Source: Macrocystis pyrifera (taxonomy: Eukaryota > Sar > Phaeophyceae > Laminariales > Laminariaceae). From it: DNA of 64,000 nt. The stretch is from assembly GCA_031763025.1 (NCBI GenBank), contig JASSKH010000003.1, positions 3,384,501 to 3,448,500 on the forward strand. Direction: 5' to 3'. Within the stretch, counting starts at the first letter, position 1; each line of letters begins with the position of its first letter. The notes beneath the pieces were generated by a model that did no database searches, was not told where the DNA came from, and saw only the letters and a list, made by a program, of their open reading frames with translations. Made by a program: the position numbers and the translations under genes. Of the stretch, positions 1 through 64,000 are shown piece by piece.

Positions 1-2
1 CG

Positions 3-1862
3 GTCCTGTCGGGGAGGACCGCACACGAGCTCAGCAGCTGGGGCCGGCTCCCCCCGACAGTACGGGGCCGGACCCGGGGTCAAAGCCAACGCCTGGAGGG
101 TGAACCTGCTGTGCACCAGGTAAGGATGGATGAAGGAGCCGCAGACGCGCTGCTTGCGGTAGCGTACGAGTCGTGGACGAAGCCTGGGAGTATGCTGGAT
201 CGTACGTCTTGGACGACGGAGGACGCAGTGGCTTTGATGGCCGGAGGACCTGCTGTGGAGAACAAAGGGAAGTTGAGCGTGTGCATGCCGAGTGGTTTCC
301 CGGAAGACGTAGAACCGCCCCCACAGTCCGTAGCAGATGTAGAGCGTTCTCAATACAAAGCGGCGTGGCACGAGGCCATGAAAATTGAGTTGGACGGTCA
401 CAAAACGACCGGTACGTACGAAGCCGCGACACCGCCAAAAGGGCGGAAACCTGCAGGTGCGAAGTGGGTGTTTACCTACAAGACGGATAAGGATGGCTTG
501 ATAGTAAAGACAAAGGCCAGACTTGTGGCTAAGGGTTTTAGCCAGGTGCAGGATGTAGATTATTTTCAAACGTTTGCACCAACTCCCTCGTCAGCGTCAG
601 TTAAAATTCTGGCGGCTGTTGCAAATGAACATGGTTTAAAGATTTTTCATCTAGACGTCGCACAAGCTTTTGTTCGCGCGAAACTCGACGCCGAGATATA
701 CATGAAACTGCCCGGTGGGTGTGGTGACATGTCAGGAAAGATCGTCCGCCTAAACAGATCACTGTATGGTCTAAAGCAGAGCGGACGGCAGTGGGCCGGA
801 TTATTGCTAGAGACCGTGGTAGAGTACGGAATGGAGCAGTGTATGTCTGACCCGTGTGTGTTTCGCATGGTTGTGGACGGCAAGGTAGAACTGATCATGG
901 CCGTTCATGTAGATGACATCGTGATCGCAGGATCGGATGAGACATGTAGAGATTTCCATGCCGCGCTAGCTATGAAATTTCCCACGAATAACCTTGGCGA
1001 ACTGACTTGGTACTCTGGTTGTGCTTTCAAACGCGACTGGGAACTGGGGACATTGGAGATTACGCAGAAGGCGTTCATTGAGAGCATGCTGAATCATTTT
1101 GGTGTTAACTCATCCTCTGATATCCCCGCGACCCCCGGTGTGGAACTAGGTCCAAGAGAGGAGGGCGAACTTGGAGGAGACTGGCCGTACAGGGAGGCTG
1201 TGGGCAGCTTGATGTGGCTGTCGACCATGACGAGGCCGGACATCTCGAACGCTGTGCGTGCTGTGGCGCGCCACTCCCAGAACCCAACGGAGAGGCACTG
1301 GAAGGCAGTTTTGAAGATTATGGCTTACCTCCACGGGACCAGGTTTATGGGATTGACTTTTGTACGGGGCTCGGGTTTGGATTTGACTGCGTATAGTGAT
1401 GCTGATTATGCGGACAAGTCGAACGATAGGCGCTCGGTATCGGGGACGGTAATTACCCTAGGGGGTGCGGCCGTCAGTTGGGCAAGTAGTACGCAGAGGT
1501 GTGTTACGTTGTCGACAGCAGAAGCAGAGTATGTCGCCCTGGGTGAAGGGGTGAAGGAAGCTTTGTTTACGGGCGCGGTGTTGTCGTTTATCTGTCCAGA
1601 GCTAAGCGGATCATGTGTCCGGGTTTTCGAGGATAACCAGGGGGCCATAGCGTTGGCTGAAAACCCTCTTAGTTCTGCTCGGAGTAAGCATATCGACGTG
1701 CGTTTTCATTTTGTCAGAGAGCTACTTCGTGCTAAGAAGATCGACATTCAGTTGGTAGCTTCGGAAGAGCAGCACGCGGATATTTTGACGAAATCCCTTG
1801 CTGCGACCCCTTTTAAGTCTCATCGTAGGTTCTTGTTGAATCTGCCTTTGGAGGGTGAGTGA
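3..1862 (+). CDS. Copia-type retrotransposon Pol polyprotein, 3' part (reverse transcriptase + RNase H), cut by the window edge
   Basis: This is the C-terminal part of a Ty1/Copia Pol polyprotein, which copies element RNA into DNA. The frame has no stop back to base 3, so it continues to the left of the window; a GTG at 111 and an ATG at 126 lie in frame but are not believable starts. Counting residues from 111, the RT begins near 99, with KWVFTYK at 118-124, the first catalytic Asp in HLDVAQAF (180-187), LYGLKQSGRQW (218-228) and the active site as HVDD (266-269) instead of the more usual YVDD. RNase H follows with YSDADYAD (428-435), LSTAEAEYVAL (467-477), EDNQ (507-510), SKHIDVRFH (525-533) and DILTKSLA (557-564). 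There are no frameshifts or stops, so this copy may be young. Gag, protease and integrase would lie upstream. The family is certain; activity is an inference. Confidence 0.95.
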   Translation, partial: VLSGRTAHELSSWGRLPPTVRGRTRGQSQRLEGEPAVHQVRMDEGAADALLAVAYESWTKPGSMLDRTSWTTEDAVALMAGGPAVENKGKLSVCMPSGFPEDVEPPPQSVADVERSQYKAAWHEAMKIELDGHKTTGTYEAATPPKGRKPAGAKWVFTYKTDKDGLIVKTKARLVAKGFSQVQDVDYFQTFAPTPSSASVKILAAVANEHGLKIFHLDVAQAFVRAKLDAEIYMKLPGGCGDMSGKIVRLNRSLYGLKQSGRQWAGLLLETVVEYGMEQCMSDPCVFRMVVDGKVELIMAVHVDDIVIAGSDETCRDFHAALAMKFPTNNLGELTWYSGCAFKRDWELGTLEITQKAFIESMLNHFGVNSSSDIPATPGVELGPREEGELGGDWPYREAVGSLMWLSTMTRPDISNAVRAVARHSQNPTERHWKAVLKIMAYLHGTRFMGLTFVRGSGLDLTAYSDADYADKSNDRRSVSGTVITLGGAAVSWASSTQRCVTLSTAEAEYVALGEGVKEALFTGAVLSFICPELSGSCVRVFEDNQGAIALAENPLSSARSKHIDVRFHFVRELLRAKKIDIQLVASEEQHADILTKSLAATPFKSHRRFLLNLPLEGE

Positions 1863-2160
1863 GGGGTATGAGCATTATTCGATGAGTACCGTGTTTGAGT
1901 GATGCGAGGAATAATTTGTCAGGTCGCCAACCCTGCGCTACTTTGAGGGGCATGGGGAAGTAGGGCACCGCTTGGCATTTTATTTTCTGGCCATGGTCAT
2001 CGTTTGGAATGCGGCCGTTGTTTCAATTGCAATGGTTTGGAGTATATGGGTTATACAGGGGGTTTTGACCCGGTGGCCGGGTTTCCTCCTGCGGGACTGT
2101 CGTTGGCTGTTCTTAGGTCCTAGCAAGTCTTGAATGTCTTTTCGGTCTCGTCACTGCTGT

Positions 2161-2176
2161 GAAGAGCCAGGGAGGG
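2161..2176 (+). other. Polypurine tract of the Copia element
   Basis: A purine-rich run, GAAGAGCCAGGGAGGG, directly abuts the TGTT start of the LTR. In LTR retroelements this is the plus-strand primer site. The 300 bases between the Pol stop (1862) and this tract hold no other recognisable feature. Confidence 0.6.
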
Positions 2177-2437
2177 TGTTCGTTTGGATCGTTCCAGCAG
2201 CGACGGTTACAAGGTGTAGAGGGTTGCGTATATCTTCGCAGGCGTCATTATGAATTATGCCGTGTGTTCACGAGGAGAGTTTGAGCACTCCGTTCTCTGC
2301 TCCGTTCTCTGCTCCGAGCTACGAGCTAGGCTCCGCTCTCTCTCCCCTCCTCTGTCCCCTAATACAACGATTATAAATAAACTCATCAGACCACGTGGTG
2401 GTCAGGGCATCCAGGCTTGGGTTGGACTCTACGAACA
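2177..2437 (+). mobile_element. 3' LTR of the Copia element (261 bp)
   Basis: The borders are called from a perfect 7-bp inverted terminal pair, TGTTCGT at 2177-2183 and ACGAACA at 2431-2437, directly behind a polypurine tract. Inside, a TTATAAATAAAC stretch near 2370 could act as TATA box or polyadenylation signal, and a CT-rich block with a repeated CTCCGTTCTCTG lies at 2288-2350. The matching 5' LTR is outside the window, so the borders rest on the terminal inverted pair and the tract alone. The target duplication would start with GGGAG at 2438. Confidence 0.7.
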
Positions 2438-3144
2438 GGGAGCACGCCAGACAGCAACCGCTGTAGTCAGCAGCCACGAGTTAGTTAGTTGTGGGAACGG
2501 GGGGAACTCTATGCTGTAGTTGAGAGGATATACCCGCGGCCATATTAGTTCAGTTTGTACATTGATATTACCTTGTGCGCGCCTTTTTCCTCTCGTGTAT
2601 TTTTTAGGCAGCTGAATTTTGATTTTTTATGGTTTTTTTTTAATCTTCCTAGGGCTCCAGCACCTTTGTGTCACCACGAACTCCTTCATTCGAGAGTTAG
2701 TGTGAGATCAACAACAACAACAACAACAACATCTCGCTCGACATGGGCCTTGCCTATGACTTTGGATCTGGAAAGTTTCTGTTCGCGGGAGGACCAGAGC
2801 TACTTCCTGGGTACATTAGGCTCACCCTTCTAGAAGTACTGCCACCCTCCTACCTCTGGCGCTCCTTCCCTCCCTCCCCTCCTCCTTCCCCCCCGTCTCT
2901 CCCTCCCTCCTATTGTGCAACAGTAACTTCATGCTTTTCTTATCCTGAAACCAAAAAAGTGTGGCGATGTCCGCTGCCGCAGTGATGCCTGCTGCCGTGC
3001 CCAGTCACAGCCTCAAACGGGACTGAAGACTGGAGGACGCCCGGGGCAGCACCAGCGCCAAAAGTTGAGGTCGGCCTCGCGCGCTAAAACTGGATATCCC
3101 CACTAGCTCCCTGGGGAAGAAGCTGCTGCTGACCTTGGACGCAA
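2438..3144. other. Non-coding stretch; CAA microsatellite and a doubtful short open frame
   Basis: A (CAA)7 run near 2711-2730 is followed by an ATG at 2743 that opens an 80-codon frame. The first 22 codons read like ordinary protein, but the rest is CT-rich low-complexity sequence (2860-2910). I see no family match and do not call it a gene. The remainder shows nothing recognisable. Confidence 0.4.
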
Positions 3145-3284
3145 TTTGGTCGGCTAAAATTGACCGGTCAAGATTGGTCAGTCAATATTGGTCGGCTAAG
3201 ATTTTTCGGTTAAGATTGGTCGGTTAAGATTAGTACCTTAAGATTGGTCGGTTGAGATTAGCTGGATAAGATTGGTCGGTTGAG
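3145..3284 (+). repeat. Degenerate tandem repeat, unit about AAGATTGGTCGGTT
   Basis: Nine or so imperfect copies of a 14-17-bp unit follow each other (TTGGTCGGCTAAAATTG, AAGATTGGTCAGTCAA, AAGATTGGTCGGTTGAG and so on). No function is suggested. Confidence 0.8.
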
Positions 3285-3409
3285 CTTTCCCGTAGTCTCT
3301 GCATACTAGCAGTCGGGCGGTAGTGGGAAGCCGTGCCCGCCTTGTCGGCGAGAGGGGACGACAGACTCGGTTGGTGTCGACTTTACCCCTTCGGAACCCT
3401 TTCTGAGGG

Positions 3410-3560
3410 ATGTCGACCAAAACAATGAAGAATTTGGTGCTACCAACCGTCCAGGAGCAGTGGGAGCGCTGACAGGTACTGGTAGGAAGGATCATGCTGC
3501 TTGCGCCCGTGCCGTGCGACTCCTTGCTTTGCAACCATTGTGACTCGGACACCATTTTGG
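3410..3560 (+). repeat. Dispersed repeat shared with 62441-62605
   Basis: The blocks GACCAAAACAATG, CCGTGCCG-T-CGRCTCCTTGC and CTCGGACACC occur here in the same order as near 62.5 kb, with diverged sequence between them. This is probably an old copy of an unnamed element; borders are approximate. An open minus-strand frame over it is repeat-derived. Confidence 0.45.
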
Positions 3561-3690
3561 AGAATATCATCCCCCAAATATGCAGTGCTCGTTGCTGCAA
3601 TCGTCACGTTTTATCGTCAATTGTGCCCTCTGAGGTCCTGTAAGAGGGTTAAGGTACTGTAGATGTGTTCTAAAAAAGAAGTCAAGTGGA

Positions 3691-3714
3691 GGGGGGGGGG
3701 GGGGGGGGGGGGGG
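3691..3714 (+). repeat. Poly-G run of 24
   Basis: Uninterrupted 24 G, directly readable. One of many long G or C runs in the window. Confidence 0.95.
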
Positions 3715-4277
3715 TGCGTTTGCGTCAGGTTTTGTTCCTCGTGGTTTGTGTTTTTCAGCCTTCCTTTTTTCACTGCATGTATGCTTGTTCTGGAAGCCAT
3801 TCGGGCAGCACTCCAGGATGGCTGCTCACTCTTTTCTTCTCGCTTTCGTTCCCCGGCAGTTACATGCAGCACGTCAGACCATGTAGTTGTGTACGACTAC
3901 GAGTCGTCTCCGGCAATCGTGGCCTTGAAAACTAGCAACACTCCAGATGTCAACGCTGCTGGAGCCCGTGTAAATAGCTCTATCGCGTGTTTGTACAGTA
4001 ATACGTCAGTGTCATATTCCCGTATGGTGTACGAAGCGTATGTTTGTTGCGTCGCACGTGACATGCGTCTTTTTTATTGTTTTTGGTATGATAGGCCGTT
4101 GAACTGGTTATCATCTTGGTACGATACCCCGATTGAATTGTTATACTTTGTTTTCTGCCTATTTTATACGAGGATATGGTACATTGTGCCTTTTTGCTCC
4201 CGCGGGGTCGATTATTGCATTGTGGCAATATTCTACGAGCTGGTTCAAGCATACGTTTCGTACGCATCCAATCTCCA

Positions 4278-4503
4278 CGCCGTATTTTGGAGATAGATCC
4301 TGAAATTGGCCCACGTATTTCATGAACCGCTGCATCCTTTTTGTGTTTTGTTTGTATTTCTAAAAATATATGTTTGAGTCTTGGAGAGATCCAAAAATTC
4401 TGGCGAACAAACAAAACAAAACAAAAAACGTTGGCCAACGGCTTGACAGGGGCCGATAGAAAAACGTGTGCAAACCAGCAGGATCTATCTCCAAAAAACG
4501 GCG
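4278..4503. mobile_element. Small element with 25-bp terminal inverted repeats (226 bp)
   Basis: The left arm at 4278-4302 (CGCCGTATTTTGGAGATAG...) and the right arm at 4479-4503 match as reverse complements at 24 of 25 positions. The 176-bp interior codes for nothing. This is the shape of a MITE; no target duplication is obvious and no second copy was seen in the window. Confidence 0.6.
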
Positions 4504-5599
4504 CAGACATATGGACGTATGTGCGGTATTGAAAGTGCTAAAAATAAGACGCTGCCTTGAAATTACATAGTTTCAGTATAGGGCAAACATTTGGCTCTAA
4601 ATAATACCGTACTTGATATCGGCCCTGCGCAGTCAGTTTTTCGAAAATTTGCGCGAAAGTTTTTACAGACATGACTTGGAGTGCCTGTAACCGGATCGCT
4701 CAGATTTTTATGTGAAACAGATGGTTTCTGGCTACGGAAATGCCTGACTGACTATTTTTGACCTGTTTGAAGGCATGTGATTGGTCGGGACACAATTTCG
4801 CCGCGAGCGCCAGCCCTAGGCCCTAAACAACAAAACTGCTGTCCATGTCACCCTCTCTCGCTGTTCATTACGTTCAGTATGATACCAAGTATTTGACACC
4901 CGGTGAGATATCGCGATCGGCATTAGTGGCGGATAAAATCTGGGGCGATGTGCTTGAACCAGCCTGTAAAGTAAGATCAACAAAGTTAACAACTACCGGC
5001 ACATTTACACTACACATACAATCTACAAAACAGTAGTACCTCGCCTGCACGTCTACGTATCTACCAGGTACTCTGTACAACATCTACATCATCACATCTT
5101 TACGTCTACACCTACAAACCGTACCATACCGCACATATACAACACAACCACCCACACACGCCACAACCCAAACGAACAGCAGCATGTATGAGAGACGAGA
5201 AAACAACACTTGGCCCGCGGCACCTGCAACTATGATAGATGGTGATCGTCCAGTGATGTATCTAGCCTAGAGTGTAGAGCTATATTTGCCATACGCAACC
5301 AACAACACATCTATTTTCGGCTTCGAAGAATCTCGCAGGCTAGCATTGATCTGTTATACCAATATGGACCAAACGTCCCTTACATTTCCGGCCAGAGCGG
5401 TATAATAGTTCCTATCAATAGGAGCTACGAGATGCACCTATGCTACAGCAGTAGTTGTAGTACGTGGGACTAACAGCGGTCAGTAGCGATATATTAGCAT
5501 AGCCAGTGAACGAGCAGTACCACCAGCACCCGCAAGAATATGGTGAAAATTATAAAAACAGTTTACCGGTATGTTCCTTATGCTTCACACGTACAGATC
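4504..5599. other. Non-coding, nothing recognised
   Basis: No believable coding frame. A CA-rich stretch runs from about 5080 to 5165, a fragment resembling family G (TTTCCGGCCAGAGCGGTA) lies at 5388-5405, and single TACCAGGTA and TACAGCAGTA words occur at about 5062 and 5444. Confidence 0.6.
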
Positions 5600-5830
5600 A
5601 CGATATATCTATCTATCTACGACTTGAAGATCATCCACTGAAAAAATCCTGACCTGCGTTCTGAGGTGCTGTGCATGATCTGTATGGTACAGATCCCACC
5701 CAGGAAACGTATGTCCCACTGCTGTAGAGCATGCAGATCATGGTGGCTCCTGCCCGGCAACATGTGAGACGCCATGTAGATCAGAAAACCTATCTGCCAC
5801 TGAAATATCTGCTGTATACAGTAGACACCA
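5600..5830 (-). repeat. Family F repeat copy (AGATCAT-rich, about 230 bp)
   Basis: Reverse-orientation relative of the stretches at 40.67 and 60.51 kb. Shared blocks include GCATGATCTG, CAGATCCCACCCAGGAAAC and GTAGATCAGAAAACCTATCTGCC. Each copy is full of AGATCAT/ATGATCT words. It is non-coding; borders are approximate. Confidence 0.5.
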
Positions 5831-7374
5831 CCCTGTCCCTCAACACAAGGACTTTTATAATATTAGTACAAAGTAAAAACGGTTTTTGCGCATAGGGACA
5901 GAATAGTAATCAAGTGGGAATCGATCATCTGTCCGTTGTGTGAAAAGCCGGTTGCTGGTTGTATAGCTCTGGTCAACGGCCCTACGTACCAGGTACCAGG
6001 TACTTGTGGCCCATATAGGTGGTGGGAGAGTACATGGACGCTTCGCCTGATGACGGTGTTCGTTGAGAAATGGCAGGAAAGTAAAAGGGTGAAAACGCCT
6101 GGTTGGCCCATGGTGTCTGTCGCTCTGCCGTGTTCCGTGTATGACTGCGGCACGGCGACACAGCAACACGGCGGAGGTGAACAGCGTTGCGACCCGCCTT
6201 TTCGCGCTGGCAAATCAACTCACCAACTTTGTACCCAACTGCTGTTTATTTATGAAAAAAAGTGGTGTCGGGTTGGGCGGTACATGGCACCCGTCTCGAA
6301 ACCACGCAGCGTTCGGTCTGCGCCGTCTGTCACTGCTGCGGGCAGCACGGCGGGAAAACCGCGCACAATATACGTACACCATTAGAGAAGCCTGCTGTAT
6401 ATCTGCGGAACAGCAGCAGCAGTACCAGTAGACTATGTGCTATGCTGATGTGGATTTACTGCGAGCTGTCAAAGACTGATTACCAGTCGAGTGTTCACAA
6501 AAATAGGGGGGAATTTCGACTGGTTGGTCATATCCTATGCTATTCATGGGGCGGTGCGTGATACACTAACTCTTGAAAAGTTCAGCCACGCAAGCAAGTC
6601 TGTGAAGATGAAGCCCCCCAACGCTTGACAGTTGACAGTCCAGGCCGCGAGAGAGACACGACGGTCGAATTAAGATGTAACCCTGCCGGGTAAAACGGCT
6701 AAGGAAGCGACCAATGGCAGTTCGTTACTTATTCTCAACCTTCCACTATTACTTGTATTGATAGTACAGGAAAGAGCGTCAGCAGCTGCAGAGTAAAATT
6801 ACAATCATGCCGCGCGCGTGCCGTACGTACCACTCTCTCTGTACTCCAATAAAAAGGACATGATGTTGGATATCAAAACACACACACGGTTCTTCCATTT
6901 TGGGAGAGAGTGAGTGGTGCGCTACAGCATTTTACGTTTCGCTTTCAGACACCCCCCCAACCCCAGCAGCCTGACTCGTATGGTTGATGCTGTAATTCGT
7001 CGCTTTCTCGTCACTTTTTTTTTCGACATTTCCCCCCCCCCCCCCCTTTTTGACCCTTTTAGTTCTGCACTACGAATTGTGTCCAGAAACCTAAACATGA
7101 CTCTAATTCCAAGTGTGTTTTCCGCACAACGGGAGTGCAGTACTAAAAGGTCTTCAAGCCTCGAAGGACGAGGCCGAGCAGACCGGACTTAATGAAATAT
7201 GGATTGCTTCGTAGTTGTCGCTCAGTGATGACGACGTCGGTGTTGGTGCTGCTTGTAATTGGCCGATCGGTTTGCACCCTTGACACACATATTAACAATA
7301 TGCCTGGTACGATGATGGTGGAGCGGACCAGCAGCGACTTATGATAGGAACTCCGATAGTGAAGGGATTCCGTT
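5831..7374. other. Non-coding; palindromic words and a poly-C run
   Basis: Contains two overlapping TACCAGGTA words at 5987-6002 and 15 C at 7032-7046. Several short frames overlap on both strands without any family signature. No gene is called. Confidence 0.6.
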
Positions 7375-7643
7375 ATGTGCAGGACTGGTCGGCACAAAAC
7401 TTTGTGCAGGACGTGCGTCATCAATTTTAACCTTGCACGTCGGCCCAGATCAACCCGGTTCAAGGACTGAACCTCAGCCTAACCTCAAGCCTTTGGGGGG
7501 CTCGACGTCGGCAGGGGCAGTCACACGGCTCCGCCGCGTGTTTTGGTGGCATTTTTCCAAAACAAATCCGGGCGGCCAAAAGGCCAGCCTTGACCAATAA
7601 GACCCGCACCCTGCACATTTTTTGGTGCCGACCCGTCCTGCAT
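7375..7643 (-). repeat. Family E element, copy 1 (about 270 bp)
   Basis: Begins ATGTGCAGGACTGGTCGGC and ends with the inverted form at CCGTCCTGCAT, giving about 35-40 bp of imperfect terminal inverted repeat. Internal landmarks shared with the other copies are the CACGGCTCCGCCGCGTG block, the GTGGCATTTTTCC block and CCAGCCTTGACCAATAAGACC. The orientation is opposite to the copy at 35085. No transposase is present. Confidence 0.7.
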
Positions 7644-7689
7644 ATAGGGCGAGCCATGGCAGAGGGGAACCCCTAAATGGAGCGCGGCG

Positions 7690-7885
7690 CTGCACCCTAA
7701 TTCGTGCAGCGCAACCTGGTCCATTTCAAGCCTGCTCGTCGGCCCAGACACAAGCCAACTTCAACCATACCCCTAGACCCAACCCCAACCCTCGGGAGGG
7801 TTCGAGGTCGGTAGGGACGGTGACGGGCTCCGCCGCGTGTTTCGGTGGCCGAAAAAAACTGCCTCTCGATCAATCAGGTCGTTGC
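7690..7885 (-). repeat. Family E, truncated copy next to copy 1
   Basis: Repeats the order CTCGTCGGCCCAGAC, CCCAACCCTCGGGAGGGTTCGAGG, GGCTCCGCCGCGTGTTTCGGTGG of the full element but lacks clean ends. Same orientation as the neighbour at 7375. Confidence 0.55.
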
Positions 7886-9021
7886 GCTGTCGTAGATACA
7901 CACCAGGCAGAACTCACCACTCGTAACTCAAGCGTACTGAAGTTTGCGATCGATCGATTGTACTGCTGTAGAAGGAAGGCTACCAAGTACTGTACATGAT
8001 AGTGATGGTCTGGGCACCATGTTGTATGACAACATAACCACCCGAAAAGTATCACCACAGGTCTTTAGACAGTCTACGATCTTGCTTGAACACTGCTGTA
8101 CGTGCAACATGGTGTCGATGCATCACAAACGATTATCATGTCTCTGGTGGACACGGGGAGAAAGAGGGCTCCAAGCCGGCTGCAAGCCAAGACCGGAACC
8201 TGGCGGTAGGCTCTGTACAAGCGATGACCCCTGAGGTCATCACACACAACCACACACACCACGGTCAGCGAAGAGATCAAACAGCGAGTGCGCACGTACA
8301 AAATTCAAACCGTGTGCTCAGTAAGCAGACATCACCCCATCGATACAACAAAATGTCACCTTCGCATATTCATCTCGCACGTGCCCGCACGTGTCCGCAT
8401 GCACCCGCATACGAGCGGCGAAGGAGACCCATCATCTCGCTTCGGCAACGTCCCAGTAGGCCCCTCAGGCACGGCGCATCATCCCATATCCTCTGTCCTT
8501 GTATTCTGTCCTGGTATGGCGCGGCCCAATAAAGCACCTTCGAAAATCCCCGGTCCCCTTGAAACGAAGGCATTTCATTGTTCGTTGCACATAAAAGTTG
8601 TATCACAAAATACACGCAACAGGTAGTGCGAATACGTACTAAAAAACAAGCGCCCCCAGGTATTAAACATTGAGTATTAATCACTCAATCGGTAACACTC
8701 ACAGCTGGCGTAATATTTTTCATCAAAACAAGTATATACTCGTATTCAAGTTCGGTACCAGTGCCACATTCTTGCTCTATGCCCGCGTCTGGGTCGCAAA
8801 AGTTGCGTTTTACTCCTCTCAAGTGTTGACCAGAGAAAAATCCGCGACGCCTGCCCGCGAGCGCCAGCTGGGTTGGTGCCCCGACAGTTCGACGGGCCTT
8901 GCCGGTTGGGGGTCCCCCTGAGGTGACCTGGTCGGCCGGAAACCTGGAAGCACCAGCGCATTTCTTGTGCGAGCAGAGGCCATCGTTCGCACTTTGCTTC
9001 TGTATGTATATTATCCTCCTC
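7886..9021. other. Non-coding, nothing recognised
   Basis: Many short overlapping frames, none with a domain signature. The stretch ends just upstream of the TATA box at 9022. Confidence 0.5.
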
Positions 9022-9029
9022 TATAAAAG
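9022..9029 (+). promoter_or_regulatory. Candidate TATA box (TATAAAAG)
   Basis: TATAAAAG occurs 199 bp upstream of an ATG that opens a GC-rich 63-codon exon. A transcription start about 30 bp downstream (near 9053) would give a 5' leader of about 170 bases. This is suggestive, not proven. Confidence 0.35.
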
Positions 9030-9220
9030 TTGTTGCGGACTCTAAAAAACCCAACAGACCCGGTGTGGCGAGCAGTGGGCGGAAGGCACTGCCAGCACGC
9101 GACAACCAGAGAGCGCGAGCGAGAGCCCCCTGCCCCCGGAAACAAAAAAAGTCCGTGCGTTTTGCGCGCAGGGCAGTGTGGGATACAGCCGGCTCAGCAG
9201 CAGCGACGGCGGGGCCTAAA

Positions 9221-9409
9221 ATGGTGGTGCCCCGGCAGGGCTCCGGTGCGGACCGGCACACCGAGCTGTTGCCACAAGTTGGGAGAGCGGAGGCGGCGGC
9301 GGCTGCGGCGGCGTCGGCGTCGGCTAGCGGGACCGGACGCAATACTAGGAAGAAAGCGATGGAGCCCGAGAAAGGAGCAGCTAACCGCCGAGAGGATGCG
9401 GAAGCCCAG
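9221..9409 (+). CDS. Candidate first exon, alanine-rich N-terminus of an unknown protein
   Basis: The ATG lies in a favourable context (AAAATGG) and the 63 codons end exactly at a GTGAGG donor (9410), phase 0. The product starts MVVPRQGSGADRH, has an Ala/Ser-rich run at residues 24-36, and ends with a charged stretch rich in Lys, Arg and Glu (RKKAMEPEKGAANRREDAE). GC content is higher than in the flanks. No family is recognised and no downstream exon could be assigned. The frame stays open through the donor into a CAG-repeat-coded alanine tract, which is probably intronic. It could be a chance frame in a GC-rich repeat. Confidence 0.35.
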
Positions 9410-9488
9410 GTGAGGGATGGGTCGAGGTTCGGATTGCCGCTTTTGGATTACCACGCGTGGGCAGCAGCATCAACATGGGAAGCGGAAC

Positions 9489-9530
9489 CAGCAGCAGCAG
9501 CAGCAGCGGCAGCAGCAGCAGCAGCAGCAG
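9489..9530 (+). repeat. CAG trinucleotide microsatellite
   Basis: About 14 CAG units with one CGG interruption, readable directly. Confidence 0.95.
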
Positions 9531-10779
9531 TAGCACTGCTGGGTGTGCTTTTTTATATGGGGCAAACGACTTGTCGGCCTACCTTTCTCGTCTGCTTCCC
9601 TGCCTGCCTTTGCGCGACACAGACCCGTTCTGTGCTTGGCTGCAATTGTTCATTGCTCACAGCGGATAGCGCAAATGAACGATGTCTCCTGTCTGCCCTC
9701 GAACGATCGCAACGCCAGCCTCTTGTTGGAAGCATTTGGATGCATGATACGTATTGCCGTCCTGCTGTAAGTACCAGTAGTTTCTGTCGTGTGTCTTTTG
9801 GGTGGCACAAGGCCCTTTAGCTTTATCATTGTTCCACGGGCTCCATCTTTGTCGTTCGTGTCGAAACACAAGTAAATGCTTGTCCTGGGCCCGGCCTGGT
9901 CGATGTCGGCACCCTGCGAACTTTCTTGCTTTCTCCGCACTGCTTGTTTGCACGAGTTCAACACGAGCAAGGCAAGCAGTAGCCTCGCTCTCAGCTATAT
10001 ATTCTCGCAGTTTGTGATTGAGAAGATGATGAGTGCATGCATCATCCAAACGGCTTACAGTCTACCAGGTATTATAGAATAGTACATAGTTTTTGTGTGA
10101 GAGAAACCGAAGGTGGTCCATCGCTGTATTTGACCAAAGTTTTTTTCAGAAGAACTTTTTCATCATCTCAGCTGTACACGTACTGCCTACTACTCCTGGT
10201 GTACTGGTACCTGGCAGACGATGTCGACGGGTAGAAAGAACGGTTTAATGTGAAGAAAACAACAGACAAATACGATGCCTACTGCCTATCATACTATTGC
10301 TCCTTACACTCCGGGTTTACTCGTACTCCTACTGCTGTTCGTACTTCATATTAATAGTAGACGACTACCGCTGTTGTGCGAAACTCCAGACTCACAGATG
10401 TCGATATAAATGTGCAAGCAGAGCACCAGGTGTCATACAGCAGCAGCAACAGCTGGTTTTCGATGCTGTCTTCCCTTCTCATGCGTTGCCGTGGTCATCG
10501 TCACCACGATTCGCAGGATCAATAGATCAGGCAAGGTCAAGTCGGCTATCACCGCATGTAGCTGGTACCGGTACCACACTGGACGGAAAATAAAGGAACG
10601 GTCAAGTATTGATAATAACACCTAAAAGCTTCTTATATTTTCGTCCTATGTGGTACTGCTGTAGTTCAGGTCTAGACACACCAGTGTCTACGTGTATGTA
10701 TGTGTCAGTCAGTCACTAGACCACTCATACGTACCAGTATACGCGGAGAGCTACAAGAGCCCAGAGCCAACCCCTTGCG
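9531..10779. other. Non-coding, nothing recognised
   Basis: No believable gene. TACCAGGTA lies near 10063, and TACTGCTGTA and related palindromic words near 10652 and 10565. The overlapping short frames on both strands carry no domain signature. Confidence 0.55.
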
Positions 10780-10852
10780 AATGCAGTCCCGTTTTGGAAA
10801 CAAACTAGTTAGAATTTGACTGGATTGCCCCCGAAACGGGACTGCAGTCCTA
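10780..10852. mobile_element. Family C MITE (about 75 bp)
   Basis: The left arm ATGCAGTCCCGTTTTGG and right arm CCGAAACGGGACTGCAGTCC form inverted ends around a short AT-rich core. The best copy of this family is at 58757-58833. Confidence 0.65.
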
Positions 10853-11754
10853 AGAAAGAGTTTTAATAGAGCCATCATATGCACCTGCCGCTGCTTCGAA
10901 ATGTGTGACGCTGATCTGTTTTGGTTTCCTCGCCTTCATGAAAAAAAAATCATCGATGGCGAGCTTTGTTTTCTCGATTTTTGTTGTTGTTGTTTGTGTG
11001 TTTGCGTCACTTCTGTTCTGTAGTCCACTTTGTATTTTCTGTCGCAGCTCCCCCCAGCGGGGCACTACAGCTATACAACAGCTCGTATTGATTTGCTTTG
11101 TTGTTGTGGCCGCTCCGCTCCTGGCCCTCTGCTTTCTGTATTTTCGCATATTTCTCAAGGTTTCTTCGCAGTTACGAGTACTCGTACAAGGAACGTACTG
11201 ATTTATTTACACGTATATTTTTGTGACCACACAGCTTGCACAATTATCTCTTTTGGATTGAAGAATCAGCACGGACACTGGGTGTGCTGTGTGCCGGATG
11301 TCGATGGGTAGAAAGAGCGGTTTAATGTAAAGAACACACGCTCATTTGGTATACACAATGCTCTGTGCTGGTATATAGAGTATACGACATGGAGTTTTTC
11401 TCCTGTCGAAGTCAGCCAGTTGGCTCCGGCGGCTTTTGCTTTCCCCCGTGTCTCGCCATATGCCCCGCCCCCCGCACGCCTCGCCCTTCCGACATTCCTT
11501 TTTTTTCTCTTGTAGGTACATACACTGGGATAAAACGAGTAGCTGGTAGTACGCACCAGGTACAAAGAGTAGTACAACAGAGACGCTTATATACGAATGT
11601 GTGCTAATATACTACTACACATCCATGCAACTTGTCGTCTGGTCCAATCATGTCATGCCGTTTTGTCCTTTGATCTGTGGCTTGTGATTTGTGATCCGTG
11701 ATGTTGATTTGTTGTATGGGAGAGATTAGAGATGCCAACGCGACGACTCGCCCT
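10853..11754. other. Non-coding, T-rich
   Basis: A hydrophobic plus-strand frame at 10905-11201 reflects T-rich sequence and shows no domain. Nothing else is recognised. Confidence 0.5.
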
Positions 11755-12034
11755 ATGTGCAGAAGCGGCCTGCGTAAAACTTTAACTTTGTGCTGGGCGC
11801 GGGTCTTACTGGGCAAGGCTGGTCTTTCGGCCGCACGGCGTTTTGGGGAAATACGCCATCAGAACACGCGGCGGAGCCGCGTGACCGCCCCTCCTGATCT
11901 CGAACCCCCCAAAGGGTTGGGGTTAGGGTTAGGATTAGGGTGAGGCCGAGGGTCGGGTTGGTCTGGGTCCACGTGCAAGGTTAAAATTAACAACACACGT
12001 CCTGAACAAGTTTTGTGCAGGCCGCTCCTGCGCA
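11755..12034 (+). repeat. Family E element, copy 2 (280 bp)
   Basis: Starts ATGTGCAGAAGCGGCCTGCG and ends with the inverse near GGCCGCTCCTGCGCA. It shares the internal AACACGCGGCGGAGCCGCGTG block and AAGGCTGGTCTTTCGGCCGC with the copy at 35085. A GGTTAGGGTTAGG stretch near 11920 is part of this copy and not evidence of a telomere. Confidence 0.7.
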
Positions 12035-12302
12035 GAGCGGGAGCCCAACGCCATAAACCAGCAAATCAGTGCTCGCTTGTACAGTATTAATAGTCATTCT
12101 CGCAGTTTTTGTCGGAGTGCAGAGAATGCAGCACTTAGGGCTGGCGCTGCATTTGTGTAAGTGAACCAGTACTGTATACATACTACCAGTATATGTACAC
12201 TGGCAGTATAATTATACTTGCTGGAAGCACCAGTACGTTAAACAGAACTCTACCTGAATTCCACCAAACGCCATCCCGTACAACGGAAACCCTCGTACAT
12301 GA

Positions 12303-12381
12303 TGTGGTGGAAATCGAGTTTATAAGCCTTAAATTCATGTAGCGTTTGTTACGTAACATTTTTAGTCTACATTTCCCTACA
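12303..12381 (+). repeat. Left LTR of the TRIM-like element (79 bp)
   Basis: Identical at all 79 positions to 12666-12744. Contains TTTATAAG, a possible TATA element, near 12320. Confidence 0.85.
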
Positions 12382-12402
12382 ACGGCGTCGACGGCAGGAC
12401 GT

Positions 12403-12441
12403 GAGATTATGAAGAGCGAGGTCCGTGGTTCGATTCTCGCC
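12403..12441 (+). other. Stem-loop with a tRNA B-box-like sequence inside the TRIM core
   Basis: ATGAAGAGCGAG pairs with CTCGCCTTCAT across a loop containing GGTTCGATTC, which matches the RNA polymerase III B-box pattern. It may be a tRNA-derived remnant; no A box was found. Confidence 0.4.
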
Positions 12442-12665
12442 TTCATCCCCCGAAAAATAGGAAAAAAGGGGGAATATCTCATGTTCAAGAACCTGTAAAA
12501 CTCCTCACTTAGAAACACCCAGGAAGGAACGATGAGAGCACTGCGATCATTGCATACTGAGTCCAGTACCGAAAAGTCGGAGGTAAAACTTGGATACTCA
12601 GAGTCTCATCGGGGTTCCTGACTTACTCGCAAGGAGAGATAAGTCAGGTTTAGTGAGGGGGAGGA

Positions 12666-12744
12666 TGTGGTGGAAATCGAGTTTATAAGCCTTAAATTCA
12701 TGTAGCGTTTGTTACGTAACATTTTTAGTCTACATTTCCCTACA
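12666..12744 (+). repeat. Right LTR of the TRIM-like element (79 bp)
   Basis: Follows the purine tract directly and matches the left LTR exactly. ATGA follows at 12745-12748. Confidence 0.85.
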
Positions 12745-12748
12745 ATGA

Positions 12749-14292
12749 AGAATTTAGGGAACGAGAAATACCATACCTAGTACATTGTTACGGGAAGTGA
12801 AGCCGAAGTGCCCGTAACAATAGCCCCAGCAGGGTCCCTCACCAGCTTGGAGTGACGGGATGGCTGGCGGCGGTGCTTCGGCGCCAGGTTGGGGGGGGTC
12901 TACACAGCAGAAGTATGCTGGCTGCTGATTTCCACAATATTGTACTTGAATGTGTACTGGCTGCGTCAGCCAGTGCGCCAGTACCCACCCCCACGTAGCA
13001 GCAATACTATTGTAAACACGTACGTACTCAGTTTGCTGTGCTCACATGTGTGTATCAACACAGCTGTATCTTGTCACTACCAAACCATCTGTACTGCAGG
13101 CTTGGTCATATGCTCGAGACACGAGAAAGATAACTGTCGACGCTGCTGTATTCTTTAGCTTTGTGTTTCTTCGTGCGGTATTACCGGGTACCTGGTACTG
13201 CGTACCTGGTACACTGCCAGTAGCTTGGTACTGGAGCCAATGGCTTGGTACTGGCAGGAACTATATACTGATGGAGCTTGCCAGGACATGCTGCCAGTAA
13301 ATTTGATCATAAGTAGTCCAAACTTGCAGTAATTTTCTAAATAGTGATCGAGCCTACCGGTTTATGTTGCGAGTAGAGTTGCTCTTACGTACGTCCAAGA
13401 AACATGTCACATCCCACATATGCTGGAAACTTCCGGGAGGGTACGTAAGAGAGCAGAGGGAGGAAAGAGCGACTACAGCAGTAGTAGGGTATGGAGTATT
13501 GAGCCCGAAGTGTGATGTAAAATTAAGCGAAAACTCACATTTGTTTTGCTTCCGTCGGCGCTTCCAGCACCCCCCCTGTCACCAACCGGGGAAGGCCAAT
13601 GGTCTCGTTTGTAATTGGTTCGCTCGTACCCGGCTTATTGATGCAGTCCAACTTACTGACTGCTGACACAGCCAGCATGGTATCTACTGACTCAGGCTAT
13701 CAATGCCCACCCCTACAATTGAATACCTGGCACCTGCCGGTTGTCGTAACGTTCTATTCTATCTTCTAAAAGCTAGTCTATGCTTACACCTGGTATACGA
13801 TACCACAACACTACATAGGCTCTACATGCACACGCGTCACGTGACGCGGGTTGGCACCCATAAGCAGTTAGGTGCATATTATCGTATACCGGTATCTACA
13901 TCAAATTCGAGTACTACGACAAATCGTACCTCCAGTGGTACCATTTCTTTTGTATTTTTCCATCGGTAAAAAACCACGAGTCAGTGCTCAGCCATCTACG
14001 TCGATACTACTGATATATACTCATACCAAGTAACTGGTAGTAAACCAGTTGGGGCTGGGTACTGGCTGGCGCAGTCGATGCACGGGGTGCCCTCAGTATA
14101 ATTTTGAGGCAAAGCCGCAACCTGGCGCCCCCCCGGGTGGTGAGGGGGCCCCGCCGGAGGCGATTATTTTTGGCATGTTTCGCTTCAACTTCCCGTTTCC
14201 CATCACAATCCGGGGGCAAATAAGAGTCGGAGTTGGTAGTGGCAGACAATAACTTGTCCATCGTGCGCGGAGTCTTGGTGTATCCCTCTCTC

Positions 14293-14293
<1 letters not shown>
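12749..14293. other. Non-coding; cluster of palindromic words
   Basis: Two TACCTGGTA words near 13190-13212 sit among CTGGCAG/CTGCCAG and TTGGTACTGG words, with TACAGCAGTA near 13474. No gene or known element is recognised. Confidence 0.55.

Positions 14294-14342
<49 letters not shown>
14294..14342 (+). repeat. Poly-C run of 49
   Basis: 49 uninterrupted C, the longest homopolymer in the window. Confidence 0.95.
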
Positions 14343-16110
14343 TTTTGTTTTCTCGTGTCTTGTGTGACGTTTTCCGTCCTATGGATGGCGTTTTGCGGGA
14401 CGCAATATACGTAAGTTTCTTTAAGTTTCAGAACACTGCCTGCTCAATTACTCTGGTGCTATCTGATACAGTGTAACTCAGTATACGTGTACTGACAGTA
14501 TGTATTTACTGCGTCACCACCCAGCCGCAATGTACTGTTACATTGGAAAACAACCGCGAGTCAGTGTTGGCGTTGAGCTCAGTGTGTCTTGTGTTCCGTG
14601 CATACATAATCGGTTCAGTGGCGCATTCTGCCGAACAAGTAACCTTCTTCATTTTATCTGAGCAGCAGTACTCCGATACAAAAACTAGCAGCGTTGTCTA
14701 CATTGTAGTGTGTCATGGTCAAGTTTCGGTTTGTTGTTATTGTCAGTCAGTTGCGCAGAGCGCGCAGTAGTTGGTCGCGTACTTGAAGAAAATAAAAACG
14801 ATTGGTTATGTTACTTTCCTGTACGCACGTTCGTACACAGGTATACCAGGTATGTTAGTACCTTGTGTATTGATTGTTTCTTTCATAATATCATTTTTCT
14901 CTCTCTCGCCTCTCCCTTGTGTTGCGCGTGCCCTATCTCGGGCCCGTGCATCACAGTGGGTGTCCCATATTACAAGGCTTTACTGTGGGACGTACGTAAA
15001 TACTCAATACACTGGCAAGCCTCACAACCCCGGGGTCCCACTCAGCTGGTAGGGTCATACTGGCAGTACGGTAGCGCTGCCAGTACACACTGGAGCAGCC
15101 CCCAGCGCTACGAGTAGCATTTTCCTTTACCAGGTGTGATACCTGGCAGTACTATGCTCGTGGTAGGTATTGTGCTGTGTGCGACTCTCGCAGTACGCAC
15201 CAGGTAGTGCCTGATATTATCCTTGTTGACGTCGTACTGTACCATGTAGAAGTGTAGTACTGTACTTGCTCCAAGGTAGGCATTGCGGTCGTGACGTGGT
15301 AGTCACGGTATGTTAGAACGCTGTGTGCTGTTTGCTCGTGCGCTAGCAGCCGTAGGCTGTGGTAGACTTTGGCCGCTAAAACACGCCGCAGGCATTAAGG
15401 CATGCATGCCGGTCAAGGTATGCGTCGGGCAGTTAGATGGCGTCCAGACACCATTCATAAGACACTTTTCATGCCTCAAACGTTAACCGTAAGAAGAGGC
15501 GTTAAGTCTATGCGGTATTTTGTTACCTGGTGTGTACGTACCTGGTATGTATATATATAATTTTATGTTGCTGCACGAAACGTCCGTTTTGTCCTTTCCA
15601 AGGGTAGAGGTGCCTTGTATTGCGGCAAGTAAAGCACGAAGACACCAGACAGCGTCTAAGGCAACCAACCCTCTTCTGGGAAAAGAGCTTCCAAATATAT
15701 TTTTTCTGAGACACGCACCTGGTGGCCTGCAACCCCGAGAACCCAGGGAGTCTTCTTTCCACTTTTCAGGCCTTCAACTTCCAAGCGCATTCTTGCGCAA
15801 GCAAGTACGGCATTTATGTATGGCATCAAACAACGCCAAAGACAATCGTCCGCTGAGAAGTGGCCTTGAGGCTGTGGAACATGTCTGAGCAGCCGGGGCC
15901 TGGCTGACGAAAGACCGCATACCGGAGCGTATCCCCAAGTATCCTGACCCACTCCGTTTTGGCGCTTTATTCAGCAGTGGGTACACCGCTACCGTCCCGA
16001 AATATGAGCACCAACTGGACGAAATATTAATAAATTCCTTGTAGTTTTTAGGGCACATGTTTGGTATATACATTGCCCGCTACAGCAGAGTCGTGAGCAA
16101 AGTTAGTTGT
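14343..16110. other. Non-coding, palindromic words scattered
   Basis: Contains TACCAGGTA near 14842, TACCTGGTG/TACCTGGTA near 15525-15548 and further CTGGCAGTA words near 15060-15150. No coding signature. Confidence 0.55.
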
Positions 16111-16217
16111 ATTACGGGGGGCCATAGTAAATGGGACCTACGGTGCACACAAAAAACTATATATTTCCATATTTCTACTAGCAAAATTTGGTCCTATTTA
16201 CTATGGTCCCCCGTAAT
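16111..16217 (-). mobile_element. Family A MITE, copy A1
   Basis: Both arms of the family A inverted repeat (CCATAGTAAATGGGACC and GGTCCTATTTACTATGG) are present, core in the ACCTACGGTGCACAC orientation. It is flanked by T and A, consistent with a TA target. Confidence 0.9.
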
Positions 16218-16267
16218 AGTTGTGAGCGCTTGTTTCGGATTGCCACGGGGTGCCCTTGTACAGGGCA

Positions 16268-16355
16268 AACTGCAGTCAGAACCGTTTCGGGGACAGACCA
16301 CTCGAACTCTATTAATAAGTAGTTTGTCCTCTCAACGGGACTGACTCCGGTCCTA
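16268..16355. mobile_element. Family C MITE, diverged copy
   Basis: Left CTGCAGTCAGAACCGTTTCGGGGAC and right GTCCTCTCAACGGGACTGACTCCGGTCCTA are diverged inverted ends; ATTAATA lies in the core. A half copy (GGACTGCGCTCCCGTTTTCGG) follows at about 16459. Confidence 0.45.
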
Positions 16356-18321
16356 AAAGCGTCAACTCGGGGTACCCACTATTAATACTACCTGGCACAG
16401 CAGTAATACTATTGCTGTTGCCCTTGCTGTTTATATGATGCGTGCCTTGGCCCCTTCAGGACTGCGCTCCCGTTTTCGGAGAAAAAAATGAAAATTGACC
16501 TGGAGTTTCAGTCAGATTTTTGTTTCTGTGCAGTGCAGTACTACAACTACTATTAATAGCCCTAGCCGTGTGACGATTCTGTCGACAGACTCGCGATGTT
16601 TGTCATCAGCTGGCTTTACTGCATTCTGGCCTTGACGGCGCTTTCTTCAGAGTGGCGAGGTTCTATATACAGCAGCAGTATATGCACACCAGCACCAGCA
16701 GTCTTGCTTTTACCAGGTAACAGACAACCAAGAGTTTTTTTTGTCACTTCACCAAAAAGGGAAGGGGTACGTCCATGGTAGGTGGGTGTACTGTCCTTTA
16801 GGGCTGTGACTTCGCCGACTTTGTACATATATCGAGTATGAGTCGCCGACTAGTTATCAGTTGACCGTGCACATCATGGGTGCTACAGCAGTTGCAACAG
16901 GGTGCCAACTATCTTACGAGTTTTTGAGCTTCCGTGTTGTCGAAAGTCGAAAGGCTTGATTGGTTTATCACATTTTCTTGGATGTAAGATGAAGCCAATT
17001 GCGAATACGCGTGCATTTCATTTTGCCTGTCTGGTGGCGCCTCAGCGCGGTTCTCCGTCCTCCGGGGGCACTTCCGGTGGGGCCTCCTTGACCGGGGGAG
17101 GCTTTTTGGCTGGCTGTGCCACCCAACATTGATCTATATTTTTATATTTCGGCCAAGTCAACCATCTAACTCGCAGCCCGAAGTGCTGCTTCGTATTGCA
17201 GTTCAAGTTACTTCTGGCCCCAGGGGTAAATAGAACTGCCAAAAAATGAGAGCAGGTCGATGATTTGCTAATTCAGAATTGCCCACCTCGTGAGAGGTAT
17301 TAATACGAATATTGCGTAATTGCTGCTGTATGTCGTATTTCATACCAGGTACGTACCTGGTAAGGGTACCTGTATATTTCGTTCGACTGAGTGATGCTCT
17401 GCTGCATTTCGAAGGGTTGTTTTTACGATGTTGTACAGGAAAGGGAGCCAGCACATATTTTCGTATATTAAGAACACATTCATGCGGTGCCTCACAAGAA
17501 AATACTGCTCTGACACCTGCTCTGTGGTCGTGGTACAGCAGTTCGTCGTATGTATGTACCCTTGGTACCATACTTCGAAGCGTTACTCGTAACATACGTA
17601 TATTGGACGGAAGCATGACTTGTGGACTGCGGTCGTAAAGGGTATTCGACTTAAGTCAGGCTGGAACAACATGTAGGGGACATTGTCGGAGCGAAAAATA
17701 CACAATAGTACGTAAATGACCCGTGGAATGGAAACGAGCGGTGTATTTCGTGCTAGTACTGCTGTAATGTACGGTTTAATGTGAAGAAAACAACAACAAC
17801 AACTCGTAAGTTGTACTTCGCATACGAGTGTAGATACGATACTGCTCTAGGTTTATAGGTGTACCATAGGGGGGACCGCATGATGGATCATGACCGCATC
17901 GCCGGCGCGGTGCAACCGCCAAAAAAGAGACAGCATGCAGCCAGAGACATGAAACAGCGTGCTGGGGAGTGGACAGAAGGAAGGGCGGAAAGAAGGAGCG
18001 GGGGGGACCCCCCTCATTCTACTGGAGTATCATATCGTACCTGTATTTCCTTTCTACTGCTCGTACAGCAGTAGTAGTACCAGGTTCCTGGCATGATCAT
18101 ACTGCTGTACGGGCACCAGGTTTCCTGCCAGGTACCAGGCTACTCGTATGACGTACTGGTACCAGTATATATAGTATACCTGTTACATCAGTACCTACTG
18201 CTGTACAGCAGTACCAGTATAAAATACGTGAAGAACGCCATTTTTCTCCCGGTGATGGTATGTGCAGTGTGAGTGTTGCCCCCCCCCCTCCGTCCCCCAG
18301 CAAAGCCGACTTATAGTTAGG
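16356..18321. other. Non-coding; densest cluster of palindromic words
   Basis: 17346-17365 is TACCAGGTACGTACCTGGTA, an exact 20-bp palindrome. 18040-18240 packs TACTGCTGTACAGCAGTA (an exact 18-bp palindrome), ACTGGTACCAGT and several CCAGGTACCAGG words. A proline-rich minus-strand frame near 17042-17130 is not supported by any family. Confidence 0.6.
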
Positions 18322-18421
18322 TCCTATGCGGTTCGATTTCGAGCTTCAGATTTGTATTTTTCGATCTCATAAATGAATGACCCTGCTTATGCAGTCCAAA
18401 TATGCAAAATTCGACCGGAAT

Positions 18422-18512
18422 TTTTTCGATTTGAGAATCCGATGACCCAGGTCGTCGGATTTTGGGCCCCAAAATCCGACGACCTGGGTCATCGGATTCT
18501 CAAATCGAAAAA
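18422..18512. repeat. Perfect inverted repeat, two 45-bp arms with a 1-bp spacer
   Basis: Bases 18422-18466 and 18468-18512 are exact reverse complements around the single C at 18467. Such a structure can extrude as a cruciform, and its transcript would fold into a long hairpin. Confidence 0.95.
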
Positions 18513-18660
18513 TGGCATGCTCTCTATCCCAAAATCCCCAAAATCCGACGACTTGGGTCATCGGATTCTCAAATCGAAAAATAGCATGCTCTCTATCCCA
18601 AAATCCGACGACTTGGATCATGAGATTTTCAAATCGAAAAATGGCATGCTCTCTAAATTC
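18468..18660 (+). repeat. Three direct repeats of about 60 bp
   Basis: Units starting CCCAAAATCCGACGACYTGG and ending GCATGCTCTCTA occur in a row at about 18468, 18536 and 18597. The first forms the right arm of the 45-bp palindrome. Confidence 0.85.
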
Positions 18661-19224
18661 AAGATGTTATCCACCACAGCAAACAGCAGCAGAACGATGG
18701 ATGAGTTGGATGGTGACACAGCTGTATAGCGACGTTGCTTCGCGCCCGACGCGCGGACGGCGCGTCCCTCCGTGGCCAGACTAGAGTCGGCTGGCGCGGG
18801 CTCGGGCCTAGAGACCAAGAGAAGCGCACTCGGCACGCGCCTCTCCGTGGATACGTACTCGTAGGCTACACTGCGGCTGTACAGCAGCAGCAGCAGCAGC
18901 AGTCAGTCACAAAATGAAACAAAAAATACCAAGACAGGTTGACTCTAGCGCACTCGCCACGTCTCTTCGCCACCAGACTAGAGGCAGTCAGCGTGGGCTC
19001 GGACGCTTGGGTCCTACGCGCAGGGCAGCGCACCCAGCGCGTCTCTTCGCGACGCCAAACAACAATAGCAGCGGTTAGTCTTGGCGTTTGCTCGAATCTC
19101 TACACGCACAATAAATCTGATTTTTCGATTTTTCCGCATAGGAAGACCCTTTCGATTTACCAAGTTCATATCTGAAAATGCCATCGGGTCAAAATCTGAA
19201 GCTCAAAAATCGAACCGCATAGGA

Positions 19225-19638
19225 AACGGCCTTAACTGAAGTCAACACATGGATATAAAAGTCAGTGTGTAACGCTTGTGGTACCAGGCATGTATGATTG
19301 GGGTACGTGCAAGGAGGACATATGGCAGAGGCGGTACACCGGTTACAGCAGTACGTTTTCGTGAACACTCCTGGTTTGTTGTGTATTTCCTAGGACTGCG
19401 CACGGGCAGCCTCGATCACTCGAGATGACACTGAGTGCGCGAGCGACAAGTGTACTGGATTGCATCAGTATGCTGGGTTCGACCGACCGTAGCGGGGCTA
19501 GTCGCCCCCTCCCCCGGCTGGTAAAGGGTATCCGCTGGAGGCGCATCCCTAGGCGAAAGAAGTAGTGTTCGCCTATTAATATTAATACCTACTCCTGGTA
19601 CTCATGTGAAATACAGCAGTACTTTATATCATACTATA
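19225..19638. other. Non-coding, nothing recognised
   Basis: Only TACAGCAGTA words near 19344 and 19612 and a CTATTAATATTAATAC stretch near 19573. Confidence 0.5.
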
Positions 19639-19746
19639 ATTACGGGGGACCATAGTAAATGGGACAAAATATTGTTAGTATTAATAGGGAAATATATAAG
19701 GTTTTTGTTTGTACCGTAGGTGCTATTTACTATGGTCCTCCGTAAT
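19639..19746 (+). mobile_element. Family A MITE, copy A2
   Basis: Complete inverted arms and the ATATTGTTAGTA core orientation; the right end is CTCCGTAAT. ATTAATAGG in the core replaces the usual AAAAATAGG. Confidence 0.9.
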
Positions 19747-20289
19747 AGTATTAATATTTGTATATACACTGCTCACTGCTGTAGTATCAAGCAAGGTACG
19801 GCAGTACGTAGTATGTTGATACGATACGACAAACGAGAATAGCGATGTGTTATTTTTTCTGCCGTGGTTGTGTTTTTGTAATTTTTGTTTAGTTTGCGTT
19901 GTTTTGCGGGAATGCCTTTCTGCACCCCTGGACAAATATTTTCTTCTTTTCGTGCCACAGCTGCAGCAGTAGTTGCCTGAAGATGTCCAATAGTTGCGAG
20001 CTCTCAGATCTGCCGGTAGGTACGGACAGGAGGAGCTTTTCTGCCCTTCTACTTGTACAGCAAGTCAGTAGTGAAGTACAACAGGGTCCCAAGTATGTCA
20101 TACCAATGGTATGTCTTATCTACATGCACACGTACTAGAGATACAGCAGTACGTCGTATCGCTCTTTGAGGGACTCCAGGAACATAGGGTACCAGGTGAT
20201 TCAGAACAACGCCTCCAACCTCATGGAACACCTGGATGCTTTGGCTTCCCCTAGGAGTAGGTCGGCCCTGCACTTTTAGCAGGTCGTTG
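19747..20289. other. Non-coding, nothing recognised
   Basis: No domain-bearing frame; TACAGCAGTA near 20142. Confidence 0.5.
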
Positions 20290-20710
20290 GTGGTCATATT
20301 TCTATCTTGCAACGCCCGTCCAGATTATAACCCGAACCTCGACGCGACCCATGACGCCAACCCTTTCGGGGGGCTCGAGGTCGGGAGCGGTCGCTCGGTT
20401 CCACAGCAGTGTGATTTGGTCAAAGATGCCAGGAGACATGTCAAGCAAGGAAAAGCGTGCGCCGTCCAAAGTTTGGAACCGAATGTTCCACACTCAAACC
20501 TACCAGGTAATAGTTTGGTGTCAGTCGAGGCATGTCGAGGCAAAGGTGCTGTCTGTCCAAGGGGTGAAAATGCTGTCTCCTGACATCTTATCTTTGGTTT
20601 TGTTAGCGTTTTTTCCAGCAAAACGGGCGGCCGGAAGACCATCCTCGACCAATCAGAGTACAACGACCTGCAGGAAAACATTGCCGGGCTTACCTGCATC
20701 CAGGGCGAGT
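20290..20710 (-). repeat. Family E element carrying an internal insertion of about 190 bp
   Basis: The E landmarks GGGGGGCTCGAGGTCGG and TCGACCAATCAGAGTAC flank an extra stretch of about 20412-20602, inserted within the block that elsewhere reads GTGTTTTGGTGGCGTTTTTCC. The extra stretch has short inverted ends (GGTCAAAGAT / ATCTTTGGTT). An open frame across it is not supported as a gene. Confidence 0.55.
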
Positions 20711-20837
20711 CGACCCCCCCGAGTTGATCCTACATGGCTGGTCCATCGCCGCTCACGAGTATCTGAGTATAGTATTAATAGTACCCTACACATAAAAAAT
20801 TAATAGCCGGAGGAGCCAGCAGCAAAAGCAGCACGCT

Positions 20838-21085
20838 CAGGGTTGTGAAATGAAAAACGAAAGTCCCTTTTTTCGTTTTTTTCCGACGGAAAACCGACAT
20901 ATTTTTTGTCGGTTTATCTGCAAAGATAACCGACCGAAACCAACCGCCAGTTTCATTTCTTTTCTCGATTTTTTTTTTTTTTGTGATTTCGGTTTGCTTA
21001 AAAAAACTCGACCGAAACCATCCGACTTGTCGGTGAAAAACCTAAAACCGACCGAGCCATTTTTCGTTTTCGGTTTACAACCCTG
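20838..21085. mobile_element. hAT-like non-autonomous DNA transposon (248 bp)
   Basis: Ends are CAGGGTTGTGAAATGAAAAACG and, inverted, CAGGGTTGTAAACCGAAAACG. The 8 bases outside are AGCACGCT on the left and AGCATGCT on the right, a 7-of-8 match. CAGGG-type ends with an 8-bp target duplication are hallmarks of the hAT superfamily. The AT-rich interior has no coding capacity but repeats ACCGAC/GTCGGT words internally. Confidence 0.75.
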
Positions 21086-21462
21086 AGCATGCTAGATTTT
21101 TCGCCAACATGGCTGGTGGTCGAACTTCGACACCATGATGCAAAGGAGGACGAATAACGGACAAACAGGCAAACAAGAAAGCCACAAATGGGGCGAAAGC
21201 GACTGCTGTCTGTTATCCTTTCCCAGGCTTGTTTGTTCTTCAATTCTGTCTGTGACGGCGTGTACGTAGAGCGCCATCTATAAAAAGCATGTTTTTTACG
21301 TACATTACGCCAAGACAACAAAAAATCGGCTCGCCCTAGATGTAGGACGGACCGGCAGACAACTTCCTTCAAGTCGTTGGTGAGGTGAATTTCAGTCTTG
21401 CACGTCAACCAGTTCTAACCCGACCCGAGAGACCTAACTCTAGCCGGTACGCCAACACTACA

Positions 21463-21600
21463 AGACTTACCCTGAGTTGGGTACTTGATCGATATTCTAC
21501 CCCCATAGCTCAGCAGGTAACACCTTCACGTTTGACGTCATGGAGGACGCGGGTTCGAGTCTCGCTCCAAACGTTTCTTTTATAGAACCGCTTACTCGTG
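21463..21600 (+). repeat. Family M: tRNA-derived, SINE-like sequence
   Basis: TAGCTCAGCAGG (21506-21517) matches the pol III A box and GGTTCGAGTCT (21552-21562) the B box, at tRNA spacing. The T-arm GCGGG/CTCGC pairs around TTCGAGT. The expected acceptor stem (21499-21505 with 21566-21572) does not pair and the D stem is broken, so this is a tRNA relic or SINE head and not a working tRNA gene. Confidence 0.5.
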
Positions 21601-21738
21601 CGTCCCTGAAAATGTGTCTCCCTGGTTCCCCAAATTTTTGGACCGAGGCGGGTAGGTCCACGTACCGCCGTCTACTGTTTGTACCGTTACGTCCCAAAGA
21701 TGCTGCCGTTCAGAGGAGGGGGGGGGGGGATGGTGCAC

Positions 21739-21815
21739 CACTCTGGCCGTAAATATAAGGAGCTTTTATATATTAATATGAATACCAAGCGGTCCTTATG
21801 TTTCCGGCCAAAGTG
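21739..21815. mobile_element. Family G MITE (77 bp)
   Basis: The left arm CACTCTGGCCGTAAATATAAGG and the right arm CCTTATGTTTCCGGCCAAAGTG are imperfect inverted repeats around TATATTAATATG. It lies within the insertion that splits the E element. A 12-G run at about 21718-21729 precedes it. Confidence 0.7.
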
Positions 21816-21821
21816 ATGCGG

Positions 21822-22142
21822 CTTACTCTGAGCCGGGTAGTTGGTCCGACTTTTCACCCCTCTCGCTGAGTGGTGAACACCTCAGTTCTCGCCGGGGTGC
21901 GATCGTTTCTCAGCGATCGTTTTCTCTTGACAGCGAACGGTAAGAATGCTATTAATAGAAGGCGAGCATGATATTTTCGGAAGGAAGGCGGTCGACCAGA
22001 TCTTCTCCGAAAACACCTTTGTTGGGTTCTTGTTCGGTATATTGGCATCCTTAACCTTCTCCGCCGTTCTGGAAGCACCGAGCGCTGAAAACCGATCGCA
22101 TCCCTGTCCGGAGTCAGTGCTCTTTACGGTAGCCCTATCCCA
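21822..22142 (+). repeat. Family M, second diverged copy
   Basis: GCTTACTCTGAGCCGGGTAG parallels ACTTACCCTGAGTTGGGTAC of the first copy and is followed by a diverged A/B-box region (CTCGCTGAGTGG, GGGGTGCGATCG). The 3' half (CGCTGAAAACCGATCGCATCCC, CTCTTTACGGTAGC) recurs at 46.2 kb. Confidence 0.5.
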
Positions 22143-22268
22143 GGCACTTTGGGGGACTCGAGGTCGCCACGGGCGATCGCGCTCTGCAATGCATGTTTTT
22201 GTGGTGGCGTTTTTCCAGAGTAACTCAGGCAGCTCTATGGCCAGCCTTGGTCAATGCAACCTCCCAAC

Positions 22269-22330
22269 GACATGCAGGAATAAAATTGCCGGCATGCAGT
22301 TGCCGACATGCAGGAATAAAATTGCCGGAG
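22269..22330 (+). repeat. Two direct repeats of about 25 bp
   Basis: CGACATGCAGGAATAAAATTGCCGG occurs twice, 35 bp apart, at the end of the E element. Confidence 0.85.
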
Positions 22331-22403
22331 GGGTCCTTCATTCAGGGCGATTCCTGAATGATCAGGGTGTGAGATATACAAAGCGATGCTTGCATGTGTC
22401 TGG

Positions 22404-22404
<1 letters not shown>

Positions 22405-22434
<30 letters not shown>
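22405..22434 (+). repeat. Poly-G run of 30
   Basis: 30 uninterrupted G, directly readable. Confidence 0.95.
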
Positions 22435-22436
<2 letters not shown>

Positions 22437-23978
22437 AGAAGACTCATGCCTGTGAAATTATGGCTTGTTCAGAAGATGATGCAGAATAATAGTCCTTGCG
22501 AGTTGAGCTCGAAGGTTATGGTATATTATGCCAGTGCCAGGTAAACCGCAAGGCGTGTTTGGGTTCACACAGGGATGCACTCGTTTTTCGGCGCTCTCCT
22601 TTGCCAGAAGCCAGAACGGGCAGGTTTCCCATTCTGAGCAAGGCGTTTTCGGGGATATCTGATGGAGAGCCTTCCGAACACGTTATGTTGGGCTTTACTG
22701 CAAGCACTCTTACCGCCGTCGAGAGAACGAGATATGATCGCGCGATCGCATCTCTGCTATTCGAACGCAAGGCTCTTTACTGTATTTGTATCACCTACCA
22801 CGCGGTCAAAAATACGTGCACCATTTGGATTGAATATTGAAATAGAATGTGTGGTTTTATTTCAGGACTTAATGGTGCTACAAGTAGTTACTCTGAGGTA
22901 AAGTGAAAGAACGTTAACAATGTCCGTGCGCCAACACAGCGCACAACGTACACCCGCACGCCGCACACCGCAGACTTTCGTGTGTATACACGGTGATTGG
23001 ATTGTAATCCTTCACATTTTTGCGTGGTGACGTACTGCTATATCGCGTATATTTGTACGACGAATGATGTGCCTCGAAGTGTATGTAATGGTCCGTAGCA
23101 TATCCTTACGTAAATATGTGTGTGCCGCTGCTTTGTTTCAGCGTATACTGCTGTGGAGCGTACCGTGTCACGTGATACCATGATTGCAAACCGGCAAGAT
23201 ACTCTTAAAACACAAACCCCTCGGACCTCGAACGCATTCCCAAGCTGACGTGATCGACACCGGTGATAGTTAAATCAAACGCCGAGCGATGCGTCTATGG
23301 GAAAGACCCGGGAGCTCGGCGTGAGGTCAAAGTGTGATAGTATAGTGGCCCCGTGGGGTCAACGTCTGATAGTGACCCCTGCCGGCGGCTAATTTTCCTC
23401 CCAGGGTTGATATGGCGGGTTCAGGTCCTGGCGGGATCAGGGTGTCAAGCGGGAGCAGGGTGAGGTACTACAGTAACTACCGCAAAACTTTATATTAGAC
23501 TCGTCCTGCATCTAGGTGTTGTTGTCATCTTGAAGCCGCGTGCAACGTCTACCTTGTCCCTCCCGAAGCCTTCCTTCAGCACGTAATTTTTTCGAGTGCA
23601 TTCATGCACTTTATACAAAATTGTGTACAATATACAAGGTTCCCCTTCGGGATGTGGGTAACATGAAATCCCGGGGGCGTCGCAAGGCGAAGAGGGAGTC
23701 ACAGGTAACACCCGTGTAGCTGGTCTTGGTGGAAACGGGAGCCATTGGCTAGGGTATTGCTTGAAGGAAAGAGAACAGTATTAGTAGTCGGCAGGAACTG
23801 AGTACTACTCTTTCTGTGGTGAATACTACACCAGGCACGCGATACTTTGGGTTGACTACTATACCGTCACTATACACCTACTACTACGCAGATAGATGTA
23901 GTGCCGGTAGAAGCAGCATGCACTCTGCAAAATACTACCTGGTACACAACTACCGCGACTACAAGTACTAACTATACT
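22435..23978. other. Non-coding; includes a family M relative
   Basis: 22640-22790 resembles the 3' half of family M (GAGAGCCTTCCGAA, GATCGCGCGATCGCATC, AGGCTCTTTACTGTA). The remainder shows no gene. A TACCTGGTA word is near 23937. Confidence 0.5.
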
Positions 23979-24070
23979 ATTACGGGGGACCTACGGTACG
24001 CACGAAAACCTTTATATTTCGCTATTTTTACTAAAAATATTTGGTCCTATTTACTATGCCCCCCCGTAAT
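23979..24070 (-). mobile_element. Family A MITE, copy A3, deleted
   Basis: The left arm jumps from TTACGGGGG to ACCTACGGTACGCACG, missing the CATAGTAAATAGG segment. The right arm is nearly complete (GGTCCTATTTACTATG, then CCCCCCCGTAAT). Confidence 0.85.
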
Positions 24071-25479
24071 ACTACAGTAAGTACTACTGCTGACCAAACG
24101 CTCAAACAATAAATACACAGACAACCTCATGGGTGAACAGAGAGGTGAAATAACCACGCGGTACCATGGGTTGGGGCGTGACTACTGTACTGTTACTATA
24201 ATATACGCCACCACCAGCAATACGTGTTAGTAGATGCAGTACAGGTAGAAGCAGCGTGAATAAATCCCACACTACTATACCTACTACTAACACTACTACT
24301 GCTCCTGTAATGCTAAAAGTTCCATACAACGGCGACGTAGCATGCAAGCGACACCACCACTACGCAGATGTACTGTAGTAAAGGTAGAACCAGCATGCAC
24401 GCTACAAACTACTATCCTACTACGACTACTAATGATTTTGCTTCTGAAGTGGGAGCCCGTTCCCTGAGTTGCTTGCTGGGTCACGCGACTTTGACCACCT
24501 AGAGCATGTGCCACGGAGCCCGGCCAGAGCCAACGCTTGCACCGTACTGTGCACGCCGCCCCCCTGCAGGCCCCGCAGCAGGAAGCGAGATGTCGTTGAC
24601 TTGAACGCCCGGGGGTATCGCAAGTTGAAATTGGGGGGAGCAGCATCATCGTCATTCATCCCAATTTACTCCGAGTACCGCTGTATACCACGGTACTGCT
24701 GTGTGACAGGACGAGGTTGGACGACGTGTGCTGTATTTAAATGTACTGCTGTTGTCTCCTGGTGAACACTGCACACACACACTATACGAACACCGCTGTT
24801 GTACTGCTGCTGCTGCTGTTGTAGGGCGCACCGTGGCTGCGCATTGCTTTTGAAATACGGAGGAAGTGTGGGTTCATACGAATCGTCGACCGGCCCCTGC
24901 GCAGCATCCTATTAATTGCACCTTTCTCGAGATTCATGTATGTGTTCGTTCCTACTTCCTAGGTCGACAGGAATCACGGCCCACGCATACATAAAAAATG
25001 CGCTATCCGTGACCGCCACGAAAGGGAGAGCCTGATGAACGACTGTTGCTGTGCTGCGGCTGCCTCTGTGGAGAGCTCGAGGGACGGTGTGATCAGACAT
25101 AATACAGCAGCAGCCAGCTGCAAGCAGCAGACAAAAATCTTTAAACTTATGGAGTCTCTGTTGTCCTGCTTGGCTCTAGGAGGTCGGAATGACTCCCCGT
25201 AGTTATTTGCCAGAATTCTCGACTTCGGAGGCCCAGAGCACGCGCCACGGACCTCGACCGGGGCTCGCATTTGCGCCGTGGTGTACACGCGGGCTCCCTC
25301 CCTGTGTGCCACACAGCCTAGAGTGCGAGAGACGACCCGCGGCCGGACGAGAAAAGTAAAGTATTCCGAAAAAAAAGTCAATTTGGTACACAAAGCAAAA
25401 TACTCCGAAGGCGTTTTCCATGAGCTGGCGCTCCAGCGATTACATACGGGGTGTATCGTATTTGTTGTGGTGTGCTACT
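24071..25479. other. Non-coding with a two-copy diverged repeat (family J)
   Basis: About 24482-24580 and 25222-25318 are similar: CGACTTTGACCACCTAGAGC resembles CGACTTCGGAGGCCCAGAGC, and both continue with GTGCCACGG/GCGCCACGG and CACGC/CACGCGGGCTCC blocks. Open frames cross both but no family is recognised. A CTACTACTA-rich stretch covers 24270-24430. Confidence 0.4.
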
Positions 25480-25596
25480 ATTACGGGGAACCATAGTAAA
25501 TAGGACCATAATTTGTCATTAAAAATAAGTAAATATATACTGGTAGGTTTTTATGTATACCGTAGGTCCTACCAGTATTAACTATGGACCCCTAAT
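25480..25596 (+). mobile_element. Family A MITE, copy A4
   Basis: Left arm CCATAGTAAATAGGACC, right arm TATTAACTATGGACC: the two arms belong to different arm types. The right end reads CCCCTAAT. A small internal gain TACTGGTAGG/CCTACCAGTA adds a second inverted pair. Confidence 0.85.
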
Positions 25597-26064
25597 ACAT
25601 GATATTCACCTGATATGATGGCAGACGAGCATTCTTGATGGCAGTCTCCGCCCTCCGCGTACGCCTGAGAATTTGGGTGCATGGTGTTGTAATTTTGTGG
25701 ATACGTGCCAGTGTACCATCGGAAGTTGTACTTGGGGCTGCTGTACGAGTCGTACGTCCCGCTTCACTGCTGGCTGAGCCTATCTTGTGGCACACCAGGT
25801 ACCTGGTGTGTCTCAGCTCTACGTGTTGTTGTGGGTGTTATTAATATCAATTGTGCTGCTGTCGTTGCTGTTGTTTACCTCTAGTGCATGCTACGATAGG
25901 AGTGCGCCTGACTTTTTTTTTGACATTTTCTGAGGGTCCTCACATGAGGAGAATTATATCTCCAAAAAAAAATGCTTTTCGAAAATTGTCAGCTTAACCT
26001 GATGAACAAACCCGTATGGCCGAAAGTACGAGGTCTAAATCAAAACATGTCTCGGTTCATAAAT
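25597..26064. other. Non-coding, nothing recognised
   Basis: Contains the exact palindrome CACCAGGTACCTGGTG near 25793. Confidence 0.5.
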
Positions 26065-26170
26065 ATTACAGGGGGCCATAGTAAATAGGACTACGGTACA
26101 CACAAAAACCTATATATTTACCTTTTTTACTACCGGATATTTCGTCCTATTTACTATGGTCCCCCGTAAT
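26065..26170 (-). mobile_element. Family A MITE, copy A5
   Basis: Complete copy with TTACAGGGGGCC at the left end and CCCCCGTAAT at the right; core in the CTACGGTACACAC orientation. Confidence 0.9.
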
Positions 26171-26686
26171 AGCATGGACAAAAAAGTGCCACCTCTGCCG
26201 TAGAGCGCATCCACTCTGGTCGGAAATATAAGCAACGTTTGGCAGAGCTGTGAGTCGGCACGGCTTCAGACACCAACTACCTGGTAATTATTAATCGGAC
26301 TACGTAGTAGGTAGCTGTTCGCCGGAGGTGCCGACTAGTCAACTTGATGGGTTCCCATATTGTAGGTAGGAGTGTTGAATGCGGGGGACATTTGTTTTTT
26401 TTTTTTTTTTTGGGGGGGGGGCGGAGCCCCCTCAGCCGCGCGAGAGAGAGCTGGTTTTGGCTCACGTGCTCAAGTCGGCAAGTCGCGGCTTCCGGCCATC
26501 AGCTGGCTGGCTTTCGTTTCACCAGACGACTTGCCGACTAAAGTCAGTTCGTCGGCTGTCGGCACCTGCTGATTGGCTGTTGGTCGTGAAATCCCCGCCG
26601 ACTGACTCAAAAAGGTTCTACCTTTGGGATTTGTGATGTGAATATCAAACGGGGCTTTACTACTGCGACCCATCGTAGGACCCCTC
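26171..26686. other. Non-coding; T and G runs
   Basis: A T run joined to a G run lies at about 26395-26421. CCGACTAGTC and repeated GTCGGCAAGTCG/CTTGCCGACT words surround it. No gene is recognised. Confidence 0.5.
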
Positions 26687-26792
26687 TTACGGAGGACCCT
26701 AGTAAATAGGACCAAATGTTGTTAGCAAAAATAGGTACATATATAGGTTTTGATGTATACCATAGGTCCTATTAACTATGGATCCCCGTAAT
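26687..26792 (+). mobile_element. Family A MITE, copy A6
   Basis: Left end TTACGGAGGACCCTAGTAAATAGGACC, right end CCTATTAACTATGGATCC; mixed arm types as in A4 and A11. Confidence 0.88.
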
Positions 26793-26809
26793 AGTTGCTG
26801 GCGGCCGTG

Positions 26810-26894
26810 ACAATTAGAACCCACATCGGGCCCGAAAACCATGCACCCCGGTATGTTTACATGTGCACACACCATGTTTGGTTGGTTCTGATGA
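26810..26894. mobile_element. Family B element next to A6
   Basis: Contains AATTAGAACCCACATCGGG and, inverted, TTGGTTGGTTCTGATGA. The core resembles the copies at 47681 and 55290 (GGGCCCGAAAACCATGCACCCC, TTTACATGTGCACACACCATG). Confidence 0.6.
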
Positions 26895-27036
26895 CTATAT
26901 GTCCTCAAATTTAAGGACCGTTTGTGTTGTGATCATTGATGCACGAAGTGTGCTTATATTTTGGAGCAGAGTTGTACTCTTTTTTTTTTGTTACGGAGAG
27001 ATGATGACGAATCTGTCTGCATGACGATGACGTATT

Positions 27037-27143
27037 ATTACGGGGGTCCATAGTTAACGGGACCAAATTTTGTTAGTAAAAATAGGTAAATATATAGGTT
27101 TTTATCTATACCATAGGTCGTGTTAACTATGGACCCCCGTAAT
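27037..27143 (+). mobile_element. Family A MITE, copy A7 (GTTAAC arm type)
   Basis: Both arms carry GTTAAC (CCATAGTTAACGGGACC and GTGTTAACTATGGACC) instead of GTAAAT. Confidence 0.92.
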
Positions 27144-27544
27144 AGTAGTGGGCGACAGACGCCAAGAAAGCGCTGCTGGGTTGTAGGGGGGTGCTGTGTT
27201 TGCAGCAGTCGTGTCGCACCTGTGTGATACAAACACTTGGGAGAGCCGCACATACAAGCATGATCTATCCACTATACTGGTGTTGCTCGCTCATGTTCTC
27301 GCCCACACCAAGCTATTGGTAAGGCCACACACACTTTTCATTTTTGTGGTCGCTACGTACATGGCTGGCTGGATTAACACGTTCCCCGTTAAAGAATACC
27401 GGGCAGGATGTTGCTTTTCTGGTACCTGGTATACGGGTACGTACGTGGTACATGTATAATATTTTGGACTGGTATCTACTTATGATACTGCTATATATCA
27501 TACCAGGTTACGTATGTATTTACACTGCAACACGCGAGATAACC

Positions 27545-27715
27545 CCACCCCACGGGGGTAAGGTGAAATTCCGGGCCGTTTTTTCCGACTGCACAAGGGG
27601 CACGCACTCGACGAAAATGGCGGCGGCTTTGGGAGGAACTCGTCGAGATATTTCGTGACACGCATCTCTCGGCGTTTGCAGCTCTCTCGCCCCATTGTCG
27701 ATAGAATCAGCATGG
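27545..27715 (+). repeat. Family H element, diverged copy
   Basis: The left end ATAACCCCACCCCACGGGGG and the internal AAAATGGCGGCGGCTTTGGG and CTCGGCGTTTGCAGCTC match the H pattern (compare 41252-41420). The right end is unclear. Confidence 0.4.
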
Positions 27716-28904
27716 AAAAAATAAAAGTGTTGTCCTCCTGTGCGTTACGCACGTACGCACGGTATCCATTTAGTATCCCCTGTCTACTTGCGTCGACCAC
27801 GGCAGTGTGTATCAACATGATACAACCGGAACGTGTGTGTACGTATTAAGAGAAGCGAAAACATAACACGGAATTCGGAGGGCGTATACATACACGTGTG
27901 ACCTTTTGGTTCGGGACAATACATGGGTTGGCCAGTGTTCCGGCCCGTGGGCTATTGTTTTTGGCTGGGCCGGCCCGTGTAGACCTCGGGTGTCATTGGC
28001 CTCGCGAAAAATGGCTGCCAATGTCATGAGCAAGGCCAGGCCAGGCCGGGCCGGGCCTCGGATAAAAAAAAACAAACGATACGCCGAGCCGGGCCGGGCC
28101 GACAGTTGGCAGTGTGCTGTAATTCACCGCCGTGTCGCATCGGTACTTGCTCGTGGTTGGGGCTTGTGCCACACTGATGGCAAAACACTGGCTCGGTCCT
28201 TGGCGATCTGTGCCCGCTACTTACTACCCGGTACACCAAATGCATGAATGATGATACAGCAGCCCCTTCTCCGCGAGGATATATTGCATGTAGATGTGTG
28301 GCGGCGCGCTTGACGATGTCGAAGGCGACTGCTGTCTGTAGCTGTGGCTCGCCTGTGGCCGCAGGCGATGGCGCGTTCGACTCGCTCATCGCGGATCAAA
28401 CCCGCACGCGCCCTTGTGTATGCGTCACGCTTCGTACTCGTACTCGTACACGTACCAGGTAAAATATACGACACGTATATTCCGCCCAAAATGTACGCCC
28501 GAAAGATGCAAGGTGTATGGTCAAGAGACAGCAAGTGGTCATAGTATTATGCCACATATCGGATAGATACAGGAAGATAAAAAGCGAAGCGATGACACGC
28601 AGTATATGTGGGATATAACATACGATGAGGATCGCAAAATACAAATAAAGGCGAAAAGTATAAAGTAATCAACTAACTGCTGTTGTTGTAAAAGACCTAC
28701 GATAGTATGCAACTTTGGGTCAATCTTTTTGCGAGTACCGAAACGTGCGACGAGGATCGCAAAGCGTTTCTTAGTTATATTCGAGGTCCAATTTACGGTG
28801 GGTGGCGTCGCTCGCTGCGTTGTAAATCCTTAATTTTAGCGAGCCTGAATTATTTATTTTCCGAATTCGGAGAGACGAAATGTGTACCGCGTACGGAGAC
28901 CTAC
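27716..28904. other. Non-coding; GGCCGGGCC-rich stretch
   Basis: 27940-28105 is rich in GGCCGGGCC and GGCCAGGCC words. Short frames at 28244-28462 show no family. TACCAGGTA is near 28453. Confidence 0.5.
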
Positions 28905-29060
28905 AATTATGACAATGGGAACGCGAAGTTTGAAAGTTTTCTCTGAAAAATATTGCTTCCCGAAAACAGCCGAAGATATTCTCGTACTGCCGCTGTTTGG
29001 AAAAAAGGAAAAAAAAAAATGGTTGATTTGTTTTTCTCGCTGCAAAATTGTCAACACGCT
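28905..29060 (+). repeat. Family L repeat, copy 1
   Basis: AACGCGAAGT, AAAAATATTGCTT, CAGCCG-AGAT, TCTCGTAC-GCCGCTGT and then an A-rich run recur in order at 63834-63990. The A-rich downstream end would suit a retroposed 3' end. It is unidentified. Confidence 0.5.
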
Positions 29061-29734
29061 GATAAATATCAGCTCGTGCGGCGATAGATCTTCGATCTCG
29101 ACATAGGCTCAGCCCACGGTCAACCCGCTTGGTGTCGGGCAAGGCCAACGAGTGTAGATGACGGCCTCGAAGATATCAGGTGGACCCATGGTCTAGGGGG
29201 CGAGAGCTTGCCGGAGACGTCCTACGCTCTTCTCCCGAACCTGAAAAAAAATCCTATATTGTGCCTCTCGTGCGTCTCGACTCGGATCGAGAACTTTTTG
29301 TAATTAGTTTTGTACACACCAGCGATCATTTTTTTTATCATACGCCTGACCAGCGCCCGCCAAATATTACTGGCCATTGTGTAACGTGTTCACCCTAGGG
29401 TGGGTCGGCGCCCCTGACGAGCGCACTCCGTCCATACTTCATGAACCAGTCGTTTGTTTTGTAGATCGAAGACTCGGAATCTCGCCGCTTCGAACTAAAC
29501 TTGCACATGAGTTTTTCTGAAGCCGATCTTGGCCCAACATGAGCCCTAGAATTGTATTTTTTGGGGTTTCCCAAATGTTTGGAACTTTCGGTTTGAAGAA
29601 TCGTGCTCCCAGCAAGCTGTGCCTGAAAATTCCTGGCGGGTATATTTGAGATTCAAACATTTTATGGAAACTTGGTGTTTCCATTTGCATAGGTCGAAGA
29701 CACCCTCGGCCAATTTCTAAGGAAATTTTCTTGG
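29061..29734. other. Non-coding, nothing recognised
   Basis: A long minus-strand frame at 29439-29963 crosses an H copy and A8 and has no domain signature. Confidence 0.5.
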
Positions 29735-29915
29735 CAACATGCAGAGTGCCGAAACGCCGAGCGAGCGATTCGTCTATGGACTGAGATCTCGACAAGACAT
29801 TTCCAGCATCACTCTTTTTGGTCGTGCGTGCCCCCCCCCCACCTTGTTTCTGTGGAGAAAATCGGGGCTTGGAAAATCCCGTCCGAGAGGGAGAGGGGGG
29901 TGTGCAATTTTTCTT
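29735..29915 (-). repeat. Family H element, partial
   Basis: The right end GAGAAAATCGGGGCTTGGAAAATCCCGTCCGAGAGGG with GGGGGGTGTGCAAT matches the inverted form of the H left end. The 12-C run at about 29829-29840 is internal. Confidence 0.45.
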
Positions 29916-29925
29916 GCGTGTTGTA

Positions 29926-30031
29926 TTTACGGGGGACCATTGTAAATAGGACCTACGGTACACACAAGAATCTACATATTTCCCTATTTTTACTCACAAT
30001 ATTTGGTCCTATTTACTATGGCCTTCCGTAA
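29926..30031 (-). mobile_element. Family A MITE, copy A8
   Basis: Left end TTTACGGGGGACCATTGTAAATAGGACC; right end CTATGGCCTTCCGTAAG, mildly eroded at both tips. Confidence 0.88.
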
Positions 30032-30236
30032 GAGTACTGCACACGGTACATCAGTGTGCCTCCTGGCTACCGTATCACACTGGCGGTAGGATAACACACA
30101 CCCTCGGATGAATTTCCAAGCCTATTTTTTCTCGACAACGGGATGAATCGTACGAACGCCGGGCGACGACCCGCTTATGGAAGTATATACATCGGTTCTG
30201 CAGGGTACTCGCAGGCGTATACCGGCGGTAATTACC

Positions 30237-30480
30237 CTCTGTATTACTCTACAGACGCGCCACAGAACGTTCTGTGGCCGCAGCGCCACCATACTCTGTA
30301 CTTCTGTGAGTCCTGTTACCGTCGCGCCAACACTTCTGTGAGTTCTGTAGCAGTTCCGGTACCCTACAGAGATTACCCTGAGACTACAGAGATTACCCTG
30401 AGAGTTCTGTACCAGATCCAATACCCTACAGAGATTACCCTTACCCTACAGTTCTGTACACCCGCGGCAACAATACCCGC
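30237..30480 (+). repeat. Complex repeat block 1 (ACAGAGATTACCC units)
   Basis: CTACAGAGATTACCCTGAGA and CTTCTGTGAGTYCTGT words recur several times. It shares all its words with block 2 at 31296-31715. Open frames across it only reflect the repeats. Confidence 0.8.
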
Positions 30481-31295
30481 GGTACGGGTAAACATTTGTG
30501 CACTTCTAATTCCCCTCCACCCTCCGCAATTGTGATTACCCCGCGGGTAGGCTGACGTCACCTCCGTGAACCAAACTTGAAGCTATCTTCACGTTCACAG
30601 AAGAGAACCCTGACCCTCACTCACTACCCGACACGTATGTAACACGCCACACGAACAGCACGCGGTATCTGTCTGAGAGGGCACATGCGCGCAGACAGCC
30701 CCCAGCAGTTCATCCACGCCAGAAGCCGCGGGCGAGTCGCACGCGGCGGAGGCAGGTGCAGGCGAAGGTGGCGCGGGCGAGGGACAGGAAGGTTCTGAAC
30801 CATGTCGGATGAGAACGGTTTTGCCATTGCCTGTTGGCGTGTGGTAGTAGTCGTGGGGGGGCGCACCGCTATTTCCTGTAAACTCTGTTTCCTTCCTATT
30901 TTTAAAGTTTGGTTTCTGTTCAGGAGCAGTAGTTGATTTTATTTTATTTTCGTCGTTTATTTGTTTTTTTTCTCTGGGAAGTCAGGAGGGGGGGGGGGGG
31001 GGCAGGGTAGGATCGTTGACGGACAAGCAAAAGCTGAAAAACTTGGCATTTCTTTTTGGGAGAATTATAATTATAATTATCGTTTAATTTGCCGACTGTC
31101 TTCCGCGTTTTCAACTGGGAAGTACTGAGAAGTTGAGGTCTGGGATACGGTGGATAGCAGGGTCCGCACGAGCTGCGCACTCGACAATCTATCTTAGTCT
31201 CTCATACAACCGAGTCAAATCCAAGGCACAAAAGTGGTGAGTACAGAGACCGCGCGGGTATACCGGGGGTAGGTGCCATCTGTCGTTACCCAACA
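30481..31295. other. Non-coding between the two repeat blocks
   Basis: Contains a 14-G run at about 30990-31003 and an ATTATAATTATAATTAT stretch near 31063. No gene is recognised. Confidence 0.5.
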
Positions 31296-31715
31296 GACGA
31301 CTTCTGTGAGTCCTGTGACCGTCGCGCCACAATGCACCACACTTCTGTGAGTTCTGTAGCAGTTCCGGTACGCTACAGAGATTACCCTGAGAGCTCTGTA
31401 TACAATACCCTACACTTCTGTGCGTTCTGTGAACGTTGCGCCACAATACCCTACACTTCTGTGAGTTCTGTGACGGTCGTGCCACAAAACCCTACACTTC
31501 TGTGAGCTCTGTAGCAGTTCCGGCACCCTACAGAGATTACCCTGAGAGATCTGTAGCAGATCCGGTACCCTACAGAGACTACCCTGAGAGCTCTGTATAC
31601 AATACCCTACACTTCTGTGAGTTCTGTAACAGATCCGGTACCCTACAGAGATTACCCTCCGGTTCTGTAACAGATCCAATACCCTACAGAGATTACCCTT
31701 ACCCTACAGAACCTA
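31296..31715 (+). repeat. Complex repeat block 2 (CTTCTGTGAG / CTACAGAGATTACCC units)
   Basis: At least five CTACAGAGAYTACCC words and six ACTTCTGTGAG-like words alternate with TCTGTAGCAGWTCCGG. ACAGAG and CTCTGT give the units internal dyad symmetry. Confidence 0.85.
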
Positions 31716-32631
31716 CCCGTGGAAAATCTTTCAACAGTATATCTCCACGATATTTTGCCCAAAGCCGTCATTTTCGTTGGGTGCGGCCCTCCTTCCTGGG
31801 TTTTGGAGCAATCTACTCTGAAGGTCGTAGTAGAACACACCACTCATTCGAGATTTGATCTGATTGGCTTAGGGTTGCTCTGATTGGCCCAGGGTCAGGG
31901 TTGGGGGTTTGGGGTTAGTTCTATTCGTTTCCTTCACAGGAGTGTATGTCAACCAATTTGTCGGAAAAATGGTAGCTAACCCTCCGCAAAGCCTCGTTTT
32001 TCGTCGGGTGCGCCCCCCGTAGGACATGTTTTGAGAGAAAACCGGCTACAGCAGTCTCAGTTGCACTCGTCCGACGGGGTGTGTCATCTTCTCAGACGTG
32101 TTGTCGTACGGTACTGGCATCGAAGTTATCGCCTACCAGTATGATGTTGTCGACGCCGTCATCTGTGTCCCCGAGGTTGGGTTGCGTCGAACCGCGACGT
32201 GTGCCGACAAACAGCCTATAATGATACACATTCTGGTAGCCTATCTTCATCAAATATGCTTTACCTGGTATACGGCAGTAGCGGTGGTCCTTCTATAGTA
32301 GTGGCGGTTACTCGCTATATATAGTGCCTGTGGAATCGCTTGGTACTAATGGGATGGGATTCACCAGTGTGGTAGTGTGCGGAGTAAATAGTGCCGGTTG
32401 GCGCTAAAACTATAATGCCGGTATTGTTGGCTGGCGCATACCGGCAACATAAAGAAGGACCACTACTGCTGTATCTCTCTGGCCGTAAGGGGCTAAATAT
32501 ATGCCTGATGAAAATTGTTGTAGAAGTACCAGTATGGCCGGAAATGTAATGTATGTTTGATGTTACCAACAGATTCCAAACGGGCGTTATATTTTGGGTC
32601 AGAGGGGTGCTGCTGTACAGCACAGCACGCC
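31716..32631. other. Non-coding; H and G fragments
   Basis: 31740-31815 and 31965-32025 hold H-like words (AAAGCCGTCATTTTCGTTGGGTGCG; AAAGCCTCGTTTTTCGTCGGGTGCG). 32470-32555 resembles a decayed G element (CTCTCTGGCCGTAAGG ... GGCCGGAAATGTAA). TACCTGGTA is near 32266. Confidence 0.45.
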
Positions 32632-32633
32632 AG

Positions 32634-32815
32634 GTAACACATACCCTGGGACGAAGTTTGGAGCCGATATTCTCCCAAACAAGGGGGGGAGGGCACACGC
32701 AACGATCAAGTGCATGTCACCTTGGGAACATTCTGTCGAGAATCACACATCGGCTGGCACGGTTTTTTCGAGTCCGAGTTCCTCCGAGACTAGGAGGGCT
32801 CGGGGCACACAACGA
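32634..32815 (+). repeat. Family H element, copy with clear left end
   Basis: GTAACACATACCCTGGGACGAAG and GGAGCCGATATTCTCC match the H left end at 35536. The right border is vague. Confidence 0.4.
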
Positions 32816-33017
32816 AAATTGTGGCAGCGGTAATATGCCCGACTCTGGCGGCCTCGCTGGTTGTGTTTGTTATCTTGTGCGAGAACAATCCGCTCTTTTG
32901 CAACGCCAAAGTTCCGACTACAGACTATCACTGTGTGGAAAGGTAAGTACCTCTTGGTCTTCATATTACTGTATGAACGCTCCTAAAATTCCGCCCAAAG
33001 TGGTATTGTGCGCACCT
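32816..33017. other. Non-coding; G fragment at the end
   Basis: CTTCATATTACTGTATGAACGCTCC and AAATTCCGCCCAAAGTGGTA (32957-33007) resemble the right half of family G. Confidence 0.4.
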
Positions 33018-33123
33018 ATACGGGGGACCATAGTAAATAAGACCAAGTATTTTTAGTAAAAATAGGGAAATATATAGGTTTTTGTGTGTACCGGAGGTCC
33101 TATTTACTTTGGTCCCCCGTACT
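33018..33123 (+). mobile_element. Family A MITE, copy A9
   Basis: Starts TACGGGGGACCATAGTAAATAAGACC and ends GGTCCCCCGTACT; complete apart from the outermost bases. Confidence 0.9.
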
Positions 33124-33197
33124 ACTGATGCGTATGGGTGAATCTGTGTCTTCCCCCTCACGGGAAAGGAGAATCCACACCTTGGATATATCATCTA

Positions 33198-33375
33198 CAT
33201 ATGGTCTAACTCTTTCAGGGCAGATATATGATCTATTTCGATCTGTATGATCTAGCTCATTTTGCCGGGTGGGAGCCGTACAACTTCATGGGGCTTGGAC
33301 ATTTTTTCAGGGTTGGATCTCTACTAAACAGATCATCCTGTACATAATCGCATAACGGCAGGTTGGGATCTATAG
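33198..33375 (+). repeat. Family F fragment
   Basis: GGGCAGATATATGATCTATTTCGATC and TAGCTCATTTTGCCGGGTGGGAGCC match the 40.7-kb and 60.6-kb copies. Confidence 0.5.
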
Positions 33376-33429
33376 ATGATGTTCTACTGCTGTAGAGGTA
33401 CCTTTCGGGCATTTGGAAGAACCACAGCG

Positions 33430-33451
33430 GCAGCAGCAGCAGCAGCAGCAG
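33430..33451 (+). repeat. CAG microsatellite
   Basis: Seven CAG units in a row. Confidence 0.9.
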
Positions 33452-33595
33452 TAGTGAGAACGTGCGACCCTGGAGATGTGTGTGTGTGTTTTTCTGCGCT
33501 GGGTGGGGTATCATGTTCAGTTGGGTTGCAAATGACCAAAACGGAATTCGGTTTGTTTTTTACATGGAAGCAAAACGACAACATCAGTTAAGAGG

Positions 33596-33800
33596 CAACA
33601 ACAACAGCAGCGAATATCAGCAACAACGTTAGCAACATTAGCGAACAACAGCGGCAAGTAACTGCCGGTCTTGCACTCTTTTCAGCAGCAGCATTATAGC
33701 AGTATTACATGAAGAAAGACCACAACGACAGCAATTAACCACCAAAAACTACATGAGCAACAGCGGCAAGTTACTACCGGCTTTGCACTTACATTCAACA
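33596..33800 (+). repeat. Diverged direct repeats of about 45 bp
   Basis: GAACAACAGCGGCAAGTAACTGCCGGTCTTGCACT near 33644 returns near 33758 with a few changes. The region is AAC/CAG-rich. Confidence 0.7.
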
Positions 33801-33961
33801 TCATAGTTTGCGGTGCTTGTAGTACAGCAGCAGTAAGTGCCCAGACAGATCAGTCGTTCAACAGCCTTTCTTGTGATCGCCGAAGACGTGTGGACACACG
33901 AAATACAGACTCACTCGTGAGACTGGTACGAGAATGGCGATGAGTTTTTGTGAGCATACCA

Positions 33962-34150
33962 AGCAACAGCAACACCACCACCAACAACAGCAACAACGAC
34001 GACAGACAGCACCAACAACACCAACAACCCCGGCAACAACACCAACAACACCAACAACAAACCAAACAACAACGCTATAAACGCCGACACCGCCACCAAC
34101 ACCTCCACCAACACCACGAGCAGCGGCAACGACAGCGACGACGAGGGCGA
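33962..34150 (+). repeat. CAA/CAC-rich microsatellite
   Basis: Long imperfect run of CAACAACACCAACAAC-type triplets passing into CGACAGCGACGACGAG. Frames across it on both strands are low-complexity only. Confidence 0.9.
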
Positions 34151-34291
34151 CCGCAACAGCGAGATGACGGATGTGAATGTATGTATCGCACGGGTTCTGA
34201 TATCATCGTCGTGCAATCGTGCATGTGCCAGGTATGTAATATGTACCTGGTACGTACGACGTGGACATGCTTACTCTCTACGTTCTCTTTT

Positions 34292-34347
34292 CGCCTCCGC
34301 TCGAAGGACGTGTGTTGTCCGCCTCCGCTCGAAAGACGTGTGTTGTT
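34292..34347 (+). repeat. Tandem duplication of 28 bp
   Basis: CGCCTCCGCTCGAARGACGT plus GTGTTGT occurs twice in a row, differing at about two positions; a third partial start follows. Confidence 0.9.
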
Positions 34348-34464
34348 CGCCTCAGGATCTTCCCTGATGCTGTTTGTGTGACGTGTGAGGTACGTACTAC
34401 ACTGCTGCTGCTGCGTATACGGTGGTGGTATGTACGTATGGAGGCATACATTCACCCGCGCCCC

Positions 34465-34467
<3 letters not shown>

Positions 34468-34494
<27 letters not shown>
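34468..34494 (+). repeat. CTG microsatellite, 9 units
   Basis: Nine uninterrupted CTG triplets. Confidence 0.95.
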
Positions 34495-34495
<1 letters not shown>

Positions 34496-35084
34496 GCCTG
34501 AACGCCGAGGATCTTTAAAAGGCACGCACCACGAAAAGCACCGGTATTTACCGCCCGTTTTTATGTTTGGTCGTACAGCAGTATCGTACCGAAACCATTT
34601 ATTTCGTGTTAATTATTTCTGAAGTCCTACCTACCGGTGCAACCTACGTGCATATTTACTCGTGGGGTGATTTATGCCTGTTAATAGTACAGCAGCAGTA
34701 GTTGATGTGTTTTGAGTTTTTTTCCACGAACCGCACTAGTCTATATGGCCTTTTACTTTATATGAGAACAACGTCTTTATCTTGCATCATTGAGATTCAG
34801 TCAGTATTAACTTGAGCTTTTTGACTGCATTCTTCCATGGTGGACCTTGAAAGAATCGGTTCTGTGTATAGCAGTCCGGCCGTTCAGCCCCAGCCGTGTC
34901 CTCCGTGCGTCATGGTATTATACGATGTGGACAGTTATTCGTACAATAGGCGTCTTTATTATGCGGCGGCTTGTTGAAAGCTGAGGCGTGATGCCAAACC
35001 ATGTATGTACTGACTGTAGAAAGCATGGTCTCAACAATGACGAAATGGTGCACGCTACTCTGTAGTACGATTAGGACTCGCTGT
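34495..35084. other. Non-coding, nothing recognised
   Basis: TACAGCAGTA near 34573; no gene. Confidence 0.5.
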
Positions 35085-35371
35085 ATGTGCAGGACGGGTT
35101 TGCCCAGACCTTTGCGAAGGGTGCGTGTCTTACTGGTCAAGGCTGGTCTTTCGGCCGCCCAGCGTTTTTTTGGGGAAAAGCGCGTCCAAAACACGCGGCG
35201 GAGCCGCTTGACTGCTCCTGCCGACCCCGAGCTCCCCAAAGGGTTGGGGTTGAGGTTCGAGTCGGGGTTAAGGGTGGGGCAGGGGGGTCGGGTTGGTCTG
35301 GGCCGACGCGCAAGGTTGAAATTGACGACACGCGTCCTGCGCAAAGTTTTGTGCAAGCCGCTCCTGCACAT
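35085..35371 (+). repeat. Family E element, reference copy (287 bp)
   Basis: ATGTGCAGGACGGGTTTGCC at the left and, inverted, GGCTTGCACAAAACTTTGCG ahead of CTCCTGCACAT at the right form about 40 bp of imperfect inverted repeat. Inside are GTCAAGGCTGGTCTTTCGG, the ACACGCGGCGGAGCCGC block and CTCCCCAAAGGGTTGGGG. The three best copies share one amino-acid-like run in one frame, but frames break differently, so no coding is claimed. Confidence 0.75.
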
Positions 35372-35535
35372 GGCGGGAGCCGTGCGATGGGGGTGTACCT
35401 AATTTTTAAGAGGCACCTTCCTCGCTTGAGGGGCTTTACCGCATCACACAGTGTGATAACATAACACAACCACCGTGTCACACGTGTGATAACATAACAG
35501 AAAACACACCGCATGACACTATCGCGCGTGGGATG

Positions 35536-35744
35536 AGGTAACACATCCCCTTGGACGAATTCCAAAGCCGATTTTTATCGACGACCGGGGATGCATGCGT
35601 CTATTGTGGAAATATCACTCCACTCCTCGAGACCTTTCCGAAGCGCCGCTTTTTTTTCAAGTTGTGCGCGCCCGCCCGCTTGGATTTTCGAAGAGAATCG
35701 GCTCTGAAAAACTCATCCCGGAGGAGGGAGGGGGGGGGTTATCA
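35536..35744. mobile_element. Family H element (209 bp) with inverted ends
   Basis: The left GGTAACACATCCCCTTGGACG and AATTCCAAAGCCGATTTTTATCG are mirrored at the right by CGAAGAGAATCGGCTCTG, CTCATCCCGGAGG and GGGGTTATC. No coding capacity. Confidence 0.6.
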
Positions 35745-35949
35745 TGTATGTCCCGATATATAAGCAAGGTTTTTACACCAACATTCAAACCCAAGGGTCT
35801 TGCCTAGAAAGGCAAAACGTGTTGTACCCCTACTACAGTACGTCAGCCTAGGTTAGGCCACTATATACCTATATAAACTAAACACCGTTTGCATTGTAAA
35901 ATTTAGTCAGCACGAGTACCTGGTACCGTGTATAACATCGCACGAGACG

Positions 35950-36140
35950 TACACCCGCATGGCGTTAACTTCCAGAGCCGATTTTCTCCAAAGTAGGAAA
36001 GCTGGGAGAAGCGGGGGGGGGGGGGGCACCACGGTGAAAATGGTGGCTTCGGGAAATTCCCCGTCGATATACGTGCATAGAAGCGCTGCTCGTCGTTTTG
36101 CGGTCTCCCGCGCTGTCGAGAAAATGCAGCTTTGGGTTTC
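35950..36140 (+). repeat. Family H element with internal poly-G
   Basis: CCGCATGGCGTTAACTTCCAGAGCCG and ATTTTCTCCAAAG match the H left end. A 13-G run (about 36016-36028) and AAAATGGTGGCTTCGGG follow. It abuts a LINE fragment. Confidence 0.45.
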
Positions 36141-36149
36141 ATCGAAGGG

Positions 36150-36318
36150 GAGGGGAGGGGTTTACTCATTTGCTGCTTGCCTTAGTCATTTGACCATTGA
36201 CCACGCATAGCTTTCAAGGGGGAGCTCCGTTCCTACTCCTATTAGAGATGCCTCCAACAATTGGGCGCTCATTACGTTGTTTCCGTATATCACATGGAAA
36301 CTTTTTGCTAATGGGGTG
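36150..36318 (-). mobile_element. 5'-truncated LINE fragment, reverse strand
   Basis: This is the reverse complement of the 3' part of the element at 44461-44640: AATGAGCGCCCAATTGTTGGAGG, TCTCTAATAGGAGTAGGAACGG, GGTCAATGGTCAAATGACTAAGG and AGCAAATGAGTA all recur in order. Read on its own strand it ends in a C-rich tail (CCCCTCCCCTCCCC). Confidence 0.65.
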
Positions 36319-36626
36319 TGTTATGTTGCGCGTTTTACGATATCATCGCCCCAACCATGGCAACGTTGGCCTACGCGGATGGGCCCCGAGCGCCTCCTCC
36401 AACCCTATCGCGTAGTCCGTGGCGAAGGCCGTGGGCTCCATGTTCTGGATAAATCCAAGAGTCTGACTTGTATCTGTAGGCTTGGTTCGCGGTGTTAACT
36501 ACAAATAGTAGCTCATGATGCCGCAGGGCCATGAGGTGGGGAAAATAGAGATCTCCACCTCGATCTCCACCCCGTACATACAACAAGAGTCCCGTTGAAT
36601 TCACGGCCGCGGTCTATTTTATTGGT
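36319..36626. other. Non-coding, nothing recognised
   Basis: Short frames only, without any domain signature. Confidence 0.5.
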
Positions 36627-36736
36627 ATTACAGGGGTCCATTGTTAACGGGACCAAAAAATTTTGTTAGTAAAAATAGTCAAATATATAGGTTTTTATGT
36701 ACACCGTAGGTCCTGTTAACTATGGACCCCCGTAAT
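36627..36736 (+). mobile_element. Family A MITE, copy A10 (GTTAAC arm type)
   Basis: Arms CCATTGTTAACGGGACC and GGTCCTGTTAACTATGG; ends TTACAGGGG and CCCCCGTAAT. Confidence 0.9.
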
Positions 36737-37769
36737 AGTGGTGGCTTATCGAAAGCCGATTACCCTGGTAAATATGTTGGCTTCGCGCTAGAACACCTGA
36801 TGCAGCTTCAGGACCAGTTAGTGCGGAACAAAAGAAACAGAGGTTTAGATCTCCACCCACTCAACAGGGACTTCCGCGGTAGGATTCAACCCGCAGCCTA
36901 GTTTTGGTCACATCGAAGACGTTCGCCCACGATAGGCGCTGCTGGCCTGGCCCTCCTCAGTGTGTGTGCTGGTCGTGTTGCTATTAAATGTCCCTGTTTT
37001 GGGGGGTGACGCTCGAGGGTGGCTGATGACCGCAACTGGAGGTCGTGATGTTTTTCGTTTGTAGACCTCGCGATTTATTCTACCAAATGTGTTACGGGGC
37101 GCCAAGTGTAGTCATCAGAACGCAAGCAGCACGCTCGATCGAGGTATCACACGCAGCTTGCAGAAATAAGTTTCCACGAGAACCTCGATCTCACAGAGCT
37201 GAGGTGTGTGTGCGTGTTTTGTTTTGTTTTTCCATCTTCCAGAAATGTATCACGCAGCTTTCAAAGTTGAGTATCGACGACTCATTCGATCGAACGCACA
37301 GCTGACGCGTTTTGTAGTAGTTTTCTAAAATACATGTATATATGCGTGAGCTGTGAGTGCAACCCGATTTTGAGGGCAATGGATGGTGTTTGGGACGATG
37401 CCGATGACGATATGTATCATACGAGGGCTGTATTTTGCAGCAGTTCAGAGCTTGAAGCTGGGCCAAGTCGTACTACCGGTGTACCGGTGGCTATAGCTGC
37501 TGCTGGACTACAGTACAGATACTTGCCGCTAAGAAAGCCCCGTCACCTATCAGCCATGTTTTAGGCGAAGCTCAGGCCCAACCCCGACGTCCTGGAGATT
37601 TTTTTCGGAATGAAAGATGCCATGAGGAGGTAACTTCGACAAAACGGTTCACACTGTACTTGCCTTTTAATCAGTAGAGCTTACCACGCTCTGGACGATG
37701 GACACAACAATAGCTGTCTATTGCTTCGGTAGTAGACTAGGGGTGGATCTGTCGATGTATACTGTCTGC
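36737..37769. other. Non-coding, nothing recognised
   Basis: CACGCAGCTT and TTCAAAGTTGAGTATCRACRACTCA (37251-37283) recur near 48895-48930, suggesting another old repeat. Frames at 37045-37305 and 37334-37564 lack any family signature. Confidence 0.45.
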
Positions 37770-38155
37770 GTCAATAGATTGTGGAAGGTATCGATCGATA
37801 GACGTTGTCGGACACAACATATGGTGAACTTCGTCCATCGATGGTCATCGCAGGCCACATTTGATTGTGCGAGATGTCGATCGATGGCCATTGCCGGCTA
37901 CAATAGATCGTGTGAGATGTCGATCGATGGCCATCGCCGGCCACAATAAATTGTGCGAGATGTCTATCGATAGCCATTGCTGGCCACAACAGATTGTGCG
38001 AGATGTCTATCGACGGCCATTGCCGACCATAATAGATTGTGCGATATGTCTATCATGGCCATTGCCGGCCACAATAGATTGTGCGAGATGTCTATCGATG
38101 GCCATTGCCGGCCACAGTAGATTGTGCAAGCATTCCATCGATAGCCATCTCGAGG
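37770..38155 (+). repeat. Tandem satellite array, 43-bp unit, about 9 copies
   Basis: Units start at 37771, 37813, 37856, 37899, 37942, 37985, 38028, 38070 and 38113, spaced 42 to 43 bp. A typical unit reads CACAATAGATTGTG, CGAGATGTC, TATCGATGG, CCATTGCCGGC. CACAAT-AG-ATTGTG and ATCGAT are dyads. Confidence 0.95.
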
Positions 38156-38919
38156 ACATTTTGCACTCATCCCACGATATACGCGAGGCAATAGTCTATT
38201 TTGGAAGCGCGTCCAATAATATATTGTGGATGGCGATGGTTTCTGTTTTACACAATCGCGTACCCGATTTTCCTACTTGAGAATTGCCTTTCCGATGAGA
38301 AAGAGATTTTATCTGTTGGAAAACAAGTTGCCAAATTTGTACCAGGTATGTCATGTTCTGTATGTGGTTAAGGTGAACCGAGGTCATCATGTTGTGGAGA
38401 CCATACGTTCTCACACTCATTTGAAGAAGATATTATATATATAGATGTCGCTATTAATAGGAACTCGCGCACCAAGATATTGATAACTATCAACTTGTGT
38501 GCGCTGGTAGTTTCGGAGATTGATTGGATATAATACCCTTACTTTATCCTACAGCAGCCTACTAACTCCACTTTGAATAAAACGTGGATCATTAAACTAA
38601 AACCACCTTATATGATATGCTGAGAATTCTAAGCTTTCCGTTTCTCATCTCGAGTTTGTTTGTCCCATACTGAAACCAAGTATGTAAGAATTTTTTTTTT
38701 GGATGGTGGTAATCTTATTTTCGATTGTTTTTACTTGGTTCGGAAATAGATTCGATTTATTACCGTTACGTTGTCATATATTAACTGCACTTCAAAAATA
38801 ATCTGGATATTTTAAATATAACCACCTTGACAAGAAAATTCTCAGCTTTCCGTTTCTAAACTCGGCTTTTTTGTCCCATACTGGAATGAAGTAAGTCGTA
38901 TTCATATTTTTCGGAGCCC
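38156..38919. repeat. Linker between satellite arrays with a 200-bp diverged duplication
   Basis: About 38545-38690 and 38757-38895 are diverged copies: both carry CTAACTCCACTT/TAACTGCACTT, AACCACCTT, AGCTTTCCGTTTCT and TTTGTCCCATACTG in order. TACCAGGTA lies near 38340. Confidence 0.7.
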
Positions 38920-39700
38920 GGCCAATAATCTATTGTGGGTGGCGATGGCTATAATATTATTGTTGGACACAATCGCGTACCTGTTGTTGGCGGCAATAGA
39001 AGCTTCGGCGGTCGTCAAGAATGGCCATCGACATGCATCATTCCACAGTATACAATAGGTTTAGGCAATAGTCTATTCCGAAAGCACGCCCAACAGTCTA
39101 TTGTGGGTGACGATGGCTATTGATGGATACAAATGCGTGTATATTGTTGGCGGCAATAGCCATCGATAGGCAAACGTTTTTGGTCTATTGTTAATATAAT
39201 ATCTATCACGGTGACTTCCCCAACATCTATTGTTCGGGACAATGACCATCTATGGACAGCCTTGTGACTCCATTGTTAGGGCAAAGGCATATTGTGTCCA
39301 TTGCCGAAACTATGTTGTCCCCTGACAATATCTATCGATAGACAGCGTTTCCAGTCTATTGTCGTTAACAACACCTGTCATTGTGGTTAACAGAGTCTAT
39401 CGATAGACAATATTGCCAGTCTATTGTGGTTCAAAATGTCTATCGTTGACCAGCGTTGGCAATCTAATGTCCTTATCAGTATTCATTGATTCACGCTGTC
39501 GGGGCTACTGCTGTAGCGGCAATGTTCTGTTTCCTTGCTGTTGTCCAGGGTATATGCACATCTTACCTCATCTATCCCATGATGCTAACGGCCATTGCCC
39601 AAAATATCAAAATCTATTATTGCCGACAATGTCTATCGATAGACATCGTGGCCAGTCTAGTGGGGCCGACAATGACCATTGACAAGCACGTTTTCGGGGT
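38920..39700. repeat. Degenerate satellite relatives (CTATTG / TCTATCGATAGACA words)
   Basis: TCTATCGATAGACA occurs repeatedly (39332, 39397, 39632 and others), along with CCAGTCTATTGT and GGCAATAG, but the 43-bp phase is lost and orientation changes. Probably an old, rearranged part of the same satellite. Confidence 0.7.
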
Positions 39701-40025
39701 CGTTGTGTGGCGGCAATGATCTATCTCTTATCCGTACAGAGTGTAACCGATCAGGACTCACATTTAATAACACAGAGTACCAACCACAACAACACAGCCG
39801 ACAATACAACACACTTAACCCCCGTGAAGCCCACTGCCTTGTTGAGACACACAACGTTAAGCCCTCCTTCACGCTATGCTGTGCACCCACCTTGCTGCTC
39901 ATCACGATACACCATGCACTCATTCCATACTGGTGGTGATCACAACATGAAAATATGGCATTGCTGCGGCACACAATATTGCATTGCTTAATAAATCAGA
40001 GCGCATCGTAGGTGTGGAAATAGGC
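39701..40025. other. Non-coding spacer
   Basis: ACAACACA-rich; no gene recognised. Confidence 0.4.
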
Positions 40026-40480
40026 GGGTGATGGTGTCCATCGATGGACATTGTCCACCACAATAGATTATCAATGGTGTCCATCGATAGCAATTGCCGG
40101 CCAAAGTAGATTAGAAAAGTATCTATCGATAGCCATTGCTGGTCACAATAGATTCAGAAACATATCTATCGATAGCCATCGCCGGTCACAATAGATTAAG
40201 AATGTGTTGATCGATAGCCATTGCAGGCCACAATAGATCAAGAAATGTGGTCGTCGATAGCCACTGTGGACCGCAATGGATTCTGCAAGCTATCCGTCGG
40301 TAGCCATTGTCGGTGACAATAGCTTTCAACCCAGGTACTTCAGGACACTCCTGCCTGAACAATATGTTGGGGACGTAACCTATCGATAGCCATTACCGAC
40401 GACAACGGATCGAGGAACGTGCCGATCGATAGCCTTTGCCGACGACAATAGACCCGTCCATTGCACCATATTCTATTGCT
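40026..40480 (+). repeat. Second tandem satellite array, 43-bp unit
   Basis: About eight units of the pattern CACAATAGATT, 12-14 variable bases, ATCTATCGATAGCCATTGC, CGGT/CTGGT at 42-44-bp spacing, becoming irregular after 40320. It differs from the first array by lacking the GTGCGAGATG block. Confidence 0.9.
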
Positions 40481-40671
40481 ATTGCAGGGGCCATCGTCTA
40501 TTGTCCAGGGTGTGCTTTACCACTTATTCGAGGAAACGGTTGGCACACACTGGGTATGCTGATGCTAACCAGTGGTTGGTTGGGTCTGATTGGCTTAGGG
40601 TTGGTTCGATCAGTTGGCCGTACACAGCAGTGACCGTCGCCCATTTTCGTGAATAGGTGCCGCATCTCGGA

Positions 40672-40875
40672 CAGATCATCGATTCCCGCTTGATGATCTA
40701 GATCATTTAGGACAGATATATCCCTGATCTGTATTATACTAGCTCATGTTGCCGGGGTGGGCGCCTTGATAGTCTAAATGATCTGGTACATGCTTCCCGG
40801 ACTGGATCCGCCCTATAGGGCCAATCCTGCACAAGCTATCACAGCGGCAGCTGAGAACTATGACCTGTCCGGAAT
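40672..40875 (+). repeat. Family F copy
   Basis: GACAGATCATCGATTC, TAGCTCATGTTGCCGGGGTGGG, CATGCTTCCCGGACTGGATC and CTGCACAAGCTATCACAGCGGCAG align in order with 60.6 kb. Confidence 0.65.
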
Positions 40876-41251
40876 GTAAATACGTGGTAAGCTACTCATT
40901 CCTTCACACCCTACATAGCCCTAAACCCTTAACCGCCTCGTTTTTTTTTTTTTTTTTTTCGTTCGGGCTGAAGATGTTATGAGGGGGTTGGCGTTAAAAT
41001 TCGTCGGGGTCATCAACCATTTTGGAGGAGGTGGCACCAAGTGGCAAACGCTTATACTGGAGACCACTGATGCGTGACGCGAATAAGGAAGGCTTCGTTA
41101 CCGGCCACCACCCCCCGCCCCCCCCCCCCCCCCCGCCATGTTTTGTTGGCTAGCCCCAGAAAGCGGGGAACTTCAGCAGTTCTTCGAAGTTGTGGTTGGG
41201 GGTCACTGCGTACGATACGACTACCGTATACTATTATATTAATGGAACCAA
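40876..41251. other. Non-coding; T run and C runs
   Basis: A T run near 40941-40959 and C runs separated by one G at about 41109-41135. No gene. Confidence 0.5.
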
Positions 41252-41420
41252 GATGACGCATCCCGTGGGACGAATGTCGGTGCCGAGTTTCTCCGAAGCA
41301 GAGATGAAGCACACGCAGGGAAAAAGGATGGCCCCTTGGACGCATCGTTCGGCGTTTGCACCTCCCCTGTTGCGGAGGAAATCAGCCTCGAAAATCCGTC
41401 CCGAGGGGGTGTGTCGTCAT
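41252..41420. mobile_element. Family H element (169 bp), best short copy
   Basis: The left ATGACGCATCCCGTGGGACG and CCGAGTTTCTCCGAAGC is mirrored at the right by GAGGAAATCAGCCTCG, ATCCGTCCCGAGGGGG and CGTCAT. It resembles a TIR-type non-autonomous element; there is no coding capacity. Confidence 0.6.
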
Positions 41421-41541
41421 GCTTGATGAGCCCAAGCCTAACCTTTCGAGCCTAAACCAGTCAGACCCAATCAACGATTTGTTTGGCATTGGTCCCCCAT
41501 GTCTATAATAGTATACAGCGGTGTGGTTCAACCATACAGTT

Positions 41542-41648
41542 GTTACGGGGGACCATAGTAAATAGGACCAAATATTGTTAGTAAAAATAGGCAAATATAT
41601 AGGTTTTTTTGTATACCGTAGGTCCTATTAACTATGGACTCCCGTAAT
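41542..41648 (+). mobile_element. Family A MITE, copy A11
   Basis: Left arm GTAAAT type, right arm ATTAAC type; ends GTTACGGGGG and CTCCCGTAAT. Only 6 bp separate it from A12. Confidence 0.92.
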
Positions 41649-41654
41649 AGCAGT

Positions 41655-41763
41655 ACTACGGTGGACCATAGTAAATGGGACCAAATATTGTTAGTAAAAA
41701 TAGGAAAACAAATGTAGGTTTTTGTGGCTACCGCAGGTCCTATTTACTGCGGTCCCCCGTAAT
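41655..41763 (+). mobile_element. Family A MITE, copy A12
   Basis: Same orientation as A11, GTAAAT/ATTTAC arms; ends ACTACGGTGG and CCCCCGTAAT. Confidence 0.92.
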
Positions 41764-41878
41764 AGTGTCGAATAAGTGGTGAATGAATGAACCCCTCTCC
41801 TGCACAGCAGCGGCGTGCTTCAACCTACGGAGGTGGTGTCGAACGCGTGGTGAATTGCAGTCATTGCTGTCTACTTTT

Positions 41879-42167
41879 TAGGCCTGCAATCCCGTTTTTT
41901 GTTTTGTTTTTTTTAATCCTCCGGCGGATTGGTAAAAACAAAGCTTAAGATCACCACACCTCCACTTTCCAAATTCGTTCGTCGTGTGTCAATCTAGCCC
42001 ATAGCTCCCGTTGCAACATCAGGACAGGCTGTTGTTACCCCAGGAGTTTGGGCTCGTTGACCCGACCTGACCCCCGAGAGGAGCAGGTGCGGTGGAGATA
42101 GCCACTCGGGAGAGTCATCTCTGGGTATGATTGAAGTGGCTTGTCCCAAAACGGGACTGCAATGCTA
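41879..42167. mobile_element. Family C element split by a family D insertion
   Basis: AGGCCTGCAATCCCGTTTTTTG at the left and CTTGTCCCAAAACGGGACTG plus CAATGCTA at the right are the two C ends; 41915-42125 between them is a D repeat. C is therefore the older element. Confidence 0.55.
41915..42125 (-). mobile_element. Family D, SINE-like retroposon (about 210 bp)
   Basis: Read on the minus strand it runs from CCCAGAGATGACTCTCCCG to TTTACCAATCCGCCGGAGG and is followed by an A-rich tail (the T-rich stretch at 41895-41914). Another near-full copy is at 59535 and a tail-only copy at 57151. A GGGTCAACGAGCCC stretch weakly resembles a B box. Confidence 0.5.
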
Positions 42168-42850
42168 AAAGGGTAAGAAACCCTCTTAACCCCAACCTCC
42201 TGGGGGTTTTTTTTTTTCGGAATAAAAATACAGTACGGAGTGTTGCGCCTCCTCGGCCAAATAGTTGGAACATATATAATATGTATATATATGTGTGAAA
42301 CCAGGCATATTATGTTGATGTTATTTATACATAAAAACTTGAAACCCCTATAGCACTACTACGAGTATCGTTCTAACCCCAGCAGCCCAAAAAGTTTCTC
42401 GGAATGATCTGCGTGGTGATGAGTCAGTTTTTAGTGTTAGAATGTGGACTATCAAACGGTTTTTTGTCGAAGCTGGACAAAGTCGTAACGCTACTTACGT
42501 ACTGGAGAACCGCTGATATATGACGCCAATCAAGCGCTGTCACCGGGCGTACAAACCCTCACGTAAAATGCCGGCCACCCGGGAAAATTATCGGAATGAA
42601 ATATGTAATGAACATGCGCAGCAGGGTTGATAGACGATACTATTAATACCTATACTCAGTACTGCTGCTGTGCGCTCACCAACACGCCGGATTTGTCTGT
42701 GTAAATCTTGGAACCTCACGGCGGGGACGCACGAAGTACGTGCCCGGGGTTGGAGAAAGCCTCCGCGGGCTGTATACGTAGAGAAAGAGAGACGCCAGGT
42801 GTCACTGCCGCAGAGGGGCGGGGTCCGGCGAATCAACGCGGGGGGTAAAC
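42168..42850. other. Non-coding, nothing recognised
   Basis: No domain-bearing frames. Confidence 0.5.
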
Positions 42851-42984
42851 ATTGCGGGGGGAACCTGTCATATCATATAGCGATCAGAACCAAATATTGC
42901 AGTTGTGTCCACCTAAGGAAATATGAATGATTTTTTTATTAACAGTCCTCGTGGGTTCTGACTGCTATGGTCCCCCCCCGTGAT
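42851..42984. mobile_element. Family B element (134 bp)
   Basis: The left end ATTGCGGGGGGAACC with GATCAGAACCAAATATTGC and the right end GGGTTCTGACTGCTATGGTCC with CCCGTGAT show that B shares the outer end (ACGGGGGACCATAG) with family A but has TCAGAACC where A has AATAGGACC. Confidence 0.65.
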
Positions 42985-43059
42985 ACACAGTGGTAGCCCT
43001 GCGTCAGGGTCTGGGGCTGATCACAACGGAGAGGCCTCATTGATCCCACACTACAGTAC

Positions 43060-43235
43060 ATACCGCTCTGTCCGCAAATATAGGACATGTTTTTGTATTT
43101 CGGTACAGTACCGCTTTTGGGCGTAAATAGAAGGACCGCTTGGTCTTCATATTAATGTCTATACGAGCCTTATGTTTTCGTCCGAAGTGGTCTTTCATAC
43201 AAACGCTCCTTACTTCTCGGGCCAAAGGGGTACGA
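43060..43235. repeat. Family G relatives, two overlapping degenerate copies
   Basis: CCGCTCTGTCCGCAAATATAGG, CCGCTTTTGGGCGTAAATAG, GACCGCTTGGTCTTCATATTAATG and TCTCGGGCCAAAGGGGTA are G-type ends and cores. Confidence 0.5.
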
Positions 43236-43432
43236 ATTCAATACTCTGGTTCGCTACATCTGTGAGGTCCTCCTAAGTTTTTTGTTTTTGTTTTTCACCT
43301 GCCTCTTCTGAATCGCCGCCCCACGTTTTGGTGGGGGACAAAAAACCAAGCCACTTGGAGTTCTTCTGGGACACGCTGTTTCGCACAAGTGCAGCAGTGT
43401 TCGTAGATGTAATAGCCCGTTTTTAACCCATC

Positions 43433-43475
43433 TAGGACTGCAGTCCCGATTTTGGGGACAAAAGTGCTTAGAATC
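43433..43475 (+). repeat. Family C half element
   Basis: AGGACTGCAGTCCCGATTTTGGGGACAAAAG, one arm only. Confidence 0.6.
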
Positions 43476-43507
43476 TGACGGGTTAAGGGACCCCCTGTCT
43501 TCCCCTG

Positions 43508-43610
43508 GTCGGCGAAAACCCCGACGGGCTCCGCCCCGGCATTGTTGGGATGCGAGGGTCTTATGGTCGTATTACTGCGGCCTTCCATGATATCGAGTAC
43601 ACCCCCCTGG
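43508..43610. repeat. Family K repeat, copy 1
   Basis: Matches 52450-52550 over about 100 bp (GGGCTCCGCCCCGGCATTGT and ATGATATCGAGTACACCCCC versus their counterparts there). The minus-strand frame conserves GGVLDIM between the two copies. Confidence 0.6.
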
Positions 43611-43751
43611 CGACGGAGAACGGGTTTACAAGGGACCTCTGGGATACGGTTTGCACACGTACGGCAGGTTACATCCATTTCAATGGACCCCCACGACGAC
43701 GGGAAAATCGCGTAGAATCGGGGACGTGTAGTCCAGCATGCATTTACTATG

Positions 43752-43853
43752 ACGGGAGAACATAGTAATCAGAACCAAAGTATGCTGTGTGAAGATGAGG
43801 GGGGTGCCTGATTTTTGCGTCCATCGTGGGTTCGGATTACAACATTGGCCCTC
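43752..43853. mobile_element. Family B element (about 100 bp)
   Basis: GGGAGAACATAGTAATCAGAACC at the left is mirrored by GGTTCGGATTACAACATTGGCC and CTCCC at the right. A 13-C run overlaps the right end. Confidence 0.65.
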
Positions 43854-43875
43854 CCCCCCCCCCCAGTGACCCTAG

Positions 43876-44640
43876 GAGATAGATGGTGGCCACAGGCGGC
43901 CAGACAGGAAGGGGATAAGATTAGCAAAAAAATTCCATGTAATATATATGGAAACAACGTGATGTCGAGAAAGTATGGAAGAATATAGGGGGAAACCAAG
44001 AAGAGGTGATGTCCGCCGGGAAGTCTAAGAGGTACAAGGCAGAAGTAGAAGGGAGGATAGAAAGAAGGGAAAGGCTAGCGCGAAGAAACAAGGTGGAATC
44101 GGAAAAACAGTTTGAGATATACGGGGGGTTGAGCGAAGGAACAGGAATGAAAACGTGTTTGCACGGCCCAATGGACTTCGCGAAAACGCTGAAACTGCGA
44201 TTTCGTGTAGGTGACCTGGACCTGCCAGAAAGAAGAAAGAGGTATACCAGTAGCCGGGAGAAGGAAGTAGATGCACAGATGTGCCCGTGTGGCAAAGCAA
44301 TAGAGGGTAGAACTCACATAGTAGGAGAATGAGATTACAAGAAGGAACGGGATATGTAAGAAGAGGGATGAGGTAATTAGACGAATGTGGCATGGAGGAG
44401 TGTGATACACTAGGTAGCAACGAGAAAACGAAGGCTATCCTAGAAGATAGATGGTGGCCACTGGCGGCCAAACAGGAAGGGGATACAATTAGCCAAAACA
44501 TTCAAGGTAATATATGGAAACAAGGTAGTGAGCGCCCAATTGTTGGAGGTGTCTCTATTAGGAGTAGAACCGGTGCTCCGTCTCGAAGGGATGCGTGGTC
44601 ATGGTCAAGTGACTAAGGCAAGCAACAAATGAGTACGCCC
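43876..44640 (+). pseudogene. LINE-type (non-LTR) retrotransposon 3' end, decayed
   Basis: Several frames together read like the C-terminus of a non-LTR reverse transcriptase and its 3' UTR. The best segment is 44006-44332: after a basic, Arg/Glu-rich helix it has LRFRVGDLDLPERRKRY and then CPCGKAIEGRTHIVGE, the first part of the C-x-C-x(n)-H-x-C knuckle common after LINE RT domains. A TGA falls where the last Cys would be expected, and DYKKERDM follows in frame. EDRWWPLAAKQEGDTISQNI lies in a second frame at 44440-44505, and its coding DNA also occurs at 43876-43935, so part is duplicated. Fragments of the same 3' end are at 36150 and 58010. Which LINE clade it belongs to cannot be told. Confidence 0.5.
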
Positions 44641-44653
44641 CCCCCCCCCCCCC
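44639..44653 (+). repeat. Poly-C run at the LINE 3' end
   Basis: About 15 C follow AATGAGTACG directly; a second C stretch continues after one T. Confidence 0.9.
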
Positions 44654-45239
44654 TCCCCCACCGGCACTTAACTTCTTTTTTCGTGGCGCGTAGGCTTCTT
44701 TTCAATTCAATTCAGCATTCCCAGTGATCGTCGACGCCCATCGAATTTTGCATAACCAAGAGTGTCCTCTGTGTTTCGGGAAAATAGTTGTACCCAGAGT
44801 ATACAACAACCGAATACCCCGTGCCTTCTACCAGATATGTTTTTCTTGAGAGCTCTACCTCAGGTACCTACCTGGTGCTTGGGCTCGCGCTTTCAGCGAC
44901 CTGATAAAACGTGGTTGAATAACCGCGCCGCGTTGACCCCGCCGTGAAATCCATCCACCACACAGGCCGTGGTGACACTTTTGAGACGCGTAGGTTGCAG
45001 GAGACCAAAATCGTGTGCCAGGGGCGGTCGGTGTTATCAACCGCCAAGTGAGAGCGCGCAGGGGTGCGACTATTGCTAGCGCCGTGCAGCCTAGGTTGCG
45101 CATTTTGTGTCCTTGCAGTGTAGCTAGGGTACACCCCTTGCATGCCTCGGCAGCCGGGGCTGCTTCTTGGGGCCCGCTGGTATGCTTCGCGATTAGCCCT
45201 CTTGGAACTGCAGTCCCGTTTGGGGAACAAACTATTAAT
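44654..45239. other. Non-coding; family C end at the right
   Basis: GGAACTGCAGTCCCGTTTGGGGAACAAAC at 45203-45231 is one arm of family C, and the matching GCGCTGCAGTTCTAAAAG lies at 45380-45397, beyond A13. A13 may thus have inserted into a C element. Confidence 0.5.
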
Positions 45240-45346
45240 ATTACGGAGGGCCATAGTAAATAGGACCTACGGTACACAAAAAACGTATATATTTCCCTAT
45301 TTTTACTACCAATATTTGGTCCTATTTACTATGGTTCCCCCGTAAT
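45240..45346 (-). mobile_element. Family A MITE, copy A13
   Basis: Ends ATTACGGAGGGCC and CCCCCGTAAT, core ACCTACGGTACAC. It was inserted at ACTATTAATA, which provides the TA. Confidence 0.92.
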
Positions 45347-45645
45347 ACTTGGGATGTGAGTGGTTTGTACTCGGAACGGCGCTGCAGTTCTAAAAGTGAC
45401 GCTTGCCGCAAACGAGCCTCTGCATGGTTGGCCGATGATTTCAGATTGGTGTCCGGGTTAGAATGGTCGGAATGCAAGGAGGACTCGTGCGGTACGGGCG
45501 TGACATAATCTTTCTCGACGTTGTTGGGCGGTCGCGCTGCTCGTAGACGATCGGTAACCCCAAACGGGTCCGTGTTTCGGTCGCTATCCTTCAAAAGGAG
45601 TCCCGAAGGGGTTACTACATATTGTCGGGGGGTTTTTTTAATATT

Positions 45646-45665
45646 CCCCCCCCCCCCCCCCCCCC
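45646..45665 (+). repeat. Poly-C run of 20
   Basis: 20 uninterrupted C, 6 bp before A14. Confidence 0.95.
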
Positions 45666-45671
45666 TGTACT

Positions 45672-45778
45672 ATTACGGGGGTCCATAGTACATAGGACCT
45701 ACGGTATACACAACAACCTATATATATTTATATTTTTACTAGCAATATTTGGTCATATTTACTATGGTCCCCCGTAAT
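45672..45778 (-). mobile_element. Family A MITE, copy A14
   Basis: Ends ATTACGGGGGTCC and CCCCCGTAAT; core ACCTACGGTATACAC. Confidence 0.92.
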
Positions 45779-45984
45779 ACGTATAATGAAGGAAGTTCGA
45801 AAGGAGGTTTATGACCAAGAAGGACGAATGCAGCCCAGCCCCATCATGGGAGGGCATGCTGCACCGCCGCTGTTGTTCGGCACGATTGACGGCTGCTGCT
45901 GCTGCTGTATGTACTGTTCGATATGCAAAAGGTCGTGTTTCAGCTGTATTAGAGTAGTGCTACTACCGTTGTTTGTTTGCGTTA

Positions 45985-46245
45985 CCTTCGAGAGCGTTGA
46001 GTTCCTTCGCACCGGGGCGCGATCGCTTTTGAGCGCTCGTTTTATCGACGGCGGCAAGGGTTGCCAACACCGAACTGAGGGATTTTTTTCGGCTAGTCTG
46101 TCGAGAGAGAGCCTTCCTTCCGAAACTATAAAATGTACCTGGTACGACTTTAGCGCCCCTCACGGTAGCGTCGTCGAAAAAACGGGCGCTGAAAAACGAT
46201 GGACTCCCCCTCCCTGCTGCGCGAAGGAACCCAACCCTCTTTACG
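45985..46245 (+). repeat. Family M, third copy
   Basis: CACCGGGGCGCGATCGCTTTTGAGCGCTCG parallels GCCGGGGTGCGATCGTTTCTCAGCGATCG at 21890, and GGGCGCTGAAAAACGATGG with CTCTTTACGGTACTG parallels 22080-22135. Confidence 0.5.
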
Positions 46246-46821
46246 GTACTGCTGTCTTCGTGTTGTCTTGTTTTTTTCTTGTTAATGTTTTGTCTTGTCT
46301 TTTCTCTCGCAACAGGTTTAGTTATCGCCCCGAAGTAAATACGACGCAGTCGCTTGCTCTTTTCTTGTCCCCGTGCTCGTCCTGGCTCTCTTTGCTGCTG
46401 CTGCTGCTGCTACTGCTACTGGTGCTGATGTTGCTCCTATTGATGCTGTTACTATTGTACTACTATTCATACTGATGCTGCTACTGTTGCTGCTACTACT
46501 ACTGGTAGTGCTAATGGTAGTGCTGCTGGGGTGCTACTGGTGGTGGTGGAGGGGGGGGGGTGGTCGTGATGCTCAAGTCTTTTCCCGACCCCAACAACTT
46601 TTTTTTTTTTTAGCGCCCCGGAGAGCGAGAGAAAACCCCTGTCCGCACTTATTTCTCAAGGTTTCGTGTACCGGTTCGAACCCGGTTCGTTTCTTCCACC
46701 TTAGTCGACGCCAGTAACTTTTCAGCTCCATTTCCAAGTGCTGGGCCCCCACAACCCACAACTTACAGTGGGTACAGCTCTGAACACGTTTCGCTTGAAT
46801 GCGCTTTTTTTTGCTTGTCAG
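46246..46821. other. Upstream flank of the kinase exons, low complexity
   Basis: CTGCTGCTACTACTGGTG-type repeats (46390-46550) and a T run (46601-46612) lead to a TTGCTTGTCAG acceptor. No upstream exon was recognised. Confidence 0.5.
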
Positions 46822-59432
<12,611 letters not shown>

Positions 59433-59534
59433 GTGGGCGGGTGGTGACTTTTCGGTGTGTTGCCTTTTGTTTGTTGGTTTGTTTCTTTTTTTTTGCCCGT
59501 GTCTTGTGTGTGTGTGTGTGTTTTGTTTTTTCGA

Positions 59535-59720
59535 AGCATCAGACGGATTGTTAGAAATAGAGCTTGAGCTCACCACACTTCCATGCTCATTGGGGTCGCG
59601 TCAGTTTAGCCCGTCGCTCCCGACTGATGCTACCACGGGCGCGTGAGCGTGTTGACCCACCCCGAGACGGGCACGTGCGGTGGAGATGTGGAGATAACCA
59701 CCGGGGAGTCATCCCTCGGT
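59535..59720 (-). mobile_element. Family D, second near-full copy
   Basis: CTCACCACACTTCCA, TTTAGCCCGTCGCTCCCG and CGTGCGGTGGAGAT parallel 41915-42125 in order. On the minus strand it ends next to AAAAAACAAAACA. Confidence 0.55.
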
Positions 59721-60512
59721 TGGTTGCTCTTGCGGGTGGCCGGGGCAGGGGGCGTCCGAATCGGTGTGTCTGGGCTGGAACGTATTGTTCTCTGCACGGA
59801 CAGTGCTGCTCTGATAGGTGCTGTACTGATTCGGGCTGGATGCTGCTGGTGTTGGGTGACGGTGTGTGTTGGTGTTGGCACTGGATGTTGTGCTGTTGCT
59901 GCCGTCGTTATTGTTGCTGTAGGTATTGCTGTTGCTGTTGCTGTTGGTGCTGCTGTTGCTGTTGCTGTTGTTATCGTGTGATGTTGGTGTTGTTGCTGTT
60001 GGTGGTATGTGATGTTCAGGTGGTGTTGGTGTTGGTGGTGTTGAAGTTGAGTTGCTGTTGGTTGTCGGTGTTGGTGTTGACGTTGGTGTTGCCATGGTTA
60101 TTGTTGGTCGTGGCTTGGGCATTGCGGGCTTGTGTGACTTCATGGTGCATTTTGTTGCAGCTGTTTTTTGCTGCCGAGCGCCATCTTTACGTCCCCATGG
60201 AGCGCCAGCCAGACAGCGTGCCAGAGGCTGCCTACACTGGTCTGTTGTCCACGACACGAAGCCAGCTTTCTTCATATTTTTGCGCTGCGTATATAGTAGC
60301 GGGGCTGGTGCTTTCAATCACAAGGTTTCGCGCTCTGATGCTTCGTGGCAACCAAGCCTTGGGTGTTACCGTCCCTTGTTTTTTGTCTTCTTGGACCGCA
60401 CTTCCGTTAGGGGGACAAATTACTTGAATTTAGAGTTGAGCGTTTTTTTTCTGTCCAGGGGTTAACCGACCTTGGGTTGATAACGACGTTGCTAACATTG
60501 CACACCTCGGAC

Positions 60513-60760
60513 TTACAGATCATCTACGAGTACAGATCATTCTCAGTTCACTATCTAGATATTTCAAGGCAGATAGTTCACCTATTCTTGATATGTACCA
60601 GGTATGATCTACAGTTGCTCATGTTGACGGGTGGGACCCGTATAATCTGCATGATCTATAATAACACATGTTTCCTGGGTCGGATCTGTTGTATGCAGAT
60701 CATGCACAAGCTCTCACAATGGCAGGGTGGGGAACTATGATGGATGATCTACAGCAGATA
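60513..60760 (+). repeat. Family F copy (about 250 bp)
   Basis: TACAGATCATCTACGAG, TTGCTCATGTTGACGGGTGGG, TTTCCTGGGTCGGATCTG and CATGCACAAGCTCTCACAATGGCAG align with 40672-40875. TACCAGGTA lies inside at 60597. Confidence 0.65.
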
Positions 60761-61197
60761 GATAGATATATCATGATCTGTCTGATATGTGTGACATTGG
60801 TCGTTGGCCCAGATCCGCCTATGCAAGTCATGTAAAGAACCACAATAGCGTGCCGGGTACATAAAAAATGCGAAATGTGTGTACGGCCGTGTGATCCCAG
60901 CATTGTAAGAAGGCTTTTTTTTATAGAGTGCCGTAAAACTCAACTCTAAAACCTAACCCTCGGTCGACCTGTATGGAAAGTGTTCTAAAAAACTCAGGCA
61001 AAAAAAGAAAAGAAAAAAAGAAATGTCGACCATAGTGTAACGATGCATACCAAATACGTAATTTTTTGGCGAATTCCATACTGAATACCAACATACACTT
61101 GTTTACGGGCCCCGGATATACTGCTGTTCAAAACTGTTGAACCAAGTGCACATACAGGGGGGGGGGTACGATTTAAGAGAGGATTGTGTCGGCCTAC

Positions 61198-61306
61198 AAC
61201 GGGGGAACATATTGATAGTAGTCGGAACCAAAGATGGTTTGGTGAAAAATCGAGCGGTGGAGGGTTTTGGGTGCGTCGTGTGTTCTGATTTATGTCGCCC
61301 CCGGTA
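61198..61306. mobile_element. Family B element
   Basis: ACGGGGGAACATATTGATAG, GTCGGAACCAAAGATGG and, at the right, GTGTTCTGATTTATGTCG with CCCCCGGTA. Confidence 0.55.
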
Positions 61307-61352
61307 GTGAACACCACAGTATAGTCCCGGTGTGGATACAAACTCTTGTCAC

Positions 61353-61460
61353 TATTACGGGGGACCACAGTAAATAGGACCTACGGTACACACAAAGATC
61401 TATATATTTGCCTATTTGTACTAATAATATTGGGTCCTATTTACTATGGTCCCCCGTAAT
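61353..61460 (-). mobile_element. Family A MITE, copy A21
   Basis: ATTACGGGGGACCACAGTAAATAGGACC to GGTCCCCCGTAAT, flanked by TA on both sides. Confidence 0.93.
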
Positions 61461-61610
61461 AGTAGATTTTTTTTTTTTTTTTTTTGTCCCCAGAACCGTA
61501 CTCTGCTTTTCTGGGGTTAAGTCGACCCCTCTACTGGTAGGACTGCCCTCCCGTTTTTGGGCACAAGTTACTTGAAGTTAAGAGTACATTAATGTTCATT
61601 TACGGTCACT

Positions 61611-61717
61611 ATTACGGAGGACCATAGTAAATAGGACCTACAGCACACATAAAAACCTATATATTTACCCATTTTTATTAACAATATTTAGTCCCATTTA
61701 CTATGGCCCCCCGTAAT
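61611..61717 (-). mobile_element. Family A MITE, copy A22
   Basis: ATTACGGAGGACC to GGCCCCCCGTAAT; GTAAAT arms, flanked by TA. Confidence 0.92.
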
Positions 61718-62084
61718 AGTGCAGTACTACAAGAGGGTTATTCTTGAACCGGAACGGGTACGTTTTGTGTGGGGATGTACCAGTAGCTTTCAGTGTGCCC
61801 GTGCCAAGCCATTTGGCATCTCTTAGATAAGGAGTCTATCTTAAATCGAGCTCTTCTCAAATTGTACACAACCTTCCCCCCCGTCATACGACTATGGCCA
61901 TTCATGAAAATGAGTACACCCCACCCCTTTATTGCTATAAACACGTGGAGTTGTAGTGAGCCTTTTTTTTTTTCTTAAATACCCATCCCGCGGGGGATAC
62001 ACTTACAAAACAACACTACACTACAGCACACTATACAAAAACAAATCGCTAGAGTACGTGTGTGCCGCGGTCGCCCGACGATGT

Positions 62085-62215
62085 TGGTTCTTTTGCAGCT
62101 GTCTCGAACATGTTGCTGGTACCGCCGTTTTTATAGGTTTGGTTGATCACCGCCTCCTTTTGCTAATGCTGGTTAATGCCGCCACCGTTTGCCAAAACAT
62201 TGGTTGAAAAAATCC
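62085..62215 (+). repeat. TTGGTTGATNCCGCC-type degenerate repeat, first block
   Basis: GGTTGATCACCGCCTCC, GGTTAATGCCGCCACCG and TTGGTTGAAAAAATCCTCCG follow each other at about 27-bp spacing. Confidence 0.7.
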
Positions 62216-62440
62216 TCCGTTACCGTCCTATTTAGGAGTGATTGATGACGCCGTTTGCCGCGTCGTGCCACCATTCGAAGGGGCAGAAGGAAGTATTTTA
62301 ATTTTTTTTTTGGGGGGGGGCGGGGAGCTCGTCGCACTCCAAGAGCTCCATCATCATACCTCACTAACACCCCCCTGCAAAAGAACAACGACTTTTGTTA
62401 AAATAGGCAGCAGGCTTAAATCCTTCGGGACCCCCCGGAG

Positions 62441-62605
62441 GTAGCGACCAAAACAATGGTTGGTAGCTGTACGGTACGGTACGGTACGGTACGGTACGTA
62501 ACCAACCATTTAAGCGCGGCGTAAGGGGCCGGTATAGCACGGGTAGAACCGTCTCGCGTCCGTGCCGTTCGGCTCCTTGCACTACTGCTGCTGTATGTAG
62601 CTCGG
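62441..62605 (+). repeat. Dispersed repeat (see 3410) containing an ACGGT microsatellite
   Basis: GACCAAAACAATG, CCGTGCCGTTCGGCTCCTTGC and CTCGGGACACC parallel 3.4 kb. Between them (62470-62498) the unit GTACG/ACGGT repeats about six times. Confidence 0.6.
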
Positions 62606-63184
62606 GACACCCACGTTCACCATCCCCCCTAATCGCGCAGTGGCCGTCGCTGTAGTGGTCTACTTTTATGGTCAGTTTTGTCCCCTCTCAAGTCCCGACA
62701 AGGGTTATCTAGCCCGATGAAACGTCAATCCCATGGCCTCGTAGGTGCTATCGAAAAAAATGGTTTTGCAAAAAAAAGTGCGATATATATATAATATGTA
62801 TATATGGATTGAACCCTACTGCACTACGTACAGGGATTATTCCGTAAGTGCAGCAGTTGCCTTTTGAGGCATATTTTTGCTTTCGTATCTGTAACAATTT
62901 GAAGACAACCTTGAAAACGCACAAGCCTCCCCGCATAGAAGGCGCGATCGAACTACTGCTGTATCACGCCAAGCTCGCACAGACGAGTTTTTAGTAGTTC
63001 TTTCGATCTCGCGGCTTCTTTTTTTTGCTTCGTTTTTTTTTCTTCTGTATCTATGGTATTCCTCAGATTTTTTATTTTTTTTTAGTCCTATCAGTCAGAA
63101 ATAAATATGACGGCCTAAAGTTTCTACGTACCTCTATTGTGTGAATAAGTAAGTTTTTTTTTTTAAAGCTAAAGCACAAGCGCC
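62606..63184. other. Non-coding, nothing recognised
   Basis: Poly-T/poly-A tracts and an ATATATATATAATATGTATATAT stretch near 62784; TACTGCTGTA near 62953. Confidence 0.5.
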
Positions 63185-63780
63185 TCCGTAGTTGATTGCC
63201 CGTGCCCTCGTTGGTGAGTACCGCCGTTTCTAATGTGGGGTGGTTTTGATAGCCGCCGTTGCTGTCCTTGATTTTGCCTAGCGCCAACGTTGGTTGATCC
63301 CGCCGTTTTTATTGGTTGATAGCGCCACCGTTGTTGCTATATTTTTTTTTGTTGCCGGTGCCGAAGTTGGTTGATGCCGCCTCCAGCCATATCGCGAAAA
63401 AGAAATAGAAAGAAGATAACACTATAGAAGATTCGGCCGTGGCCAGCATTGGTTGAAATACCAACATTGGCTGATTTTCCGCCGTTTCTGTATACTTCGT
63501 ATACCATTGAGGTATCCCACGGGTGCTTGTCTTCCTTGACCTGCTTTGTGCCAAGGTTTGGTTTAAAAAAAAAAAACGGTAACCGTTTCTAACATTTGGT
63601 TCATGCTGGTACCGCCGTCGCTAATAACAGTATCCTCGATTTCCGGTGCGAACGTTGGTTGAAGCTGCCGTTACTGTATTGTACTATTACTATCATTGGT
63701 GGCTTATCGTTTTTTTTACCGGTGCTACAGTGGCGTTGGTTGATGCTCTGTCGTTTCTCCCTTGGTTGGTACCGCGGGGG
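63185..63780 (+). repeat. TTGGTTGATNCCGCCGTTT-type degenerate tandem repeat, main block
   Basis: At least a dozen units, about 25-35 bp each, alternate TTGGTTGA with CCGCCGTT and CCAACGTTGG words, interrupted by unrelated stretches (63395-63440). Confidence 0.75.
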
Positions 63781-63833
63781 TGTGTACGACCAAAAGACAT
63801 GCGACACCAAGAACTCCTCAAGACCTCTTACAA

Positions 63834-63990
63834 TGGAAACGCGAAGTCAAAAGGTTTTCTTTTAAAAATATTGCTTTCGAAGAACAGCCGGAGATGTCCT
63901 CGTACCGCCGCTGTGGGAAAAAAAAAGGGGGGGAAAATGTTTGATTTTTTTCTTCCGTTTTTTCAAACGACTGCAGGCGGCGCGATTTGT
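63834..63990 (+). repeat. Family L repeat, copy 2
   Basis: AACGCGAAGTC, AAAAATATTGCTTTCGAAG, AGCCGGAGATGTCCTCGTAC and CGCCGCTGTGGGAAAAA align with 28905-29060. Confidence 0.5.
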
Positions 63991-64000
63991 TTTTTTTCTC

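Follow-up and report, generated by a model that had tools for sequence, protein, structure and literature searches.

When Tc1/mariner elements excise they leave footprints of 2–4 bp, or of 0–3 bp for ZB, according to passages of PMC7913693, and the canonical Sleeping Beauty footprints are ATGTCAT and ATGACAT (passages of PMC520745). What usually remains after a Stowaway or mariner element is a small duplication together with short end sequences (excerpted text of PMC4561436). Of 94 putative excisions in rice, 8 retained the duplicated target site and nothing else, and the rest showed deletions and/or filler (excerpted text of PMC4423477). Among brown algae, Ectocarpus holds 17 Mariner-Tc1 families with almost 12,000 copies, mostly non-autonomous (excerpted text of PMC12477816); the word "footprint" is absent from the main text of that paper, and "transposon" occurs 0 times in that of the Macrocystis genome paper.

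Here, we analysed a 64,000-nucleotide stretch of the giant kelp Macrocystis pyrifera (the window), which is rich in short dyad words. We propose, with a probability of about 0.9 and on the basis of sequence, that small non-autonomous TA-target MITEs of the Tc1/mariner type left these words behind as footprints when they excised. Footprints are of a known kind; for footprints as the leading vocabulary of a genome, our searches of the open-access literature (for the word itself, kelp motifs and genome-wide footprints) listed no description.

Over-represented words of the form TA-X-TA

The window contains 31 copies of TACCWGGTA (TACCTGGTA/TACCAGGTA), 18 of TACTGCTGTA/TACAGCAGTA and 19 of TATTAATA (Table 1), where shuffles of the window lead one to expect 0.2–1.8. 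The shuffles preserved 2-, 3- or 4-letter composition (n = 100, 100 and 60, respectively) and gave means of 0.58, 0.90 and 0.92 for TACCTGGTA (maximum 4), 0.16, 0.24 and 0.55 for TACTGCTGTA (maximum 4) and 0.77, 0.53 and 1.77 for TATTAATA (maximum 5). Thus, the over-representation of the first two words in the preliminary description is borne out, as is the similar behaviour that it ascribed to TATTAATA. The same had been said of CTGGCAGTA, wrongly: its three copies lie within the shuffle range (means 0.44, 0.56 and 0.93, maximum 4) and it is therefore not comparable with the other three words.

The enrichment extends beyond the window. Across the assembly (537,376,219 bases, 223 contigs), TACCTGGTA occurs 121,279 times against 2,421 for the reversed word used as control, and TACTGCTGTA 59,709 times against 1,062; the window, with 31 TACCWGGTA, is about twice as dense as the genome mean of 14.4 per 64 kb. 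A separate 180 kb from other parts of the genome holds 37, 15 and 36 copies of the three words, with 1.45, 0.78 and 2.85 expected. Nor do the copies belong to any single longer repeat family. None of the 31 TACCWGGTA falls within the 15% of the window that is repeated elsewhere in it, and these copies sit in unique flanks; the self-repeated part holds 1 of the 18 TACTGCTGTA and 4 of the 19 TATTAATA.

The clustering reported earlier does not hold on a broad scale for TACCWGGTA (variance/mean of 1.0 in 2-kb bins), but close pairs are real, 5 of 30 neighbouring gaps being shorter than 20 bp. The three large palindromes do exist, 1–8 bases from where they had been placed. Even palindromes with arms of at least 7 are enriched in general (15 against 2.4–3.0), yet this leaves the specific words unexplained. 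GTAC is also enriched (858 against 500, both strands), and CAG repeats are abundant.

The leading enriched words take the form TA-X-TA, and one of them is the most over-represented word in the window after masking of repeats and simple sequence. Among 16 self-dyad dinucleotide frames compared in the repeat-masked window, the TA..TA frame yielded CCWGG (31 against 0.8), CAGCAG (17 against 0.4), TTAA (15 against 0.85) and CGAG (15 against 2.4), with p<1e-6. Just two further frames yielded words, AC..GT (two) and CT..AG (one), all of them parts of TA..TA words. TA-(CAG)n-TA was found for n = 1, 2 and 3. Direct duplication of TA around the cores gave observed/expected ratios of 2.4–3.5 for CCWGG, TTAA and CGAG and 1.7 for CAG, which decide little because rarer dinucleotides gave similar ratios on few counts.

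Table 1 Words and MITE copies in the window.
Feature	Position	Strand	First bases
TACCTGGTA	5062..5070	-
Two overlapping TACCTGGTA, common TA	5987..6002	-	5987, 5994
TACCTGGTA	10063..10071	-
Two TACCTGGTA, 14 bp apart	13189..13211	+	13189, 13203
TACCTGGTA	14844..14852	-
TACCTGGTA	15539..15547	+
TACCTGGTA	16711..16719	-
Perfect palindrome, two TACCWGGTA	17343..17362	.	17343 (-), 17354 (+)
TACCTGGTA	20501..20509	-
TACCTGGTA	23936..23944	+
TACCTGGTA	26278..26286	+
TACCTGGTA	27423..27431	+
TACCTGGTA	28453..28461	-
TACCTGGTA	32262..32270	+
TACCTGGTA	34244..34252	+
TACCTGGTA	35917..35925	+
TACCTGGTA	38340..38348	-
TACCTGGTA	46136..46144	+
TACCTGGTA	49163..49171	+
TACCTGGTA	51636..51644	+
Two TACCTGGTA, 19 bp apart	52096..52123	-	52096, 52115
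TACCTGGTA	54286..54294	+
TACCTGGTA	54705..54713	+
TACCTGGTA	55886..55894	+
Perfect palindrome, two TACCWGGTA with common TA	58866..58881	.	58866 (+), 58873 (-)
TACCTGGTA	60596..60604	-
TACTGCTGTA	5444..5453	-
TACTGCTGTA	7961..7970	+
TACTGCTGTA, first TA common to right end of CCA-MITE	10654..10663	+
TACTGCTGTA	13474..13483	-
TACTGCTGTA	17757..17766	+
TACTGCTGTA	18064..18073	-
TACTGCTGTA	18100..18109	+
Perfect palindrome, two TACTGCTGTA with common TA	18196..18213	.	18196 (+), 18204 (-)
TACTGCTGTA	19344..19353	-
TACTGCTGTA	19612..19621	-
TACTGCTGTA	20142..20151	-
TACTGCTGTA	32464..32473	+
TACTGCTGTA	33385..33394	+
TACTGCTGTA	34574..34583	-
TACTGCTGTA	39506..39515	+
TACTGCTGTA, overlaps self-repeat-masked sequence	55502..55511	+
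TACTGCTGTA	62954..62963	+
19 TATTAATA	10349..49260	.	10349, 12085, 16025, 16310, 16380, 16551, 17298, 19574, 19580, 19679, 19749, 20773, 21771, 21950, 25839, 38452, 42641, 45233, 49253
CCA-MITE copy, partial	5342..5402	-
CCA-MITE copy flanked by TA	10572..10655	+
CCA-MITE copy	21737..21817	+
CCA-MITE copy	32527..32607	-
CCA-MITE copy	32929..33005	-
CCA-MITE copy	43110..43191	-
CCA-MITE copy, degraded	52146..52223	+
CCA-MITE copy	55146..55229	+
TTACGG-MITE copy in which two TAs carry exact insertions (TA-CTGG-TA and TA-CCAG-TA)	25479..25598	-
TTACGG-MITE copy of about 110 bp, flanked by TA; its inverted repeat starts TTACGGGGG	49447..49564	.

Insertions of X plus TA recur at fixed TAs of a repeat

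The TTACGG-MITE, a 110-bp repeat found at 22 places in the window (the copy at 49447..49564 among them), contains two TAs at which words of these kinds are inserted as X plus TA. At the first TA (AATA-C...G-TAGGACCWA), 552 genome-wide matches read TA-X-TA (control 8), while the uninterrupted site gave 65,728 (control 216). Among 100 of the 552 matches listed, X was CCTGG in 41 and CCAGG in 24 (65 CCWGG), CCGG in 4, CCATGG in 3, CCAG in 3, CAG/CTG in 5, CGAG/CTCG in 3, CTGCTG in 1 and other in 16. The second TA gave 565 TA-X-TA matches (control 6) with another spectrum: among the 100 listed, CTG 31 and CAG 30 (61 CAG/CTG), CCWGG 17, CTGG/CCAG 4, CTCG 2 and other 16, including two doubles. At both places, the single TA of the empty site is replaced by a pair of TAs with a few bases between them. 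The main class is 5 nt long, outside the 2–4 bp quoted for Tc1/mariner footprints, and 3- and 4-nt classes also occur.

Small contigs contribute 11 of the 100 first-TA matches listed, all CCWGG and alike, which may not be independent. The two insertions of the minus-strand copy in Table 1 are present in 0 of 33 other aligned places. A scan of paralogues over 497 indel places detected a single case in which an enriched word had been gained as TA-X-TA. A search of viral contigs for the interspersed repeat returned 0 matches.

At the first TA, a few copies carry an intact CCA-MITE instead, an inverted-repeat element of 78–79 bp beginning CCACTCTG. A search for TACCACT behind TAGTWAA returned 9 matches (control 1), and CCACTCTG was read in 8. 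Four of the nine matches lie inside the TTACGG-MITE with both junctions, the 78–79-bp element standing between two TAs where the host repeat otherwise has one. The CCA-MITE thus shows TA target-site duplication, and it has terminal inverted repeats; elements with both exact 10-bp ends and TA on each side number 328 (control 1). Scar and element were compared at homologous positions of different repeat copies. Among 100 places listed there was no intact CCACTCTG element. At the first TA, scars exceed intact elements by tens to one, against roughly 3:1 in the 180-kb sample, where 37 words are set against 19–25 model matches, many of them duplicates from both strands.

We built a target profile from 14 of 20 fetched CCA-MITE copies, leaving out two without a recognisable right end and four with odd right ends. 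Flanks of TACCWGGTA score 0.36 bits on it, where random TAs reach at most -0.12 (1000 samples), and do not fit the TTACGG-MITE profile (-2.13). Flanks of TATTAATA score 0.23 on the TTACGG-MITE profile (null maximum -0.69) and -0.75 on that of CCA. Each of these two words thus shares its target-flank preference with one element family. Neither profile was fitted by TACGAGTA or by the CAGCAG side of TACTGCTGTA.

Proposed excision footprints and other explanations

We propose that a MITE inserts at TA and duplicates it, and that excision would cut a few bases inside the element's 5' ends, so that a few element-derived bases would remain as a 3' tail on each side of the gap; joining of the tails would give TA-X-TA, with X from the element ends. 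We infer tails of 3 nt, whose self-pairing would set X, as well as the excision origin of the scars. A CCA tail would yield CC(A/T)GG through a one-base overlap with A facing A and, more rarely, CCATGG, CCAG/CTGG and CCGG. X that CCA ends could give (CCWGG, CCATGG, CCAG and CCGG, with CCTTGG, CCACGG, CCCTGG and CCAGGG as relatives) makes up 79–80 of the 100 first-TA matches listed. A TTA tail would give TTAA, TA pairing with TA; a CAG tail would give C(A/T)G and a CGA tail CGAG/CTCG. Sleeping Beauty leaves TAC(A/T)GTA, which would match the kelp CAG/CTG class.

We assign CTGCTG/CAGCAG to this class as well, since it has the TA-X-TA form and a small number of its insertions fall at the sites described. 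For TTAA, the flank match and the pairing logic argue for a scar; TTAA insertions inside a repeat were not seen. Not all 19 TATTAATA are scars: two lie within MITE copies (21771 in a CCA-MITE, 19679 in a TTACGG-MITE), and those at 19749 and 45233 lie at a TTACGG-MITE edge. Element ends predicting CTGCTG, CAG or CGA were not found in the sequence examined, and when the window was scanned, without a chance control, for intact elements with TACCWGG, CTGCTG or CAGCAG at their borders, no pair had more than 18 of 30 end bases matching. A transposase search via PF13358 gave 0 matches among three candidates scored.

Three origins had been suggested in the preliminary description: sites for a dimeric DNA-binding protein, a short mobile motif and a product of microsatellites. 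TACCWGGTA is indeed a sharp dyad, most of whose one-mismatch neighbours are rare, as would befit binding sites kept by selection. However, a genome-wide total of 121,279 copies, spacing that in the window is close to random save for close pairs, leading words that differ inside yet all have TA flanks, and exact insertions at fixed repeat TAs with a spectrum of related words make such sites very improbable; protein binding accounts neither for the TA-X-TA form nor for those insertions. An origin from microsatellites rich in GTAC or CAG, by slippage or decay, could draw on the abundance of both sequences noted above and on the TA-(CAG)n-TA series, and may still explain the CAGCAG word. As the source of the words it is scarcely credible, given their unique flanks, the exact insertions with TA duplication in repeats, and the absence of any TACCWGGTA array from the Tandem Repeats Finder listing. 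Both ideas were set aside after the frame test and the repeat insertions.

The mobile motif came nearest of the three, since insertion at TA is what we see; most likely, though, a larger element was there and has departed, the word being what remains of it. That a 5–8-bp word moves by itself would agree with the great excess of scars over intact elements at the tested TA, but the same TA also holds the 78–79-bp element with CCACTCTG ends, the flank profile of the words resembles that of this element, and the variants of six bases (CCATGG) and of four (CCAG, CCGG) suit end joining of CCA tails. We consider independent movement most unlikely. It is also hard to believe that the words inside the repeat reflect a few subfamilies amplified after carrying an insertion. 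The similar matches from small contigs would fit, but X differs at one TA, the two TAs have two spectra, both repeat halves are hit, downstream sequence is varied among the listed matches, and the window's 31 TACCWGGTA lie outside self-repeats.

Read as excision footprints, the words need no function and look like a record of past jumps rather than regulatory sites; a 7-bp insertion in an exon would presumably shift the frame. More speculatively, and we think it rather doubtful, excision of kelp MITEs may have far outpaced their retention, perhaps through a transposase or a host system whose main effect is to remove them. Clean, family-specific scars would then have built up to well over a hundred thousand, and the scar/intact ratio would serve as an odometer for the jumps of the past. 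An excision normally leaves little to see after the element has gone, whereas here each exit seems to stamp a family-specific word. If so, one could measure across a whole genome how often elements jumped, which targets they chose and by what rules the ends were joined, and the strongest words in motif searches of kelps may be scars rather than regulatory sites.

Comparison with known transposon systems

The kelp insertions resemble those of Tc1/mariner elements (Sleeping Beauty, ZB, Tc1, Mos1) in the TA target, its duplication, and the few end bases between two TAs. They differ in that the commonest scar, CCWGG, has 5 nt rather than the 2–4 bp quoted in passages of PMC7913693, and in that one scar word exceeds 10^5 copies in one genome. 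Like Stowaway-type MITEs, the kelp elements are small, TA-flanked inverted repeats of high copy number, but their end sequences are CCACTCTG and TTACGGGG. The scars are far more uniform than the rice MITE excisions, as excerpted from PMC4423477. The Mariner-Tc1 MITEs of Ectocarpus likewise belong to a brown alga and are mostly non-autonomous copies, a likeness by description in the excerpted text of PMC12477816.

Frequency and form of the words

TACCTGGTA/TACCAGGTA and TACTGCTGTA/TACAGCAGTA are over-represented, as the preliminary description had claimed, with 31 and 18 copies in the window against maxima of 4 and 4 in shuffles preserving its 2-, 3- or 4-letter composition (means of 0.58–0.92 and 0.16–0.55). 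Two further words had been said to behave similarly. This holds for TATTAATA, which is strongly enriched (19 copies; shuffle means of 0.53–1.77, maximum 5), whereas CTGGCAGTA is not comparable (3 copies; means of 0.44–0.93, maximum 4). Thus, enrichment is strong for three of the four words. The three larger palindromes that had been described do exist, at positions slightly displaced from those first assigned. Flanking sequences appear unique, and TACCWGGTA, our collective name for TACCTGGTA/TACCAGGTA with A or T at the centre, has 0 copies in the self-repetitive 15% of the window. Its one-letter variants are mostly rare, the central base being A or T.

We searched the assembly of 537,376,219 bases in 223 contigs; the available text of the giant kelp publication gives 537 MB, 35 scaffolds plus 188 contigs, and 223 in its Table 1 (PMC10498591). 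Genome-wide, TACCTGGTA occurs 60,614 + 60,665 times (reversed pattern, 1,182 + 1,239) and TACTGCTGTA 29,436 + 30,273 times (550 + 512). At least one TACCWGGTA was present in 16 of 18 10-kb stretches sampled elsewhere in the genome, and its density in the window is ~2 times the genome mean.

In the window, masked for repeats and simple sequence, 109 words of 7–11 letters reach p < 1e-6. Most of the 90 listed are parts or longer forms of a small set of TA-flanked words; the remainder are CAG and a small number of further simple or tandem repeats. We compared 16 dinucleotide frames, D...rc(D), in the masked window (k = 3–6, p < 1e-6). The TA..TA frame holds four words, CCWGG, CAGCAG, TTAA and CGAG, and the only other frames with words, AC..GT (two) and CT..AG (one), contain parts of these. 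The TA-X-TA words (X between two TAs) replicate in a 180-kb sample from elsewhere with dispersed repeats unmasked, where non-TA frames also show words, thus the frame control is clean in the masked window only.

Features with coordinates (of the window unless another sequence is named)
Position	Strand	Feature
25479-25598		TTACGG-MITE copy; two separate footprint-type insertions, each TA to TA-CCAG-TA or complement
14294-14342, 47309-47355, 22405-22434		Uninterrupted homopolymers of C or G, 30-49 bases
37772-38148, 40031-40322		Two arrays of ~43-bp tandem repeat with ATCGATAGCCATTGCCGGCCACAATAGATT or close variants
L012:3241-3481		Palindromic units in repeated copies, containing CTCGGGTA and TACCCGAG
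57288-57698	+	Protein kinase gene piece (Pkinase, E 1.5e-12); PDB matches listed include a calcium/calmodulin kinase kinase chain, not the best
~46.7-59.5 kb		Further kinase-like pieces, by eye in reading frames only

Insertions at two TAs of the TTACGG-MITE

Among the interspersed repeats noticed in the window, the TTACGG-MITE is the most frequent; it is ~110 bp long, has inverted ends TTACGGGGG... and is bordered by TA on both sides. In an alignment of 40 rows, six of which are the same place on the opposite strand, the two insertions of one copy (Table) were absent from 33 of 33 other aligned places. Genome-wide, the loose pattern AATA-N(2-10)-TAGGACCTACGG has 825 matches (control 1); the 100 listed include many repeat variants that differ by substitution or duplication. 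For a related pattern, CCATAGTWAATAC with the bases after it, there are 827 (control 31); the 100 listed mix scars with substitution variants and include no intact CCACTCTG element. The stricter AATA-C...G-TAGGACCWA gave 552 matches (control 8) and the uninterrupted AATAGGACCWA 65,728 (control 216), the interrupted form amounting to ~0.8%.

Among 100 of the 552 matches listed, the first TA carries CCWGG in 65, CCAG/CCGG in 7, CAG/CTG in 5, CGAG/CTCG in 3, CTGCTG in 1, six-base relatives in 8 (CCATGG, CCTTGG, CCACGG, CCCTGG, CCAGGG) and others, including doubles, in 11. Small contigs hold 11 of these 100, all CCWGG; excluding them, CCWGG accounts for 54 of 89. A second TA is interrupted in 565 matches (control 6), and the 100 listed comprise CTG 31, CAG 30, CCTGG 12, CCAGG 5, CTGG 3, CTCG 2, CCAG 1 and 11 others (two doubles included). 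A 7-base insert, CTGCCTG, was noted five times in the same 100, possibly one amplified copy or a further scar class. Both lists are ordered by contig rather than sampled at random. These spectra at both TAs indicate that words of the TA-X-TA kinds arise via insertion, and that different TAs of the TTACGG-MITE take in different word families. No TTAA insert was seen within a repeat.

The CCA-MITE and target flanks

The CCA-MITE, a candidate source of the CCA-type scars, spans ~79 bp between two TAs, starting with CCACTCTG and ending with its reverse complement. An exact search for its longer start, TACCACTCTGGCC, gave 292 matches (control 8), and one for elements exact over 10 bp at both ends gave 328 (control 1). 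TACCACT follows TAGTWAA, the sequence preceding the first TA, in 9 matches (control 1), 8 of them reading CCACTCTG. In 4 of the 9, a 78–79-bp element lies between two TAs inside a TTACGG-MITE with both junctions intact; 2 have the TTACGG-MITE upstream and a damaged right side, and 3 are unrelated or ambiguous. Since intact elements occupy the TA that elsewhere is plain or scarred, homologous TAs occur plain, element-filled and scarred, in different repeat copies. Intact elements were counted only when they matched exactly, and this accounts for part of the high scar-to-element ratio at the first TA (552 matches, 80 of 100 listed being CCA type, versus at most 8 elements). A search with one family found no transposase.

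Bases preceding the TA are similar between CCA-MITE ends (A at -3, 0.40; G/A at -1, 0.44/0.33) and TACCWGGTA (0.44; 0.42/0.37), and between TTACGG-MITE ends (T-A-C at -3 to -1: 0.56, 0.58, 0.62) and TATTAATA (0.54, 0.49, 0.48). Scored by log-likelihood against ordinary TAs, with 1000 random sets as null, TACCWGGTA matches the CCA profile only (0.36 bits, null maximum -0.12) and TATTAATA the TTACGG profile only (0.23, null maximum -0.69). The CTGCTG side of TACTGCTGTA (-0.09 vs -0.25) and TACAGTA (-0.58 vs -0.93) also beat every null on the TTACGG profile. TACCAGTA leans towards CCA at -0.07, below the null maximum of -0.03. TACGAGTA and the CAGCAG side of TACTGCTGTA match neither profile. These resemblances are indications, because one element may contribute both of its ends to a set, and the sets also include related copies and a few MITE-abutting words. 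No source was demonstrated for the CAG, CGA and CTGCTG words, nor for TTAA beyond the flank match.

Proposed mechanism and known footprints

In the simplest model, the element would be cut three bases in from each 5' end, leaving 3' tails of CCA, TTA, CAG or CGA. CCA tails would give CCATGG with no overlap, CC(A/T)GG with one base facing, and CCAG, CTGG or CCGG with two. TTA tails, with TA pairing to TA, would yield TTAA; CAG tails, pairing at both ends around a central mismatch, would yield C(A/T)G (CAG:CTG is 30:31 at the second TA, in 100 of 565 listed); and CGA tails would yield CGAG or CTCG. The model yields the main listed classes, CTGCTG and CTGCCTG excepted. Close pairs such as TACCTGGTACCAGGTA may reflect a second event at a TA created by the first, and a double insertion of this form is seen inside the TTACGG-MITE.

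We found no report, in the portions of the open-access literature covered, in which footprints form the leading vocabulary of a genome. For Ectocarpus, many Mariner-Tc1 MITEs are described, and the word "footprint" does not occur in the main text (PMC12477816). Tc1/mariner footprints measure 2–4 bp (PMC7913693), canonical Sleeping Beauty (PMC520745) and Stowaway/mariner (PMC4561436) scars are described, and in rice exactly the duplicated site was left in 8 of 94 putative excisions (PMC4423477). Tc1/mariner footprints are already well known as single cases.
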